Below, in pieces: positions 1 through 64,000 of a stretch of DNA of 64,000 bases. The first letter of the stretch is position 1, and the number at the start of each line of letters is the position of its first letter. A program made the position numbers and the translations under genes. The DNA lies in assembly GCF_004355185.1 (NCBI RefSeq), contig NZ_CP037922.1:3814001-3878000 (forward strand), given 5' to 3'. This DNA comes from Hymenobacter radiodurans (GTDB lineage Bacteria > Bacteroidota > Bacteroidia > Cytophagales > Hymenobacteraceae). A model generated the notes under the pieces. The model was not told the DNA's origin. It saw only the letters and a program-made list of their open reading frames with translations, and made no database searches.

Positions 1-1
1 G

Positions 2-151
2 TTATTCGCCATTGTAGGTCTTTATATAGATGGGTGGCAACGTTTTCAGGCCGCAAAACTACGGCTTAATCCCCGCTTTGCCAAAGCTCCCATGAGCGGA
101 AAGTTTACGCAGCGCTGGAGTATTGACAATCAGGCACTCAGCAGGCTTTAA
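2..151 (+). CDS. C-terminus of an unidentified protein (partial, enters from the left edge)
   Basis: An open frame enters from the left edge and stops with TAA at 149-151. About 49 residues are visible. They begin with a hydrophobic stretch (LFAIVGLYIDGW) and end in a basic, polar tail (KFTQRWSIDNQALSRL). I do not recognise the family. The hydrophobic start suggests the end of a membrane segment followed by a cytoplasmic tail, but this is inference from 49 residues. The frame ends about 55 bases before the tRNA-Gln promoter, which fits a real gene end. A copy of the dispersed TTTGCCCCCCA motif lies just after the stop, at 160-170. Confidence 0.45.
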   Translation, partial: LFAIVGLYIDGWQRFQAAKLRLNPRFAKAPMSGKFTQRWSIDNQALSRL

Positions 152-206
152 ACCCAATATTTGCCCCCCAGCTCCGGAAAAATTTTAAAAAAATATTCGA
201 TTAGAA

Positions 207-237
207 TTTGCCCCGAATTATTCGCCTCGTACATTTG
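207..237 (+). promoter_or_regulatory. Bacteroidota-type promoter of tRNA-Gln
   Basis: TTTG at 207-210 and TACATTTG at 230-237 are separated by 19 bases. This matches the TTTG / TAnnTTTG consensus of the Bacteroidota housekeeping sigma factor. It lies 31 bases before the tRNA. Confidence 0.75.
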
Positions 238-268
238 CACACCCAAACAGCAATGCTGATGGGAATTT

Positions 269-341
269 TGTCCGATGGTGTAACTGGCAACACGCTTGAT
301 TTTGATTCAAGAAAGTCCAGGTTCGAGCCCTGGTCGGACAA
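269..341 (+). tRNA. tRNA-Gln, anticodon TTG
   Basis: This 73-base cloverleaf has a perfect 7-bp acceptor stem (TGTCCGA with TCGGACA) and an A discriminator at 341. The anticodon stem CTTGA/TCAAG (295-299 and 307-311) encloses a seven-base loop with anticodon TTG at 302-304. The T-arm contains GTTCGAGCC. No 3' CCA is encoded, since the sequence after the discriminator is CTG. It reads CAA and probably also CAG codons. Confidence 0.95.
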
Positions 342-352
342 CTGCTCGTAAC

Positions 353-404
353 GCGAAAGGCGCTGATACTTCCCTCGGGAGGAATCAGCGCCTTTCGCTT
401 TTTA
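353..404 (+). terminator. Intrinsic terminator after tRNA-Gln
   Basis: A perfect 15-bp inverted repeat (353-367 with 384-398) encloses a 16-base loop and is followed by a T run. It closes the single-gene tRNA transcript. Confidence 0.85.
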
Positions 405-494
405 GTTTAGCCTTATCGGCCTTTTAGCGTTAAATTCGGCTGTTTTTACTTACCACTCCCCTCTGCCTAGCTCAGCCATATAGCGTCTACTCTT

Positions 495-502
495 TACCTT
501 TG
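495..502 (+). promoter_or_regulatory. -7 element upstream of prs
   Basis: TACCTTTG matches TAnnTTTG and lies 34 bases before the prs start codon. No good TTTG -33 box stands at the usual spacing, so the promoter call rests on the -7 box alone. Confidence 0.5.
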
Positions 503-535
503 CCCACTCCGCTGATTCCCAACTGAATTAAACTC

Positions 536-1465
536 ATGTCCCAGCAGGTTAAACTTTTCGCAGGCAACGCCTCGCACGAACTCGGTGAGAAAATTGCCGC
601 CGCCTACGGCACCCAGCTCGGTGACCTGAGCCTTCAGCGCTTTGCCGACACTGAATTGGGACCAAGCTTCAATGAAAGCGTTCGGGGTTGTGCCGTGTTT
701 CTGATTCAGAGCACGTTTCCGCCGGCTGAAAACTTGATGGAACTCATGCTGATGGTAGACGCTGCAAAACGCGCTTCTGCTGCTTCTGTCACCATTGTAA
801 TGCCTTATTATGGCTACGCTCGTCAAGACCGTAAGGACAAGCCGCGGGTGAGCATTGGGGCCAAAGTGGTGGCCGACTTCATCCAAAGTGTTGGCACCGA
901 CCGCCTGATGACCTGCGACCTGCACGCCGGCCAGATTCAAGGGTTTTTCGATATCCCTGTTGACCACCTCGACGGTTCGGCCATGTTTGTGCCCTACATC
1001 AAATCGCTGAATCTGGACAACCTCATTTTTGCCTCTCCTGACGTTGGTGGCGTGGTGCGGACCCGCGCTTTTGCCAAGCGCTTCGGGGCCGAAATCGTAG
1101 TGTGCGACAAAACACGTCTGCGGGCCAATGAAATTGCCTCTATGCAGGTAATTGGCGACGTAACTGGGCTAGATGTCGTTTTAGTCGATGATATTGTGGA
1201 TACGGCTGGCACCATCTGCAAGGCGGCTGAGTTGCTGTTGGAGCGTGGGGCACGTTCGGTGCGGGCTGTTATTACGCACCCCGTACTCAGCGGCCCGGCC
1301 CACGACCGCATTCGCAACTCGGTTTTGGAGGAGCTTGTGGTCTCCGACACGATTCCGTTGCGGCAGGAAAATCCGAAAATCCGGGTGATATCATTAGCTG
1401 ATCTGTTTGCCCATGCTATTCGCAACGTGGTGACGCACGAGTCAATTAGCTCGCTGTTTACTTAA
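536..1465 (+). CDS. prs: Ribose-phosphate pyrophosphokinase
   Basis: It makes PRPP from ribose 5-phosphate and ATP in the cytoplasm, feeding purine, pyrimidine, NAD, His and Trp synthesis. The 309 residues match the usual 310-315 of class I PRPP synthetases. Visible signatures are the N-terminal FADTELGPSFNESVRG region, the ATP/flexible segment YARQDRKDKPRVSIGAK near residue 93, a CDLHAGQIQGFF segment, and the PRPP-binding loop VLVDDIVDTAGT around residues 214-226. The catalytic loop reads CDKTRLRANE, where many homologues have DKRR. It is transcribed alone from its own -7 box. The next gene, rplY, also has its own promoter. In many bacteria prs, rplY and pth are neighbours, as here. Confidence 0.96.
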   Translation: MSQQVKLFAGNASHELGEKIAAAYGTQLGDLSLQRFADTELGPSFNESVRGCAVFLIQSTFPPAENLMELMLMVDAAKRASAASVTIVMPYYGYARQDRKDKPRVSIGAKVVADFIQSVGTDRLMTCDLHAGQIQGFFDIPVDHLDGSAMFVPYIKSLNLDNLIFASPDVGGVVRTRAFAKRFGAEIVVCDKTRLRANEIASMQVIGDVTGLDVVLVDDIVDTAGTICKAAELLLERGARSVRAVITHPVLSGPAHDRIRNSVLEELVVSDTIPLRQENPKIRVISLADLFAHAIRNVVTHESISSLFT

Positions 1466-1535
1466 AAGATTAGGACAGTCCAGCGTTGCCCTGCTCAGCA
1501 GGACGGCATTTTACATCCTATATAGCAAGTCCTTT

Positions 1536-1564
1536 TTTGTTAACGGACTTAAACCGTATCTTTG
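1536..1564 (+). promoter_or_regulatory. Promoter of rplY
   Basis: TTTG at 1536-1539 and TATCTTTG at 1557-1564 are 17 bases apart. An ATG at 1577 would fall close to the transcription start, which supports the downstream ATG at 1619 as the rplY start. Confidence 0.7.
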
Positions 1565-1618
1565 CGGCCCCATTAATTGATGGGATCAGAAAATACTTTT
1601 TCCAAAAACACTCTTTTT

Positions 1619-2194
1619 ATGAAAAGCTTAGAGATTGTAGGGTTTAAAAGAGCGAATCTCGGCAAGAAAGAGGCAAAGCAGCTGCGTCTTGATTCTTATG
1701 TTCCGTGCGTAATGTATGGTGCAGGAGAGCAAGTACACTTCTCGGCTCCTGCCATTCTCTTCCGCGAATTGCTGTACACGCCTGAAGTACACATCGTCGA
1801 TTTGAACGTAGAGGGCACTATCTACCGTGCTATCGTGCAGGACGCTCAGTTTCACCCTGTGAACGAAATGTTGCTGCACGTTGACTTCCTGCAATTGCAG
1901 GATGGCAAAGAGGTAAAAATGGACATCCCTGTAAAATACATCGGCACTTCGCCCGGCGTACAGCAAGGTGGCAAGTTGATCTCGAAGCTGCGTAAGGTAA
2001 AGGTGAAGGCGCTGCCCGAGAACCTGCCTGACTATGTTGAGGTGAACATTTCGGAGCTTGAGCTAGGCAAGTCTATCAAAGTAAGCAAAGTGCAGCCTAC
2101 TAACTACACTATTCTTACGAACCCCCTCGCTCCTATCGCTACCGTGGCTATCCCACGTGCACTGAAAGGTGCTATGGCCGGCGGCGACAAGTAA
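1619..2194 (+). CDS. rplY: 50S ribosomal protein L25 (CTC form)
   Basis: This is the ribosomal protein that binds 5S rRNA. The 191 residues fit the long CTC/TL5 type: an N-terminal 5S-binding domain (about 1-95, starting MKSLEIVGFKRANLGKKEAK) and a C-terminal beta domain (about 100-185). The invariant core MYGAGEQVHFSAP corresponds to the MYG segment of the family. I chose the ATG at 1619, since the one at 1577 would add 14 non-conserved residues and sits at the expected transcript start. A strong terminator follows at 2230-2272. The C-terminal tail is Gly/Ala/Lys-rich. Confidence 0.95.
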   Translation: MKSLEIVGFKRANLGKKEAKQLRLDSYVPCVMYGAGEQVHFSAPAILFRELLYTPEVHIVDLNVEGTIYRAIVQDAQFHPVNEMLLHVDFLQLQDGKEVKMDIPVKYIGTSPGVQQGGKLISKLRKVKVKALPENLPDYVEVNISELELGKSIKVSKVQPTNYTILTNPLAPIATVAIPRALKGAMAGGDK

Positions 2195-2229
2195 GCCCAC
2201 GCCACGGATTTTGTAATCCGTTCGATTAC

Positions 2230-2272
2230 CTAAAGAAAAGCCCCCAGGAACATTCTGGGGGCTTTTCTTTAG
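2230..2272 (+). terminator. Intrinsic terminator after rplY
   Basis: A perfect 18-bp stem (2230-2247 with 2255-2272) has a 7-base loop. The lower arm contains a CTGGGGGCTTTTCTTT run, the G5 form of the motif common in the terminators of this window. Confidence 0.88.
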
Positions 2273-2351
2273 ATCATTTGGGCACCAAAATCAGATTGAT
2301 CATTTATCAATTCTGAGCAATCCACTATATCCGATTTTAATCCGTGATTCA

Positions 2352-2915
2352 ATGAAATACCTGGTTTTAGGCCTCGGCAATATTGGTCCCGAATACGCCA
2401 ATACACGCCATAATATCGGCTTTATGGTAGCTGATTATTTGGCACAAAAACATGAGGCGCGGTTTGAAATAAATCGACACGCGTTCGTGACGGAAATCAA
2501 GCATAAAGGCAAAACCTTTGTGTTGGTGAAGCCCACAACGTACATGAACTTGAGCGGTAAAGCAGCGGCACATTATCTGACCAGCCTGAAGCTAGAAAAA
2601 GAGCAGATGCTGGTTGTAACCGATGATTTGGCCCTGCCTTATGGCAAGTTGCGTTTGAAAGGAAAAGGCTCAGCCGGAGGTCATAATGGCTTAAAATCCA
2701 TTCAGGAAACGTTGGGCACCGACGAATACGCTCGCCTGCGCTTCGGCGTCGATGCTAATTTTCCGAAGGGCCGGCAAGTGGATTATGTGCTAGATCCTTT
2801 CTCGGCTGACGAGCAAATCGACCTGCCGCTGCGCATTGAAAAAGCGGCGGATGCAGTCTTGGCTTTCGGAACCTTAGGTATTGAACGCGCTATGAATGTG
2901 GTTAACGTGAAATAA
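2352..2915 (+). CDS. pth: Peptidyl-tRNA hydrolase
   Basis: It releases peptides from peptidyl-tRNAs that drop off the ribosome. The 187 residues are the normal length. Catalytic-site residues are in place: N10 in GLGNIG, H20 in NTRHNIGF, the Asp in VTDDLALPYG (near residue 93) and the Asn in SAGGHNGLKS (near 115). The family motif KPTTYMNLSG is present. It follows rplY by about 160 bases and is separated from it by a strong terminator, so it must be transcribed separately. It converges on metG, with a shared terminator between them. Confidence 0.96.
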   Translation: MKYLVLGLGNIGPEYANTRHNIGFMVADYLAQKHEARFEINRHAFVTEIKHKGKTFVLVKPTTYMNLSGKAAAHYLTSLKLEKEQMLVVTDDLALPYGKLRLKGKGSAGGHNGLKSIQETLGTDEYARLRFGVDANFPKGRQVDYVLDPFSADEQIDLPLRIEKAADAVLAFGTLGIERAMNVVNVK

Positions 2916-2974
2916 AGCCTTGGTAGAAGCGCTGGCTATTTTATGACAGGGTCGCCTTTAGAATACATAGAATA

Positions 2975-3011
2975 AGAAAGCCCCCACTTTGCGCAAAGTG
3001 GGGGCTTCTTT
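2975..3011. terminator. Bidirectional terminator between pth and metG
   Basis: A 12-bp G/C-rich stem (2979-2990 with 2995-3006) has a 4-base loop and AT-rich flanks on both sides. It suits the convergent pair. Confidence 0.8.
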
Positions 3012-3050
3012 ATGGGTTGTCGGTTGGGAAATTGTATACCGACAGCAAGC

Positions 3051-5093
3051 TTACATCACGCCGCTACCGGGCCGCACTTGCTGGCCGGGTTGCATGAGTG
3101 CCAACGAGCCGTCGGCGTTTTCGGCTAGCAATAGCATGCCCTGCGACTGAATACCTTTTATCTCTCTAGGGGCCAAATTTAGCAGCACCAACACCTGCTG
3201 CCCGACCAGCGCTTCCGGAATAAATGACTCCGCAATACCGCTCACGATGGTGCGCTGGTCCAGGCCAGTATCAACAGTGAGTTTGAGGAGCTTTTTAGTC
3301 TTGGCGACTTTCTCAGCGGCCGTAATCGTGCCTACTCGCAAATCCATGCGGCTGAATTCATCAAACGACACATTATCCTTCGCAGAAGCCGTGACAGCGT
3401 TTGCCAATTCATTAGCTTTTTTAGTGTCAAGCAGCTTTTGCACCTGCGCCTCTACCGTCGCATCTTCTATCTTTTCAAAAAGTAGAAAAGCTTCATTGAG
3501 TTGGTGTCCAACCGGGAGAGCATTCGTGTTGCCAGCAGCAGCCCAAGGGGCTTTTTCGGTATTTAACATACTACCCAAGCGCGCAGCCGTGTTGGGCAAA
3601 AATGGCTCCATCAGCGTGGTGAGGCTAGCTGTAATTTGCAGGGCGATATTGAGGATCGTAGCTACTCTTGGCTCATCCGTTTTTATAAGCTTCCAAGGCT
3701 CCGTATCCGCCAGATATTTATTACCCAAACGAGCCAGATTCATTAGCTCATTGAGCGCATCGCGGAAGCGGTAGTTCTCAATGAGCTGCCCAATACGCGC
3801 CGGGAAATCGGCCAGCTGCTGTAGGACATCTTGGTCAAATTCAGTGAGCTCATTTCGCGCCGGAATTTGCCCCCCAAAGTACTTATGCGTGAGCACTACA
3901 GCGCGATTTACGAAGTTGCCGAGCGTAGCTAAAAGCTCGTTGTTGTTGCGCGCCTGAAAATCCTTCCAGGTGAAATCATTGTCTTTATTCTCGGGTGCAT
4001 TTGCGCACAACACGTAGCGCAATACATCAGCGCGGCCCTCGAAATCCTGCAAGTATTCGTGCAGCCACACCGCCCAGTTGCGCGAAGTAGAAATCTTGTC
4101 GCCTTCAAGGTTTAGGAATTCATTGGCCGGCACATTATCGGGCAAAATATAGTCGCCGTGAGCCTTGAGCATGGCCGGAAATATGATGCAGTGAAACACG
4201 ATATTATCCTTGCCAATAAAGTGCACAAGCTTCGAGCCGCTGTCTTTCCAATAGGTTTCCCACGTGTCGGGCAGCAGGTCTTTAGTGGCGGAAATGTAGC
4301 CGATGGGTGCATCAAACCACACGTAGAGCACCTTGCCCTCAGCACCTTCTACCGGCACAGGCACGCCCCAATCCAGGTCGCGGGTAACGGCGCGCGGGTG
4401 CAGGCCCTGATCAATCCAGGATTTGCATTGCCCGTACACGTTGGCTTTCCAATCGTTTTTATGGCCTTCCACAATCCATTCACGCAGCCAGGGCTCATAC
4501 TGGTCGAGGGGCAAGTACCAGTGCTTGGTTTCGCGCAGCACCGGATTATTGCCGCTAAGCATGCTGCGCGGATTAATTAGTTCAGTGGGGCTGAGCGACG
4601 TACCGCACCGCTCGCACTGGTCGCCGTAGGCGTTTTCGTTGCCGCAGTTTGGGCACGTACCCACGATATAACGGTCGGCTAAAAATTGGTTGGCCTGCTC
4701 ATCGTAATATTGCTGCGACGTCTGCTCGATGAATTTTCCTTCTTCGTACAGCTTGCGAAAAAAGCCGCTCGAAACTTCGCGGTGCGTAGCCGACGACGTG
4801 CGGGAATAAATATCGAACGACACCCCAAAATCCACGAAAGAATCGCGGATTAATGCATGATATTTATCGACCACTTGCTGCGGTGTGACGCCTTCTTTTT
4901 GCGCCCGAATAGTGATGGGCACACCGTGTTCATCGGAGCCGCAAATAAACTTTACATCACGACCCGCACTGCGTAGGTAGCGCACATAAATATCAGCTGG
5001 CAGATAAACACCTGCCAGATGACCAATATGCACCGGACCATTGGCATATGGCAAAGCAGCTGTAACAGTATAACGCTGAAAATCAGAGGACAT
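3051..5093 (-). CDS. metG: Methionyl-tRNA synthetase
   Basis: It charges tRNA-Met for initiation and elongation. The 680 residues match the long form with a C-terminal dimerisation/tRNA-binding domain. The HIGH motif is PVHIGHLAG (residues 20-28). The zinc knuckle has CPNCG and CERCG near residues 148-165. The KMSKS loop is present as the KISTS variant in GDKISTSRN near residue 333. The final 100 residues are an EMAP/Trbp111-type OB fold ([14 protein letters not shown]). The start is the ATG at 5091-5093, just before the conserved [13 protein letters not shown]. One copy of the dispersed motif lies inside at 3866-3876 and encodes GGQI. Confidence 0.97.
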
Positions 5094-5220
5094 ATGGAGA
5101 AACTAAACCGAAAAAAGGATTCGAAAGAAAGAAGTAGAAATACTGTACTCACGCAGCATTTGGCTACAAAGAAAGTTTTAAAAAACAGGAGAAAGCTGCT
5201 TAATAAAACCATAACATCTC

Positions 5221-5239
5221 AGACCTAGTAAATAGGTCT
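5221..5239. promoter_or_regulatory. Inverted repeat abutting a -7 element (possible operator)
   Basis: AGACCTA at 5221-5227 and TAGGTCT at 5233-5239 form a perfect 7-bp inverted repeat with a 5-base spacer. Its right arm ends on the first base of the TATATTTG element. A dimeric repressor bound here would block the promoter. This is inference. The region is shared with the 5' side of metG. Confidence 0.4.
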
Positions 5240-5246
5240 ATATTTG
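5239..5246 (+). promoter_or_regulatory. -7 element of the histone-H1-like gene
   Basis: TATATTTG fits TAnnTTTG and lies 66 bases before the ATG at 5312. No clear -33 TTTG is visible. Confidence 0.45.
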
Positions 5247-5311
5247 AATGAATAGGTTGAATAATTTTATTGAAATTAAGGCGATCTATCTACCTCTCAC
5301 TTGCTTCCATC

Positions 5312-5968
5312 ATGAAAAAATCCGACGAGGAAAAATCCGCTAAAAAGGCTAAAAAAGTGTCGACTCCAAAAGCCTCAAAGGCGGAACGCAAAGCGGCCAA
5401 ATCAACGGTGCGAGTGACCAAGTCGCTTAACAACGATCGCACTAACGAGAAAGCCAGCCAGAAGAAAGCTCTCAAATTGGCAGCTAAGCAACTTCAGAAA
5501 GAGCTGGATACGCGTGTAAGTGATGTGGTAAAACGCATTCGCAAAGAAACGAAAGCGAAGCTGAAAGAAGTAGTGAAGGAAGCGACGCGGCGGCTCGATC
5601 AGGATACGGAGCGCATGTTTGAGGAAGCACTGCATACTATTGTGCGTCATTATGACTCCGCCGATACAACAACTGATACCTCGATTGCCCCCGCTGCTAC
5701 TCCTACCGCGCCTGCTCGAAGCCGCAAGTCGGCACCTAAGCCGAGCGTAGCAACGAACAAGGATGGTAGCGCTCGTAAAAGCCGAGCTAGCTCGCAGGGC
5801 CAAAGTAGCACACCAGCGGCTTCGTCTAATGGCAAAACCTCAACCAGCGCGCGCCGACCTAGTACCAGCGCGCGCAAGCCCGCAACTACCGCTGCTGCCA
5901 GAACAAGCCGCAAGCCTGCCGCCACAGAAACTCCGGCACCAAGCACCGACACAAACAGTGCTAGCTAG
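5312..5968 (+). CDS. Lys/Ala-rich histone-H1-like protein
   Basis: A 218-residue, very basic, low-complexity protein. Residues 1-45 are Lys-rich (MKKSDEEKSAKKAKK). Residues 50-110 form a charged helix likely to be a coiled coil (LKLAAKQLQKELDTR through RLDQDTERMFEEAL). From about 115 the protein is a Ser/Ala/Thr/Pro tail with scattered Lys/Arg and repeated SAR(R/K)P units. Such tails resemble eukaryotic H1 and bacterial H1-like DNA-binding proteins, so a role in nucleoid binding is plausible but not shown. I prefer the ATG at 5312 to an earlier possible start at 5270 because it follows the -7 box at a normal distance and begins with the Lys-rich segment. A strong terminator follows. Confidence 0.7.
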   Translation: MKKSDEEKSAKKAKKVSTPKASKAERKAAKSTVRVTKSLNNDRTNEKASQKKALKLAAKQLQKELDTRVSDVVKRIRKETKAKLKEVVKEATRRLDQDTERMFEEALHTIVRHYDSADTTTDTSIAPAATPTAPARSRKSAPKPSVATNKDGSARKSRASSQGQSSTPAASSNGKTSTSARRPSTSARKPATTAAARTSRKPAATETPAPSTDTNSAS

Positions 5969-5972
5969 GATT

Positions 5973-6023
5973 GCATAAAAAAGCCCCCGACGAGTATTTT
6001 ACTTCGCTGGGGGCTTTTTATGC
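5973..6023. terminator. Bidirectional terminator
   Basis: Two 15-16 bp arms (GCATAAAAAAGCCCCC and its near-complement ending at 6023) enclose a loop of about 20 bases. A-runs and T-runs on the two sides suit the convergent genes. Confidence 0.85.
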
Positions 6024-6035
6024 TTTGCGATTATT

Positions 6036-6392
6036 TTAAGGACGGCGAATGGTATCGGAAGGTGCACCGCGCAGGCGACGCAGCCGTGTTTCCGGCGTAC
6101 TGGTGTTAGGGTCGTTGGTATTCACGTTTTCGATTCGTTGACGGGCGTTAGTCCCGGCAGCCTGTTCACCCAACTCCACCCGGCCGGGCGTTGCGTCAGG
6201 CACAACGGCGCGAGTGCCAGTTCCGCTATTATAAGCAGCCTGCCGATCGGCATCGGTCCGGATTTCAGTGGGTAGCGGGGCACGATCTACTTCGGCCCCT
6301 TGCTCTTGAGTAGCGGTGCAAGCGACGCCCAAAAACACCAAGCTACCCAGCCAAAAGACGCGGCAAGGCAAACCCAAACGATACGTGCTCAT
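6036..6392 (-). CDS. Small lipoprotein of unknown function
   Basis: 118 residues. The N-terminus has a basic n-region, a hydrophobic core (FWLGSLVFLGVAC) and a lipobox with Cys at about residue 25, so it should be a membrane-anchored lipoprotein. The mature part is hydrophilic, rich in Thr, Arg and Asn, and has no recognisable domain; it is probably disordered. It stands alone between the terminator and msrB on the same strand. I cannot suggest a function. Confidence 0.65.
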   Translation of the reverse strand: MSTYRLGLPCRVFWLGSLVFLGVACTATQEQGAEVDRAPLPTEIRTDADRQAAYNSGTGTRAVVPDATPGRVELGEQAAGTNARQRIENVNTNDPNTSTPETRLRRLRGAPSDTIRRP

Positions 6393-6524
6393 AAATTTTA
6401 GCTAAATGCAGGGTCTGGGGCGAGCCTGCACCCTTACAACGCAACCCAATAGTATAAGTTGGCTACGGGAGCGTTTGCACCCTAAGTGTAGTACTGGCTA
6501 CACTGGGGGCTTTTTTAGAATTAA

Positions 6525-7082
6525 TTACTGCTTCTTAAAAGTCATAGCGGCCGAGTTCATGCAGTACCGCTGCCCTGTAGGTTTTGGGCCATCATCGAAG
6601 ACGTGACCGATGTGGCCGCCGCATTTGGCGCATACAATCTCGTCGCGCGACATGCCATAACTGTTATCCTGCTGCACTTTCACGCTGGCGGCGGTGGCCG
6701 GCGCAAAGAAGCTGGGCCAACCCGTACCCGACTCAAATTTGGTAGCCGAATCGAAAAGTTTGTTGTCGCAGCCGGCGCAGTAGTACACGCCCTTTTCGTG
6801 GTTATCGTTGTATTTATTGGCAAATGCCCGCTCGGTGCCTTGCTCGCGCAACACATTGAACTGCTCGGGCGTGAGCTGCTTGCGCCATTCTGCCTCCGTT
6901 TTGCGAACGGCAAACTCGTCGGCTTTGTTGGTCATGGGCTGAGCGGTCGGATAGGCTTTGGCAGCACCTCCGGGTGTGGTAGCGGCCTGAGCCTTAGCGG
7001 TTGCCAGCGCGTCCTTTTTCTGCGAACAGGCAGTACCCAACGTCAAAAAAGAAAGAGCCAGAATAAGGGCGTAGTTACGCAT
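6525..7082 (-). CDS. msrB: Peptide-methionine (R)-S-oxide reductase, lipoprotein form
   Basis: It reduces the R form of methionine sulfoxide in oxidised proteins. The 185 residues include a lipoprotein signal (ALSFLTLGTACS) and a 125-residue MsrB domain starting near residue 60. The domain shows the zinc-binding pairs CAGC and CAKCGGHIGH, the GTGWPSF substrate loop, and the catalytic Cys in RYCMNSAAM near the C-terminus. The lipobox implies a site in the envelope, where it would repair periplasmic or outer-membrane proteins. It is on the strand opposite to typA, which starts about 200 bases away. Confidence 0.93.
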   Translation of the reverse strand: MRNYALILALSFLTLGTACSQKKDALATAKAQAATTPGGAAKAYPTAQPMTNKADEFAVRKTEAEWRKQLTPEQFNVLREQGTERAFANKYNDNHEKGVYYCAGCDNKLFDSATKFESGTGWPSFFAPATAASVKVQQDNSYGMSRDEIVCAKCGGHIGHVFDDGPKPTGQRYCMNSAAMTFKKQ

Positions 7083-7252
7083 TAGAGGAAAATGAGGGAA
7101 GTGTAAATGAAACAGATGAATAGCGCGCTAATGTAGCGGCTATTGGCACAACATACGCGACGGGGTCCGGGTTCGGTTCGCTGGGGCGGGTGCTATTTCA
7201 GTTTCAAACAGTTAACATTTTCTTCTCACTCATTTATCCGCTGACAATTGCG

Positions 7253-7260
7253 TACCTTTG
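7253..7260 (+). promoter_or_regulatory. -7 element of typA
   Basis: TACCTTTG lies 20 bases before the chosen typA ATG. Upstream only TTTA is seen where TTTG would be expected, at 7233-7236. This placement rules out the much earlier possible start at 7190. Confidence 0.6.
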
Positions 7261-7279
7261 CGCCCGCAAAAACCTTTGT

Positions 7280-9088
7280 ATGCAGAACATTCGGAATATC
7301 GCAATTATTGCGCACGTTGACCACGGCAAGACGACGCTCGTGGACAAAATCATTCACGCCTCTAAGCTATTCGATGAGCACCAGCACTTCGACGACCTGA
7401 TCTTGGACAACAACGATCTGGAGCGCGAGCGGGGCATTACCATCGTTTCCAAGAACGTATCGGTTCGTTATAAGGACGTTAAGATCAACATCATTGATAC
7501 GCCTGGTCACGCCGACTTTGGCGGTGAGGTAGAGCGCGTGCTGAAGATGGCCGACGGCGTACTGCTGCTCGTGGATGCCTTCGAAGGTGCCATGCCGCAG
7601 ACCCGTTTCGTACTGGGCAAGGCCATTGACCTCGGTCTAAAGCCTATCGTGGTAGTAAATAAAGTTGACAAAGAGAACTGCCGCCCCGACGAGGTACACG
7701 AGCAGGTGTTCGACCTTATGTTCAACCTCGGCGCATCAGAAGATCAGCTTGACTTTGTGACCTTGTATGGTTCATCGAAGCAAGGTTGGATGAGCACCGA
7801 CTGGAAAGTAAAGACCGACAACATCATTCCGCTGCTCGATGCGGTAGTAGCTTCTATTCCAGCGGCTCCTACTTTGGACGGCACGCCTCAGATGCAGGTG
7901 ACTTCGCTCGACTATTCGTCGTTCGTGGGTCGTATTGCCATTGGTCGCGTACACCGCGGCACGCTGAAAGAAGGCTCCAACATGAGCTTAGTGAAGCGTG
8001 ACGGCACTATTAAGAAAGTAAAAATCAAAGAGCTACACGTGTTCGAAGGCCTGGGCCGGAACAAGGTAGCAGAGGTTAGCTCGGGCGAAATCTGCGCCGT
8101 AACCGGTATTGAAGGTTTCGATATCGGCGATACGCTGGCTGATGCCGACAATCCAGAAGGATTGGCAGTTATCAGCATCGACGAGCCAACGATGAACATG
8201 TTGTTCACCATCAACAACTCGCCGTTTTTTGGTAAGGAAGGTAAGTTTGTGACCTCGCGTCACTTGCGTGATCGTTTGTTTAAGGAGACGGAGAAAAACC
8301 TTGCGCTACGCGTGAAGGAAACCGATAAGGAAGATACATTCTTGGTGTACGGCCGCGGTATTCTTCACTTGTCGGTACTGATTGAAACGATGCGTCGCGA
8401 AGGCTTTGAATTGCAAGTGGGTCAGCCCCAGGTGCTGTTCAAAGAAGACGACAATGGCAACCGCTTGGAGCCAATTGAGCACTTGGTAGTGGACGTGCCA
8501 GAGGAAACTGCTGGTAAGGTTATCGAGCTGGTAACGATGCGGAAGGGCGACCTAACCATCATGGAGCCGAAAGGCGACTTGCAGCACTTGGAGTTCAATA
8601 TTCCGGCCCGTGGCCTGATTGGTCTGCGTAACAACGTCTTGACCGCTACCGCTGGTGAGGCTATCATGAACCACCGCTTCCAGAGCTACGAGCCCTACAA
8701 AGGCGTAATTCCAGGTCGTATTGCTGGTTCGCTGATTTCGATGGATACGGGTGCTGGCACCGCGTACACCATCGATAAGATGCAGGACCGTGGCGAGTTC
8801 TTCGTTGATCCAGGCGAGGAAGTATACGCTGGCCAGGTTATCGGTGAGCACACCCGCCCCAACGACTTGACCATCAATATTCAGAAAGGCAAGAAGCTCA
8901 CCAACATGCGCGCTTCCGGCTCCGACGACAACGCGAAGATTGTTCCGAAGCGTCAGTTCTCGCTGGAAGAGGCGATGGAGTACATCCAGAAAGATGAGTA
9001 TCTGGAAGTAACCCCAAAGTCGGTACGGATGCGCAAGATTCTGCTGGACGAGAACGAGCGTTTGCGCTCCGCCAAGAAAGTAGACTAG
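7280..9088 (+). CDS. typA: Translational GTPase TypA/BipA
   Basis: A ribosome-associated GTPase of the EF-G family, involved in 50S assembly and in growth under stress and cold. The 602 residues match the family. G1 is AHVDHGKTT (residues 9-17), switch II DTPGHADFGG, and the G4 base-recognition motif NKVDKENCRP. The C-terminal domain has the typical GLIGLRNNVLTATAGEAIMNHRF and SGSDDNAKIVPKRQFSLEEAMEY segments. I chose the ATG at 7280, since the frame upstream to 7190 runs across the -7 element. It is monocistronic and ends at a strong terminator. Confidence 0.97.
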   Translation: MQNIRNIAIIAHVDHGKTTLVDKIIHASKLFDEHQHFDDLILDNNDLERERGITIVSKNVSVRYKDVKINIIDTPGHADFGGEVERVLKMADGVLLLVDAFEGAMPQTRFVLGKAIDLGLKPIVVVNKVDKENCRPDEVHEQVFDLMFNLGASEDQLDFVTLYGSSKQGWMSTDWKVKTDNIIPLLDAVVASIPAAPTLDGTPQMQVTSLDYSSFVGRIAIGRVHRGTLKEGSNMSLVKRDGTIKKVKIKELHVFEGLGRNKVAEVSSGEICAVTGIEGFDIGDTLADADNPEGLAVISIDEPTMNMLFTINNSPFFGKEGKFVTSRHLRDRLFKETEKNLALRVKETDKEDTFLVYGRGILHLSVLIETMRREGFELQVGQPQVLFKEDDNGNRLEPIEHLVVDVPEETAGKVIELVTMRKGDLTIMEPKGDLQHLEFNIPARGLIGLRNNVLTATAGEAIMNHRFQSYEPYKGVIPGRIAGSLISMDTGAGTAYTIDKMQDRGEFFVDPGEEVYAGQVIGEHTRPNDLTINIQKGKKLTNMRASGSDDNAKIVPKRQFSLEEAMEYIQKDEYLEVTPKSVRMRKILLDENERLRSAKKVD

Positions 9089-9109
9089 TTTTAGTATTAT
9101 CTCTCCCTA

Positions 9110-9145
9110 AGAAGGGCGCAGCCAATGGTTGCGCCCTTCTGTCGT
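9110..9145 (+). terminator. Intrinsic terminator after typA
   Basis: AGAAGGGCGCA (9110-9120) pairs with TGCGCCCTTCT (9130-9140) around a 9-base loop. A short T run follows. Confidence 0.82.
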
Positions 9146-9205
9146 TTTACGGGGTCATGCCAGACACTTTGCTCACTCCGCTTGTTATGAGGCGGAACTG
9201 CCACC

Positions 9206-9964
9206 ATGTCTTCCACTACCTTCTCAAAACCAGTGATAAAAAGCCCCCCAGGTCTGCCCCTGATGCGGCAGCGGTGGAGCCAGTTGCTCTTTGCGCATTG
9301 GGCCATAGATCCAGCGCTACTGCGTCCTTACCTGCCGGCGCGACTAGAGCTGGACTTATTTGAGGGACAAGCGTGGCTGGGCGTAGTGCCGTTTACTATG
9401 AGCCATATTCGGCCGCTGGGCTTGCCAGCGGTACCGGGGCTGCATCATTTGCATGAACTGAATGTGCGAACCTACGCGCGCCTTGATGGTGTGCCGGGCG
9501 TGTGGTTTTTGTCCTTGGATGCGTCGCTGGCGCTGGGCGTGTGGGCGGCGCGCACGTTTTTCCATCTTCCCTATCTGCACGCCCGCATGAGCCTGACGCA
9601 AACGGGCGACACATTGCGTGCCACGGCGGAACGAACGCACCACGGCATTGCCTCTGCATCTTTCGCGGCCACGTGGAAGCTGGGTGAAACATTGCCCGCG
9701 TCGCAGCCGGGCACTTTGCAGCACTTCCTCACGGAGCGCTACTATCTCTATACTGCCGGCCCGAATTTGATGCAAGCGGTGCGCGGCAACGACCTTTGGC
9801 GCGGAAAATTATTTCATGAGCCGTGGACGCTTCGGGAAGCTAGGCTGAACGAATGGGACTCCACCTTAGTCGAAAGCCACGGCTTACCGACGCCCAATGG
9901 TGAGCCACTCCTGTATGCTGCCGATACCTTAGATGTGTGGGTGCAGGAGTTCAGACGGGTATAA
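9206..9964 (+). CDS. YqjF/DUF2071 family protein
   Basis: 252 residues with the N-terminal signature of DUF2071: QLLFAHWAIDPALLRPYLP, then LELDLFEGQAWLGVVPFTMS, and a conserved LHELNVRTYARLDGVPGVWF segment. The family is soluble, found across bacteria, and has no established function. Nothing in the sequence suggests a substrate. It is monocistronic. It carries a copy of the AAAAAGCCCCCC motif near its start (9238-9249), which encodes KSPPG, and another copy follows its stop. Confidence 0.85.
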   Translation: MSSTTFSKPVIKSPPGLPLMRQRWSQLLFAHWAIDPALLRPYLPARLELDLFEGQAWLGVVPFTMSHIRPLGLPAVPGLHHLHELNVRTYARLDGVPGVWFLSLDASLALGVWAARTFFHLPYLHARMSLTQTGDTLRATAERTHHGIASASFAATWKLGETLPASQPGTLQHFLTERYYLYTAGPNLMQAVRGNDLWRGKLFHEPWTLREARLNEWDSTLVESHGLPTPNGEPLLYAADTLDVWVQEFRRV

Positions 9965-10075
9965 ACACTGGTCATTTTGCCCCCCAGCGGAGTCTGCGTC
10001 ATCCACCAGAAGCGTCGTGGTTAAAGTTTTAAGCTGAGCCGAATAATATATAGCTGCACAACGGTAGCTTGCAGT

Positions 10076-10699
10076 ATGAAACACGCGTCAATTGCTGCTG
10101 GCTTCTTGGTCTTGATAGCATCCAGTTGCGGCTCTACAGTGCAGGAGCAGCGGGCAGAGCCTCGCCGGGGCGAAACCGTCACCACTGCTCCAGCCCCAAA
10201 AGCACCCGCCAAAATCACGTTTAGCAAAACCCTGGAGCGTGGTGATTTCACGGCTGATGTTACCTCGACTGGCGAAGGCAACCGCCGCGCGTTGGCGCTC
10301 ACGGCTCGCCGCGCGGGCCGTGAGATGGCAGCCATTCGCGACTCCATCGTGGGCGAAATTACGGAGGCGCTGCTCACCGATTTAAACCAGAATGAGCTGC
10401 CGGAAACGTTGGTTTTCGTGCGCGAAACTGGCTCTAACGCTCGCGGACAAGTATATGGTTTTGAGTTTGCCACCCAGAACTGGGAGCGGTTTCAATTGCC
10501 AACTTTGCCCCCCGAGGCCACCACGGGCTACCAAGGCCACGACCAGTTCACAGTAGCGGGTGCCGACCTAGTGCGCACATTCCCCATCTACCGCCCGGCC
10601 GACGCACCCATGGAGCCCACGGGCGGCAAACGCACCATTCGCTACGCTCTCGATCATACGCTTCGACTAACGGAAGTCAGCATCGAGGACCAGCCGTAG
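10076..10699 (+). CDS. Lipoprotein resembling PliI-type lysozyme inhibitors
   Basis: 207 residues with a lipoprotein signal (FLVLIASSCGS). The mature domain (about 45-205) shows a pattern I associate with PliI-like periplasmic inhibitors of I-type lysozyme in Bacteroidota: LLTDLNQNELPETLVFVRETGS, then YQGHDQFTV and LVRTFPIYRPAD. If so, it would shield peptidoglycan from animal lysozymes in the periplasm. The assignment is from memory of the family pattern, so a general 'conserved lipoprotein' is the safe reading. It carries the dispersed motif in frame as LPPE at 10504. Confidence 0.6.
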   Translation: MKHASIAAGFLVLIASSCGSTVQEQRAEPRRGETVTTAPAPKAPAKITFSKTLERGDFTADVTSTGEGNRRALALTARRAGREMAAIRDSIVGEITEALLTDLNQNELPETLVFVRETGSNARGQVYGFEFATQNWERFQLPTLPPEATTGYQGHDQFTVAGADLVRTFPIYRPADAPMEPTGGKRTIRYALDHTLRLTEVSIEDQP

Positions 10700-10953
10700 C
10701 GAAGTGGGGGGCTTTTTTGTGGTCGGAGCCAACCTTAGCATTGAATTTATGCGCCACAATGGCATCGTCTGCAATGCAGTGCAGCCCCGAACTGGGCACA
10801 CAAATAGCTAGCATACAAAAGCGACACCTTCACGGCATTTGCGCCCCTAACTGTCTAAATTATATCCTTATTTAGCCTTAGATTTCATAGGTCTGAGGCC
10901 ATGTCAATAACGTGGCAAAAAGCGTCTTCTTTACCGGTTGTTTATTTTAATTT

Positions 10954-13900
10954 ATGCGGCTGACTTTTACTGTTTTACTGAGCGTTTTAAGTATTCTAGC
11001 CAGCTTTGCCAATGCACCGGCGCCATCGGCATTCCAGTTTGTTGCCAACGCCGGCCAATGGCCTGCCCAGGTACAATTTGCTACAGCAGTACCTGGGGGG
11101 CATTTATTCTTAGAAAACAATCAGTTCACTTACAATTTGCAAGCTCTGCCCGCCGAGTACAGTCACTCGGCGGTTAGCACGAGCGAGGCCGTGCAAGGGC
11201 ATGCTTTTCGGATGCAGCTGGTAGGTGCTCAGATGAAGCCCAAAACGCTGGGCCAGGAGCGCCAGTCAACCTATCACAATTACTTCCTGGGCTCTGATCC
11301 GAAGAAGTGGGCCAGCAAGGTTCCGCTGTTTGCCGTGGTGCGGTACGAGCAAGTGTACCGTGGTGTAGATATGGTGTGGCACTCCGTGGATGGACAGCTG
11401 AAATACGATTATGAAGTAGCGCCCGGCGCCGACCCCAGCCAGATTCGGATGCGTTACGAAGGTCTCGACAAAATGGAGTTGCACGACGGCCATCTTCAGC
11501 TTCACACTCAGTTGGGGATACAAGCGGAGCAGGCGCCGATAGCCTACCAGGTGCTGGCCAACGGAAAGCGACGCCCCGTAGCCTGTCGTTTCCGGCTATA
11601 TGACAAAGAAGTGCGTTTTGAGTTGACCGAAAAGTATGACACCAGGCTGCCGCTGATCATCGATCCAGCGCTTGTATTCAGCACATACACTACCAACTCC
11701 ACGTTTTTATCGGCTAACTCGGCGGCGGGCGATGAGTATGGCAATATGTACACGGCTGGCTACTGTCAGGATGCCACTTATCCCGTCACCATTGGTGCTT
11801 ATCAAAGTCAGCAGCGAGGCCAGAACATGGGCATTTCCAAGCTAGATCCTACGGGCCGCACAGTACTATTTGCCACGTATCTGGGGGGCGGCAGCACCGA
11901 ATACCCATTGGATATGGCCATTACGGCTAAAAATGAGTTGCTTGTGCTGGCTCTTTCGGGCTCTACCAATTATCCGGTGACCTCCACCGCCTATGACAAC
12001 TCCTTCAATGGCGGCCAAGATTACGTTATTTCTCGGCTGAGTGCCGACGGTTCTTCCTTATTGGCCTCTACGTACTTAGGTGGCTCAGGCTATGAGGCAG
12101 GTTCGCTTTCCTCTAGGCCGGCAACTGTTACCAGTACTCCCACCGGCGACGTGCTGATAGGCGGAAATACGAACTCCCCTAATTTTCCAGTGCGTAACGC
12201 GTTGCAGTCTACCCTAAGAAGCATTGGTATATCTGGGAATGATGGATTTGTTACAAGCTTGAATGAGACATTATCAACGCTACAATGGTCAACCTACCTG
12301 GGCGGCACGGCCGAAGATCAGGTGCACGACATCAAAGTAGCTCCCGATGGGAGTATCTACGTTTGCGGCCAAACCGCCAGCGCCGACTTTGCGGTGGGAA
12401 GCACCGGACTAAATCCTACGTTTCGGGGTGGCCAGCTTGATGGGTTTCTGGTTCACTTAAGTGCTACGGGCAACAACCTGCTGGGGGGCACGTTTCTGGG
12501 CACAACGGCCACCGATCTGGCCCGCTTTATCGACTTTGACGCCGATGGCCAAGTGTTAGTAGCCGGCGCTACGGCTGGCAGCTACCCCGTTACGAGCGGA
12601 GCATTCACGCTTCAGACGCCAAATACGGACAAAGTTTTTATCCACTGCTTTAATCCGGCGCTGACCAGCACTATTTTCTCCACCCAAATTTCCACTGGGG
12701 TTAGCGGCTCCATGGAGTCGTCTAAGCTGACTACGGCTTTCAACCTCGACGCCTGCAACCGCATCTATTTTTGCGCCTACGGAAGTACCAGCACCTCCCC
12801 TACTACGTCCGATGCTTTTTCCAGCGCCCAGCGCAGCATCTACTTAGCCGTTTTGAGCCCGGGTGCCCGCCGCCTGGAGTACGGTACGTATTTCGGCGGG
12901 CCAGCCAACGGCGGAACGCACCTCCACCCAGCTGCTTCCAACGAAATCACAAAGCAGGGCGTGTTGTATCACATTGAATGCACAACTGCTACAAGCTTCA
13001 CGACGACGCCGGGCACCTATTCTCCTACCAAAACGGTAGGCACCAATAGCGGAGCGGCATTTAAGTTTAACATGCTGCCAACGGGGGCTTCTCTCCCAAC
13101 GCTGACGGCCGCGCTGCCTCCGGTACCGACAGGTTGCGCGCCCTATACGGTTCAGTTCAGCAATGCCGGCAGCGGAGCTGAAACCTACGAATGGGATTTC
13201 GGCGACGGTAGCCCACTTGAAACCACGGCCACGCCAACCCACCGCTTCGAGCGTCCTGGCACGTACCAAGTTCGGCTGACGGTAACACGCACGGGCGGCT
13301 GCGGTCCGCAGCGTCTGACGACCACTACAATGGTCGGCGTTACCAGCCCGGCGGCGCCTTTGGTATCGGCGGTGGCGGCCGTGCCGGCGGGCTGTGCGCC
13401 CTATGTTGTTCAGTTTCAGAATACCAGCACCAGTACCGGCCCCGTGCGCTACCAGTGGGACTTTGGCGATGGCAGCCAGGAAATTGGAATTGCCCCCCAA
13501 CACCGCTTTACAATACCCGGCCGGTACGTGGTGCGGCTGACGGCTGAGCAAGCAAGTCCTTGCGGTACTCAACGCAGCGTGAGTGAAACCATCGTTGTGG
13601 TTGATCCGCCAGCTCCCACACTGATTGCGGCATTTCAGGGCCCCATCGCAGTCTGCGCGGCTAATCCCGTGGAGTTTGTGAGCACTGGCCAAGGTGCCCA
13701 GCGCTACGAGTGGAACTTTGGCGATGGCACCCCAATAGAAACATCTGAAAAGCCCCTGCATCGCTTTCTGCGTGCGGGCACCTACCAGGTACAACTTACT
13801 GTGAGTCTCACGAATGTGTGTGGCAACAAGCAGGAAGTAATCCGCCGCAATATTGTGGTGCAGGACCCGCCAGCCCTCGTGGAGCGAATCGACTCGCTGG

Positions 13901-14319
13901 ACTGTCGCGCGCAGCTCACTCTGGATGCTGGCATGGAAGGCAACAAATATGAGTGGTCGACGGGCGAGACGACGCGCTCAATCATCATAAAGGCGGCCGG
14001 CATCTATCGGGTAAATGTGACGACAAATGCCCCCTGTCCTACTACCATTGCCTTCACTATTCGGCCCGCCGGCGAGCGGAATATCTTCAACGTCATCACG
14101 CCCAACGGCGACCGGCGCAACGACACCTTTGTGCTGCCGTCGGAGCTGGGTATCCCGGAGCTGCGCATTTTCAACCGCTGGGGTCGTGAGGTATACCAGA
14201 GCGCGGCCTACCGCAATGAGTGGAAAGCAGAAGGCCAACCAGCCGGCGTATATTACTACCAGGTGCGCCAGCCGCAGTGCTCCCTCACGCTGAAGGGCTG
14301 GGTGGAGGTTATTCGCTAA
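10954..14319 (+). CDS. Large secreted protein: SBBP-type repeats, three PKD domains, gliding-type C-terminal sorting domain
   Basis: 1121 residues. An N-terminal signal peptide (about 1-21) is followed by the domain that usually precedes SBBP repeats (FVANAGQWPAQVQFA, through LIIDPALVFSTY near 240). Residues 245-700 form beta-propeller-like SBBP repeats with recurring STYLGG units. Three PKD domains follow, each with a Y-(E/Q)-W-(D/N)-FGDG core near residues 745, 834 and 918. The C-terminus (about 1040-1121) has NVITPNGDRRNDTF and LRIFNRWGREVYQS, the gliding-motility-associated / type B T9SS sorting signature. It is therefore exported through type IX secretion and placed at the cell surface, probably as an adhesin. 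The three PKDs are close paralogues, pointing to internal duplication. Confidence 0.88.
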   Translation: MRLTFTVLLSVLSILASFANAPAPSAFQFVANAGQWPAQVQFATAVPGGHLFLENNQFTYNLQALPAEYSHSAVSTSEAVQGHAFRMQLVGAQMKPKTLGQERQSTYHNYFLGSDPKKWASKVPLFAVVRYEQVYRGVDMVWHSVDGQLKYDYEVAPGADPSQIRMRYEGLDKMELHDGHLQLHTQLGIQAEQAPIAYQVLANGKRRPVACRFRLYDKEVRFELTEKYDTRLPLIIDPALVFSTYTTNSTFLSANSAAGDEYGNMYTAGYCQDATYPVTIGAYQSQQRGQNMGISKLDPTGRTVLFATYLGGGSTEYPLDMAITAKNELLVLALSGSTNYPVTSTAYDNSFNGGQDYVISRLSADGSSLLASTYLGGSGYEAGSLSSRPATVTSTPTGDVLIGGNTNSPNFPVRNALQSTLRSIGISGNDGFVTSLNETLSTLQWSTYLGGTAEDQVHDIKVAPDGSIYVCGQTASADFAVGSTGLNPTFRGGQLDGFLVHLSATGNNLLGGTFLGTTATDLARFIDFDADGQVLVAGATAGSYPVTSGAFTLQTPNTDKVFIHCFNPALTSTIFSTQISTGVSGSMESSKLTTAFNLDACNRIYFCAYGSTSTSPTTSDAFSSAQRSIYLAVLSPGARRLEYGTYFGGPANGGTHLHPAASNEITKQGVLYHIECTTATSFTTTPGTYSPTKTVGTNSGAAFKFNMLPTGASLPTLTAALPPVPTGCAPYTVQFSNAGSGAETYEWDFGDGSPLETTATPTHRFERPGTYQVRLTVTRTGGCGPQRLTTTTMVGVTSPAAPLVSAVAAVPAGCAPYVVQFQNTSTSTGPVRYQWDFGDGSQEIGIAPQHRFTIPGRYVVRLTAEQASPCGTQRSVSETIVVVDPPAPTLIAAFQGPIAVCAANPVEFVSTGQGAQRYEWNFGDGTPIETSEKPLHRFLRAGTYQVQLTVSLTNVCGNKQEVIRRNIVVQDPPALVERIDSLDCRAQLTLDAGMEGNKYEWSTGETTRSIIIKAAGIYRVNVTTNAPCPTTIAFTIRPAGERNIFNVITPNGDRRNDTFVLPSELGIPELRIFNRWGREVYQSAAYRNEWKAEGQPAGVYYYQVRQPQCSLTLKGWVEVIR

Positions 14320-14333
14320 GGCCTACGGAAACC

Positions 14334-15143
14334 TCAATTTTGCCCCCCACGCTGGCGTACGGCCTCAAAGGTCATGATGGCCGTGCAGGTGCTCACGTTG
14401 AGCGAATCGATGTAGCCTGCCATCGGAATCTTGATCTGAGCATCGGCGGCCGCGAGCCATTCGTCGCTGAGGCCGGTGGCTTCGGTGCCCATCACAATGG
14501 CGCTGGGGCCGCTGAAGTCCATATTGGTGTATAGCTCCGTGGCGGCGGGAGTAGTAGCAAAGCTGCGAATACCATGCTGGCGCAGCCAGGCTACTACCTC
14601 GGCGGTTGGGGCGGCCACCACCTGATTAGTGAATACGCACCCAATGCTGGCCCGGATAACGTTGGGATTATATAGGTCGGTGCGCGGGTCGCACACAATG
14701 ACGGCATCTACGCGGGCTGCGTCGGCGGTGCGGAGCACGGCCCCCAGGTTACCAGGTTTTTCTACGGCTTCCAGAATAATCAGGAGCGGGCTGGGGGGCA
14801 ATTTCAAATCGGTGAGGGCGCGGCGCGGGGGGCGAGCCAAGGCCAAGATTCCGTCGGAGCCTTCGCGGTAAGCCACTTTCTCGAATACCGCTTTCGATAC
14901 CGTGAAGTACTCTGGGCGGGGGGCAAATAACGTTTCCAGCTCCCGCTGCCTCGTTGGGTCGGTCAGTTCCGGACACACAAACAACGTCGTAACCTCCACG
15001 CCAGCTTGCTGGGCGATAGTCAGCTCGCGGTAGCCCTCAATAATGGTCAGGTTTTGCTGCCGACGCTCAGCGGGCTTTTGCTGCAAGCGTAGCAGGTTCT
15101 TGATGCGCGGATTCTGGGGGCTGGTAATCGGGTCGGGGGGCAT
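14334..15143 (-). CDS. TrmH/SpoU family RNA 2'-O-methyltransferase
   Basis: It transfers a methyl group from SAM to a ribose 2'-OH in tRNA or rRNA; the target cannot be read from sequence. 269 residues. An N-terminal substrate-binding domain (about 1-95, with NLTIIEGYREL) precedes the SPOUT knot. The three SpoU motifs are clear: EKPGNLGAVLRTADA, IVMGTEATGLS and IPMAGYIDSLNVS. The start is the ATG at 15141-15143, which is itself part of a dispersed-motif copy (ATGCCCCCCGA, giving MPPD). A longer frame upstream has no better start. It converges on the large surface protein with only 14 bases between stops. Confidence 0.9.
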   Translation of the reverse strand: MPPDPITSPQNPRIKNLLRLQQKPAERRQQNLTIIEGYRELTIAQQAGVEVTTLFVCPELTDPTRQRELETLFAPRPEYFTVSKAVFEKVAYREGSDGILALARPPRRALTDLKLPPSPLLIILEAVEKPGNLGAVLRTADAARVDAVIVCDPRTDLYNPNVIRASIGCVFTNQVVAAPTAEVVAWLRQHGIRSFATTPAATELYTNMDFSGPSAIVMGTEATGLSDEWLAAADAQIKIPMAGYIDSLNVSTCTAIMTFEAVRQRGGQN

Positions 15144-15313
15144 TTTTCCGAGGAGTAAAGACAATGTGGCATAACCGGGCGGCACACAAATGTAGAAGCA
15201 AAGCGCACGAGCCGTTTGCTTATCGTTTGAGGGCCGCGCTCATAAAAGTGCGAACTTTACCCTTTACCACCATTACCGGTGCTTGTTCCCTCCTCAATTC
15301 TACTTGAAATCAA

Positions 15314-16846
15314 GTGCGGCTGAATCTTAATACTAAAATCAGGCTGGGCTTTGGCATTGCGCTGATTGTGCTGCTGCTTACCTCCCTGTTCGCTTACATC
15401 AGTATTCAGCAGGTGGCGTACTACACCAATCGGGTGGAGCATACCTACAAGGTATTGCAGCACAGCACCGAATTGCGCACCCAAATGCGTGATGCGCAAG
15501 GCTCTGTTCGGGGCTACTTATTGCTGGGCGATAAGTCATACTTGAATAATTACGATGACCTGATCATGGGCGTGCGCGGCAGCTACGAGGACCTGCGGCA
15601 CCTCACCTTCGATAATGCCGACCACCAGCGGCGCCTGGATACGCTGGGCACCCTTTTAGCCCAAGAAATTCTGCTGCTAGATAGCTGGCGGCAGCAACCT
15701 CCCAGTCCCTACGCGGCCCGCGACTTAGTGAGGGGCGACCGGCGCCTGCTAGACCAGATTCGGGCCACGATTTCGCGCATCAAAAACTCCGAAGATCTAC
15801 TGCTGCACAGGCGAACCCGCGACCGTGATATCTGGGAGCGCATGGCCCCGCTGGCCATTATTGGCTCGGCAGTACTGGCTATTGTATTGGTGCTCTGGCT
15901 GTTTAGCCGCATTGTGCAAGAGCTGAAGGAAAAAGAGCGCTTACAGGCCGAGCTGGCCGCCGTCAACCACAATACGGCCCAGCGCATTCAGCTTATCGAA
16001 AACCTGGCGGAACAGGTAGTGCTGGGTGATTACAAGGTTAAAATTCGGGACAAGGAGCAGGATAGCATCGGCAAGCTGGCCGGCTCTCTCAATCGCATGA
16101 CCCAAACCCTCGATCAAACCTTCGAGGCGCTGAACAAGCGTAACCTAGAGCTGGACCAGTTTGCCTACGTAGCCTCCCACGACCTGAAAGCGCCTTTACG
16201 CGGCATTGGAGCCTTGGTAAAGTGGATAGAGGAGGAATTACCACACGAAGTATCAGCGCAGATGCGGGAGTATCTGGTCATGCTGAAGGGCCGCCTCACC
16301 CGCCTCGATGACCTCATCAACGGCCTGCTGGCGTATGCCCGCGCCGGCCGCACTCAGCCTTTACCGGAGGAAGTAGATGTGCGCGCACTGGTAGCGGAAG
16401 TAGCCGATATGGTAGTTCCGGCCGGATTCACGGTCGATTTGCCCCCCAGCCTGCCATCCTTGCTCACCGACCGGCTGAGTCTGCAACAGGTATTTACTAA
16501 TCTGCTCAGCAACGCTGTGAAGCACCATCACAGCAGCCAAGGCCACCTTAATATTGGGGTGCAGGAGCTGAAAAAGGAGTACGAGTTCAGTATAACCGAC
16601 GATGGCCCCGGCATCGCGCCGGAATACCACGAAAAAATCTTCCAGATATTCCAGACCCTGCGCGACCGAAATACGGCGGAGAGTACCGGTATCGGGCTCA
16701 GTATTGTGCGCAAGATCATCGAAGAACATAAAGGCAGCATTCGGGTGCAATCGGTACCGGGGCAGGGTACTACCTTTGTGTTTACGTGGCCCAAAACGCT
16801 GGCGCCTGTTTCTGCGGTGACCACGTCAGCCAGTGTTCTTTTTTAG
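15314..16846 (+). CDS. Membrane sensor histidine kinase (CHASE3-like sensor)
   Basis: 510 residues from a GTG start. TM1 is near 8-30, followed by a periplasmic helical domain (about 31-175) with CHASE3-like features, TM2 near 176-198, and a HAMP-like linker. The phospho-acceptor His is in YVASHDLKAPLRGI near residue 288. The HATPase domain (380-495) shows N-box NLLSNAVKHH, DDGPGIAPEY and GIGLSIVRKIIEEH. The H-box and overall layout resemble the phytochrome-type kinases that pair with single-domain regulators. The response regulator follows 20 bases later. One copy of the dispersed motif (16438) encodes LPPS between the kinase boxes. The ligand is unknown. Confidence 0.9.
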   Translation: MRLNLNTKIRLGFGIALIVLLLTSLFAYISIQQVAYYTNRVEHTYKVLQHSTELRTQMRDAQGSVRGYLLLGDKSYLNNYDDLIMGVRGSYEDLRHLTFDNADHQRRLDTLGTLLAQEILLLDSWRQQPPSPYAARDLVRGDRRLLDQIRATISRIKNSEDLLLHRRTRDRDIWERMAPLAIIGSAVLAIVLVLWLFSRIVQELKEKERLQAELAAVNHNTAQRIQLIENLAEQVVLGDYKVKIRDKEQDSIGKLAGSLNRMTQTLDQTFEALNKRNLELDQFAYVASHDLKAPLRGIGALVKWIEEELPHEVSAQMREYLVMLKGRLTRLDDLINGLLAYARAGRTQPLPEEVDVRALVAEVADMVVPAGFTVDLPPSLPSLLTDRLSLQQVFTNLLSNAVKHHHSSQGHLNIGVQELKKEYEFSITDDGPGIAPEYHEKIFQIFQTLRDRNTAESTGIGLSIVRKIIEEHKGSIRVQSVPGQGTTFVFTWPKTLAPVSAVTTSASVLF

Positions 16847-16866
16847 TCGTTGTTTAACAAGTAGTT

Positions 16867-17277
16867 ATGCGTTCTATCCTCCTCGTCGAAGACGATTTCT
16901 TTGATACGATGATCGTGGAGAAGTCCTTCGCCAAGTTCAGTGTGCAGCATAAGCTGCACACCGCCTTTAATGGCATAGAAGCGCTAGACATGCTGCTCGG
17001 ACGCAATGGACAAGAGGCCATGGACCCGCTACCAGAGGTCATTCTGCTGGATCTGAATATGCCCAAAATGAATGGCCACGAGTTTCTGGAAGAGCTGCGC
17101 AGTCAGCCCAAGCTGCGCGATATTCCGGTGTTCATCACCACTACTTCGGCTATGGATGTAGATAGGCTACATGCCCAGCATCTGGGTGTGGCCGGGTATA
17201 TTTTGAAGCCCATCGACTTCGAAACTTCTACCGATATGGTTGACAGCCTGAGCCTGCTGGAGAAGCTACTGAAGTAG
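16867..17277 (+). CDS. Single-domain response regulator (Rcp1/CheY-like)
   Basis: 136 residues, receiver domain only. Acidic pocket LVEDD at 6-10, phospho-acceptor Asp near residue 62 in ILLDLNMPKMNG, switch Thr in FITTTSA, and the Lys in YILKPIDF. No output domain is present. The ending and long alpha4-beta5 region resemble Rcp1-type partners of phytochrome-class kinases. It lies 20 bases downstream of the kinase on the same strand and must be its partner. Downstream action would be by protein-protein contact or phosphorelay. Confidence 0.92.
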   Translation: MRSILLVEDDFFDTMIVEKSFAKFSVQHKLHTAFNGIEALDMLLGRNGQEAMDPLPEVILLDLNMPKMNGHEFLEELRSQPKLRDIPVFITTTSAMDVDRLHAQHLGVAGYILKPIDFETSTDMVDSLSLLEKLLK

Positions 17278-17414
17278 CACCGCGCCTGACTCAAGCTGTG
17301 AAGCCCGCCTGCATCAGGGCGATGAGGTGCGTAGCAGCGGTGGTGTAAAAATTAAATAGCGATTAGGTGGCTCAACAACGCAACGTCGGGGCGCTTCGAT
17401 GGCTCTTGAGTAGA

Positions 17415-17504
17415 AAAAGCCCCCCGCGTTCATTCAGACCGCTTTTTCGCGGGTAGCTCCGGCTATAACTATCGGTGAACAAATACTTCTGGCGGGGGGC
17501 TTTT
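17415..17504. repeat. Inverted pair of the G6C motif between operons
   Basis: AAAAAGCCCCCCGC (17415-17428) and GCGGGGGGCTTTTT (17491-17504) are perfect complements 62 bases apart. The loop holds further partial pairing (CGCTTTTTCGCGGG). It may terminate the kinase/regulator transcript although the loop is long. The rest of 17278-17578 shows no gene. Confidence 0.6.
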
Positions 17505-17578
17505 TCGGCATACTAAATCGACTTCCTCTGTAGTTTTTTGAGTCTATCTTGCTGTCCATCTTCCCTCCTTTTGCCTGC

Positions 17579-18496
17579 ATGACCAGCCGCTCCTTTCTTC
17601 TGGCATTCCCCTTTTTAGCGCTGTGCTCTGCGCCGGTACTGGCTCAGAATGCCCCCCGCGAGCTGAATACGCTCCCTCAGCCTACCCCGCCAACCACCGC
17701 GCCCGCGCGCACTACTCCTCCCTCCACGGTAAATACTCCCCCCGTACTCCCCGATTCGGTGCGGGCCGAGCAGCAGCGGCGCCGTGAGGTTGCGCCGCCC
17801 GTCGAAACCACTCGTTTTGCGGTGGGCCTCAAGGATGGCCGCGTATTTCAGGCCTACGACGTTGAAACCAAGCAGCCCATCTTCGGGAAGCCTTTTCTGT
17901 TACTGGATGGGCAGCAGCGCTTCGACCTGAACACTATCAGTTACTACAGCGATGAAACCGGCCACTATGTACGCACGGTGCTGCCGGGCCGCTCTACCCG
18001 TGAGGCCACCCTGCGCCGCGACCGGGTGGGGCGCATCAGTCTGTATTCCATCACCAACACCCAATATGCTGGCAACTCGCCGTATGGCTACAGCCCCTAC
18101 GGCTTCGGGCGCTACGGCTACGGCGGTATGGGTGGATTTGGCGGCCCGATGTACCGCACCACTAAAACCGAGTATTTCAGCAAAGACAACGGCCCAATTG
18201 AAGACCTTAACCTGCGCAACCTCAGCATTGCCACCGCTGACTTTGCGGCCAGTCGGGGCTTGCTAGAACAGGCACGCAAGTACCAGACCTACAGCACGCT
18301 GAGCTACATTGCAGCCGGTGGAATTATAGCGGCGGGCATGTTCTCCACATTTAACAACTCCTCAGGTGGGCGAGCCAGCATATCGCCGCTGGTGTATGCA
18401 GGCATGCCGCTATTCATTGTGCCGCTTATTATGCAGGGTAAGCAGCAGCGCAATATTCGCCAGGCTATTTCGCTTTATAATCGGGGGAATAACTAA
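17579..18496 (+). CDS. Exported protein with Gly/Tyr-rich segment, unknown function
   Basis: 305 residues. Signal peptide MTSRSFLLAFPFLALCSAPVLAQ gives the ATG at 17579; a TTG at 17549 is less likely. A Pro/Thr-rich stretch (about 25-60) follows, then a beta-rich region, then a YGYSPYGFGRYGYGGMGG segment near 175-195. Two hydrophobic helices near the C-terminus (LSYIAAGGIIAAGMF and ISPLVYAGMPLFIVPLIM) suggest insertion in a membrane. I do not recognise a family. The layout fits an envelope protein of Cytophagales. Confidence 0.65.
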   Translation: MTSRSFLLAFPFLALCSAPVLAQNAPRELNTLPQPTPPTTAPARTTPPSTVNTPPVLPDSVRAEQQRRREVAPPVETTRFAVGLKDGRVFQAYDVETKQPIFGKPFLLLDGQQRFDLNTISYYSDETGHYVRTVLPGRSTREATLRRDRVGRISLYSITNTQYAGNSPYGYSPYGFGRYGYGGMGGFGGPMYRTTKTEYFSKDNGPIEDLNLRNLSIATADFAASRGLLEQARKYQTYSTLSYIAAGGIIAAGMFSTFNNSSGGRASISPLVYAGMPLFIVPLIMQGKQQRNIRQAISLYNRGNN

Positions 18497-18539
18497 GCGG
18501 CGGCAACCTCGGCGGGCCTGGCTTGCGTAGGCGATACTT

Positions 18540-19298
18540 GTGGAAACCATCGCCCCCAATTTGCCCCCCGACTTTGCCATTCGCCAAGCGAAAGCCCTAT
18601 TGGTGCACGAGCGCCTGTGCGCTGAGTATGGAGCGCCATTCCGCTTTTTCAGCTCCAAAGATCCGCTTAGCGAGCTAATCAGTGCCTTGCTTTCGCACCG
18701 CACCCGCAACCAAGAGTCGCATAAGGCTTACCAGCAACTGGTGGCCCGATTTCCAACCTGGGAAGAAGTGCGCGACGCTCCTACCGAGGAAGTGCAGGCT
18801 GCCATCAGCCCGTGTACCTGGCCCGAGCAAAAAGCCCCCCGCATTCAGGCGGTGCTCCGCGAAGTCAGTACGCGCTGCGACGGCCCTTGCGACCTCGAAT
18901 TCTTAGCTGAGGTACCAGTTACGGAAGCACGCGCCTGGCTAGAGTCTATTCCGGGAGTGGGCCCTAAAACCAGCGCCGCCACGCTGCTATTCAGCACGTT
19001 ACGCCTACCCGCGATGCCCGTCGATAGCCATCACCACCGCGTGGCGCAGCGGCTGGCGCTCATCGGGCCCAAAGTGGGTACAGAGGCCGCGCATGCCCTA
19101 CTGTCCGAACTTTTGCCCCCCGACTGGTCGGCGCAGGAGGTGTACGATCATCACGAAGCCCTCATGTTTCATGGGCAGAAATGCTGCTACTTTAGCGCGC
19201 CCGCTTGCCAGCGCTGCGTGGTGCTGGATCAGTGCCCGTTTGGGCAGGCGCGCATGGGTGACGCACATTCACTGGAGCCTGCTACTTCTACTACATAA
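18540..19298 (+). CDS. Endonuclease III-like DNA glycosylase with 4Fe-4S cluster
   Basis: 252 residues of the HhH-GPD superfamily, base-excision repair. The helix-hairpin-helix is SIPGVGPKTSAATLL (near 140), with the Lys used by bifunctional glycosylases. The catalytic Asp lies in the VDSHHHRVAQRL segment. The cluster ligands follow the C-x6-C-x2-C-x5-C rule (CYFSAPACQRCVVLDQC). Compared with classic Nth the VDTHV motif is changed to VDSHH, so it may belong to a divergent Nth-like group, and its substrate is uncertain. The start is GTG, close behind the preceding gene. Three dispersed-motif copies fall in the gene, two of them encoding LPPD. Confidence 0.85.
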   Translation: METIAPNLPPDFAIRQAKALLVHERLCAEYGAPFRFFSSKDPLSELISALLSHRTRNQESHKAYQQLVARFPTWEEVRDAPTEEVQAAISPCTWPEQKAPRIQAVLREVSTRCDGPCDLEFLAEVPVTEARAWLESIPGVGPKTSAATLLFSTLRLPAMPVDSHHHRVAQRLALIGPKVGTEAAHALLSELLPPDWSAQEVYDHHEALMFHGQKCCYFSAPACQRCVVLDQCPFGQARMGDAHSLEPATSTT

Positions 19299-19339
19299 GC
19301 GCTGTTTATCTTTCGTCTTTCACCCTCTCCTTATTTGCC

Positions 19340-19540
19340 ATGAAACCGACCTACGGCGTACCCGCAATCTTTTCTTTCTTCATTCCCGGCTTAGGGCAGC
19401 TTATCAAAGGCCAGATTCTGAAGGCGTTTCTTATTTGGGCGCTGGGCGGTGTAGTTGGCTTTTTGCTGGCCTGGACGCTGATTGTTCCATTTCTCATTTG
19501 GGCTTGGAACGTGTACGATGCCTATAATTCGCCCGCCTAA
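19340..19540 (+). CDS. Small TM2-like membrane protein
   Basis: 66 residues: MKPTYGVPAIFSFFIPGLGQ opening, then a GLGQLIKGQ turn and two hydrophobic helices (AFLIWALGGVVGFLLAW and IVPFLIWAWNVYDAY). The PGLGQ...G turn and closing W-xxD-AY are typical of TM2-like and related short membrane proteins in Bacteroidota. Function unknown. It lies about 40 bases after the DNA glycosylase on the same strand. Confidence 0.7.
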   Translation: MKPTYGVPAIFSFFIPGLGQLIKGQILKAFLIWALGGVVGFLLAWTLIVPFLIWAWNVYDAYNSPA

Positions 19541-19585
19541 AGGTTGAGCAAAGCTCGGTGCGAGGGGCATTCAGAAGATATTTCC

Positions 19586-19867
19586 TTGTTTACAATTCTG
19601 CATATTAAAGCCAAACCCAACGGCCGCGTCAATCAGATATTGGTGGCCGCCAATGGTGAGGTGGCGATCCGCATAAAGGCGCCAGCGCATGCCGGACAAG
19701 CCAATTCGGAGCTCATAGCCTATCTGGCGCAGGTATTTGGACTTAGCAAATCCAGCGTTACCATCCTGACGGGCCACACCGCGCCATTCAAGAAGATTAA
19801 GCTTGATGGCCTGAGCGAGGAGGATTGTCAGCGTGTACTGGCGCAGTACCGAGGAGAAGTAAGCTGA
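19586..19867 (+). CDS. DUF167/YggU family protein
   Basis: 93 residues if the TTG at 19586 is the start. That gives MFTILHIKAKPNGRVNQI, which aligns with the usual beginning of the family (hxVKPxAxxN). A longer frame from a TTG at 19544 would add 14 residues unlike the family. Conserved features: IRIKAPAHAGQANSELI (the KAxPxxGxAN motif) and the VTILTGHTAPFKKIKL segment. Members are small soluble alpha/beta proteins of unknown role. Confidence 0.8.
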   Translation: MFTILHIKAKPNGRVNQILVAANGEVAIRIKAPAHAGQANSELIAYLAQVFGLSKSSVTILTGHTAPFKKIKLDGLSEEDCQRVLAQYRGEVS

Positions 19868-20002
19868 TACCCAAGCTTTAGGTTAGCACGTATGGAGATT
19901 CGGGGGCAGTCTGCTGCTACCCGAAACCAGCCAACAACGCCGGGCGCTGGCTGCGCACATATTTGTCCGTTTTCTGAGTATTTCTACTTTCCTTCCTTTT
20001 CT

Positions 20003-20800
20003 ATGACCTTCCCTACGTGGGCAATGGCTGGCTTTTGGGGCTTGGTGTCAGGATCGGCATTGTTGCTCGGGGCGGCCGTAGGCTATTACTTTAGCGTACC
20101 ACAGCGCCTGATTGCGGCGGTAGTAGCCTTTGGCAGCGGGGTGCTCATCTCTACGCTTTCACTGGAGCTGATGGAGGAAGCGTACACAAAAGGCGGCTTC
20201 AACTCTACGGCCGTTGGCTTTTTGGGCGGTGCCGTGATGTATACGTTAGCTAATTGGCTGCTAGCTCTCAAGGGTGCGAAGCACCGCAAGCGCTCGGGCC
20301 AACACCAACACACCGAACGGAAAGCTGTGCAGGCCCAGGCCAAAGCAGAAAACGAGCCCGAAGGCGACAATGGAACGGCCATTGCCGTGGGAGCCCTACT
20401 CGACGGCATTCCCGAAAGTATCGTTATCGGATTGAGTTTACTGGCCGGTGGAGCCGTAAGCACGGTAGCGGTGGTGGCCATTTTCCTGTCCAATCTTCCC
20501 GAAGGGCTTTCTAGTGCCTCGGGCATGAAAAAGGCTGGGCGGTCGGCGCGCTACGTACTGTTTCTTTGGGGGGGCATCGCCGTCATTTCGGGACTAGCTT
20601 CCCTAGCTGGCTACACCGTGTTTAGCAACTTCTCCCCCCAAGTGGTATCGGCTACTACGGCAGTGGCTGCGGGGGCCATTTTGGCCATGCTAGCTGACAC
20701 CATGATTCCGGAAGCCTTCGCCGTGGCGCACAATTTTACGGGTCTGATTACGGTGCTGGGCTTTCTGGCGTCCTTCTTCCTGAGCAAAATGGCTGAGTAA
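20003..20800 (+). CDS. ZIP family divalent metal transporter
   Basis: 265 residues with seven or eight hydrophobic segments. The metal-binding helices of ZIP proteins are present: ALLDGIPESIVIGLSLL (TM4) and IFLSNLPEGLSSASG (TM5). A hydrophilic His/Lys-rich loop (KHRKRSGQHQHTERK) connects TM3 and TM4, as in zinc/iron transporters. It should move Zn or a related cation into the cytoplasm. I chose the ATG at 20003, since the frame back to 19892 is not conserved and is rich in Pro and Gln. It converges on amt. Confidence 0.87.
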   Translation: MTFPTWAMAGFWGLVSGSALLLGAAVGYYFSVPQRLIAAVVAFGSGVLISTLSLELMEEAYTKGGFNSTAVGFLGGAVMYTLANWLLALKGAKHRKRSGQHQHTERKAVQAQAKAENEPEGDNGTAIAVGALLDGIPESIVIGLSLLAGGAVSTVAVVAIFLSNLPEGLSSASGMKKAGRSARYVLFLWGGIAVISGLASLAGYTVFSNFSPQVVSATTAVAAGAILAMLADTMIPEAFAVAHNFTGLITVLGFLASFFLSKMAE

Positions 20801-20804
20801 GCGC

Positions 20805-22217
20805 TCAGCTAACCAAGCTATCCGACATGCGGTGGGATAATTGACCGTTATCGTGGCGCTGGTTCTGATAGGTTTGCTCGAACTCTTCGTCTACATGGTA
20901 GGTAGATTCTTCATGCTGGCTAAGGTCGAGACCGAGCTGTTCCTCGGCAGGCTTCACGCGCAGGCCGAAGAGTTTGGCCGTCAGCTTTAATAGCAGCCAG
21001 GAGCCAACAAAGGAATACGCTACCACGATCAGCAGGCCCAACACGTGGTAGCCGAATATGGTGGCGTCGCCATGAATCAGGCCCACTTTATCGGCGAATA
21101 CGCCGGTAAGCAGCATGCCCACAATGCCCCCCAGACCATGGCAGGGAAACACATCGAGCGTGTCGTCGATAGTAGTACGGCTGTTTTGCCAGTGTACGGC
21201 GGCGTGGCTCACCAGCGCCGCGACCACCCCAATCAGAATGCTTTGCCCGTACTGCACATAGCCGGCAGCGGGCGTGATGGCAACGAGGCCCACTACCGCG
21301 CCGGTGCAGGCGCCTACGGCCGTAGGCTTAGTGCCACGCACTACTTCGACCAGCAGCCAGGCAACCAGCGCGGCGGCCGAGGCTAGGTTAGTATTTACAA
21401 AAGAAGTGGCCGCCAACTCATTGGCGCCTAGGGCTGAACCCGCATTGAACCCGAACCAGCCAAACCACAACAAGCCAGTACCCAACAGTACGTAAGGCAC
21501 ATTGGGCGTCGAGAAAGACGTGTTGCGCACGTGGCTGTTCCGTCGGCCCAGCACCATGGCTCCGGCCAAAGCCGCAATACCTGCGGAGATGTGCACGACC
21601 GTTCCGCCCGCAAAGTCGAGCACACCCCACTGGCGCAGAAAGCCTTCGGGGTGCCACGTCCAGTGGGCTAAAGGGCAATAGATGAACAGGCAGAACAGCA
21701 CCATGAACGCCAGATACCCTTTGAAGCGCACCCGCTCAGCAAACGAACCGGTAATAAGAGCCGGCGTGATAATAGCAAACTTGAGCTGAAAGGCGAAGAA
21801 CAACACAAACGGAATACCCGGCGACAGCACGGGATGTGGCGCCGTGCCTACGTTATTAAGCAACGCATAGGTGAAAGGGTTGCCAATGAAGCCGTGCCAG
21901 CTGGTACCGTAGGCCAGCGAGAAGCCCACAAAATACCATAGCAGCGAAATCACGCCCAGGGCCACGAAGCTTTGCAGCATAGTGGAAATCACGTTTTTGG
22001 GCCGCACCATTCCGCCATAGAAAAAGGACAGACCAGGCGTCATGATCAGCACGAAGGCAGTGGCGGTGAGCATCCAAGCCACATCGGCCGCCTGCAAGCT
22101 GCCGGGAGCAGCGCTAGGATGAGAAGTCGGAACAAATGCCGCGAGCCCACTCAAGAGCAAAAGCCCAAGCATAGCAACCAAACTGTAGGTTGGACGGGGT
22201 AGAAGTGATGAAGCCAT
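20805..22217 (-). CDS. amt: Ammonium transporter
   Basis: 470 residues, eleven predicted membrane helices after a cleavable or anchoring N-terminal segment. The Amt signature is DFAGGTVVHISAGIAALAG with the first pore His, and the second His is in FPCHGLGGIVG. Gating aromatics sit in FFYGGMVRPKN and SFAERVRFKGYL. The C-terminal tail (about 45 residues, ending with a His/Asp/Gln-rich part) is cytosolic and may take regulatory signals. No glnK lies nearby. The upstream 240 bases are AT-rich. Confidence 0.93.
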   Translation of the reverse strand: MASSLLPRPTYSLVAMLGLLLLSGLAAFVPTSHPSAAPGSLQAADVAWMLTATAFVLIMTPGLSFFYGGMVRPKNVISTMLQSFVALGVISLLWYFVGFSLAYGTSWHGFIGNPFTYALLNNVGTAPHPVLSPGIPFVLFFAFQLKFAIITPALITGSFAERVRFKGYLAFMVLFCLFIYCPLAHWTWHPEGFLRQWGVLDFAGGTVVHISAGIAALAGAMVLGRRNSHVRNTSFSTPNVPYVLLGTGLLWFGWFGFNAGSALGANELAATSFVNTNLASAAALVAWLLVEVVRGTKPTAVGACTGAVVGLVAITPAAGYVQYGQSILIGVVAALVSHAAVHWQNSRTTIDDTLDVFPCHGLGGIVGMLLTGVFADKVGLIHGDATIFGYHVLGLLIVVAYSFVGSWLLLKLTAKLFGLRVKPAEEQLGLDLSQHEESTYHVDEEFEQTYQNQRHDNGQLSHRMSDSLVS

Positions 22218-22390
22218 AAAACAAGCAACTTTAAAATCAGCACACTATCGTTTTCAATGGCAATATAGATTCAAATCACACATTTTCATAAAATACCCTA
22301 TTGTTTACAAGGCCGATTTTTAAAAATTACATAATAATATAGAATAGGCCCCTTATTTTTTATGGTATTATTTCAAAAAGAAGATTAAGC

Positions 22391-22422
22391 AAGGCCATAC
22401 ATCTTTCATGACGTATGGCCTT
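22391..22422 (-). terminator. Hairpin downstream of the M28 peptidase
   Basis: AAGGCCATAC (22391-22400) and GTATGGCCTT (22413-22422) form a perfect 10-bp stem with a 12-base loop. It lies between the start of amt and the end of the M28 gene in an AT-rich stretch. On the minus strand it is followed by a T-rich segment. The remaining 22218-22465 sequence shows no gene. Confidence 0.5.
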
Positions 22423-22465
22423 ACTTTATCTGCTTGTAATGAGTGGAAATAATATAAAGCTTACC

Positions 22466-23326
22466 CTATAACTCCAGAATTGCCCCCCAGACGCCGTTTA
22501 CGACCTCGGCCATCCGTTTGAAGTCGAGTGTATCGATGGTATCGGTGGGTTGGTGGTAGTGAGGGTTGCGCAGGAAGGAGGTGTCGTTGATCATCACCGC
22601 CTGATAGTCATAGGTCCAGTAGTTGCGGTGGTCTGAAAGGCCGACCAAACCATAGCTGGGGGGCAAATTGATGCGTTGCACATCCAGATCAGTATGCTTG
22701 CGCATGAGGGTTTGGAGGCGCTGGGTTATTTCCTCCTGTCCCGTTTTACCCACAACGGTGATGAAATTACCCGTGTGGGGATACAGCTTGGCCAAGCTAT
22801 CATCGGGGAAACGCTGCGAACCGGGCACGTCGCTGAAGTAGCCGATCATCTCGTAGCAAATCATGGCCCGCACCCGCACTTTCTGCAAATGGAGCAAGTA
22901 GGCATGGATGGCGCTCCCCATAAAGTCGGTCGCGAAATAAGGCGGCTCCTCGTTCGGGTAAGCAACCAGATCGAGGCGGCGCTTCAGTAAGGGTTGTTGC
23001 TCGTGCAGCAAACGCGCCGTTTCGAGCAGGCCAGCTACCGCGCTGGCATTGTCGTCGGCACCGGGCTGCTCACCAAATACATCGTAATGAGCCCCCAGAA
23101 TAATGCGCTCAGCATCAGGCGGCCCAAATGAGGCAATGATGTTACGATAGTCGCGGCCGTCGGCCCGAAAAGGCTGCTCTTCTACCTGAGCACTCAGCTT
23201 TTCAAACTCGGCTTTGATATAATCGGCCGCTTTGTTCAGCGACGCGAGATTGAGGTAGTTGCGGGCCGGCTGAATGGACGTCAGGAACTCGACATCGGCG
23301 TAGAGGCGGGATGGGTTAGCAGACAT
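22466..23326 (-). CDS. M28 family zinc peptidase
   Basis: 286 residues. Metal- and catalytic-site segments of the aminopeptidase Y/glutaminyl cyclase fold are present: LGAHYDVFGEQ, GADDNASAVAGLLETAR, the Glu pair in YPNEEPPYF, a second ligand in CYEMIGYFSD, and the His of NPHYHQPTDTIDTL. There is no signal peptide, so it looks cytoplasmic. The ATG at 23326 is preferred over a GTG at 23347. Two motif copies lie inside (22482, 22659). Substrate unknown. Confidence 0.88.
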   Translation of the reverse strand: MSANPSRLYADVEFLTSIQPARNYLNLASLNKAADYIKAEFEKLSAQVEEQPFRADGRDYRNIIASFGPPDAERIILGAHYDVFGEQPGADDNASAVAGLLETARLLHEQQPLLKRRLDLVAYPNEEPPYFATDFMGSAIHAYLLHLQKVRVRAMICYEMIGYFSDVPGSQRFPDDSLAKLYPHTGNFITVVGKTGQEEITQRLQTLMRKHTDLDVQRINLPPSYGLVGLSDHRNYWTYDYQAVMINDTSFLRNPHYHQPTDTIDTLDFKRMAEVVNGVWGAILEL

Positions 23327-23449
23327 AGCGGTGGCAGTATGGCTCACCGTTTTGTACGATGAACAACCACCCTATGAAGGGCAGCCGTAAGCGGTTTTGC
23401 ACCGGCATTATAGGCTATTAACCAGCAGGATAGCCTTTTTCTACACCAT

Positions 23450-23533
23450 TTGTCATCCTGCGGCCCGCAGGACCTTCTCCCGTAGCAATGACTTGTGCTA
23501 ACGGGAGAAGGCCCTGCGGGCCGCAGGATAACA
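23450..23533. repeat. Long palindromic repeat, family B (GTCATCCTG... arms)
   Basis: Arms of 34 bases (23450-23483 and 23500-23533) pair with about two mismatches around a 16-base loop. The outer sequence is TTGTCATCCTGCGGCCCGCA. The same architecture recurs at 34044-34148 and, diverged, in three family A copies. It sits between the M28 and thrC genes. The rest of 23348-23613 holds nothing else that I can see. Confidence 0.85.
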
Positions 23534-23613
23534 ATGATTTTAGGAAGTCTAAATGCTTATATGGGTAACATGAGTACGTGAAATGAAGCTCATATTCGGC
23601 CGAGGCATGGTTT

Positions 23614-24813
23614 CTAATTGTTGAATCGGCCGGCTACATTGTCCATGTACTTCTGGCCAGAGCCAGTATTCAGAAGCAAAATCTGTTCGGTAGGGCTTAT
23701 GGAGCCTTCTTGCAGCAGCTTACGAGCCGCCATCCACACGGCACCACCTTCGGGCGCCACAAATAAGCCTTCTTGGCGGCTTAGCTCACGCATCCCTTCT
23801 ATCATCTCTTCATCAGAAATACCGACTACCGTACCACCCGACTCTTGCAGCACACGCAGCATCAGCGGCTCCCCCAATGGGCGCGGCACGGCCAGACCGT
23901 TGGCGATAGTGGGTTTGCCGTTATAATTATGCGAGTTGGCCTGCTTGCCTAGGTACGTCTCCAGCAGAGGGCAGCAGTTTTCGGCTTGCACGGCTATCAT
24001 GCGCGGCAATTTGCCCCCCAATGGCAACCAGCCGATGGCCTGCATTTCGCGCAGTGCTTTCCAAATGCCGATAAGGCCTGTGCCACCGCCGGCGGGGTAT
24101 AGAATCACGTCGGGCAGCTGCCAGTTAAGTTGCTCAGCAATTTCGTAGCCCATGGTTTTCTTGCCTTCCAAGCGGTAGGGCTCCTTCAGGGTCGAGACAT
24201 CCAGCAGCTCACCGTTGGCGTTTTTTTCGCGCACCCAAGCGGCGCAGTCGTTGATGAGGCCGTCGATTAGCTGCACTTCAGCGCCGTACCAGTAGCATTC
24301 CTCTTTAAAAGCGTTTGGGGTATGGCGGGGCATGGCTACTACGGCTTTCAAACCCGCTTTGGCGCAGTAGGCGGCCATAGCCACGCCAGCATTACCAGCA
24401 GTTGGGATAATGCAGCCGCTCACACCAAGCTCCAAAGCCTTAGAAATGGCCATGCTCAGGCCGCGCGCTTTGAAGGAGCCGGTGGGGTTCTGGCCTTCAT
24501 CCTTAAGCACCAATGAGCGCAGTCCGTACTGGCGAGCCAAAGTAGAAAGCGGCAGTATGGGCGTAAAGCCTTCGCCCAGCGTTACTTTATTTGCCTCATC
24601 AAGGAGTGGCAGCAGGGCCTGGTAGCGCCACATGCTGCCATCGAGTTGGTTGATGCTGCTTTTAGGAATGGGCTGGTGCAGATCGTAGGTGGCCACCAAG
24701 GGCATACTGCAACACGTCGATACTTTTTGAAGCTTAAAAGCGGAGTGCTGCAGCCCGCAGGCCGAGCATTCCAGCGCTTGGATATGGGTGGTGGTTTCGG
24801 TACTAACTGACAT
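23614..24813 (-). CDS. thrC: Threonine synthase
   Basis: A PLP enzyme converting O-phosphohomoserine to threonine. 399 residues from the ATG at 24813; a TTG at 24840 is unlikely. The N-terminal segment has CSACGLQH and a second Cys pair (STCCSMPL), a zinc-ribbon-like start seen in some threonine synthases. The PLP Lys is in NPTGSFKARGLSMA, phosphate contacts in PTAGNAGVAMAAY, and the Gly-rich PAGGGTGLIG segment is present. No other threonine genes are adjacent. A LysR regulator follows on the same strand upstream. The ThrC assignment is firm; a related lyase is less likely. Confidence 0.88.
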   Translation of the reverse strand: MSVSTETTTHIQALECSACGLQHSAFKLQKVSTCCSMPLVATYDLHQPIPKSSINQLDGSMWRYQALLPLLDEANKVTLGEGFTPILPLSTLARQYGLRSLVLKDEGQNPTGSFKARGLSMAISKALELGVSGCIIPTAGNAGVAMAAYCAKAGLKAVVAMPRHTPNAFKEECYWYGAEVQLIDGLINDCAAWVREKNANGELLDVSTLKEPYRLEGKKTMGYEIAEQLNWQLPDVILYPAGGGTGLIGIWKALREMQAIGWLPLGGKLPRMIAVQAENCCPLLETYLGKQANSHNYNGKPTIANGLAVPRPLGEPLMLRVLQESGGTVVGISDEEMIEGMRELSRQEGLFVAPEGGAVWMAARKLLQEGSISPTEQILLLNTGSGQKYMDNVAGRFNN

Positions 24814-24885
24814 GGTAGGGTGGGTGGAATACCCCGGCAAGTAGAACAGTTGGTATGCGAAAACAAAATAGAGATTCGGAATAGG

Positions 24886-25791
24886 CTATTCCGTTTTGGA
24901 ATAATAGCGCTTCGTGAATTGCACGAAGTTTTTATAAGGCAGATTGTTCTCAGTGCCTCTGCGCTGTATAAAATTAAAGTGGCGCACCATGGGCAAATCC
25001 GGAATTTGCACCTGTACCAGTTCGCCCGAGATCAACTCTTTTACTACTGCTTGCCGAGGCAAAAAGGCTAAGCAGGTATCTACCCGCACGAAGTTCTTGA
25101 GCGCTTCCGTGCCACCTAAGCGCACCTTTACGGGCAGCTCGCTCAGCTTCACATGCTTTTGTGCCAAAGCTTCCTCCAGCACCGCCAGCGTACCCGAACC
25201 CGACTCACGCAACGCCAGGGGAATGCTATACAAGTCCTGGGCGCTCAGCTGCTGTTGCTTCAGCGGGTTCTTGGCCGAGCACACTGCTATTACCTCGTCG
25301 GTCAGGAAGGGCGTGTAGGTAACGTTGCTGACTTTATTAATGCCCTCAATAACACCCAAATCAATTTCGTGCTCCAGCAGCGCCTTCAAAATGTTCTCGC
25401 TGTTGCGGTTTTTGAGGGTGAGCTGAGTATTTGGGTTTTGCTCTAGATACGCCGAGAGTACGGGGGGCAAAACGTAAAGCGAAATGGTGGTGCTGGCCCC
25501 AATCATCATTTGAATGCGGGGCGAAAAGTCTTCGCTGATTTTTACAAACTCCTGGTGCAGCTCATGTTGCAGCTGCTTGGCTACGAGCAGCTTTTTATAC
25601 AGCAATTTGCCCCCCGGCGTCAGTACTACGCTATTGCCGAGGCGCTCGAAGAGGCCCGTTTTGTAATACTCTTCCAGCGCCTTTATCTGCTTGCTGATAG
25701 CCGATTGGCTGATGAATAGCGTCTGGCTGGCTTTGGTAAAGCTCAGCAAGCGGGCCACTTCCAGAAAAATTTCGTGCTTGTGGGAAAGCAT
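24886..25791 (-). CDS. LysR family transcriptional regulator
   Basis: 301 residues. N-terminal winged helix-turn-helix (about 1-60) with SFTKASQTLFISQSAISKQIKALE, then a linker helix and the two-lobed substrate-binding domain (about 88-295). Its stop is about 70 bases from the thrC start on the same strand, so it is transcribed ahead of thrC and may regulate it. That link is inference from position only. Ligand unknown. Motif copies at 25460 and 25605 encode LPP- and GGK-type tripeptides. Confidence 0.88.
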   Translation of the reverse strand: MLSHKHEIFLEVARLLSFTKASQTLFISQSAISKQIKALEEYYKTGLFERLGNSVVLTPGGKLLYKKLLVAKQLQHELHQEFVKISEDFSPRIQMMIGASTTISLYVLPPVLSAYLEQNPNTQLTLKNRNSENILKALLEHEIDLGVIEGINKVSNVTYTPFLTDEVIAVCSAKNPLKQQQLSAQDLYSIPLALRESGSGTLAVLEEALAQKHVKLSELPVKVRLGGTEALKNFVRVDTCLAFLPRQAVVKELISGELVQVQIPDLPMVRHFNFIQRRGTENNLPYKNFVQFTKRYYSKTE

Positions 25792-25827
25792 AAGGTGTTA
25801 TGAGTGGCTGGGGACAAATACGGGTTT

Positions 25828-26637
25828 CTACTGCATCAACTTAAACTCCTGACGCAGCAGTTTCTCGGTTAGGGCGCGGCGTCCTTTGATGAAGGCTTCC
25901 GTAGCGGGGCCGTTGTTTTTGGGCTCTACGTTTAACGCGAAAAAGTACGGCTTGCCGTTTTGTTCCAGCCAGCCCACAAACCAGCCGTTGTTGTATTCTT
26001 TGGTGGAAGTCCAGCCGGTTTTGCCGCGCAATGTCCAGCCCTTACCCCGGCTCAGCACCAACAGCGCTTTTACCGTTTCCTGATGCTGCCGCGCTATCGG
26101 CAACTGGTTGCGCTCCATGCGTTGCAGAAAATCCATTTCCTCAAACTGCGTGATGCGCGAAGGGCCTTCCAGCCAAAACATGTCCACCGTAGCCGGCGTC
26201 ACGACCATGCGCCCATACTGCAGCTTCGGCAGCCATTGGTTGTAGCGCACGGCTCCAATGCGGCGGGCCAACTGCTGGTAACACGGTACACACGACACGC
26301 GCAGAGCCGTGGCCAGCGTCATATCCTGGTTCCAGGCCGCCGAGATAGTCCGGGTCACGCCATCCCAGCGGAATATTTCGCTGGTATCGCGCACGGCTCC
26401 AGTTTCCAGGCCAATAAGGGTGTTTGGAATTTTGAAAGTGGAGGCGGGCAGAAAGCCCTGGCGGCAGCGCTTCAGGTTATAAGCGGTGTATTGCTTGGCA
26501 TCGGCATCTAACAGTAGAAAGGAGCCTTGCAGCCCATATTCGTCGAAGTATTTCTGAAAGTTGCGCTCAACTATGCCTTGGGCGGAGGCGGTGAAGAAAC
26601 GAAGCAGCAAAAGCAGCGAGAGTAGCGGCAGACGCAT
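25828..26637 (-). CDS. Class D (OXA-type) beta-lactamase-like serine hydrolase
   Basis: 269 residues including a signal peptide (MRLPLLSLLLLLRFFTASAQG) from the ATG at 26637. The active-site set is present: STFK in LPASTFKIPNT (Ser nucleophile and the carbamylated Lys), SCV as SxV, a WDGV segment, and KTG in LRGKTGWTS. The usual YGN box reads YGR (LQYGRMVV). The VDMFWLEGPSRIT segment supports the class D family. It should act in the periplasm on beta-lactams or peptidoglycan-like substrates. Whether it confers resistance cannot be read from sequence. Just upstream is a family A palindrome. Confidence 0.85.
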   Translation of the reverse strand: MRLPLLSLLLLLRFFTASAQGIVERNFQKYFDEYGLQGSFLLLDADAKQYTAYNLKRCRQGFLPASTFKIPNTLIGLETGAVRDTSEIFRWDGVTRTISAAWNQDMTLATALRVSCVPCYQQLARRIGAVRYNQWLPKLQYGRMVVTPATVDMFWLEGPSRITQFEEMDFLQRMERNQLPIARQHQETVKALLVLSRGKGWTLRGKTGWTSTKEYNNGWFVGWLEQNGKPYFFALNVEPKNNGPATEAFIKGRRALTEKLLRQEFKLMQ

Positions 26638-26747
26638 AAAGGAGAAAGGGAAGCGTGGAGCGGGCAAGTTTAGCGCTTTGGCAGGATATGGTACCTAGCG
26701 GCGCGTTATTGCCTCTTTTTTAGAGCGTGACTGGACGATTACAAAAC

Positions 26748-26838
26748 AGACCGTCATGCAGCGCAGCGCATCTCGCGTGCTGATGTTGCCAAGCTAAACA
26801 ACTAAACACGCGAGATGCTTCGCTCTGCATGACGGTCT
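26748..26838. repeat. Long palindromic repeat, family A (GTCATGC... arms)
   Basis: Outer arms AGACCGTCATGCAG and CTGCATGACGGTCT with internal GCATCTCGCGTG/CACGCGAGATGC pairing. It closely resembles 42945-43047 and 45699-45793. The Uma2 remnant begins inside its right arm. Confidence 0.87.
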
Positions 26839-27147
26839 ATTGAAATTACCAATACATCACCGCACCCAATTACAGCCCATTTCCGTTATGCCGCCCCCGA
26901 CTGGATCATCGAAATCCTGAGCCCCGGCAACTTCGCCCGCGACACGAAGGAGAAATTCGACCTCTATGAGGAAAATGAAGTGCCCGAATACTGGATTGTG
27001 TCGCCCGGCGACAAGAGTGTGATGGTGTATCTGCTGCAAGACGGCCGCTACCAGGTGCGCGGCGAATATTATACCCCGGGCCCTATTCCTGTGCAGAAGC
27101 TACCGGGGTTTAATATTGAGTGGGATGAGGTTTTTGAGGGTGTATAG
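26833..27147 (+). pseudogene. C-terminal remnant of a Uma2 (DUF820) family endonuclease-like gene
   Basis: A frame open from 26833 and ending with TAG at 27145-27147 has no start codon at its 5' end. From about 26878 it reads AAPDWIIEILSPGNFARDT then KFDLYEENEVPEYWIV, the conserved C-terminal half of the Uma2/PD-(D/E)XK fold (PDxxVEILSP and the Glu/Lys pair). About 80-90 N-terminal residues of the family are missing and are replaced by the palindrome at 26748-26838. It looks like a truncation at a repeat. Codon use is GC-rich, unlike the two genes that follow. Confidence 0.78.
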
Positions 27148-27250
27148 ATTTTGTAGTTTTCACTATGTAGCCGAGCGACTGCCCATACTTTGATAAATAG
27201 TTTAAATCCCTTAACTACGCAGAAGAAAGAAACCAAAACAGCTCAACTAA

Positions 27251-27682
27251 ATGAAAAAGTATTTATTATTTCTATCAGTAATATTATTGTTAGTTCCAAG
27301 CTGCAAATCAGATGAAGACATTATGAAAGAAAACAACTTACTCAAGCTACTCACTTATATAGAAAACAACGAAGTTAATGAGAATATATTCAAACAATAT
27401 TTTTTAGATACTAGACTAAAGGGAAAAGATAAATCTAGAGCTAATAAAATAATATTCAGTTATCTTAAAAACACGATCAACAAGTCTAATAGCTACAGTA
27501 TAAATAAAGTTAATATATACAAGAGCATGTACAAATTTGATGATATTTACAAAAATGAGGTTTATATGATTATAATAAATACATCTTCAAAAGCTGATAC
27601 AGTATACGCCTGGGTAGGTAGAAATGGAGTAAAATCTATTTTTTTGCAAAGAAAAGGCAACATCGCAATTGGATGGGGCTAA
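27251..27682 (+). CDS. AT-rich lipoprotein of unknown function
   Basis: 143 residues with a lipoprotein signal (MKKYLLFLSVILLLVPSCKS; Cys near 18). The mature part is Lys/Asn/Ile-rich and ends with SKADTVYAWVGRNGVKSI. The codons are strongly AT-rich compared with the neighbours, as in the 27774 gene. No family recognised. An origin from another genome is likely. It stands alone, with the Uma2 remnant upstream. Confidence 0.65.
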   Translation: MKKYLLFLSVILLLVPSCKSDEDIMKENNLLKLLTYIENNEVNENIFKQYFLDTRLKGKDKSRANKIIFSYLKNTINKSNSYSINKVNIYKSMYKFDDIYKNEVYMIIINTSSKADTVYAWVGRNGVKSIFLQRKGNIAIGWG

Positions 27683-27773
27683 ATACATAAGCGAGTAGCA
27701 ATTATTATTTATAAATATTATTGTCGCTCGGCTGTACCGAGTGACCGATACGCTTGATCGGCAGAAGAGTAAA

Positions 27774-28247
27774 CTAAATACTATTCCATACCTCCGGCTT
27801 TAAATAATCAAGTGGAGAATTAGATTTGAAATTTAAGTCACCTTTTAATAGCTGTTTAAAAAGCACACCAACTTTAGCTATACTATTTACAAGAGGGGCT
27901 TGCGCCCATTTTATTCCTAGCGAATTATTTTCAATATCAGCTATTATATTTTTAGGAATGCGTTTACCAAAACGTAGTAATCTTTCTTGCATATCATCAG
28001 CAATAAGTAATAAAAAATCCCTATCATCATCAGAATTGATAATATTATCTAAATCTAAATTAATACAGCCTACAAACCCTACTGTTGCAGCCAAATACCA
28101 TTCTGTGACTACCTTATCTCTTAGCACAGATTTCGGCAGTGTCTCTTTGTTTTCTATCTCTTTCACAAATAGGTATAACCACGTTTCAAGATAAGCGTCG
28201 TTACACCAGAATCCGTTTCCATTATATTCTACGAAACTTGTAGCCAT
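27774..28247 (-). CDS. AT-rich orphan protein of unknown function
   Basis: 157 residues, no signal peptide. The N-terminus (FVEYNGNGFWCNDAYLETWL) and the end (LDYLKPEVWNSI) resemble the size and style of small immunity-like or accessory proteins, but I do not recognise a family. It is AT-rich and convergent with the 27251 gene, both unlike the GC-rich genome around them. No toxin gene is visible beside it, so an immunity role is only a guess. Confidence 0.6.
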   Translation of the reverse strand: MATSFVEYNGNGFWCNDAYLETWLYLFVKEIENKETLPKSVLRDKVVTEWYLAATVGFVGCINLDLDNIINSDDDRDFLLLIADDMQERLLRFGKRIPKNIIADIENNSLGIKWAQAPLVNSIAKVGVLFKQLLKGDLNFKSNSPLDYLKPEVWNSI

Positions 28248-28454
28248 ATTTTATTAATTGAATTTTCAGCATAACACTTCTGATACCTCTCATACGGCGC
28301 TCAGTGGCTCCTGTGTCTTAGGCGTGATTGTCACGGGGATGCAATAAAACGCAGCTTATCAGAATCTATTACCTAAGTTGGCTCAGGCTAAAACAGGATA
28401 AAGAATCGCGTTTTCTCTATACCTTCCGGAGTCCTTTCAAGCGCTCTCCTAACC

Positions 28455-31400
28455 ATGCTTTCCCTCCCCCTTTCTCGCCTGCCGCTGCTGGTGCTGCTGG
28501 CTTTGCTGTGTGCTTGCTCCAAGCCAGCCACGGACAACGATACAGCTGACGGCGAAGAGATTAGCCCCTACCAAAACCTGGTGTTTCAGCTGGATGCGGC
28601 GGTGGCGGAGGAAGCCCAGCTCAACCGCTGGGACACGACCCAGTACGTGCGCTTCGAGCCGGCCGTGCGGGGCAAGTTCAAGTGGACCGGCGAGCGGGAG
28701 CTGACGTTTTCGCCCCTGGAGCCGTTTCGGCCGACTACGGCGTTTACGGCCACGCTGCAACCCCAGTATTTGCCCCCCAGTCAGCAAAAAAGCCCCCCAG
28801 CTCTCGACCGGACGCGGTTTCACACGCCCTACCTACAACTGCGGGAGGCGCAGGCGTATTGGGGCCAGAGCCGGCGGGCGGCGGGCACGGCGGAAGCCCG
28901 CACGACCCTGCGTTTCAACTACCCAGTACAGCCCAGCCAGGTACAGACCTTGCTGCGGGTAAGTCAGGATGGGCAGCCGGTGGCGTTTGAACTTACCTCG
29001 ACTGAGGCCGACAGCGCCGTGAGCGTGACGCTGACGCAAAGCCTGCGGCCGGGCAACCCGCTCCAGTTGGAAGTAGCGCCGGGCCTGCGGGCCGTGGGCA
29101 GCGACCAACCCACCCAAAAACCGCTGATAGCGCAGGCCGCCGTACCCAGCCAGGAGACGCTACTGGTGCGCGAAGCCACGGGCGCGCTGGTGGAGGGCGA
29201 GCCGGTCATTACGGTGCTGACCAGTCAGCCGTTGGTGCCGAGCGAGGTGGAGCGCCTGCTTTCGGTGCAGCCGATGGTGACCTACACGGTGGAGGCGCTG
29301 GAAAGTGGTTTTAAGCTCAAAGGCAACTTCGACATTGATAAAACTTACCAGTTGGGGCTGGGCACCGGCATTCGGGGGGCGCTGGGCGGACAGTTGGAGG
29401 AGGCGTTTTCGCAGTCGGTTTCCTTTGTGGATGAGCGGCCTAGTCTGGCGTTTGCCCACGGCGACAAGGCTATGTATCTCAATGCGTTGGGTGCCCGCAA
29501 CCTGGGTTTGCGGGTGTCGGAGGTGGAGAAAGTGAAGGTGAGCATTGCCAAGGTGTACGCCAATAATATTCAGCACCTCTTGCGCAGCGGCCGGCAATAC
29601 GGCTACCCTGATTACAACGAAGAAAGCGGCGACGTTACCGAAACTCAGGATGAAAACGGCGACTACATAGACCGTTCCTACAACTATTACGACACCGAAT
29701 CCTTTGGCAACGTGCTTACCGAGCGCACCTACACGGTGGCCGGTTTGCCTAAGCAGGGCGGTTTGCGTTTGCTGAATCTGAGCCTCAAGGACTTGGAGTT
29801 TTCGGGGCCGCTGAAGGGCCTATACGTGGTGCGGGTGCAGGACACCGAGCGGCAGTGGCTGCAAGTGAGCAAGCTGGTGGCCGTATCGGATATTGGGCTG
29901 ATTGTGAAGCAGGGACTGAAGGGGCGCACGCTGGTATTTGCCAATTCCATCCGGTCGGCGGCGCCGCTGGGGGGCGTTTCGGTGCGCTTTGTGAGCAGCA
30001 ACAACCAGGTAATCAGTACGGGCACTACCAACCGCGACGGCGTGGCGGTGTTCGATAGTACAGCGGCTACGTCGCGGTTTCGATTGAGCCTAATTACGGC
30101 CCAGAAAGACGCGGATTTTACCTTTCTAAACTTGCCCCAAAGTCGGGTCGAGACTTCGCGCTTTGACGTGGGCGGATTGCAAAGCAACGCGGCCCGCTAC
30201 CAGGCCTTCCTCTACGGCGACCGGGACCTCTACCGCCCCGGCGACACAGTGCGCACCAACACCATCGTGCGCACCGAAGCCTGGCAGGCGCCGCCCGCGA
30301 ATCTGCCGGTGAAGCTGCGCCTGCTGCTGCCCACGGGCAAGGAGTACGCGAGCTTGCGCCAGAAGCTGTCGGCCGATGGGGCGTTTGAGTCGCGCTTCAT
30401 TTTGCCCCCCGCCATCATGACGGGCCTGTACACGCTGGAGGTGCTCACCGGCAACGACGTGCTGCTCACCTCCCGCCAGATCAGCGTGGAGGAGTTTATT
30501 CCCGACCGCCTGAAAGTGACCGTGCAGGCCGCGCCCGCCGTGGCCAAGCCCGGCCAGTCGGTGGAGGCCCAGATTACGGCGCTCAACTTATTCGGCCCGC
30601 CGGCCGCCGACCGCAAGTTTGAGGTGGAGTTTTCGCTCAAGGAAAAGCCCTTTAAGCCCAAGAACTTCCCTGGCTACACCTTCCAGATCAGCAGCGGCGA
30701 GCGGCGGCGCAATGGCCCCGGCGACCAAGAAGCCACGCCCATTTCCGACCGCTTCGAGAAAACCACCCGCGAAGGCACCACCGACGCCGCCGGCCGCAGC
30801 ACCGCCACCTACGAAGTGCCCGATTATTCCGACCTCGGCACCCTAGAAGGTGCGGCTTTCACCACCGTTTTTGATGAATCGGGGCGGCCCGTGAATCGAT
30901 TGGCGACCTTTGAGGTGCAGACTCAGCCGGTGCTGTTTGGCATCAAAAACCTGCCGGAGCTGGTCAGCACGCGGCAGGCGGTTTCTACGCAACTGGTGGC
31001 CCTCACGCCCCAGGGTCAGCCGACGAGCGCGCCAGCGCAAGTGCGCGTGGTGCGTTTGCTTTGGGAAACGGTGATTGAGCGTCAGGGCGGGCGGTATATA
31101 TACAATTCGCAGAAGCGCGAGGAAGTCATAACCACCCAAACGCGCACGGTGGGGGGCAAATCGGGGCGGAAACGGCGTTCAGCTTCACCCCTACGTACTC
31201 CGGCGAGTACGAAGTGCGCGTGGCCCGGCCCGGCGCCGCTACCTACGTGGCCAGCCGCTTTTACGCTTACGGTTTCGGCGACACCCAGAGCAATTCCTTC
31301 GAGGTAAACAACGAGGGCGAAGTCACGATTGAAGCTGACAAAGCCAAATACCAGCCCGGCGAAACGGCCAGCTTACTGCTCAAAACGCCCTTCCCCGGCC

Positions 31401-34041
31401 GCGTGCTCGTAACCGTGGAGCGCGACAAAGTGCTGAACCATTTCTACGTCAACACCGACCAGAAATCGGCCCGCGTGCGCATCCCGATTACCGGCGGCCA
31501 TGTGCCCAACGTGTACGTGACGGCCACCGCCATTCGGGCCATCACCGATAATCGGTTGCCGCTCACGGTGGCGCGGGGCTTCGTGCCTCTGGCCGTCGAA
31601 AAGCCCGGCACCAAGCTTTCCGTGGCCATAAAAGCCCCCAGCAAAGCCGTTCGCAAACTTTCCAGACCATTGAGGTGACCACCGCGCCCCGCGCCGCCGT
31701 AACCCTGGCCGTGGTGGATGAGGGCATTTTGCAGATGAAGGACTACCGCACGCCCGACCCCTACGGCTACTTCTACCAGAAGCGCGCCCTAGAAGTGCAG
31801 GCCTACGACGTGTACCCGTTTCTGCTGCCCGAGTTGGGGGGCAATTCCAGCACCGGCGGCGACGGCTACGATCTCGGCCGCCGCACCACGCCCGTGCCCT
31901 CGCGCCGGGTGCAACTGGTAGCCAAATGGAGCGGCATTCTTCGCGCCGATGCCCAGGGCAAAGTGCGCTACCGGGTGCGCGTGCCGCAATTCTCGGGCGC
32001 CCTGCGCGTGATGGCCGTGGCCTACAAAGGCGAAGCGTTCGGGACCGCCGAGCACACCATGCGCGTCGCCGACCCGGTGGTCATCAGCACCAGCCTCCCC
32101 CGTTTCTTAAGCCCCGGCGACACGATTGACGTGCCGGTGACACTGACGAATACGACGGATAAGCCTATAGAAGTAAGTGCAAGGGTTACTGTAAGTGGTC
32201 CTCTCGAATGGCTTGATGCAGCACTAGAACAGCGAAAAAAAACCGTTCTACGAAAATTTGGAGACATATTAATTCCGGATCCTAGACCTACCTCATTTTG
32301 GTCAGGCGGAGACTTAAAGCCTAATTCGGAGAAGAGAGTTATATACAGAATAAATGCTCAAAACAGCATAGGTAACGGAGTCGTAAAAATAGCTATCTAT
32401 AAGACTGGTATGAATAGTTCTGAAAGAGACCTATTCACCGAAACCATCGAACTCCCCATTCGTCCCGCGTCGCCGCTGCAGAAGCGCACGGGTTCCGGGG
32501 TAGTGGCTGGGGGGCAAATCCAGAACCTGAATCTGAAAACCGACTTCCTGCCGGCTTCCCTGCGGAGCCAGTTGGTTGTCAGTCGCTCGCCGATGACGGA
32601 GTTTGCCAAGGACCTGCGCTACCTGCTGCAATACCCCTACGGCTGCCTGGAGCAAATCGTGTCGGGGGCGTTTCCGCAGCTCTACTACGGCGATTTGGCC
32701 GCTACTTTGAGTCAGCGAAAAGGCCAGCAAGCCAAAGCTGCGGGCTACAATCCGAACTACCACGTGCAGGAAGCCATCCGCAAGGTGGAGGCCCAGCAGC
32801 TCTACAACGGCTCACTCAGCTACTGGCCCGGCGGCGACTACGACAACTGGTGGGCCACCGCCTACGCCGCTCATTTCCTGCTTGAAGCCCAGCAAGCCGG
32901 CTTCCAGGTAAACAAAGCCGTGCTCGACAAAACCCTCGCCTACCTGCAATTCCGCCTCCGCAAACGCGAAACCGAGCCCTACAACTACCTCGACGCCCAA
33001 AACGCGATTCACCTCAAGACCATCGCTAAGAAGGAAATCACCTACTCGCTCTACGTGCTGGCCCTGGCCGGCCGCCAGGATGCCGTGGCCCTGAATTACT
33101 ACAAAGCCAACCGCCAACTCCTCTCTCAAGATTCGCGCGTGCTCCTAGCCGCCACCTACGCCCTGAACGGCGACCAACGCAGCTTCCAGGCCGTATTGCC
33201 CACCCGCCTCGGCACCGAAACCGCCGCCCGCCGCTACTTCGACGGTAGCTTCTCCTCGCCCCTCCGCGACCAGGCCCTCACCCTCAACGCCCTGCTTGCC
33301 GCCGACCCCAACAACCCCCAAATTGCCCCCCAGGCCCGCCAGCTCAGCCGCCAGATGAAACAAGCCGGCTGGCTCAGCACCCAGGAACGGGCTTTTGGCC
33401 TGTTGGCTCTAGGTAAAATAGCGCGTCAAAACGCCCGCAGCACCGCCACGGCTACGCTGCTAGATGATGGCAAAAAACTAGGCGAATTTTCGGGTAAAGA
33501 CCTCACGGTAAACAACGTAGCCAACCGCGCCCTAACCCTGCGCACCAGCGGCACCGGCAGCCTCTTTTATTTCTGGGAAGTGGAAGGAATCAGCGCCGGG
33601 GGGCAAATTCAGGAGGAAGACGCCTACCTGCGCGTGCGCCGTCAGTACCTGAACCGCGCCGGCCAACCCATCGGCAACACCTTCCAGCAAAATGACCTGG
33701 TAATCGTCAAGATAACCCTGCAAGCCCCCGAAGCCGCCGGCGACATCCCCAACGTGGCCATCACCGACCTGCTGCCCGCCGGTCTGGAAATCGAGAATCC
33801 GCGCATCGGCGCCATCCGCGACATCACCTGGGCCACCGACGCCGCCCAACCCGACTACCTCGACCTCCGCGACGACCGCCTTAACCTCTTCACCACTGCC
33901 ACCGCCGCGCCCAAGTCGTTCTACTACGTCGCCCGCGCCGTGTCCAAAGGCACGTTCCAGTTAGGCCCCGTCAGCGCTGACGCCATGTACAACGCGGAGT
34001 ACCACAGCTACAATGGCTCCGGCGTGATTAAAGTTAAATAA
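28455..34041 (+). CDS. Alpha-2-macroglobulin family lipoprotein, interrupted by two -1 frameshifts
   Basis: A bacterial A2M that traps attacking proteases in the periplasm by a reactive thioester. Three open segments cover one family-length protein: 28455-31150ish, to about 31635, and on to 34041. Restoring one base at 31151-31156 (G6 to G7) and one at 31635-31639 (C5 to C6) gives about 1862 residues in one frame, with natural joins TVGGQIGAETAF and KAPQQSRSQTF. It has a lipobox (LLALLCACSKPA), MG domains, the bait-like VVDEGILQMKDYRTPDPYG segment, and the thioester motif YGCLEQIVS near 32641-32667. An AT-rich patch (32155-32445) interrupts its usual codon style. In many bacteria this gene partners pbpC, found 4.7 kb downstream. 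Five or more motif copies lie inside. Confidence 0.88.
31151..31157 (+). other. Frame break 1 in the A2M gene at a motif copy
   Basis: Reading frame 1 arrives at GTG GGG GGC AAA. The following conserved sequence (GAETAFSFTPTYSGEYEVRV) is in the -1 frame. Adding one G gives GGG GGG CAA ATC, so the copy reads GGQI like its sister copies. G_GGG_GGC is also a perfect X_XXY_YYZ slippery heptamer. Confidence 0.8.
31635..31639 (+). other. Frame break 2 in the A2M gene at a C5 tract
   Basis: AAAAGCCCCCAGC here has five Cs where the motif normally has six. With six, the frame continues as KAPQQSRSQTFQTIEVTT into the downstream segment. It lacks a slippery heptamer. Confidence 0.78.
32155..32445 (+). 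other. AT-rich patch inside the A2M gene
   Basis: About 290 bases with many AT-ended codons (AGA, ATA, AAA, TTA) within a gene otherwise GC-rich. The reading frame is kept and ends at TIELPIRPASPLQK, the normal family sequence. It encodes PIEVSARVTVSGPLEWLDA and a 20-residue stretch (FGDILIPDPRPTSFWSGGD) I cannot place in the family. Confidence 0.6.
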
Positions 34042-34043
34042 CT

Positions 34044-34148
34044 CGTCTGTCATCCTGAGGCACGAAGGACCTTCTCACCGAGAAACGAAGCATTATTACG
34101 CTCTTGTTCAGATGTGAGAAGGTCCTTCGTGCCTCAGGATGACAGACG
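34044..34148. repeat. Long palindromic repeat, family B
   Basis: Two perfect 34-base arms, beginning CGTCTGTCATCCTGAGGCAC, enclose a loop of about 37 bases. It begins 3 bases after the A2M stop codon and could end its transcript. Confidence 0.9.
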
Positions 34149-34243
34149 GTTTTTTAGATCGGTAACGCACTATAGCTCGCTACCCAACAAGCTCCTCCAG
34201 AGCCTTTCAAAGTATCCAAGCGTACATTTTCTCACTATCCAGG

Positions 34244-34275
34244 CACAGCCGGCGACTTTGTAAGCGCCGGCTGTG
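34244..34275 (+). terminator. Hairpin upstream of the inhibitor gene
   Basis: CACAGCCGGCG (34244-34254) and CGCCGGCTGTG (34265-34275) form an 11-bp stem followed by TTGTTAAT. It lies 33 bases before the I42 gene start, so it is either a terminator of upstream transcription or an attenuator. Confidence 0.5.
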
Positions 34276-34307
34276 TTGTTAATACAACCTTATGTTATAG
34301 ATAACTT

Positions 34308-35072
34308 ATGAAACGGCTCCCAATTTTCCCGCGCTACGCAATTCTAGCGCTCTTAACTCTTACCCTTTTCCTGTCCTCAACTCTTTCACATGCTGATATC
34401 GTCACGCTCACGGCGGCCGATAACGGCAAGCAAGTGCAGCTCACTGTCGGTGATCAACTGATCGTGCGCTTACCCACCGTTTCGCCGCGGTTTGGCTGGC
34501 GGATGGTGCAGAATTACCCTGGTCAGCTCACTGTTACAAGTACCCACAATCTGCCCGGTGTGAGTAGTGGCGTACCGGGAGCTCCGGCAACTTTCGAGAT
34601 CCACTTCCAAGCCACCGGGCCCGGTGGCCTTGATTTAGCCTTGGTATCGGCGCTGCCGGGAACTGGCTATGCGGCCTTGGGGGGTTTTTTTCACGCCTAT
34701 ATCACCATCGACCAACCGGGCGTGGCCAAAAACGTGAACATCAGCGAATACGGCAACCACAGCCGAGTGAAAGTAAACAAGGGCGACCAGCTCCAAATCA
34801 AGCTTGATAACACCGCCAGCGCCCAATACAAGTGGGAAGTGATGCCCATCGCCGACAACGTTATCCAACTTGTAACTGCCCAGCCCGAACAGCCGCAGAA
34901 GAAATCCAGGCAGCGCAAAACAGACGCCCCAGAGGATATAACCTTCAACTTCCAAGCGCTGAACCCTGGCAAAACCACGCTACGCTTTCTGTACCGCAAC
35001 GCCACCAACAACGAAGCACCGCCTAAGCGGGATTTTGAGCTCGAAGTGGAAGTGCCCGACCCACCTCGATAA
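34308..35072 (+). CDS. Tandem chagasin-like (inhibitor I42) protein
   Basis: 254 residues with a signal peptide (about 1-29). Two beta-sandwich units, about 33-135 and 145-250, each carry loops resembling chagasin: VSPRFGWRMVQN and NTASAQYKWEVM for the NPTTGYxW loop, the ATGPGGLDLAL segment for GxGG, and NPGKTTLRFLYRN for the region before the RPW loop. Chagasins block papain-type cysteine proteases; the second-loop residues are not canonical, so the target is uncertain. It lies between the A2M and subtilisin genes. Confidence 0.72.
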   Translation: MKRLPIFPRYAILALLTLTLFLSSTLSHADIVTLTAADNGKQVQLTVGDQLIVRLPTVSPRFGWRMVQNYPGQLTVTSTHNLPGVSSGVPGAPATFEIHFQATGPGGLDLALVSALPGTGYAALGGFFHAYITIDQPGVAKNVNISEYGNHSRVKVNKGDQLQIKLDNTASAQYKWEVMPIADNVIQLVTAQPEQPQKKSRQRKTDAPEDITFNFQALNPGKTTLRFLYRNATNNEAPPKRDFELEVEVPDPPR

Positions 35073-35128
35073 AACGTGTTTATATCCGGTTATCCTACGT
35101 CAGGTCAAGTACTCCGACAGTCAAAAGC

Positions 35129-35166
35129 AAAAAGGCAGCCTGCTCCGTGGAGCAGGCTGCCTTTTT
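35129..35166. terminator. Bidirectional terminator between inhibitor and subtilisin
   Basis: A perfect 18-bp stem (35129-35146 with 35149-35166) has a 2-base loop, an A run on one side and T6 on the other. It serves both convergent genes. Confidence 0.9.
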
Positions 35167-35188
35167 TAGGTAGGTTGATGAAGCAGTT

Positions 35189-37921
35189 TTATTGCACTAC
35201 CAAGCGCTTAGTCGTCACGTTAGCACCGGTTTTCACCTTGTACAGGTAAGTACCACGCGACAGGTTACCAGCATCGAATTTCACTTGGTGATTGCCAGCT
35301 GGCTCCGAGCCCGATACTAGGGTCTGCACCTTGCGACCCATTGAGCTGAACACTTCCACACTTACTGGGCCCTCTTCGGCCACGTAGTAGTTGATGGTGG
35401 TAGTGCCAGAGAAAGGGTTCGGATAAGCTACTGTTTCTTGAGCTACTGCACCCTTAGTTGCAGTGGCGGCGCTAGTGCTAGCCGCAGCGGTTGGCTGCGT
35501 CTGGGCGTTGTATTGTGGGAATGTGCGGCTCACAATCACAGCGAAGTCGGCGCGGGTTACGGTTTGGGCAGGCTTGAACGTTGCCTGAATGATAGGCTGC
35601 AAATCGAATGGCCCCTGCTTTACCGTGTAGTAAGCATTGATCAGGTTTAGCTCCAAGGCAATGCTCACATAGCCCTCCAGACCAGCTGGAATCTTGGAAG
35701 CGTCGTCAATGGCGACGGTTTTGCCGTTTACCTGTACTGTTACTGGCTTACCATTGCGCTCCAGCGCAAACTGCTGGAATCCTAAGCCCTGCACGAGTGA
35801 GTAAGCTAATTCGGCGCGGCTAACGGTGCCAGCAGGCGAGAAAGTACCCGCTGCGCTAGGCCGCATTACGCCGTTGAACTGATGGAAACGGTCGCGCTGG
35901 GCGGCACCCTTGGCAGCTACGGCTTCAGTCAGCAGAATGTCGTTGGTGGTAGTCACATCAGAAAAGGTGCGGGCGCCGCTGGTGGGCAAATATTGGCGAA
36001 TGCCTTGGCCCATCAATAGATAATCAGCTAATTGAATGCGGGTCAGGTTAGCATTGGGCTGAAAACCGGTAGCCAAGCCATCTACGAGGCGGCTAGTTAC
36101 CGCCATCTTGATTGCAGCCTCGGCTGGGTGGCCTGCGATATCAGCTAAATTGGTAGTACCAGTAGGAATCAGCATCGAGATATTGCCCGAAATGGTTTCG
36201 GGCAAAGCCACACCGCGCAAACCTTCTACCGCTACCGTCCAGGTGCCAGCTATGGGCGAGGCTACGGCTACACCGCGGTCGGTAGAGAGCGTGAATGTAA
36301 CTGGCGTACCGGAAGTGTAGCGAACGCCATTCGGATCAATCAGAACTAGGTTAGTAAGGTTACCGGTTTGCCCCAGAAGGCCAGTCGAAGAGACCTTCAC
36401 TTCCACGCTGTTCGTACCAGGATTTACAGGAAAAGTAAGCGAGTTACCTGTGGTCAGAATGGGGTTGAAGTTGATGGTGAAAGGTACCGTAGTAGTCTGC
36501 GCGTTCACGCTGCTGTTGAAGCGACGCGTAGCATTTACTGTAGAGCCGAAAGCGGAAGAGCGGAAAGCCTGATCGACGGCGGCAAAGGCATTTACGTAGC
36601 CAGCACCCACCTCCCACGACTGATGGCCGGGCATGTTTGTGGCCGTCTTCATCAACAAATCCTTTACCTGCGCAGGCGAGAGGGTAGGCTTCGCCTCCAG
36701 CAGGAGAGCTATAATACCGGCTACGTGCGGTGTAGCCATAGAAGTGCCACTGCTGTGCGTATAGAACGGAACTTGGCCGGGAGGAAGCACCTCAATGTCT
36801 TGCTGTGCACCCAAGGAAGATACTGGAGCAATAGCACGAGTAGAAACTACATCTACGCCAGGAGCTACGATAGAAGGCTCGTTCTTGAAAGTCCAGGTTT
36901 CGCCATCGACGGTGAAGGTGCCTTGCTCGCCGCGCACACCGCGGGAGGAGAAGTCAGCCAGCAAGCCGTTGCGGTCGCCGGCACCTACCGAGATAGTCCA
37001 GGGGGCAATTGCGTAAGGGTTATGCGTATCAGCGCTTGGACCTTCGTTGCCGGCGGCAAATACTACCACCATGCCACGGTCGTAGCATTTCTTGGTTACC
37101 ACGTTTATTGGCATATCAGGGTTGAAATCGCCGCTGGTGCCGAAAGAGTTGCTGATAACACGGATGTTGTATTGCGCTTGGTGGGTAAGCGCATAGTCGA
37201 AACCACCGATGGCATCAAGCACGAGCAGCGCACCACCCGAGCCGTAGCCCAACAGGTTAGCGCCGGGCGCTACACCCTCATATTTGCCCCCCGACTTAGC
37301 CCCATTGCCCCCCACAGTGCCAGCGCAGTGCGTGCCGTGACCGGAGTTGGTGTCGGTGTTTGGAACGCCTTCCAAATAGGTAACGGGCAGCATCGCATCC
37401 TGAGCGTTCAGGTTGGTAGAGCCCAAAACGTTCTGTACCAGGTGCGAGCCAAACTTGATATCGTCATGCGTACCATCGACGCCACTATCGTTGATAAGTA
37501 CCCCAACGCCCTTTCCGGACACGGGCGAGCCGCCGTTGCGGGCAGTCGTCTCTTTATCTGTGCGCAGGCGCTTCACGCCGGTCAGGTTCGTGTCGTCGAA
37601 GTTGTAGTAATCAAGCTTCTTGTTGATGTAGAGCGAGCGCACCTGGGGGTTGCTGGCCAAAGCATCCACTTGCGTGGACGTTGCTAGTACACCGGCTATT
37701 GGCAAAGCCCGAAAGGTGATGCCTTTAGTAATGCCGAGCTGCTGGAGTAAGCTCAGCTGGGTGGCTTGGGGAGCACCATCGCCTTTAAAGGTGACGATTA
37801 CCTGTGCAAGAGGGTTGGTCTTGAGGGCGGCGCGCAGCTCTGGATCAACGGTTGCCTGCCCAAAAGACGTGGTGACCTTCAGGCCAACCAGCAGGAGGGT
37901 GGTGAGGAATTTGCCTTTCAT
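35189..37921 (-). CDS. Secreted subtilisin-like protease with SLH-like repeats and T9SS sorting domain
   Basis: 910 residues. Signal peptide, I9-type propeptide (to about 120), then a S8 domain with the catalytic Asp in VLINDSGVDGTHDD (near 146), His in GHGTHCAGTVGG (near 197) and Ser in SGTSMATPHVAGI (near 392). After a beta region, three SLH-like units lie near 600-800 (AIKMAVTSRLVDGLATGFQPN, then FSPAGTVSRAELAYSL, then FKPAQTVTRADFAVIV). The C-terminus (835-910) is a type A T9SS sorting domain: YPNPFSGTTTINYYV and ending TTKRLVVQ. It is thus secreted and held on the surface. Motif copies lie at 37284 and 37306. Confidence 0.9.
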   Translation of the reverse strand: MKGKFLTTLLLVGLKVTTSFGQATVDPELRAALKTNPLAQVIVTFKGDGAPQATQLSLLQQLGITKGITFRALPIAGVLATSTQVDALASNPQVRSLYINKKLDYYNFDDTNLTGVKRLRTDKETTARNGGSPVSGKGVGVLINDSGVDGTHDDIKFGSHLVQNVLGSTNLNAQDAMLPVTYLEGVPNTDTNSGHGTHCAGTVGGNGAKSGGKYEGVAPGANLLGYGSGGALLVLDAIGGFDYALTHQAQYNIRVISNSFGTSGDFNPDMPINVVTKKCYDRGMVVVFAAGNEGPSADTHNPYAIAPWTISVGAGDRNGLLADFSSRGVRGEQGTFTVDGETWTFKNEPSIVAPGVDVVSTRAIAPVSSLGAQQDIEVLPPGQVPFYTHSSGTSMATPHVAGIIALLLEAKPTLSPAQVKDLLMKTATNMPGHQSWEVGAGYVNAFAAVDQAFRSSAFGSTVNATRRFNSSVNAQTTTVPFTINFNPILTTGNSLTFPVNPGTNSVEVKVSSTGLLGQTGNLTNLVLIDPNGVRYTSGTPVTFTLSTDRGVAVASPIAGTWTVAVEGLRGVALPETISGNISMLIPTGTTNLADIAGHPAEAAIKMAVTSRLVDGLATGFQPNANLTRIQLADYLLMGQGIRQYLPTSGARTFSDVTTTNDILLTEAVAAKGAAQRDRFHQFNGVMRPSAAGTFSPAGTVSRAELAYSLVQGLGFQQFALERNGKPVTVQVNGKTVAIDDASKIPAGLEGYVSIALELNLINAYYTVKQGPFDLQPIIQATFKPAQTVTRADFAVIVSRTFPQYNAQTQPTAAASTSAATATKGAVAQETVAYPNPFSGTTTINYYVAEEGPVSVEVFSSMGRKVQTLVSGSEPAGNHQVKFDAGNLSRGTYLYKVKTGANVTTKRLVVQ

Positions 37922-38720
37922 GTAGAGTTTTAGAATAGATGGAAGGTGGGAAAGAGAGAATGAGAACTAAAAAGCTATGCAGGTTAAATACCTGCTCGAA
38001 AGACTCGTAAAACGACTACAAAAACTCTTAAGCGCAAGCAGTAATATTTAATCAACTACATATACGAGTAGTGATTTACAACTGGATTTTCCACACTTAA
38101 TTTATTTGCTTAGAGAACGATTTATTTTATTTTAAATCTTTTTTCTCTTTACAAAACCTTTGCATGAATTCAGCGTAAAAGCCGCGCTTTCACATTAAAA
38201 TCAAGTTATTGCCGATATAATTCCTGCTCTGTTGCTAGCTATTACAGAGTTAAACACGACAATATATTATTACAATATGCTGCTATACAAAGCGTTGCGA
38301 ATACTCCTGCTATCATCGCTTGTATAAGCTCTTGTAACTGTGACAATATTATTTGCCAAGCACGCGCACGAAAAGGAATACTAAACTACTTTTGTGACAC
38401 ACAGCATTAAAATCTCTTTTTTATTCTGTGCTTTAATTATTAAACAGAGCTACCCGCATTAAATGAATCGGCAGGCTTTTTTGAATTATAAACCGAATTT
38501 ATCTACGATGCTGACCCTCAAATTGGATTAGCGAAAAGCCAACTATTTAGCGGCCCTTTCGGAAAGAATAAGGCGCATTTGTGACATAGTAAATACATAA
38601 TATAGCACACCGTGTGCTCGTAGCAAGTGCAAGCAGCATGTGCAGCGGCGGCAATTATTCTTCACCAGTTAGATAGCTCCGCACGCTGGTTTAGGAGCCT
38701 GTTCACGGTTATATTTGACC
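37922..38720. other. 800-base AT-rich non-coding region
   Basis: Between the divergent subtilisin and pbpC genes I find no convincing frame on either strand. It is AT-rich. GTGACA occurs at 38340, 38394 and 38581; the last two extend to TTTGTGACA (38391-38399 and 38578-38586). No standard -33/-7 pair stands out. It may hold promoters of both genes and an undetected short RNA; this is speculation. Confidence 0.6.
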
Positions 38721-41063
38721 ATGACTCGGCGGCACACATGGCGAATGATAATGGCGTTGCTGGCTGGGTTGTTGGCATTGCTGGGGCTCGACCGTCTGTT
38801 TCCGCTGCCACCGGCTCCGCAGTACTCGCCCCTGGTGATGGCCGCCGATGGCTCGGTCCTGCACGCCTACCTCAACCCCACACAGAAGTGGCGGATGAAA
38901 ACCGAGCTGCGCGAGATAACACCGGTTTTGCGTACCGCTATCATTGAGAAGGAAGACCGTTACTTCTATTACCATTTCGGCGTCAATCCGCTGGCAATCA
39001 TCAAGGCCGCGACGCGTAATCTGTTCAAAGACGGTCGCACGACGGGGGCTAGCACGATTTCTATGCAAGTGGCGCGGCTGCTGGAACCTAAGGAACGCAC
39101 GGTAGCCAATAAGCTCTTGGAAATGCTGCGGGCCGTGCAGCTGGAGGCACATTACAGCAAAGACGAAATTCTGCAGCTATATCTGAATCTGATCCCCTAC
39201 GGTGGCAATGTGGAAGGCGTAAAATCGGCGGCGCTCCTCTACTTTCAGCAGCCACCCGATTACTTGTCTCTGGCTCAAACAGTGACGCTGGCTATCATCC
39301 CGAACCGGCCCACGGGCTTGGTGCTGGGCAAACACAACGCCGCTATTCTCGCAGAGCGAAACAGGTGGCTGCGGCGCTTCGGGGGGCAAAATCTGTTTCC
39401 TAAACAGGATATAGCCGACGCCCTGCTGGAGCCGCTGGACGTGCAACGCCACGCGGCGCCGGCCCTAGCCCCACATCTGGCGCGGCGGATGGTGCAGCGG
39501 TTTCCGGGTCAGGCCAGCATCAGCTCCACCTTGCAGCGCGGCAAGCAAGCCAAAGCCGAAGACCTGACCCGCAATTATGTACGCAGATTGTATGGGCTGG
39601 GCATCACCAACGCGGCAGTATTAGTCATTAATAACCGCACCCGCGCCGTGGAAGCCTACGTGGGTTCGGCTGATTTTGGCGACGCCGCCAACCAAGGGCA
39701 GAATGATGGGGTGCAGGCGGTTCGTTCGCCGGGCAGTACGCTCAAGCCCTTTCTGTATGCGTTGGCCCTCGACCGCGGGCTGCTCACGCCCAAGCAGCTT
39801 TTGTCCGATGTACCCACGAACTTTCGCGGCTACCGACCCGAGAACTTTGATAAGCGCTGCCATGGGGAGGTAACCGTGGAACGGGCGTTGGCTTACTCGC
39901 TTAATATTCCGGCCGTGGGCGTGCTCGCTGAGTTAGGTGTTCCCACGTTTACGGACAAGCTCAGCCAGGCCGGCTTCCGGCGCGTAACGCGCGACGCGCC
40001 GCATTTGGGGCTAAGCACCATTCTCGGCGGCTGCGGGGCGACGCTGGAAGAGTTAACCAACTTGTACGTGACGCTGGCCAATGGCGGACAGTACGCGCCG
40101 CTCGCGTGGACTACCGCAATTACTTCGAGCAAAACCTTTACATCCAAAAAGACCACTGGGGGGCAAAAATCGGCAACTGCGCTACTCTCGGAATCGGCCG
40201 CTTACCTGACCACTGATATTCTCGCCCAGCTCACGCGCCCTGATTTGCCCGTGGGCTACGAAACTAGTCGGCGTCTGCCCAAAATTGCCTGGAAAACCGG
40301 CACCAGCTACGGTCGCCGCGATGCCTGGAGTATCGGTTATAACCGCGAATACACGATTGGCGTGTGGGTGGGCAATTTCAGCGGGCACGGCGCGCCCGCG
40401 CTCACCGGCTCGGAGGTAGCTACTCCCCTCCTGTTTGACTTGTTCAATGCGTTGGCGTACAATTCGCCCAACAACTGGTTTTTGCCCCCCAGTAGCCTCG
40501 ACTTCCGATTGGTGTGCGCCGAGAGTGGCCGTCCGCCCGGCGAGTATTGCCCCAACCAGCTCATCGATTATTTCCTGCCGGGCGTATCGTCGGCGCAGCG
40601 CTGCCAACACCAGCGCGAGGTGCTTTTGGCAGCTGATGGGGCCACCGTCTATTGCCGGGCCTGCGCGCCAGCGGCCGGTTTTCGGCGCGAGCTGTATCCT
40701 AATTTGCCCCCCAGGGTGGCGGCTTTTCGCGAAACGCAAGGATTACCCTACCGGCGTCTGCCGCCCCACAATCCCACTTGCCAGCTCGTGCGGGGCGGTC
40801 CCGAAATGGCCCCCAGCATCATCTCGCCCCAGGCGGGCACCGACTATGTGCTCAACCGGGGCGAGGGCCAGCAGCTGCTGCTGAGCTGCACCACCGATAG
40901 CGAAGTCCGGCAGGTGTACTGGTACGTGAATGATGAGTTTTTGCGAGCCGCCTCCGCTACGGAGCGTGTCTTTTTTCGGCCATCGGCGGGGCCCCTGAAA
41001 ATATCCTGCGCCGACGACCACGGCCGCAATACGGATATCCAAATCACCGTGACGGAGCTCTAG
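38721..41063 (+). CDS. pbpC: Penicillin-binding protein 1C
   Basis: 780 residues. A membrane anchor (about 5-28) is followed by a GT51 glycosyltransferase (IIEKEDRYFYYHFGVNP, GASTISMQVARLL, NLIPYGGNVEGV). The transpeptidase has SxxK (SPGSTLKPFLYAL), YSLN as SxN, and KTG in AWKTGTSYG, and a BiPBP_C domain closes it (about 690-780: SPQAGTDYVLN... ITVTEL). PBP1C polymerises peptidoglycan in the periplasm. It is often coupled to an A2M gene, as in E. coli yfhM-pbpC. The ATG at 38721 is preferred to a TTG at 38715. Four motif copies lie in the gene, two encoding GGQ and two LPP. Confidence 0.94.
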   Translation: MTRRHTWRMIMALLAGLLALLGLDRLFPLPPAPQYSPLVMAADGSVLHAYLNPTQKWRMKTELREITPVLRTAIIEKEDRYFYYHFGVNPLAIIKAATRNLFKDGRTTGASTISMQVARLLEPKERTVANKLLEMLRAVQLEAHYSKDEILQLYLNLIPYGGNVEGVKSAALLYFQQPPDYLSLAQTVTLAIIPNRPTGLVLGKHNAAILAERNRWLRRFGGQNLFPKQDIADALLEPLDVQRHAAPALAPHLARRMVQRFPGQASISSTLQRGKQAKAEDLTRNYVRRLYGLGITNAAVLVINNRTRAVEAYVGSADFGDAANQGQNDGVQAVRSPGSTLKPFLYALALDRGLLTPKQLLSDVPTNFRGYRPENFDKRCHGEVTVERALAYSLNIPAVGVLAELGVPTFTDKLSQAGFRRVTRDAPHLGLSTILGGCGATLEELTNLYVTLANGGQYAPLAWTTAITSSKTFTSKKTTGGQKSATALLSESAAYLTTDILAQLTRPDLPVGYETSRRLPKIAWKTGTSYGRRDAWSIGYNREYTIGVWVGNFSGHGAPALTGSEVATPLLFDLFNALAYNSPNNWFLPPSSLDFRLVCAESGRPPGEYCPNQLIDYFLPGVSSAQRCQHQREVLLAADGATVYCRACAPAAGFRRELYPNLPPRVAAFRETQGLPYRRLPPHNPTCQLVRGGPEMAPSIISPQAGTDYVLNRGEGQQLLLSCTTDSEVRQVYWYVNDEFLRAASATERVFFRPSAGPLKISCADDHGRNTDIQITVTEL

Positions 41064-41318
41064 CAAAACGCAATTTCCTGCTGTCTGTTTCACCAGTCAG
41101 CTTTGCGAAAAACAATGCTCTGAAAGCAGAAAATCTTGGCTAATTATCCTTTGAAACAGAGCAAATTAGCCTCCCTTTTCTAGCTTTTATTTCAAATCCG
41201 ATAATCCTTTTTGCATTCTACTTCGTTAATCGTGCAACGACAGATGAGCTGTTGTGGCACGGTGCTTGTATTTACCTGCTAAGAATTTGTATAAGATTCC
41301 CAACTTAAAACATTCGTC

Positions 41319-41873
41319 ATGAAAAAGCTCAGTTATATATCGACGCTGATTTTGCTGATCTCGGCAACCTTTACAAACGCGGTTCAGGCGCAGGAGAAAA
41401 AGCCTTGGAGCCCTCAGGCGAAAGGTGCCGTAATTGGTGGTGTAGGTGGCGCCGCTGCTGGCGCTATTATTAACAAGCGCAACCGCCCCGTGGGTGGTGT
41501 AGTAGGCGGTGTGGCCGGCGCTGGCGTAGGGTATGCTATTGGTAAACGCACCGACAATAAGCGCAAGGAAGCCGCTCGCGTAGCCGCTGCCAATCGTGCT
41601 GCTGCTAACCGCGCTGCTGCCGACCGCGCTGAGCGTGCTGCCCTGGCTCGCCGCGTAGAGGCGGCCGAAAAGAAAGCCGTTGTAGCCACAGCCAAACCAC
41701 AGCAAACGCAGTATCCTATGATGGCTAATGGCTTTGCAGCCACTACTCCTATGATGCTAGTTGGCGCCGACGGCGCTCCTACCGCTTCGAGTGCTGCTTA
41801 TTTGCCCAACGAGTCGTATGGCGAGCGTAACACGCCGTATCCTTCTTCGGAAGTGCGCAGAAAGAGCTGGTAA
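41319..41873 (+). CDS. Envelope protein with glycine-zipper segment
   Basis: 184 residues. Signal peptide MKKLSYISTLILLISATFTNAVQAQ, then AKGAVIGGVGGAAAGAII and VGGVVGGVAGAGVGYAIG, two Gly-zipper hairpins as in YMGG-like proteins, then an Ala/Arg-rich charged helix (AARVAAANRAAANRAAADRAE). The end is Pro/Tyr-rich. It would sit in the membrane or cell envelope; function is unknown. It is monocistronic. Confidence 0.78.
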   Translation: MKKLSYISTLILLISATFTNAVQAQEKKPWSPQAKGAVIGGVGGAAAGAIINKRNRPVGGVVGGVAGAGVGYAIGKRTDNKRKEAARVAAANRAAANRAAADRAERAALARRVEAAEKKAVVATAKPQQTQYPMMANGFAATTPMMLVGADGAPTASSAAYLPNESYGERNTPYPSSEVRRKSW

Positions 41874-41962
41874 CTCCGGAATTTTTCTACTTTCGCCGAC
41901 TCTAGCCTTGCGCCGGAGCCGGCGAATTTCTTTACAGTCCACACTCTAATACTCCCCTTTTT

Positions 41963-42427
41963 ATGAAATCCTTCCTTTGGATTTTGTCCGCTACCGTACT
42001 TCTGACGGCCTCTTGCACCAAAACCGACGAGAAAGACTCGGCCGTAAATGCGCAGACGCTCAATCAGCAGTTTATCAGTGCCTGGAACAGTAAAAATGCC
42101 ATTCAGCTAGATACGCTTTTCGCCGACGATGTGCATTTCCTGCAAGGTGAAGCCCATTTCCAGGGCAAGTCGGAAGTGTCGAACCGTTGGGTGCGCGAAA
42201 CCATGGGCACCATTTCCAACTTGCGCACCAACGTAGTAAGCTCCGGCACCGACGCGCAAATAGCCTACGAGGCCGGCACTTACTCCGTAGATGTAGAGCC
42301 TTCAACACCGGGCACTCCTATGGGCGAAGGCGAAGGCAACTTTATTCTACTTTGGAAAAAGAACCCGAAAGGCAGCTGGAAACTTAGCTATGCCCAGCTC
42401 GAAGGTTTGCCAGTTAAGGTTAAATAG
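41963..42427 (+). CDS. Lipoprotein with SnoaL/NTF2-like fold (DUF4440 type)
   Basis: 154 residues. Lipobox in LLTASCTK. The mature part shows the alpha-beta pattern of NTF2-like proteins, with FISAWNSKNAIQLDTLFADDVHFLQGEAHFQGK and ending WKLSYAQLEGLP. Ligand or activity is not evident. A perfect bidirectional terminator follows. Confidence 0.8.
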   Translation: MKSFLWILSATVLLTASCTKTDEKDSAVNAQTLNQQFISAWNSKNAIQLDTLFADDVHFLQGEAHFQGKSEVSNRWVRETMGTISNLRTNVVSSGTDAQIAYEAGTYSVDVEPSTPGTPMGEGEGNFILLWKKNPKGSWKLSYAQLEGLPVKVK

Positions 42428-42451
42428 ACAACAAAGCTCGTTCTGAACGAT

Positions 42452-42504
42452 ATAGGCATAAAAAAGCCCCCACAACCAGTTGTGGGGGGCTTTTTTATGC
42501 CTAT
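42452..42504. terminator. Bidirectional terminator built on the G6C motif
   Basis: Arms ATAGGCATAAAAAAGCCCCC and a near-perfect complement meet in a CAG loop. One arm has five Cs, the other six Gs, leaving a one-base bulge. Confidence 0.88.
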
Positions 42505-42510
42505 GCTTAT

Positions 42511-42912
42511 TTAAGAAGCGGTCGTGCGGGCTAGGTACTCTTCTCCATCCAGCACCGGCTCCATGTGCTTTGACTCTTCCTCCGTGAATAGCCGCGAGCG
42601 AATCAGAAAGCGCACACCCAAGGGAATTTCGAGCGAGAAGCTGGCGCCCCGTCCCTTCGTAACATCTACCGTGAGCTGGGTGTGCTGCCAGTACTCAAAC
42701 TGACTGGCGCTCATGAAAAAGTCGCAGCCGTGGATAGTGCCCAGCCATACATCGGCCCCGCCCACCCGAAATTCACCCGCCGCAAAGCACATGGGCGAAG
42801 ATCCGTCGCAGCAGCCCCCGCTTTGATGAAACATCAATGGGCCATGCTCATCGCGGAGCAAATCAATAGTGGCTTCTGCAGCGGGTGTTACGAGGACGCG
42901 GGGGGTGGTCAT
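42511..42912 (-). CDS. DUF779 family protein
   Basis: 133 residues from the ATG at 42912; the frame continues upstream into the palindrome but is not conserved there. Cys-rich signature FHQSGGCCDGSSPMCF and IHGCDFFMSASQFEYWQHTQLTVDV. DUF779 proteins are repeatedly found beside aldehyde dehydrogenases of the AldB/ExaC type and probably aid their function; the mechanism is unknown. Here the dehydrogenase is upstream on the same strand, with a palindrome in between. Confidence 0.88.
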   Translation of the reverse strand: MTTPRVLVTPAAEATIDLLRDEHGPLMFHQSGGCCDGSSPMCFAAGEFRVGGADVWLGTIHGCDFFMSASQFEYWQHTQLTVDVTKGRGASFSLEIPLGVRFLIRSRLFTEEESKHMEPVLDGEEYLARTTAS

Positions 42913-42944
42913 GGCAATGGTAAAGGATGATTTTTCAACATAAT

Positions 42945-43047
42945 AGAACGTCATGCTGACGACAGGAAGCATCTCGCGTGCTGATGCAGGAGTAATAACC
43001 CTACTACCGCGAGCGAGATGCGTCGCTGTCGCTCGGCATGACGTTCT
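42945..43047. repeat. Long palindromic repeat, family A
   Basis: Arms start AGAACGTCATGC and end GCATGACGTTCT, with GCATCTCGCGTG in the left arm and a diverged CGCGAGCGAGATGCGTCGC counterpart in the right. It lies between the dehydrogenase and DUF779 genes, inside their presumed operon. Confidence 0.85.
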
Positions 43048-43075
43048 AATTAAACAGTTTCAACTCAAGTAATGC

Positions 43076-44602
43076 TTAAAAGAAGCCCAGCTTTTGCTGG
43101 CTGTAGGAGATGAGCATGTTCTTGGTCTGACGGTAATGTGCGAGCATCATCTTGTGGTTCTCCCTGCCGAAACCAGATGCCTTATAGCCGCCGAATGGGG
43201 CGCCAGCGGGGTAGTCGTGGTAACAGTTGACCCACACGCGGCCGGCCTGAATGGCGCGGGGCATTTTGTACAGCTCGTGGGCGTCGCGGCTCCAGAGGCC
43301 AGCACCAAGGCCGTAAAGCGTGTCGTTAGCTAGCTCAATGGCCTCGTCATTGTCCTTGAAAGTGGTTACCGACAGCACCGGCCCAAAGATCTCCTCCTGG
43401 AAAATGCGCATCTTATTATGTCCACGGAAAATGGTGGGCTTGATGTAGTAGCCTTCGGTTAGATCCTCATGATCGTGGGCGTGGGCTTCGCCGCCTACCA
43501 GCACCTCCGCTCCTTCGGCCTTGCCGATTTCGAGGTAGCTCAGGATTTTTTCGTACTGATCGTTCGAGGCCTGGGCGCCCATCATGGTGTCGGGGTCAAG
43601 CGGATGGCCGAGCTTGATGGCTTTCACGCGCTCAATCAGGCGAGGCATAAACTGGTCGTAAATGTCTTCGTGAATGAGCAAGCGCGACGGACAGGTGCAG
43701 ATTTCGCCCTGATTTAGCGCAAACATGGCTGCACCTTCCAAGCATTTGTCGAGGAAGTCGTCATCGTGGTCCATCACCGATTTGCAGAAGATGTTCGGCG
43801 ATTTGCCCCCCAGCTCCATCGTCACGGGAATAATATTCTCGGCAGCATATTGCAGAATGAGGCGGCCAGTAGTCGTCTCGCCCGTGAAGGCAACTTTCTG
43901 TACGCGCTTGTTGCTAGCCAGTGGCTTACCGGCTTCGAGGCCAAAGCCATTCACGACGTTGATTACACCGGCGGGCAGCACGTCTTGGATCAGCTCCATG
44001 AGCACCATAATAGAGGCAGGCGTCTGCTCGGCGGGCTTCACGACCACACAGCAACCAGCGGCCAGTGCGGGGGCAATTTTCCAGGTGGCCATCAGCAGCG
44101 GGAAGTTCCAGGGAATGATCTGGCCCACTACGCCCAGCGGCTCCTGAATGACGAGGGAAAGCGTGTTCTCATTCAGCTCCGTCGCGGAGCCTTCCTCAGC
44201 CCGAATCACGCCCGCGAAGTAGCGGAAATGGTCGATGGCGAGAGGTAGGTCGGCGGCCATGGTTTCGCGGATGGCTTTGCCGTTCTCTACCGTTTCTACC
44301 GCCGCCAAGTGCTCCAGATTCGCTTCCATGATGTCGGCAATCTTCAAAAGCACGTTGCTGCGGGTAGTAGCCGAAGCTTTGCTCCACGACTTAAACGCCT
44401 CATGGGCGGCATCCAAGGCCAGCTCAATATCCTCTTTGGTGGAGCGAGCTACCTTACAAAACGCCTTGCCATCGATGGGTGACGGGTTCTCGAAGTACTG
44501 ACCTTTGACGGGAGCCACCCACTTGCCGCCGATGAAGTTGTCGTAGTGGGATTTGAACTGGGGGCGAGCGATGAGTGTGGTGGGATTTTCTAACGTTTCC
44601 AT
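43076..44602 (-). CDS. NAD-dependent aldehyde dehydrogenase (AldB/ExaC type)
   Basis: 508 residues from the ATG at 44602. It oxidises small aldehydes such as acetaldehyde to acids. Seen: [20 protein letters not shown], the cofactor loop [20 protein letters not shown] with the general-base Glu, the catalytic Cys in [11 protein letters not shown], and [10 protein letters not shown]. The C-terminus [19 protein letters not shown] matches the AldB/ExaC group. Neighbours are DUF779 downstream and a divergent AraC regulator, as in typical acetaldehyde/ethanol oxidation loci. Confidence 0.93.
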
Positions 44603-44726
44603 GCTGTGGGAGTTATGAATGAACACTTACCCCAAGGTAGCTTTCGTTATTGCTGAAAAGTGTGTAGTATTCTCTCAGTCTATCCGCCTATAGTCGCAAG
44701 TTTTTCGCTTCCTAGTCCCACCCGTT

Positions 44727-45650
44727 ATGTCCCAGGCCTTTCTACCGTCGCCCGTTGCGCTGCGCCACCCCGATCAGCTTCATGCTTTGGTTGAAAACCG
44801 CACTGTGTATTCGCTGGATGCCTTCGAACTGAACATCTTCGAGACGCGCCAGACGGCCAGCAAGGTGCCGCTGAGCATGGGCAACCTCGTGCTGACCACT
44901 ATGCTGCGGGGTAAGAAAGTAATGCACCTGGCCGGCCGACCAGCCTTCGATTATTTGCCCGGCGAATCGGTAATCGTAGGTGAGCAGCAGCTGATGGAGA
45001 TTGATTTTCCCGAAGCCAGCGCCACCAATCCCACCCAGTGTCTGGCCCTAGCCATCCCCGCCGACACTATTCGCCAAACGGTTGACTTACTGAATGAGCG
45101 CCTGCCGCTGGCCGAAGAAAAAGCCCCCTGGAGTCTGGCCATGACCGATAATGCTCATCTGACCAATACGCCCGAGCTAACCGGCACGCTGGAGCGCCTA
45201 ATCCATCTTTCGCAGGAGACACACGCCAGCAAAGACGTATTGGCGTCGTTTACCCTGCAAGAGTTACTTATTCGGCTGATGCAGACGCAGGCCCGCCAGC
45301 TCATTTTTCACAATTACGCTCACCACCTGAGCACTCACCGCTTCGCCCACGTGGTGCAGTATATCAAGCGGCACCTCACCGAGCAGATAACCGTAGAAAA
45401 GCTCAGCGAGTTGGCCTGCATGAGCAAAGCCACCTTCTTTCGCTTATTTAAGCGCGAGTTTGGTCTCACACCAGTTGAATACATTATTCAGGAGCGCCTA
45501 GCCGAAGCCAAACGCCTACTGCGCAATCCCCTCACGACGGTAGCCGACGTATGCTTCCGGGCCGGTTTCAACAACACAAATTACTTCCAGTCGCTATTCA
45601 AAAAGTACGAGGGAATTACACCCGGCTTGTACAAGAAGCGGTGCCGGTAA
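44727..45650 (+). CDS. AraC family transcriptional regulator
   Basis: 307 residues. The N-terminal domain (about 20-190) is of the AraC_N type. The C-terminus has two helix-turn-helix units: ITVEKLSELACMSKATFFRLF and TVADVCFRAGFNNTNYFQSLF. It is divergent from the aldehyde dehydrogenase with 124 bases between starts, so it likely controls that operon in response to an aldehyde or alcohol. The EKAPWS segment is a C5 relative of the AAAAGCCCCCC motif. Confidence 0.9.
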   Translation: MSQAFLPSPVALRHPDQLHALVENRTVYSLDAFELNIFETRQTASKVPLSMGNLVLTTMLRGKKVMHLAGRPAFDYLPGESVIVGEQQLMEIDFPEASATNPTQCLALAIPADTIRQTVDLLNERLPLAEEKAPWSLAMTDNAHLTNTPELTGTLERLIHLSQETHASKDVLASFTLQELLIRLMQTQARQLIFHNYAHHLSTHRFAHVVQYIKRHLTEQITVEKLSELACMSKATFFRLFKREFGLTPVEYIIQERLAEAKRLLRNPLTTVADVCFRAGFNNTNYFQSLFKKYEGITPGLYKKRCR

Positions 45651-45698
45651 TGACAAGCGGGGGGCTTTTTAGCCTGAACTAAGTCAACTTATCAAGCT

Positions 45699-45793
45699 CG
45701 TCATGCCGAGCGGCAGTGAAGCATCGCGCGCGCTTCGTTGCAATACGAACCCTGACGACTGCATGCGAGATGCTTCGCTGCGCTCTGCATGAC
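45699..45793. repeat. Long palindromic repeat, family A
   Basis: Arms CGTCATGCCGAGCGGCAGTG and GCGCTCTGCATGAC with AGCATCGCGCGCG/CATGCGAGATGCTTCGC between. It is more diverged than its two sisters and lies between the AraC and DUF4130 genes. Confidence 0.82.
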
Positions 45794-45822
45794 AATCGTA
45801 TAGATGCTTAAATGCTTACTAC

Positions 45823-46655
45823 TTATTGCAGCTGATTCGAATCCTTGGTTAATGTCTTGTTTTTAATTGGTTGAAACCGGGTTTCGCGTGGCTGCTTTTC
45901 GCTTAGGTATCGCCAATAGCGCAGCGGGATGTGACGCCGGTGCAGCTTCATATTGCGGCGTTCTGGGATATTGGCGTGGTCAAAATAAGTTTGCCAGAGC
46001 AGGCGAAATAATGGCTCGCGCTCGTCCAGCACCGTGGCCGATACATCGGTGGAGCGCTGGGGGGCTTTTTCCTCAAACTGCACGATGTCGGTGCGGTGCA
46101 GGTCGTAGTAAAGACCGTAGCCGCGGCGCCGGTCAAAGATCAGCCAGCGCTGATCGGCGTAGCGCTTGGTGAAGTGGGGCGCAATGAGCGGTAGCACATC
46201 AAAATCGGGTTCAATGGTGGCGTGAAATAGCTCGTCCTGAGTTTTCTCGAAGCGCACGAAAGCTTCCATGCGGTGCTTTTCGCGAAACATCTGCTTGTCG
46301 ATGTCGGCCACAAGGCGCACGCTGTCGTTGGTGTAGTTCTCCGAAATATCCACCCTACCCTTGGCCTCCACTGCTAGCTGTACGTAACGGCAAATAATGA
46401 TTTCGCGGTCGGCGCGCTCAGACAGAAACACATGATACAAACGCGTACGCGCCTCCATATCCATGTATTTCAGCAGTCCTTGCCATACACGGGTGGCTTT
46501 TTCTTCGCTGGTGGCAATGGGTACAGTGGCGGTAAAAAGCCCCCCTGCGCCGCATCGGCCGGCTGAATGCTGTTGGGGGGCGTTTTGCGCTCGTACATCT
46601 CCAGCAATACCGTCAACAAGCCATCAAAAGAGCCATCGTAAGTGTAATCGTGCAT
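45823..46655 (-). CDS. DUF4130 (TIGR03915-like) probable DNA metabolism protein, frameshifted
   Basis: About 277 residues if one G is restored at 46540-46545. The N-terminal segment starts MHDYTYDGSFDGLLTVLLEMYE, the family opening. After QGG the natural sequence continues as LFTATVPIATSEEKATRVWQG in the -1 frame, then YMDMEARTRLYHVF and through to the end, with RYADQRWLIFDRRRGYGLYYD in the C-terminal part. Members co-occur with the radical SAM protein of TIGR03916 and a uracil-DNA-glycosylase-like domain. A partner gene lies 1.8 kb away at 48486-49750. Confidence 0.8.
46540..46545 (-). other. Frame break in the DUF4130 gene at a motif copy
   Basis: On the coding strand the frame reads CAG GGG GGC TTT TTA, but the conserved sequence continues as GGG GGG CTT TTT ACC GCC in the -1 frame. 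One extra G restores it. G_GGG_GGC is a perfect slippery heptamer here too. Confidence 0.78.
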
Positions 46656-46755
46656 AAAGCGGAGTAAAGAGAAGGCTATACGAACCAACTAACAGCCCGT
46701 TATGCTTCGGCAGGCAAGCGCCAGATTCAGCACAACGGGCCAGATTAGGAGATAT

Positions 46756-47106
46756 TTAGCCTTGTACGGGTTGCAGCTGGCGAGCCGCGTCGCTGAGAGC
46801 TTGGGCCAACTGGTGCAGCTGATCAATAGAATTGGGCGTAGCGCCATCAACCACACTGTTGATATGCTCAGCCAGAGTCAGAAGCAGGCTACTGATCTGA
46901 GCTGCATCGCCTGTATTAATCACACTTTCCAGCTCTCTCAAATCGTTGGCAATTGTATCGTAGGCCGGATCATCGCCCGTTTCCAGAAGTTCACTCCAGC
47001 CATTTATGTTGCCAATAGCAGGAGTTTTACCGTTGTTGATATTGCCCTTCAGAATCTCAAGAGAAGCGTTTAAGTGAGTGGCGGCGGCAGATTGGGAAAT
47101 GCTCAT
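46756..47106 (-). CDS. Small helical protein, unknown function
   Basis: 116 residues, Asn-, Ser- and Leu-rich, all-helix by pattern, no signal peptide: GNINGWSELLETGDDPAYDT, then DLRELESVINTGDAAQISSLL. I do not recognise it. It is on the same strand as the DUF4130 gene and the alpha/beta hydrolase. Confidence 0.6.
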   Translation of the reverse strand: MSISQSAAATHLNASLEILKGNINNGKTPAIGNINGWSELLETGDDPAYDTIANDLRELESVINTGDAAQISSLLLTLAEHINSVVDGATPNSIDQLHQLAQALSDAARQLQPVQG

Positions 47107-47200
47107 ATATCGGTTGGGTTTAAGTGAACACTAGCCTTTCTTACTGCATCTGGCGCTCTGAGGTTAAGTAATGCAAGGGTTCCCCGTAGTTCCTCTCCTT

Positions 47201-48085
47201 TCAATGGCCTCCATTCTCATGATAATGGCCAAAAAATCGCAGCAGCAATTCATTGACAGCTTCGGGATCTTCGTGCTGCACCCAATGCGTAGCCTTATCA
47301 AAATAGGTAAGACGACCAGCCTCGCACCACGCCAGGCTTTCCTGCGCCATATTGGCGTTGAGAAAAGCATCTCGCTTGCCCCACACAATGTGCACCGGCA
47401 CCCGCACCCGCCCCGGCGGATTCAATTGCCGCACGTAGCGCGCCGCCGCCCGATACCAATTGAGCATGCTGGTAATAGCCCCAGGCTGCGCCCAAGCTGC
47501 TCGGTACTGCTTTAAGTCTTCATTACTAAATGCCCCCCGACGGCTGGTTCCACGCAGTGTTTGCTCGCCGAGTTGGTAATTATTAAGGCTGAATGCCTTC
47601 TCGGGCAGCCACGAAAGCTGAAAAAAGAAAATATACCAACTCTTGCTTAACTGCCGGAAGCTGCGCCGTAGCTCCTGAGTCATTACCCTCGGGTGCGGCA
47701 CATTTAGGATTGCCACCCGGGCCACTCGATCAGGAAAATAGGCCGCCAGATTCCACGCTACGAGCGCGCCCCAGTCGTGGCCGACCAGAAAGGCGTGCTC
47801 GTGCCCGGCCGCGTCAATCAGGCCAATGATATCGGCTGCCAAAGCCGGCATCTTATAATCGGCCAAGCGCGGAGGCTTGTTGCTAAGGTTATAGCCGCGC
47901 TGGTCAGGCGCCCACACCCGGTAGCCGGCCTCAGCCAACGCCGGGATTTGGCGGCGCCAACTGTACCAGAACTCGGGGAAGCCGTGCAGCAGTATAATCA
48001 GTGGGCCATCCTGCGGCCCACACTGCACAACGTGCAGCGTAATGCCGTTGGTAATGACGTTGTGGTGTTCGAGTTCGTAGCGCAC
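47201..48085 (-). CDS. Alpha/beta hydrolase, epoxide-hydrolase-like
   Basis: 294 residues from a GTG start. Oxyanion HGFPEFWYSW (near 35-45). The nucleophile motif is GHDWGALVAW, with Asp rather than Ser as in epoxide hydrolases and haloalkane dehalogenases. The catalytic His is in THWVQHEDP near the C-terminus, and the acid is likely in VWGKRDAFL. Cytoplasmic. Substrate not predictable. Confidence 0.85.
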   Translation of the reverse strand: MRYELEHHNVITNGITLHVVQCGPQDGPLIILLHGFPEFWYSWRRQIPALAEAGYRVWAPDQRGYNLSNKPPRLADYKMPALAADIIGLIDAAGHEHAFLVGHDWGALVAWNLAAYFPDRVARVAILNVPHPRVMTQELRRSFRQLSKSWYIFFFQLSWLPEKAFSLNNYQLGEQTLRGTSRRGAFSNEDLKQYRAAWAQPGAITSMLNWYRAAARYVRQLNPPGRVRVPVHIVWGKRDAFLNANMAQESLAWCEAGRLTYFDKATHWVQHEDPEAVNELLLRFFGHYHENGGH

Positions 48086-48147
48086 AAACCGTCTTACTAC
48101 AGTTGCGGTAAGAAGTTGCCGCTCAGCTACAAACCAATCTTACAACA

Positions 48148-48330
48148 TCAGGCAGCCTCCGGGTGCGACTCGTCGCGGGCGCTGGTAGTGCGCACCGACT
48201 CGTGCAACTGACGGACCAGCGGCAACAGGTCGCTGAGCTTGCAGCAGCAAGCCAAACGTGCCACTTTCATAGTTTTGGGAGCTTCGGAAGGAGCGGCCGA
48301 CGCGTCGGCGCCGCGGTGAGAAACAGTCAT
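48148..48330 (-). CDS. Possible small Cys-containing protein
   Basis: A 60-residue frame starting with ATG. It contains a CCC run (ARLACCCKLSDLLPLVRQLHESV). No family recognised. It fills part of the 400-base space between the hydrolase and radical SAM genes. Length and lack of homologues known to me make it uncertain. Confidence 0.35.
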   Translation of the reverse strand: MTVSHRGADASAAPSEAPKTMKVARLACCCKLSDLLPLVRQLHESVRTTSARDESHPEAA

Positions 48331-48415
48331 GGTAGTAGTTGTTGGTCGCTAATGGTTGGTTGTATAAAGAGCCTTAGGCCGGTGTGGAAGTGGCAGAATC
48401 AGATAAAAAAACTAG

Positions 48416-48476
48416 AAAGCCGCATCGCAGTGATTGAATAGCTACTTGCGAATGTTATTCACTGCGATGCGGCTTT
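48416..48476. terminator. Terminator hairpin downstream of the radical SAM gene
   Basis: An 18-bp perfect stem (48416-48433 with 48459-48476) encloses a 25-base loop. It lies 10 bases beyond the stop of the radical SAM gene. Confidence 0.75.
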
Positions 48477-48485
48477 AGTAATGCA

Positions 48486-49750
48486 TTAAGAAGCCTGCGC
48501 AAAAAGATCGAGCTGCTGGGTGACGAGGGCTGAACGCACTGCACCCGACCCAAACAGAATCTGTCGACGCAAGCTCTGCTCATCATATTCGCGGCTATCC
48601 AGCGCTTGGCCACGGCATGTCAGAAAGAACTTGGCCCGCTTGAGCACCACGCCAAACTTGTGTAAATGATCTAAAGTGAGCGGGGCGAAACGGCGAGCTG
48701 CCACAATGCGCTTGGCGGAACGTGCTCCAACACCAGGCACCCGCAGAATCATCTCATAGTCAGCGGTCTGCACATCCACGGGGAAAACGTGACGGTTGCG
48801 TAGCGCCCAAGCCAACTTAGGGTCAATCTCCAGATCGAGGTGGGGATGCTGAGGATCCAGGATTTCATCGGCCTGAAAGCCGTAGAAGCGAATCAACCAG
48901 TCGGACTGATACAGGCGATGCTCCCGAATAACGGGTGGGCGCGTGAGCTGTGGCAGGCGCGCGTCATCTGTGACCGGGACGTAGCCGGAGTAATACACGC
49001 GCTTCAATCCATAACCCTTGTACAGGGAATCGGAGAGCTGAAGAATCTGATGGTCGTTCTCGTCAGAAGCACCTACAATAAGCTGGGTGCTTTGGCCCGC
49101 CGCCGCGAAAGCCGGTACTTTCTTGAAAAGCGCCTTCTCTTCCTTGTTCTGCACGATGCCCTGATGAATCTGCTTCATCGGGGTCAAAATTTCTTTATAA
49201 TTCTTCTCGGGGCCAAATTCTGCAAGCTCAACTCAGAAGGCAGCTCAATGTTGACGCTCAGACGGTCGGCGTACAGGCCAGCTTCCGCAATCAGCTCGGG
49301 TGAAGCACCCGGAATGGTCTTGACGTGGATGTAGCCATTGAACTTGTGCTCGGTGCGCAGCTTCTTCACGATGCGCACGAGGCGCTCCATGGTGTAGTCA
49401 GAATCCTTGAAAATACCGGAGCTGAGAAACAGCCCTTCGATATAATTGCGCCGATAGAAGTTCATCGTGAGATCAACTACTTCATCTACTGTAAAGGCCG
49501 CACGCTTCACATCATTACTCCGCCGCGATACGCAGTAGGCACAATCGAAGATGCAATAGTTGGTCAGCAGAATTTTTAGCAGGGACACGCAACGCCCGTC
49601 TTCGGTGTAGCTGTGGCAGATACCCATGCCCTCCGCATTGCCTAAGCCCTTGTTCTCGTTTTTGCGCTTTCCACCACTGCTGGAGCACGATACATCGTAC
49701 TTCGCGGCGTCTGCCAAAATACTTAGCTTTTCCTGAATCCGTTCGTTCAT
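48486..49750 (-). CDS. Radical SAM/HhH putative DNA modification-repair protein (TIGR03916-like), frameshifted
   Basis: About 421 residues after restoring one C at 49209-49212. The N-terminal part (to LSLQNLAP) has the cluster Cys triad in NYCIFDCAYCVSRRSNDV and GLFLSSGIFKDSDYTMERLV. Downstream EKNYKEILTPMKQIHQGIV continues in another frame. The C-terminal part carries a helix-hairpin-helix (RVPGVGARSAKRIVAARRF). It matches the radical SAM partner that co-occurs with the DUF4130 protein. Reaction unknown. Confidence 0.82.
49209..49212 (-). other. Frame break in the radical SAM gene at a G4/C4 run
   Basis: The coding strand reads TTG GCC CCG AGA AGA, where the family sequence LAPEKNYKEIL needs TTG GCC CCC GAG AAG. 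One C is missing. This run is not the G6C motif. Confidence 0.78.
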
Positions 49751-49885
49751 CCGAGGGCTTTTGATGGCTTAAAAATAGCAACTACACTTCATATACACAA
49801 TACTACCTTAAGCTAATTTTTTTAGGAAAGGTTTCAAAAGCACATCTTAAAAGTGCTGGTTTGGGTGAGTATTTGCCCCCCAGTG

Positions 49886-49905
49886 TTCCAATCTTTAGAT
49901 TGGAA
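49886..49905. repeat. Short perfect hairpin
   Basis: TTCCAATCT and AGATTGGAA pair around a TT loop (49886-49905). It follows a motif copy at 49872. The rest of 49751-50055 shows nothing besides a weak TACCTTGC -7-like element at 50014-50021. Confidence 0.5.
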
Positions 49906-50055
49906 TGACTTGTGATTTTTTGGCTCCGATTTGGGATATTATTTACGCGCAACTCCGTTGGAAATTCCAGCTAACATCCAGCTTCGTACTTACTGAGTGG
50001 CCGCTGGCGTTTGTACCTTGCAGGTTGCCGATTGGCTTTCGTTTTGTCTCGCTTT

Positions 50056-51975
50056 ATGCTTGCTTACCTCGTGTCTGCTTTCCAGTTGTTGCCCCATTTC
50101 CGGTGGCGGCTGGTGCTGCCGTTGGTGTTCTTAGTAATTATAGCGCAGGCCCAGGACCCGCAGCCATCTGTACCCGACACGGTGCGAACTCCGCTTGAAA
50201 CCCGCCCTGACTCCTTGCGGCGGCGCTTCGATGAGGAGCGCATTCTAACGGGTCTGCAAGCGTATGCCAAGCGCAAGACCATTGCCGGCAAGGCGGTGGC
50301 GGCGCTGTTCAACTTCACGGCTCGGGCCGAGGAAAGAGCCGGCCTCGATGCTACCCTGCTCGATCGCCAATACAGCCAGCACAACTATAAGATTGTGCGC
50401 AGCATCAACATTACCACGCTCGACGCCTTCGGTTACAGCATCAACAACCCCGACCGCAAGCCGCGCAACTTTCTGGAGAAGGGGGGCAATATTTTCCACA
50501 TTCGCACGGCCCCGTCGCGGGTGCGGCAGCTGCTGCTGTTTCGGGTGGGCGAAGAGCTAGAACCCCAAGAGCTAAGCGAAACCGAGCGTTTGTTGCGCCA
50601 GACGGGTGAGTTGCTTGACGCCCGTGTGTTTGTGAATGAGGCCACCACCACGCCCGACAGCGTGGACGTTCAGATCATTACCAAGGATGTATTCAGTTTG
50701 AGCGGCTCGCTCCAGATTCGTGATGTGGATGCGGCCGTCATTGGGCTGAACGATGTAAACTTTATGGGGCTGGGCCATCAGTTTCGGAACCGCTACGAGT
50801 ATGGTCGCGCCAGCCCCCAGCCTTGGCGCTATCGGGGTAGCTACTTAGTGCCTTTCCGCAACTTTGTCAATGCCGAGGTACGCTACCGTAACGAGTATGA
50901 AAACAAAGAAATAGGCGCTTACGTGGCCCGCGACTTTGTTTCCATCAATACCAAGTACGCCGGCGCGGTGGCGCTCGATTTTTATGATCGGCTTATTCAG
51001 CTACCACAATTGCCCCCCATCGATCCGTTTCGCCTGGAGCGGCTGCGCTACAGCACGCGTGATGTATGGCTGGGGCGGGCCTTACGCCTAAAAAGCTACG
51101 ACCTAGGTTACGAGAACCCGGCCCGATTTGTCGTTTCTGGGCGCTTCTTGAACACAACGTATGGCGAGCGGCCCATTGAGGATTATGCCGACGCGAGCCT
51201 TTTTCTAGGCACCATCGGCTACAGCGTACGGCACTATTACAAAGACAAATACCTCTTCGGTTTTGGTCGTACCGAGGACGTACCGACGGGCACGTTGCTC
51301 AGCCTTACCGCGGGCTACGAGCTAAACGAGTTGGGGAATCGGCGCTACTATGGCGTACGAGCTTCCAGTGGCTTATACAGCGTACGGCGGGGTTACCTAT
51401 ATCTGAGTGGTGAGTATGGGTCTTTTGTGCGTGCGCGCGACCGGGACTGGCAGCAAGGCCTGCTTAGCACCCAGGTTCTGTATTTCACCCGCCTCTATAA
51501 TACGGGTAACTATCAGTGGCGCCATTTTCTGTGGAACCGTATGGACTTGGGATTCGACCGGCGCCCTGGCGAGCAGCTGCTATCTATTGAAGGCGAACGG
51601 GGCCTGCGCGGCTTTCGCACCGATGGTACCCTGCGCGGCACGAGTCGCTTTGTGCTCAACTATGAGGCTACTATGTACACGCCCGTCTCTTTCCTGGGCT
51701 TCCGCCTGGCCGGTGTGGCCTTTGCTGATGCCGCTTGGCTGGCTACTACCCCCGGCCGCGACTCCCCATTTCTCGACAAGCCATTTACCGGTTTCGGCTT
51801 GGGTTTGCGTTTCCGCAACGAGTACACCGCGCTCCGCACCATTCAGATTTTGTTTGGCTTCTATCCGCGGGGCCAGTTAACTAATAATGGCTACCGAATC
51901 TTTGAGAATTCCGGGGCCTACTATGACTTCAGTGATTTCAATTTCACCCGCCCCGGTGTTGCGCCGTATCAGTAG
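50056..51975 (+). CDS. BamA/TamA-like outer-membrane protein
   Basis: 639 residues. Signal peptide (about 1-32), then a Bacteroidota-type N-terminal domain (about 45-150) and a POTRA-like region with RVRQLLLFRVGEELEPQELSETERLLRQTG. The C-terminal half is a 16-strand-like Omp85 barrel, with the GLGLRFRNEYTALRTIQILFGF ending and GERGLRGFRTDGTLRGTSRFV (the RGF-like lid motif) near 520. It acts in outer-membrane protein insertion or export. The ATG at 50056 is chosen over a TTG at 50011. Confidence 0.82.
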   Translation: MLAYLVSAFQLLPHFRWRLVLPLVFLVIIAQAQDPQPSVPDTVRTPLETRPDSLRRRFDEERILTGLQAYAKRKTIAGKAVAALFNFTARAEERAGLDATLLDRQYSQHNYKIVRSINITTLDAFGYSINNPDRKPRNFLEKGGNIFHIRTAPSRVRQLLLFRVGEELEPQELSETERLLRQTGELLDARVFVNEATTTPDSVDVQIITKDVFSLSGSLQIRDVDAAVIGLNDVNFMGLGHQFRNRYEYGRASPQPWRYRGSYLVPFRNFVNAEVRYRNEYENKEIGAYVARDFVSINTKYAGAVALDFYDRLIQLPQLPPIDPFRLERLRYSTRDVWLGRALRLKSYDLGYENPARFVVSGRFLNTTYGERPIEDYADASLFLGTIGYSVRHYYKDKYLFGFGRTEDVPTGTLLSLTAGYELNELGNRRYYGVRASSGLYSVRRGYLYLSGEYGSFVRARDRDWQQGLLSTQVLYFTRLYNTGNYQWRHFLWNRMDLGFDRRPGEQLLSIEGERGLRGFRTDGTLRGTSRFVLNYEATMYTPVSFLGFRLAGVAFADAAWLATTPGRDSPFLDKPFTGFGLGLRFRNEYTALRTIQILFGFYPRGQLTNNGYRIFENSGAYYDFSDFNFTRPGVAPYQ

Positions 51976-52088
51976 CGCCGCAGCTTATCCTGGTCATGGT
52001 AGGCTGACTTGACCCTATTGCTATTCTACCGTAGAATGGCTGCGGTGCCGGCAAATAACCTGAGTGAAATTTGCCCCCCAGCCTTCAG

Positions 52089-52096
52089 TACCTTTG
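52089..52096 (+). promoter_or_regulatory. -7 element of cvfB
   Basis: TACCTTTG lies 36 bases before the ATG. The motif copy TTTGCCCCCCA begins at 52070, with its TTTG 15 bases upstream of the -7 box, somewhat close for a -33 box. Confidence 0.5.
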
Positions 52097-52131
52097 CGCG
52101 CTCAACCTTTTCACCCTCATACGCCCTTCCC

Positions 52132-52968
52132 ATGCTTGCCCTCGGCGACTATAACGAACTAGAAGTAGCCCGCGCCGTGGATTTCGGCCTCTATCTTACT
52201 TCTGATGATGGCGACTTGCTGTTGCCCATTAAGTACGTGCCCGAAGGCACTCAGATTGGTGACCGGTTGCGGGTATTTGTGTACCGCGACTCCGAAGACC
52301 GCCTTATTGCTACCACGTTAGAGCCGCTGGCGCGGGTAGGTGAGTTTGCGGCGCTCACTGTCAAGGATGTATCATCCAATGGTGCTTTTCTTGAGTGGGG
52401 CCTCGAAAAAGACCTTTTTCTCCCCTATCGTAATCAGCGCCAGGCCTTGCGCGTGGGGCAGCGCGCCACCGTCTATGTTTACCTCGACGAAAACTCCGAC
52501 CGTATCGTGGCTTCGTCTAAGTGGGAGAAGTACTTGCCGCATGCGGAATTTCCGGGCCAAGTTGGCGACCAAGTAGAGCTTTTCGTTGCGCAGGACACTG
52601 ACTTAGGCTACACCGTCATCGTGAATGGCGCTTACCTCGGCCTGTTATATCACAACGAGATCTTTCGCCCCCTACGCTTAGGAGATAGGCCAACCGGTTA
52701 CGTGCGTCAGATCAGGCCCGACGGCAAGCTGGATATAAGTCTGCAAAAAGTGGGCTACGACGAGGCGTTGGACGCCACCGAAACCATTCTCACGGCCCTA
52801 CGCGCCAGCGGCGGTACCCTACCCCTGTCCGACAAAAGCGAGCCAGACGATATTTACCGCCGCCTCGGCATGAGCAAGAAGGTATTCAAAAAAGCACTCG
52901 GCACCCTCTACAAGCGCGGCTTGGTGCAACTAGCACCCGATGAAACCCGACTACTAGGGCAGGAATAA
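52132..52968 (+). CDS. CvfB-like S1 RNA-binding protein
   Basis: 278 residues from the ATG at 52132; the frame back to 52009 crosses the -7 box. Three S1-like beta domains: 1-65 (LEVARAVDFGLYLTSDDGDLLLP), 70-135 (VKDVSSNGAFLEWGLEKDLFLP) and 145-210 (LGYTVIVNGAYLGLLYHNEIF), then a winged helix (SKSEPDDIYRRLGMSKKVFKKALGTLYKRGLV). This is the layout of CvfB, an RNA-binding regulator. Target unknown. Confidence 0.88.
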   Translation: MLALGDYNELEVARAVDFGLYLTSDDGDLLLPIKYVPEGTQIGDRLRVFVYRDSEDRLIATTLEPLARVGEFAALTVKDVSSNGAFLEWGLEKDLFLPYRNQRQALRVGQRATVYVYLDENSDRIVASSKWEKYLPHAEFPGQVGDQVELFVAQDTDLGYTVIVNGAYLGLLYHNEIFRPLRLGDRPTGYVRQIRPDGKLDISLQKVGYDEALDATETILTALRASGGTLPLSDKSEPDDIYRRLGMSKKVFKKALGTLYKRGLVQLAPDETRLLGQE

Positions 52969-53132
52969 ACAGCCAAAGCAGGCCTTCATTGAATAGATTG
53001 ACATTCAATGGCAATGGTGCACTACGCGCCGTTTTCGTTGCGATGTTCCTTGTCTTCTTTGCCCTTCTGTGGTATTTATCGTAGAAGGACTACTGCTGCT
53101 CTTCCCTCTGCTCTCGTGCTTCCAACCACCTT

Positions 53133-53795
53133 ATGACACCTCAAAAAACTGCTCTCATTGCCGGCGCCAGTGGCTTGGTTGGCAGCCAACTCCTTTCGTT
53201 GCTGCTGGCCTCCGAGCGCTACGCCAAAGTCATTGTGATAGGTCGGCGGCCCCTGCCCCAGGTGCACCCTAAGCTGGAGCAGCGCATATTTGACCTGGAT
53301 GATTTAGATCAGCACCGTCTGGCCCTGATTGCCGATGATGTGTACTGCTGCCTGGGCACCACCATGCGGCAGGCGGGCTCCAAAGAGGCTTTTTACAAGG
53401 TCGATTACTTGTACGTAGTAAAGCTGGCGGCCCTTACGGCTGGCAATTTTGCGGCGCAGTTCTTAGTGGTGTCAGCGATGGGCGCCGATGCAAATTCGCG
53501 TATCTACTACAATCGGGTGAAGGGCGAGATGGAGCAGGCCGTGCGGCAGACGCCCTTTCGGGTTATTCATTTTTTTCGGCCTTCTCTGCTGCTAGGCAAT
53601 CGCACGGAAAAGCGTTTGGGCGAGCAGATTGGGGCCGTTTTGATGAAAGCTTTGCGGCCCTTGATGGTGGGGCCACTACGTAAGTATCAGCCTGTTGAGG
53701 CCGTCACAGTCGCACGCGCTATGCTGCGCGCCGCCGAGGAAGATGGCGGCGGAATACGCGTGCATCTGTCGGATGAAATTGCTCAGGCGCGCTAA
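53133..53795 (+). CDS. NAD(P)-binding oxidoreductase, HTATIP2-like
   Basis: 220 residues of the atypical SDR type. Rossmann loop ALIAGASGLVGSQLL (residues 7-21), cofactor-specificity IGRRPLP, and YNRVKGEMEQAV with a catalytic Tyr/Lys near 130. It resembles the HTATIP2/nucleoside-diphosphate-sugar epimerase-like group; substrate unknown. Confidence 0.85.
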   Translation: MTPQKTALIAGASGLVGSQLLSLLLASERYAKVIVIGRRPLPQVHPKLEQRIFDLDDLDQHRLALIADDVYCCLGTTMRQAGSKEAFYKVDYLYVVKLAALTAGNFAAQFLVVSAMGADANSRIYYNRVKGEMEQAVRQTPFRVIHFFRPSLLLGNRTEKRLGEQIGAVLMKALRPLMVGPLRKYQPVEAVTVARAMLRAAEEDGGGIRVHLSDEIAQAR

Positions 53796-53874
53796 AACCA
53801 GCGGACGAAGATGAGTTCAGCACGGAGTTTGTGCTTTACGGGGTCAGTTGACTTTTAACCCTAACATCTCCGTA

Positions 53875-54414
53875 ATGAAGTTTTTGTACCGTCTAGTTTT
53901 ATTACTTCTTCTAACGGCTCCTGCTGCCTACGCCCAGAAGGGCGGTTACAACACTGGTATTGGTTTGCGCGCTGGCGGCTATTCTTCCGGCCTCACAGTG
54001 AAGCATTTTTTGAGCGGCAAGAATAACGTGGCATTTGAAGGCTTGCTAACCAGAGAGTACGCTGCCCGTGGTGGCCGGCTCACCTTGCTATTGGAAAAGC
54101 ACCTGCCCGTAAGTGATATCAAGGGTTTGCAGTTTTACTACGGCGCCGGCGGTCATGTGGGATCTTACAATGGGCGCTACTACTTCTCCGACCGCCGTTA
54201 TTACGGCCGGAAAGGCAAGGATTACTACTACGTTTATTACGCTGAAGACCGCAACTACATCGCCTTCGGTGCCGACTTAATTCTGGGTCTGGAATACAAA
54301 TTGCCAGATTTGCCCTTCGTGGTAGGTGTTGACTATAAGCCATTCTTCGAGGTATTCGACGGTGCAACGGGCTTGTATTCTGATGCAGCCTTCAGCTTAC
54401 GTTTTGTTTTCTAA
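53875..54414 (+). CDS. Small outer-membrane beta-barrel protein
   Basis: 179 residues from ATG at 53875. Signal peptide MKFLYRLVLLLLLTAPAAYAQ, then alternating amphipathic strands (NTGIGLRAGGYSSGLTVKHF to SDAAFSLRFVF, a terminal aromatic). A Tyr-rich loop follows near 105-125. It is of the porin/OmpW-like size; function unknown. A terminator with the G6C motif follows directly. Confidence 0.75.
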   Translation: MKFLYRLVLLLLLTAPAAYAQKGGYNTGIGLRAGGYSSGLTVKHFLSGKNNVAFEGLLTREYAARGGRLTLLLEKHLPVSDIKGLQFYYGAGGHVGSYNGRYYFSDRRYYGRKGKDYYYVYYAEDRNYIAFGADLILGLEYKLPDLPFVVGVDYKPFFEVFDGATGLYSDAAFSLRFVF

Positions 54415-54430
54415 GACAACGAGTCTTTTT

Positions 54431-54485
54431 TACACTAACAAAAAAGCCCCCCAGATTGTGTCTGGGGGGCTTTTTTGTTAGTGTA
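54431..54485. terminator. Perfect 25-bp terminator built on the G6C motif
   Basis: TACACTAACAAAAAAGCCCC leads into a 25-base arm (54431-54455) that pairs perfectly with 54461-54485 around a 5-base TTGTG loop. It carries the motif on both arms and serves the convergent genes. Confidence 0.95.
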
Positions 54486-54492
54486 ATCGTCA

Positions 54493-54828
54493 CTAGCGTA
54501 TCCGACCACGGTCGCGGCCATAGGGTCGCCCGTCGCGGGCGGGCTGACGGCCATCCTGGCGATAGTAGCCGGGTCGGGGCCGCACCACCACGGGCCGCTG
54601 CCGGTAGGGCCGGACAATAACGGGCTGACGCTCTACCACAACCACCCGCGATGGACGATGGTAGTAGGGCCGAGGTCGATACCCATAATACGGGCGAGGG
54701 GGCGGATAATATGCTGGCCCGCTTGCCACCACAACGCCAGGCTGCGCCGAGGCCACGCAACCCGTCATCAGGGCCGCCGAGAAAACCAGCGCCACCAGTA
54801 CTACAGAAGATTTTATCAGCTTTTTCAT
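54493..54828 (-). CDS. Pro/Tyr/Arg-rich small lipoprotein
   Basis: 111 residues. Lipoprotein signal in VALVFSAALMTGCVASAQ. The mature part is dominated by YYPPPRPYYGYRPRPYY and RQRPVVVRPRPGYYRQDGRQ, probably disordered and basic. It should sit in the envelope. I do not recognise a function. Confidence 0.7.
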   Translation of the reverse strand: MKKLIKSSVVLVALVFSAALMTGCVASAQPGVVVASGPAYYPPPRPYYGYRPRPYYHRPSRVVVVERQPVIVRPYRQRPVVVRPRPGYYRQDGRQPARDGRPYGRDRGRIR

Positions 54829-55038
54829 TGTCTATACCGTGGAGCCTTGGTTTAGCTACCACAAATCAATAGACACCGATTTTGACGTAGGGTTTAATGA
54901 GGCACATCAGGAATTTGGGCCACTTTTCCACCGCAACTCGCTTGCAGCTAGCGTTCTGCTAAGCATAACTCATAAACATAGGTTGGGGGGCTTTTTACAA
55001 TGCGCCAGCTCAGACAGAAGCTTCTTTTAGGCTAAAGC

Positions 55039-55074
55039 AAAGCGCCCGCTGCTCCAAGGAACAGCGGGCGCTTT
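55039..55074 (-). terminator. Terminator of the OmpH/Skp gene
   Basis: AAAGCGCCCGCTG (55039-55051) pairs with CAGCGGGCGCTTT (55062-55074) around a 10-base loop, 27 bases past the stop. The remaining 54829-55100 space holds a motif copy at 54985 and no gene. Confidence 0.85.
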
Positions 55075-55100
55075 GATGGCTTCTTGAGCGCCAAACCTGA

Positions 55101-55766
55101 CTACTTCTTTCCGTATTCAGTGTTTAGGCGCTTCAGTACCGGAGCTGTTACGTCGAGGTCTTTGCGGCTGTAGGCAATAGAGCCACCGGGCTGCGCAATG
55201 AGAATAAACTGGTAACCATTCTCTTTGCCGTACTGCTCAATCAGCTTGTTCACGCGAGTAAGCACCTGCTGGCTCATTTTGGCCTCTTCCTCGGCGGCCT
55301 GACGCTGGAGTTTTTGCTGCTCCTGACCCACCTTCTGCTCCTGCTGCTGCAGTTGTTGCTCGGTAGCGGCCCGTTGCTCAGGTGTGAGGCTGGCAGCCTG
55401 TGCTTGGTATTTCTGCACGGCTGCCTGGAAGTTGGTTATCATCGTTTTGTTTTGCTGCTCCCAACCTTTGGCTTTTGCCTCAAAGTTGCGACGCGCAACC
55501 TGCATGCCCTTGTAGCCATCCAGCAGTTTGCTTGACTCTACGTAACCGATTTTGACGGGCTCAGGTGCCGCTGTTACTGCGGCGGGCGCGGCAGCCGTTG
55601 TATCCTCAGGACTGATGCTGGCGCTGTCGGAGGTAGCAGTGACGGCAGCAGTTTTGGCGACGGCAGGCACCGCAGCCGGCTTTTGGGCAAAGTGCAGGTA
55701 AAATAACACTGCCACGGCGACAACCAGGACCGCATTGATGGCTAAAAGCAACGAATTCGTCTTCAT
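55101..55766 (-). CDS. OmpH/Skp-like periplasmic chaperone
   Basis: 221 residues. An N-terminal membrane anchor (LLLAINAVLVVAVAVLFYLHF) is followed by an Ala/Pro/Thr linker, then IGYVESSKLLDGYKGMQVAR, the Skp beginning, and a Gln/Glu-rich coiled coil (about 95-185). Ends with FILIAQPGGSIAYSRKDLDVTAPVL, the family's beta sheet. It would hold unfolded outer-membrane proteins in the periplasm. The anchor in place of a cleaved signal is a difference from E. coli Skp. The BamA-like gene lies 3 kb away. Confidence 0.83.
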   Translation of the reverse strand: MKTNSLLLAINAVLVVAVAVLFYLHFAQKPAAVPAVAKTAAVTATSDSASISPEDTTAAAPAAVTAAPEPVKIGYVESSKLLDGYKGMQVARRNFEAKAKGWEQQNKTMITNFQAAVQKYQAQAASLTPEQRAATEQQLQQQEQKVGQEQQKLQRQAAEEEAKMSQQVLTRVNKLIEQYGKENGYQFILIAQPGGSIAYSRKDLDVTAPVLKRLNTEYGKK

Positions 55767-55900
55767 TCAAAGAAATAGTAGTGGCCGACACCTCGTCGGC
55801 TCCCCAAAGAAACGCAGAAACCAGCAGGATCAGAAATTAAGGGTCGAAGCCAGGCCTTCCAACGCTTTGCTACGACTGAATCAGAGCACGCAGCGCAGTA

Positions 55901-56923
55901 CTATATCTGGTCGTCGTCCTCTTCTTTCGACTTGGGGGGCGATTCTAGCATGTGCGGCCAATGCGAGGCAGGATTGGGGGGCAAATTATCCGGCCAGGCA
56001 ATGTGTACCAGCGCATCGCCTTGGTTCACAACCGGCATATGGTTCAGGCCAATAACGTAACCCGCCGTTGGCGTTTCGAGCCGCACGGTGCCTTCGCCAT
56101 ATGGGTCGGCTACGCTACCATACACCTCCCCTTTTTCCAGAAATTGCCCATTCTGCACATGGCTCCGAAACAAGCCCGCGAACTTAGCCCGCAGCCACGT
56201 ATGCCGCCGACACACAATGCTCGGCTGGGCGGCTGCCGGAGCTTCAGCCAGCATTCCTAGTTGATGTAGAACGCGGAATGTGCCCGCTATAGCCAGCTCA
56301 ATTCCGGCTTCATCGAGGCGTAACGATTCGCCGGTTTCGTACACGATAATACGGCGGCCCTGCTGCATGGCCGCCTCGCGCAGGGAGCCGGGCCGCAACG
56401 ACGCGTGCAAAGTAAACGGAGCCGCAAAAGCCGACGCCAGCACATCAGTTTGTTCATCTTCGCCCAGCAGACAGCGCACTTGCGGCATGTTGGCCCGCGC
56501 CGCGCCACCCGTATGAAAATCGATGCCGTAGTCGATAAGCGGCATGATTTCGCGCATAAAGCGGTGGGCCACTCTGCTGGCCAAGGACCCGCGCGGATTG
56601 CCCGGAAAGCTCCGATTCACATCCTTGCCGTCGGGCACCTCTCGCGAGAAATTGAGAAAGCCGTAGATGTTGAGGATAGGAATGGCGATGATAGTGCCGC
56701 GCAAAGGCTGCAGCAAATCGCGGCGCACCAGGCGACGAATTGTTTCAATGCCGTTTACCTCGTCGCCGTGCATCCCCGCCATTAGCAGCACCGTTGGCCC
56801 CGGTTCCTGCGCCCGATAGACGTACACGGGCACATCAATGACGGTACGGGAAGGCAGGCGCGAAATTACCAACCGCGTCAGCACCCGTTCGCCCGGCCTG
56901 ATAACCAAGCCGTTGATTAACAT
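55901..56923 (-). CDS. Aspartoacylase/succinylglutamate desuccinylase family zinc hydrolase
   Basis: 340 residues from the ATG at 56923. M14-like zinc fold: MAGMHGDEVNGIETIRRL gives two ligands, NVNRSFPG-type segment (DVNRSFPGNPRG) follows, DFHTGGAAR the third, and IVYETGESL the catalytic Glu. The C-terminal domain is beta-rich. It lies 75 bases after rimK in a three-gene operon. It may remove acyl or glutamyl groups; within this operon an eraser of RimK products is inferred, not shown. Confidence 0.85.
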   Translation of the reverse strand: MLINGLVIRPGERVLTRLVISRLPSRTVIDVPVYVYRAQEPGPTVLLMAGMHGDEVNGIETIRRLVRRDLLQPLRGTIIAIPILNIYGFLNFSREVPDGKDVNRSFPGNPRGSLASRVAHRFMREIMPLIDYGIDFHTGGAARANMPQVRCLLGEDEQTDVLASAFAAPFTLHASLRPGSLREAAMQQGRRIIVYETGESLRLDEAGIELAIAGTFRVLHQLGMLAEAPAAAQPSIVCRRHTWLRAKFAGLFRSHVQNGQFLEKGEVYGSVADPYGEGTVRLETPTAGYVIGLNHMPVVNQGDALVHIAWPDNLPPNPASHWPHMLESPPKSKEEDDDQI

Positions 56924-56998
56924 ATCGGTGGGGCCGTAGGTATGGGGCAAAGGCTGAAGCGTTAAGAGTGGAACGAATACAGGTACATTTCAAGCCAT

Positions 56999-57949
56999 TT
57001 ACCCTACTACATCGGGCTGGGTATCCGGCTGGGGGGCTTTTCTGGTCGTTTTTTTAGCGGAATCCTTGCGCTTGCTGTGTACCAGCGCCGCCGTGTACTC
57101 TATGATTTTGCCGGCAATATCCAGGCCGGTAGCCTTCTCAATTCCTTCCAGACCCGGCGATGAATTCACTTCCAATACCAGCGGTCCACGCTTGCTCTGC
57201 AACATATCGACGCCGGCAATGCCCAAGCCCAGCGCTTTGGTAGCCAGCAATGCAGCAGCTTTTTCGGCCCGGCTCAGCTTCACTAGCTTACCCGATCCGC
57301 CCCGGTGCAGATTCGAGCGAAACTCGCCTTCCTTGCCTTGGCGCTTCATGGCACCCACCACCTCGCCATTCACCACAAATGCCCGCAGGTCGGCGCCCTT
57401 GCTTTCGGCAATAAACTCCTGCACAATGATGCGGGCCTTAAGGTTGTGAAAGGCCTCAATTACCGATTGGGCGGCTTTTTCAGTCTCAGCCAGCACCACT
57501 CCCAGGCCTTGCGTACCTTCTAGAAGCTTAATAATCACCGGGGCGCCACCAACCTGCTTGATCATTTCGGGCACCTCATCGGAGTAGTTGGTGAAAGCGG
57601 TTTTGGGCATTCCGACTCCGGCCCGCGACAGAATCTGCATAGAGCGCAGCTTATCCCGTGAGCGCACAATAGCTTGACTATCGATGGCCGTGCGCACTTT
57701 CATCATCTCAAATTGCCGCACTACGGCCGTGCCGTAGAATGTCACCGAGGCGCCAATGCGCGGGATAATGGCATCGAAACCCGTCAGTTTCTTGCCTTCG
57801 TAAATTATGCCTGGGTCGCCTTTCTCCAGCACCAGGTTGCAATGCAGATGGTCGACGACCACCGCCTCGTAGCCGCGCTGCGTGGCAGCTTCGACAAGGC
57901 GCATGGTGGAGTACAGCCTCGGCTCGCGCGAGAGAATGGCCAGTTTCAT
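56999..57949 (-). CDS. rimK: RimK-like ATP-grasp ligase
   Basis: 316 residues. ATP-grasp features: [53 protein letters not shown], and [19 protein letters not shown]. coli RimK adds Glu residues to the C-terminus of ribosomal protein S6. It is 300 residues there, so the Lys/Arg/Pro C-terminal tail here (about 295-316) is slightly longer. Upstream is the RimB-like protease gene, downstream the M14-like hydrolase. Confidence 0.92.
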
Positions 57950-58003
57950 TGGAAAGATAGGTCAGAGGTAAATGGGGGCGGAGGCAGGAAAGCAGGGGAA
58001 ACC

Positions 58004-58489
58004 CTAATCAATCTGAGGCCGCGGATGTTTGGCCGCAGCCTGACTTTTATACGACAAATGTAGGCGAGCCACATCAACTACCAGTTGTGCTTTGCGCAAC
58101 AAGGCCCGTCCGATGAGCACAGGGTAGCGCATATCGGAGCGGTCAGACAGGGAGAATTCGGCGGAAATATCTTCACCAAATAACTGAATAACTGTCTGAA
58201 TAACATAGCGTTCCTGCACTTCCCCGTTCGAGCTTTTGATGTCGCGCAGGGAGAAGTTGGCGAACTGCAACGGCCGGCCATTAAAATTTGGATGCGAGGG
58301 GTCGAGCAGCTGCACGCAGAGCAGTTCGCGCCCGTCGGGCAGAGTTTCGATGTGAATATTGGAGCAGTGAATGGCACCCGTGTAGGCGCCCGTATCCACC
58401 TTCGCTTCTACCCCACGCAACTTAAACTGGGGAAAGTCAACCAACTCCCGCCGCCCCACTACTCGCTTTGGAACCCGCTTTTTTATCAT
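58004..58489 (-). CDS. RimB-like retropepsin-type aspartic protease (PF05618)
   Basis: 161 residues from the ATG at 58489. Conserved VVGRRELVDFPQF, AKVDTGAYTGAIHCSNI with the active-site D-T-G, and IGRALLRKAQLVVDVAR. The family was named Zn_protease but has a retropepsin-like fold. It precedes rimK by 54 bases and is co-transcribed. In rimABK operons RimB cleaves or trims RimK-modified S6, a role inferred for this one. Confidence 0.88.
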   Translation of the reverse strand: MIKKRVPKRVVGRRELVDFPQFKLRGVEAKVDTGAYTGAIHCSNIHIETLPDGRELLCVQLLDPSHPNFNGRPLQFANFSLRDIKSSNGEVQERYVIQTVIQLFGEDISAEFSLSDRSDMRYPVLIGRALLRKAQLVVDVARLHLSYKSQAAAKHPRPQID

Positions 58490-58685
58490 CGTAGAGGCAA
58501 TATAAGGGAAGCAACGGGTTTGCAGCCACCAAGAGCGCATCGCTAGCAAAAATGTAAGTCAGCGGCCTTCACCCTAATGGAGTAAAGAAGAAGCGTGGGC
58601 AGAATTAAATGCAGCTAACGTTTTTTGTAACGGGTTGGGGGGCTTTTTAGCGTGAACCCTAGACACATCCTACCGTTCCCACAGA

Positions 58686-59309
58686 ATGGAGCGTGTTCTT
58701 CAAGCGTCTATTTCCAATTTTCTTATGCCGAATCAATCTCTTAACAGCTCATGGCGCGCCCAAGCCCAATCATTTGGCCGCATTTTATTATACCAAGGTG
58801 ACATTACTATCCTCGACACTGATGCTATCGTAAATGCCGCCAACTCCTCCCTGCTCGGCGGCGGTGGCGTAGATGGCGCTATTCATCGCGCTGGCGGCCC
58901 TCAAATTCTGGAAGAATGCCGCCGCTTGCGAGCTGGTCACTACGGCAAAGGATTGCGCACAGGAGAGGCAGTGATTACCACGGGTGGCCGCCTGTCTGCT
59001 AAGCACATCATTCATACTGTTGGGCCAGTTTGGAACGGTGGGCACAAGCAAGAGCCCGAGTTACTAGCCAACTGCTACCGCAATAGTCTGCGTGTTGCCG
59101 CCGAGAATGGACTACATAGTATCGCTTTCCCGGGCATTAGCACCGGCATTTATGGGTATCCAAAGCCCGAAGCTACTACCATTGCCGTGCGCGAGGTGCT
59201 GGCCTTTTTGGAAGCTCATGCGCAGCCAGCAGAAGTCGTATTTGTGGTGTTCGACGCGGAGAACAAGCGACTTTATGAGCGCGAACTAACGGCTAAGACG
59301 TCGGCGTAA
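58686..59309 (+). CDS. Macrodomain protein, O-acetyl-ADP-ribose deacetylase type
   Basis: 207 residues. MacroD signatures: [36 protein letters not shown], then [18 protein letters not shown], and [13 protein letters not shown]. It removes ADP-ribose or hydrolyses O-acetyl-ADP-ribose. A second in-frame ATG at 58725 is also a possible start. Its end overlaps the convergent hydrolase gene by 17 bases. Confidence 0.92.
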
Positions 59310-60093
59310 TGACTTCCGGATGGCGACGCAGATACGCGGCCACGTCGTAAATGAGTCCCGCGTGGCCCGTATCGAGGAGGACAGTGCGTGCCTGCTGCAA
59401 CGAGCCAATAAAGCGTTGCAAACCAGCATGCGGAATCACCCGGTCGTATTTTCCCAGAAAAAAGGTGACTTGCACCTGATGCTCGTTCAGGATATGAGCT
59501 AGGTCTTTTAGGCTGAACACCAGCAGCCGAAAGCCGACCCAGCTTCGGTACACGCGCAGGCGTTTTTCGCGGCTCTCAAGCTGCCATTCAGCAAAGCGTA
59601 TCAGGTTGGTGTCCACAACGCGGCGCTCCCCCAACACATTCAGAAAGCGCAGCAGGCGCTGCGGACGCAGCACAGCCCGGCCCAGCACCCCGCGCATCCA
59701 TGGCGGATAGGTAGCCAGCGAATACCAGAACTGACGTTGGAGGCCGTCGGGGGCAATAAGCCAGATTTTCTCTACTCTACCCGGAAAGTGCTCGACGGCC
59801 GTAAGCGCAAATTTGGCCCCCATGCTAAAGGCAAGTAGGCTGAACTTCTCAATCTTATGATCGATCAGAAAGTGCGCAAGCAGCTCACCGAGGCGCTTTT
59901 TGGTTAGTGGCGCATCTGCTTTAGCCAGCCGACTATTGCCGTGATAAAACAGATCAAACGAATAAATAGTGGCCCTATCGCCCAGCACGGCGGCTATGCT
60001 ACGCCAGTGGCCTTCGCTCTGCCCGTAGCCGTGGAAAGCCAGCACCACCCGCGGGCCAGTGCCATAGGTTCGATAATGCAAGAGTGTCTTCAC
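59293..60093 (-). CDS. Alpha/beta hydrolase, serine type
   Basis: 266 residues from a GTG start. [13 protein letters not shown] oxyanion region, nucleophile Ser in [12 protein letters not shown], His in [10 protein letters not shown], and [11 protein letters not shown] with the acid. No signal peptide. Substrate unknown. Its C-terminus overlaps that of the convergent macrodomain gene. Confidence 0.82.
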
Positions 60094-60178
60094 GGGCAGC
60101 TGCTAACCTGATAATTACAAGATTAGCCTATACGGCTTTTGACATCAGGAAGAAGGACTTGTGGTTATCCGGTGAATT

Positions 60179-60727
60179 TTACAGCCGCGAAACGCCCCCC
60201 GATACCACAAACTTCATTACCTCACTGCTGGGTAGCTCCAGGAAAGTGACATTCTCTTTGGGCACCAGGAATAGCTCGCCGGAAAAGTTGTAGGAGTGTG
60301 GGCAGTACACGGCTACTAAGTCGGGGCGGTTGGCGGGCTCCATGTTTTCCTGCGTGACAAACCCCATTTTGAAAATCTTGGCTTCCTGATTTACACACAT
60401 GACAACAGGGCAGTTGAACTTCTGATTATCGCCCACAAAGGCATCAAACAGGTCTTTAAGGCTGGAATAAATGATGCTTACTAGGGGTGTGCGGTGCAGC
60501 ACTCGCTCGGCAATAATCAGGAAGGGCCGCACCATGAAAGACTTAGCGACAAAGCCCACAATGGTCAGGAGCACAATGGCGGTCAGCAAGCCCATGCCGG
60601 GAGGCACATTGTCCATGCGGAACAGGCTATCGAGCCACCGAATGGTGGCAAATAGAATGTAGATGGTGAGGCCAACTGGCGCCACAATCAGAAAGCCATT
60701 GAGGAAGTAGTTGAAGAGTTTGCGCAT
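60179..60727 (-). CDS. DUF502 family membrane protein
   Basis: 182 residues from the ATG at 60727. Two hydrophobic helices: YFLNGFLIVAPVGLTIYIL and LLTAIVLLTIVGFVAKSF. Family segments VLHRTPLVSIIYSSLKDLFDAF, GFVTQEN and VAVYCPHSYNFSGELFLVPKEN. It lies 83 bases after ispH and is probably in the same transcript. Confidence 0.87.
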   Translation of the reverse strand: MRKLFNYFLNGFLIVAPVGLTIYILFATIRWLDSLFRMDNVPPGMGLLTAIVLLTIVGFVAKSFMVRPFLIIAERVLHRTPLVSIIYSSLKDLFDAFVGDNQKFNCPVVMCVNQEAKIFKMGFVTQENMEPANRPDLVAVYCPHSYNFSGELFLVPKENVTFLELPSSEVMKFVVSGGVSRL

Positions 60728-60810
60728 ACGGCAGCAGAGGTAAACAAAAATGCCCGACCAGAAACCGGCCGGGCAAATAACGATGATGTTGAACAGAAAT
60801 CCGTGCGGTG

Positions 60811-61695
60811 CTATACGGCCTCCAAAGCTACTTGCTCGATGCGGGCGGCTACGCGCTGCATCAGCCACATTGGCGTGCTGGTAGCCCCACATATCCCGAC
60901 AGAATTGGCCCCCACAAACCATTCATCATTAATATCCTGATCATTTTCGATGAAGTAACTCCGCGGATTCGTCTGGTTAACCACCGAAAACAGTGCTTTG
61001 CCATTGGAGCTTTTACGGCCGCTTACAAACACGATTACATCGTGTTCCACGGCGAACTTTGCTAGTGCGGGCTCGCGGTTGCTTACCTGACGGCAAATAC
61101 TGTCGTTGGCGTCGAAGCTGTCCAAGCTACCCCCAGCGGCAGCAATGCGGTCTTCAATTAGCTGCTTCATGCGGTAGAAGCCGGCGGTGCTCTTCGTCGT
61201 TTGGCTAAACAGCGTAACGGGGCGAGCGAAGTCAATCTGGTCGAGGTCAGCTTCGGTCATCACAATCAGGGCACGGTTGCCGGTTTGGCCAGCTAAGCCA
61301 GTAACTTCGGCATGACCCGGCTGTCCGTAAATGACAATCTGACCTTCCTGCCGCTGGCTTACATCATAGGCATGCTTTACGCGGTTTTGCAGCTTCAGCA
61401 CCACAGGGCACGAAGCATCGATCAATTCCAGGTTATTGCGCAGGGCCAGTTCGTAGGTCTCCGGTGGCTCTCCGTGGGCTCGTATCAGTACTTTACTATC
61501 GTGTATCTGCTGAAGCTGTTCGCGGTCGATGATGCGCAGGCCGCGTTGGTGCAGACGCTCCACTTCCATGCGGTTGTGCACAATATCGCCCAAGCAATAT
61601 AAAGTCGATTCGTTCTCTAGCTCATCCTCGGCCATCTGAATGGCGAACTCAACGCCAAAACAATAGCCGGAATTTTTATCGATAGTGATGTTCAT
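60811..61695 (-). CDS. ispH: 4-hydroxy-3-methylbut-2-enyl diphosphate reductase
   Basis: Last step of the non-mevalonate isoprenoid pathway, giving IPP and DMAPP. 294 residues with one 3Fe/4Fe cluster; the three Cys ligands lie in SGYCFGV, IDASCPVV and VGICGATSTP. The Glu in VMTEADL and the segments RAHGEPP and GQPGHAEVTG are family marks. It follows cmk by about 210 bases on the same strand, a common Bacteroidota order. Confidence 0.95.
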   Translation of the reverse strand: MNITIDKNSGYCFGVEFAIQMAEDELENESTLYCLGDIVHNRMEVERLHQRGLRIIDREQLQQIHDSKVLIRAHGEPPETYELALRNNLELIDASCPVVLKLQNRVKHAYDVSQRQEGQIVIYGQPGHAEVTGLAGQTGNRALIVMTEADLDQIDFARPVTLFSQTTKSTAGFYRMKQLIEDRIAAAGGSLDSFDANDSICRQVSNREPALAKFAVEHDVIVFVSGRKSSNGKALFSVVNQTNPRSYFIENDQDINDEWFVGANSVGICGATSTPMWLMQRVAARIEQVALEAV

Positions 61696-61825
61696 GACAG
61701 GGAAAATATTTCGGCAGTTGTAGCTGCAACTTTAGTGCCCTAACTGGTCGCCGATAGCACCAGACCTCGTTCATCTTTTTGGCATTTAGCCGGGTAAACT
61801 CATGCGTAATACGAAGATGAGCACA

Positions 61826-61936
61826 AAAAAATGCCCCCCAAAACGATATAGTTTGCCCTAACCCGACTTACAGGCCCACGGAGCCCTTATTACCCCAATA
61901 CCTTTTAGGTATGACGGACCGTGGGGGGCATTTTTT
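61826..61936. repeat. Inverted pair of the ATGCCCCCC motif variant
   Basis: AAAAAATGCCCCCCA (61826-61840) and TGGGGGGCATTTTTT (61922-61936) are exact complements, 81 bases apart. The second arm is inside the 3' end of cmk, so it is a poor terminator but a clear motif pair. Confidence 0.7.
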
Positions 61937-62651
61937 CGTCGTTGGGCACGGCTAAGTCGCCAACTGCGGCCAGCGAAAATAGCGTAGCTGAGACGCGCTC
62001 CAGCACGAAATCTACCTGCTCATCAATGGTAATATGCGTGGTATCGAGCATGATGGCATCGGCAGCGCGGCGCAATGGACTTTCGGCGCGGGTCGAGTCG
62101 ATGTGGTCGCGCTTGGTGAGGTTGTCAATAATAGCTTCGACCTCCACATGCTCACCATTCATAGCCAACTCCTCCTGCCGACGTAGCGCCCGCACGCGGG
62201 TTTCGGCGGTCATAAACACCTTTACTTCCGCATCCGGGAACACCGTGGTGCCAATGTCGCGGCCGTCCATCACTACTCCGCGCTTGCGGCCCATGCGCTG
62301 CTGCTGACTGACCATAGCGTGGCGCACGGCCGGTATCACCGACACCTCACTTACGGAGTTAGAGATAACCATCTGACGAATCTCATCTTCGCGGATTTCG
62401 CCGTCCAGACACAATTCGTTTCGCCCCGTGCGGCGGTTGCGCTTAAACGAGATGTGCATATCGTGCAGGGCCTGCTCGATACGGGGCAAATCGTCGAACG
62501 CAATTTTATGTTCGAGCAAATACAGGGTCACGGCCCGGTACATGGCGCCCGTGTCAATGTAGGCATACCCTAACTCGGCGGCTACGGCTTTGGCGGTAGT
62601 GCTTTTACCGCACGAAGAGTAGCCGTCGATGGCAATGACGATTTTTCTCAT
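61905..62651 (-). CDS. cmk: Cytidylate kinase
   Basis: It phosphorylates CMP and dCMP. 248 residues, P-loop DGYSSCGKSTTAKAVAAELG, then the CMP-binding YIDTGAMYRAV, GRDIGTTVFPDA, and KRDHIDSTRAESPLRRAADA. The C-terminal tail (about 225-248) is an extension, ending with NDEKMPPTVRHT. The ATG overlaps the upstream gene's TGA stop by 4 bases (ATGA), so the two are translationally coupled. Confidence 0.95.
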   Translation of the reverse strand: MRKIVIAIDGYSSCGKSTTAKAVAAELGYAYIDTGAMYRAVTLYLLEHKIAFDDLPRIEQALHDMHISFKRNRRTGRNELCLDGEIREDEIRQMVISNSVSEVSVIPAVRHAMVSQQQRMGRKRGVVMDGRDIGTTVFPDAEVKVFMTAETRVRALRRQEELAMNGEHVEVEAIIDNLTKRDHIDSTRAESPLRRAADAIMLDTTHITIDEQVDFVLERVSATLFSLAAVGDLAVPNDEKMPPTVRHT

Positions 62652-63064
62652 GGGGAAGTCGTTCGGCGCGGGGGCAAGGGGACGGGAATCCAGGTTCGAC
62701 GACGTGGTATGGCAGCCGCGGCTAAGCGGGTGGGCACAGAGTGGAAGAATACCATTACGGACTCAACCGCACCATGCACCAATTGCCGCTCCACGTAGCT
62801 GAACGGATTGATAAAGGTACAACCAGCTATCTGTACGCCGACCAGCCCAGAGGCGTCGCGGTGCCAGTGGCCCCCAAAGCTACGGATTATGCACTCCCCC
62901 AAAAAGCACCCCAGCGCATTTACTACTCCGGGCTGAGCTTCATGGCTAATGCTACTGCGCTCACGATCAATAAATTCGGTGAGCGTTGACACCGCTACTT
63001 CGTCAAAAGAAGGGATGTTTAAATTTTGCCGCACGGCTTCGGCGGCGCTTCGTAGTTCTTCCAT
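62648..63064 (-). CDS. Paralogue 1 of an unnamed NALGCFLGECI family
   Basis: 138 residues. Helical N-terminus SAAEAVRQNLNIPSF, then the conserved GVVNALGCFLGECIIRSFGGHW, beta region, and VMVFFHSVPTRL. The end is a Pro/Arg-rich extension not present in its paralogue. The stop codon overlaps the cmk start. I do not know a function. The next gene, 63185, is a clear paralogue. Confidence 0.72.
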   Translation of the reverse strand: MEELRSAAEAVRQNLNIPSFDEVAVSTLTEFIDRERSSISHEAQPGVVNALGCFLGECIIRSFGGHWHRDASGLVGVQIAGCTFINPFSYVERQLVHGAVESVMVFFHSVPTRLAAAAIPRRRTWIPVPLPPRRTTSP

Positions 63065-63184
63065 CGTAGAAAAAACGCAGCATCCGGTAACTGACGCAAG
63101 TAAGGTTCAAAATGAAAACTACCGGATTAGTTAAGTTTTAAACTTACAACAGAAGAAAATAATATTTCAGGGAAAATATAGTAA

Positions 63185-63579
63185 TTAAATCCAATTTTTG
63201 CGCGGTGCTTCCGCCTCCAAGCGGGCCGGAATCTGCTCAAAAAATGTCACTACCGAATTAGCTAGGCCACTGTTTAACTGTTGCCCTACGCGATAAAAAG
63301 GATTTAGAAATAGCTTCTCGCGCAAGCCGATGCCCGTGGTTCCGTCTGGCCCGGTGGCCCACTCGCCCTGGTAGGTTTGCACGATGCACTCACCCAGAAA
63401 GCAACCTAAAGCATTGATCACACCTTCCCGGCTCGCCTCAGGCAATTGCGCCCGCTGTCCTTCAATAAAGTCGGAAAGGCGCTGTACCCCGGCGGCGTCG
63501 AAGCCATTGACCTGCAATTGTTGGCGCACGGCATCGGCGGCTGCGCGGAGGGCGGTGAGAGGGTTTTGCTCGGGGGCAT
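63185..63579 (-). CDS. Paralogue 2 of the NALGCFLGECI family, start frame-broken
   Basis: 131 residues if one C is restored at 63572-63576, giving the start ATGCCCCCCGAG (MPPEQNPLTALRAAADAVRQQ). The sister gene has SAAEAVRQNL at the matching place. Without that base only a GTG at 63529 is available. Conserved GVINALGCFLGECIVQTYQGEW and VVTFFEQIPARL. The ATG-C6 start copy matches the motif-built start of the SpoU gene at 15143. Confidence 0.68.
63572..63576 (-). other. Frame break at the start codon of paralogue 2
   Basis: ATGCCCCCGAGC has five Cs; six would put ATG in frame with the conserved sequence. The C6 form is the ATGCCCCCCGA motif variant seen at 15143. Confidence 0.7.
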
Positions 63580-63640
63580 TTTCAGATGTAAGTAAAGCGG
63601 AATAAGCCGTTCAGCCTATTAGCTGAGTGGGCGATATGCA

Positions 63641-63802
63641 TTAGCAGTCGTGTGTGGGGCAGGGCATACGGCCGCCTTTGCTCTGGCGCTTAAAGGCTTT
63701 GGTTTTCTTCTGTTGGGCTGTGCGCTGGGCGCAACCAGCCATGGGAGCCACGGCAGAACCAGTCAGCACTGCCGCCAGCAACAAGGTCATTATCTTTCTC
63801 AC
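63641..63802 (-). CDS. Small lipoprotein
   Basis: 53 residues from a GTG at 63800-63802, which gives a basic start before TLLLAAVLTGSAVAPMAGC (lipobox, Cys near 24). An ATG at 63790 is an alternative. The mature part is short and basic (TKAFKRQSKGGRMPCPTHDC). Function unknown; a CAAATATA element lies 28 bases upstream on its strand. Confidence 0.6.
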   Translation of the reverse strand: MRKIMTLLLAAVLTGSAVAPMAGCAQRTAQQKKTKAFKRQSKGGRMPCPTHDC

Positions 63803-63898
63803 GAGACGAATTTGGCAGGTATAATTAACCAAATATAAGGTTCTTTACCCGTCCGCCGGCCTGGGGGGCAAATTCTCAATCCTTACCTTTTCCGCCTT

Positions 63899-64000
63899 AT
63901 GCCCGCCGAATTCAGCCTGCGCGCCAACGTCGTTAATCTGTTTGCTAACACCATTACTCCGGCTACCATTTACGTGGCTGGGGGGCAAATTCAGCGCATT
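63899..64000 (+). CDS. Probable adenine deaminase (5' part only)
   Basis: 34 residues from ATG at 63899 before the window ends: MPAEFSLRANVVNLFANTIT then PATIYVAGGQIQRI. The pattern (RANVVN, then a beta strand ending in a GxI turn) fits the N-terminus of the adenine deaminase/amidohydrolase group, which hydrolyses adenine to hypoxanthine. The GGQIQ segment is written by a motif copy where relatives usually have ENGKI. Partial. Confidence 0.55.
   Translation, partial: MPAEFSLRANVVNLFANTITPATIYVAGGQIQRI

Follow-up and report, generated by a model that had tools for sequence, protein, structure and literature searches.

A dispersed clade-specific word in Hymenobacter radiodurans, a candidate DNA-uptake-like sequence

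What accounts for the recurrence of a six-base C or G tract with an AT-rich flank throughout a 64-kb stretch of the Hymenobacter radiodurans genome (the window, i.e., the whole of the DNA analysed, to which positions refer)? The initial annotation had reported more than 60 such tracts, about 37 of them as a single 9-mer. Counting gives 72 C/G runs of at least six bases (71 of exactly six and one of seven), with 36 matches to CCCCCC on the plus strand and 37 on the minus strand, and 68 occurrences of GCCCCCC. The 9-mer, TTGCCCCCC, is found 23 times on the plus and 14 times on the minus strand, 37 in total as reported; it is strongly in excess, its expectation under an order-3 Markov model being 0.96 rather than the value near 0.5 first given.

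The form of the motif was defined from 884 kb of the genome, where G precedes 97% of the 685 exact C6 runs, the five bases before this G are A/T in 81-95%, and A or G stands directly 3′ of the run in 96%. Run lengths in the same DNA were 845 (C5), 685 (C6), 17 (C7), and 4 (C8 or longer). The motif can be written as (A)AAWWTGCCCCCC(A/G), approximately 13 bases with a C count of exactly six, and the consensus AAWWTGCCCCCCR is non-palindromic. Genome-wide, WWWWGCCCCCCR occurs 1443 times on the plus and 1413 times on the minus strand (2856 copies), and the pattern read backwards 10 and 14 times (24 copies), which is a 119-fold excess over this reversed pattern, with both strands contributing. The dispersed excess is confirmed in the window and in the genome; it is neither confined to this locus nor indifferent to the AT flank, the two outcomes that the initial annotation had named as telling against it. 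The suggested density of one copy per kilobase applies to all C6 runs (72 in 64 kb) and not to the strict word, which has about 0.60 copies per kb on the large contig.

In the window, plus-strand copies are located at 160-170 (TTTGCCCCCCA), 3866-3876, 9976-9986, 10504-10514, 13489-13499, 14339-14349, 16438-16448, 17648-17658, 18560-18570, 19112-19122, 21123-21133, 22479-22489, 24010-24020, 25606-25616, 33322-33332, 37283-37293, 47529-47539, 49872-49882, 51009-51019, 52070-52080, and 61830-61840, and those of the AAAG form at 9240-9250, 17416-17426, 18831-18841, and 28789-28799. Copies on the minus strand are found at 11094-11104, 14792-14802, 14917-14927, 15134-15144, 22657-22667, 25461-25471, 31835-31845, 32508-32518, 33597-33607, 55975-55985, 61922-61932, 63862-63872, and 63979-63989, with the AAAG form at 10705-10715, 17493-17503, 45658-45668, 46058-46068, 54984-54994, 57030-57040, and 58636-58646. 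A PBP1C-like gene contains further copies at 39380-39390 and 40157-40167 (minus) and at 40481-40491 and 40703-40713 (plus). The motif lies both within and between genes, as had been noted, with 195 of 289 copies inside called genes.

The only strongly AT-rich stretch of the window (27-28 kb; about 1 kb long, 34% GC) is devoid of the motif. This absence had been remarked upon before; it is due to base composition, the ratio of observed to composition-expected copies being 55-69 in every one of four GC classes. The motif is also scarce on the second contig, a result that rests on 9 listed places with a WWWW flank; the looser WWW flank gives 5 copies in 40 kb, a density some fivefold lower than that of the chromosome. 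This scarcity may reflect recent arrival.

Some copies are paired. A plus-strand copy at 54443-54453 and a minus-strand copy at 54463-54473 are the arms of a perfect hairpin (54443-54473), terminator-like on both strands; the minus-strand copy at 42483-42493 is the 3′ arm of a terminator-like hairpin (42459-42497) having one imperfect arm; and one more, weaker hairpin lies near 46540. In 464 kb there are 16 close pairs (less than 60 bp), of which 7 are in the plus-minus orientation, 6 of these 7 lying outside called genes. Judged from their sequence, the inverted pairs are terminator-like; the terminator pairs described initially do exist, yet they are few.

How widely is this word distributed? 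It is present in 4 of 120 Hymenobacter genomes at 2392-3304 copies each, the other 116 being at background, and among 395 genomes of the phylum it was found only in one (G000). This is the restriction to certain species that had been proposed as support for a DNA uptake sequence, and the four named carriers constitute one clade. Compared with H. roseosalivarius, cores are intact at 73 of 86 sites versus 60 of 163 in a matched control (P 1e-13); identity reaches 92-100% in the columns that run from the fifth base before the G to the sixth after it and 71-89% around them, and indels affect 3 of the 86 sites. Smaller tests gave 17/20, 12/16, and 13/17 intact cores; for all-GC 7-mers the figures were 59, 46, and 46%. 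In H. qilianensis 130 of 233 cores are intact and 66 of the 233 sites have indels; we read these changes in tract length as assembly errors. In the window, the place of the plus-strand copy at 28769-28779 is also occupied in BT188 and H. roseosalivarius, the minus-strand copy at 31150-31160 is intact in some, not all, members of the clade, and that at 37304-37314 (plus) varies within it.

Non-carriers show how the word may have been assembled. At 30401-30411 (plus), H. lucidus and H. daecheongensis have TTATTCTGCCGCCCGCC, and at 43802-43812 (plus), a site in a gene for an aldehyde dehydrogenase, H. daecheongensis has GCCGCCC, a single-base difference. The outgroup comparison comprised 630 cells; 219 gapped cells were set aside, and in none of the 411 ungapped cells was the word present. 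The leading differences are point changes, G>C in the core and C>T in the flank; in the cells judged, the word was thus built by substitutions in sequence already there, and within the clade it is conserved in place. An REP or other inserted repeat was rejected as its source, given that the 411 gap-free cells of the 630 differ by substitutions (the 219 gapped cells being unjudged). A clade-specific word present at nearly 3000 sites, kept in place and exchanged for other words in some sister clades, needs an explanation, whatever its function.

Two further words are hyperabundant elsewhere in the genus: GGGGGTAGG, with 1149-3530 copies in 8 of the 120 genomes, and GTGGCCTAG, with 1290-2235 copies in 4. 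No two of the three words counted occur together in any of the 120 genomes, 98 of which are at background for all three, and the window's word has no core in common with the other two. In an alignment of H. wooponensis with H. fodinae (86% identity), 8 of 11 sites keep TGGCCTAG, an eight-base part of GTGGCCTAG, intact; four non-carriers (83-85% identity) retain it at 0/7, 1/12, 1/12, and 0/8. The distribution follows phylogeny in a tree of partial cover, most cleanly for the window's word and less so for GGGGGTAGG. By analogy with DNA uptake sequences, mutually exclusive words in some sister groups may be considered dialects. The palindromic repeats GGAGAGGGG (L046), TTGCGTCTC (L006), and GAAGCATCT (L026) were put aside as REP-like because they occur in tight inverted pairs. 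Other words examined were GCCGAAATC in L034 and GGGGCCCTG in L045, and a Pontibacter word, CTATAGTTG, was considered for extension.

The USS of the Pasteurellaceae possess a core and an A/T-rich flank and form inverted terminator pairs. Point mutation of pre-existing sequence is their presumed origin (Bakkali 2007, PMC1939737), and ComN, a type IV minor pilin, has been predicted to be their receptor (PMC12616744). The Hymenobacter motif resembles them in its core and A/T flank, its inverted terminator-like pairs, and its origin by point changes; it differs in the word itself and in that the USS receptor is a predicted pilin. The DUS of the Neisseriaceae is likewise a short, over-represented word with dialects that stay constant within a species and whose distribution follows the phylogeny (Frye 2013, PMC3630211). 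This is also true of Hymenobacter insofar as its word is short, over-represented, and accompanied by dialects, though here the host belongs to the Bacteroidota and the three words do not have a common core, that of the window's word being found in neither of the others.

On the basis of these comparisons of sequence, we consider the chances about even that the motif serves for self-recognition in transformation, is specific to its clade, and is similar to a DNA uptake sequence, with a presumed receptor other than a pilus. In favour of this likeness, which the initial annotation had proposed, are the excess, the parity of strands, the construction by point changes, the conservation in place, the inverted terminator pairs, the low density on the second contig, and the dialects. 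Against it are the features of the uptake machinery described below, the 98 of 120 genomes at background for three words, the mere 130 of 233 cores intact against H. qilianensis, the few places that underlie the second-contig result, and the small excess of near-words. Known uptake systems have a drive that raises the number of near-words (Bakkali 2007, PMC1939737), whereas here core variants with one change exceed expectation no more than about twofold (35 versus 17.8 expected, summed from the 884-kb counts), which weakens the uptake reading.

Competence genes had been suggested as a further check. Of 20 genomes, 19 have ComEC, irrespective of whether they carry the word. A pilus/T2SS ATPase (T2SSE, PF00437), the family by which pilus machinery was sought, was above the cut-off in none of the 20 genomes and in 13 of 14 controls; two weak stretches below threshold were seen in G041. 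Type IV minor pilins, the known receptors, are therefore unlikely to serve here. Riemerella anatipestifer, also of the Bacteroidota, requires ComEC for transformation, and the published account, as far as it bears on this point, mentions pilus homologues as not detected and DUF5689 as a proposed surface family (PMC8459023). Hymenobacter is similar in having ComEC and no detected pilus ATPase, and differs in having a word, none being named for Riemerella in the relevant part of that account (PMC8459023). DUF5689 was matched in 11 of 26 genomes, 9 of these above cut-off, and in two loci adjoins what looks like a SusD gene; with no match in the three carriers of the window's word that were searched, it was rejected as the receptor. 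Beside comEC in the window's genome there is no receptor candidate, the neighbours being carotenoid, PhoH, enoyl-CoA hydratase, and similar genes.

The self-recognition reading would involve the following steps. The word would have arisen on the stem of the carrier clade; a surface or periplasmic protein would favour DNA with the word; DNA of dead kin would enter by a route that needs no pilus and leads to ComEC; and recombination of word-bearing fragments would spread and restore copies, biased uptake acting as the drive. The terminator arms might represent reuse of some AAAAG copies. More tentatively, and with somewhat less than an even chance, Hymenobacter may possess at least three mutually exclusive uptake dialects with a receptor outside the type IV pilins, a second, pilus-independent origin of such recognition in the Bacteroidota that would present a mating barrier within the genus. 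If the self-recognition reading is right, sequence-specific recognition of kin DNA in transformation reaches Bacteroidota that lack a pilus motor, the receptor can be sought directly, and the origin of dialects is open to study, three words and a tree being in hand.

The strongest alternative, which we nevertheless consider unlikely, is that a chromosomal protein peculiar to the clade, such as a nucleoid organiser, binds the word, which would itself be under direct selection, the dialects tracking changes in the protein's specificity. Sharp conservation (73/86 versus 60/163), few near-words, chromosome-wide density without polarity, and a motif-poor second contig are all congruent with such a site. 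The nucleoid-protein option named initially thus survives as a rival, although spacing is no more even than random (CV 1.05 versus a mean of 0.94), the 195 of 289 copies in called genes do not favour it, and replacement of whole words between related clades would seem better known from uptake dialects.

Cyanobacterial HIP1 and alternate HIPs offer another model, being hyper-abundant words that replace each other between lineages, with matching methyltransferases (Elhai 2015, PMC4390886). A DNA methyltransferase coupled to a mismatch repair step would make and keep the word, and different methyltransferases would yield the dialects. The Hymenobacter word is similarly hyper-abundant and replaced by others in some lineages. 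Unlike the HIPs, which are palindromes tied to methyltransferases, it is non-palindromic, and the two families searched in the four carriers are not common to them: PF00145 is present in 0/4 and PF01555 in 2/4, the window's genome being among those that lack it. The case for a HIP-like methylation process is weakened, and we regard it as quite doubtful.

Chi- and KOPS-type signals are skewed along the replichore. A polar recombination or segregation signal of this kind would suit a G-rich, non-palindromic word found roughly once per 1-2 kb, and GGGTAGGG, inside GGGGTAGGG, a longer form of the second word, fits the KOPS consensus, GGGNAGGG. Strand bias had been proposed as a check on the motif, and the three sampled words showed no overall orientation bias (336 plus versus 319 minus in 50 segments, heterogeneity p 0.13), so that the Chi-like option is disfavoured and, in our estimation, very improbable; the most skewed single segment, L145, has 15 to 4.

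A mutational hot spot, also raised initially, or a homopolymer artefact can draw on the tract length changes in H. qilianensis (indels at 66/233 sites) and is scarcely credible, considering the length of exactly six, the fixed G before it, the A/T flank and the A/G after, the differing directions of change (G>C in the core, C>T in the flank), the presence of the word in separately deposited genomes, and the mere 3 of 86 sites with indels against H. roseosalivarius.

Seventy-two runs of at least six C or G occur in the 64-kb window (54% GC), 71 of them exactly six bases long, which bears out the initial annotation's claim of a six-base tract recurring more than 60 times; GCCCCCC is matched 68 times. 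TTGCCCCCC or its complement is found 37 times, as first counted, but the expectation under an order-3 Markov model is 0.96 rather than near 0.5. The preference for an AT-rich flank also holds: the 685 exact C6 runs in 884 kb of the window's genome (G000) are A-rich at five to seven bases upstream, carry A/T at positions -4 to -2 and G at -1 (97%), and are followed by A (72%) or G (24%). Run lengths in the same 884 kb number 845 (C5), 685 (C6), 17 (C7) and 4 (C8 or longer), and together with the flank profile these counts set the element apart from C6 tracts in general, as a word about 13 bases long. TTTGCCCCCCA is present there in 149 copies (1.03 expected), and the 21 single-change variants of its core sum to 35 (17.8 expected), none exceeding six. 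Recognition of the word looks nearly all-or-nothing. The excess extends across the whole genome, with 2856 copies of WWWWGCCCCCCR against 24 of the pattern read backward.

The copies lie on both strands (1443 and 1413), in genes and between them, as originally described. The 289 strict sites in the 464 kb around the window divide into 195 within genes, as called roughly with a simple codon score (0.55 per kb; 94 sense, 101 antisense), and 94 intergenic (0.87 per kb); their spacing is no more even than random. Local polarity was absent from 50 segments of the 4,728,901-bp contig C2 (336 + and 319 - copies, p 0.13). The 190,065-bp contig C1, which we take to be a plasmid, has nine WWWWGCCCCCCR places among the matches listed, a number we regard as complete since both strands of C1 are represented there, and C2 bears the remaining copies (0.05 vs 0.60 per kb). 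The looser WWWGC6R gave 5 copies in two 20-kb samples of C1 (62-65% GC; 0.13 per kb) and 655 in 1.04 Mb of C2 (0.63 per kb); by the two measures C1 is about 5- to 13-fold poorer in the word.

Inverted pairs exist as claimed, but terminator use accounts for a minor share of the copies. Sixteen neighboring pairs lie less than 60 bp apart in the 464 kb (seven +-, three -+, three ++ and three --); six of the seven +- pairs are intergenic by the gene calls, and among those six, five have GGGGGGCTTTT at their end. In the window, the inverted pair at 54443-54473 (both strands) folds perfectly, one arm of the hairpin at 42459-42497 is imperfect, and a weaker one lies near 46540. Two adjoining AT-rich stretches elsewhere (L086:16356 to L088:800; 43-44% GC, about 12 and 11 kb) lack the word except at the spot between them; they hold sugar epimerase, glycosyltransferase and acyltransferase genes, and look like an acquired polysaccharide cluster.

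Four of 120 Hymenobacter genomes (G000, H. qilianensis, H. roseosalivarius and G538) carry 2392-3304 copies each, and the other 116 are at background level. A separate search of 73 genomes of the genus gave the same picture, and in a phylum set of 395 genomes, where G000 is joined by just three more Hymenobacter, the word was confined to G000. It is also present at loci of Hymenobacter sp. BT188, H. qilianensis and H. roseosalivarius, which group with the window as one fully supported clade in a PBP1C tree (the interrupted H. qilianensis copy being on a long branch) and again in a wider quick tree.

Within this clade the word is conserved in place. In a comparison with H. roseosalivarius that covered 132 of 180 kb at 84.0% identity, 86 of 113 sites could be aligned, of which 73 have an intact core, 10 are substituted and 3 have indels, compared with 60 of 163 intact for matched WWWG[GC]6R controls (P 1e-13) and 2262 of 5276 for all-GC 7-mers (P 2e-15). 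Identity is 92-100% from the fifth column ahead of the G to the sixth behind it, and 71-89% in the surroundings. Of 233 cores compared with H. qilianensis, 130 are intact, 66 have indels and 37 are substituted, and of the controls 42 and 44% are intact; leaving out indel sites, the figure is 130 of 167. Since H. roseosalivarius has indels at 3 of 86 sites, the C6 length changes of H. qilianensis relative to G000 (L060 and L103-L122) are probably homopolymer errors of assembly, which probably also interrupt a PBP1C-like gene there. A first small test found 17 of 20 sites intact in BT188, 12 of 16 in H. roseosalivarius and 13 of 17 in H. qilianensis (all-GC 7-mers 59, 46 and 46%, respectively).

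Outside the clade, 61 loci (60 named Hymenobacter and one Hymenobacteraceae) yielded 630 aligned site-cells, of which 219 with a gap inside the word were set aside. The cells are not independent, because they represent just 24 of the 57 strict sites in the window and because the species are related. None of the remaining 411 has the word: 9 hold the bare core without the flank, and 93, 110 and 199 are one, two, and three or more core bases off. The leading differences, from outgroup to window, are G>C at core position 3 (213) and C>T in the flank (173 and 171). At window 30401-30411, H. lucidus and H. daecheongensis have CTG CCG CCC where the window reads TTG CCC CCC, encoding Leu-Pro-Pro either way, and sense sites most often encode LPP (42). 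These alignments indicate that the word was built largely in place, through changes tolerated by proteins. Flank changes toward A/T combined with core G>C transversions seem unlike the work of one mutational bias. The bacterial alpha-2-macroglobulin gene at window 28455-34041 is apparently split (ORFs 28455-31307 and 31675-34041).

ComEC was found in 19 of 20 genomes, the one miss being an 82% complete assembly; T2SSE, to which the ATPases of type IV pili and type II secretion belong, exceeded the cut-off in none of the 20, and in 13 of 14 controls (G041 has two weak sub-cut-off stretches). Riemerella, also of the Bacteroidota, is described in PMC8459023 as transforming without a detected pilus homologue, dependent on ComEC, DprA and uncharacterized envelope proteins. 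DUF5689, the surface family that is a candidate there, is not matched in G000, H. qilianensis or H. roseosalivarius. The proposed uptake role is therefore carried by the evolutionary pattern, and its receptor is putative. Methyltransferase family PF00145 occurs in none of the four carriers and 6 of 20 genomes, and PF01555 in two of the four and 12 of the 20. Among the titles listed, the open-access literature yielded no paper on such a motif in Bacteroidota, Spirosoma or Hymenobacter; one may be in print elsewhere.

Other Hymenobacter species have other words, surveyed by k-mer counting in samples that for most species were about 20-80 kb long, with three words counted genome-wide in the 120 genomes. 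Five genomes have 3530, 3409, 3140, 3123 and 2419 copies of GGGGGTAGG (dispersed genome-wide; L055, L145, L146, L193, L195), three have 1259, 1250 and 1149, six fall in the range 294-711, and the remaining 106 do not exceed 147. For GTGGCCTAG (likewise dispersed; L015, L061, L264-L266) the counts are 2235, 2226, 2103 and 1290 in four genomes, and none of the remaining 116 exceeds 122. High counts for two of the three words never coincide in one genome, and 98 genomes are at background for all. The two GTGGCCTAG species in the quick tree are sisters. Of the five genomes richest in GGGGGTAGG, four are included there, all in one clade, which also holds two word-free relatives and two with GGGCTAGCC/GCTAGGGG, and lower-level GGGGGTAGG genomes recur in other clades; this second word is thus less cleanly clade-bound than the first. 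TGGCCTAG belongs to the third word; when H. fodinae is aligned with H. wooponensis (86% identity), it is intact at 8 of 11 sites, but in four non-carriers (83-85%) the counts are 0 of 7, 1 of 12, 1 of 12 and 0 of 8. Samples of the second and third words show no overall polarity, one segment (L145) having 15 to 4.

TAG is present in most of the other words, resembling the CTG common to dialects of DNA uptake sequences (Frye 2013, PMC3630211), and TAG as a shared element may be a lead. Possible further words in 22-40 kb samples are GGGCTAGCC/GCTAGGGG, ACCTAGGT/AGCTAGGT and GGGGCCCTG (L054, L050, L133-L134 of G062, L153-L154 of G012, and L045). There are hints that the phenomenon may extend to other Hymenobacteraceae: CTATAGTT, with 28 copies in 22 kb, is dispersed in Pontibacter burrus (L067), and (GC)ATAGCGTTTT more weakly in Adhaeribacter (L062, L063).
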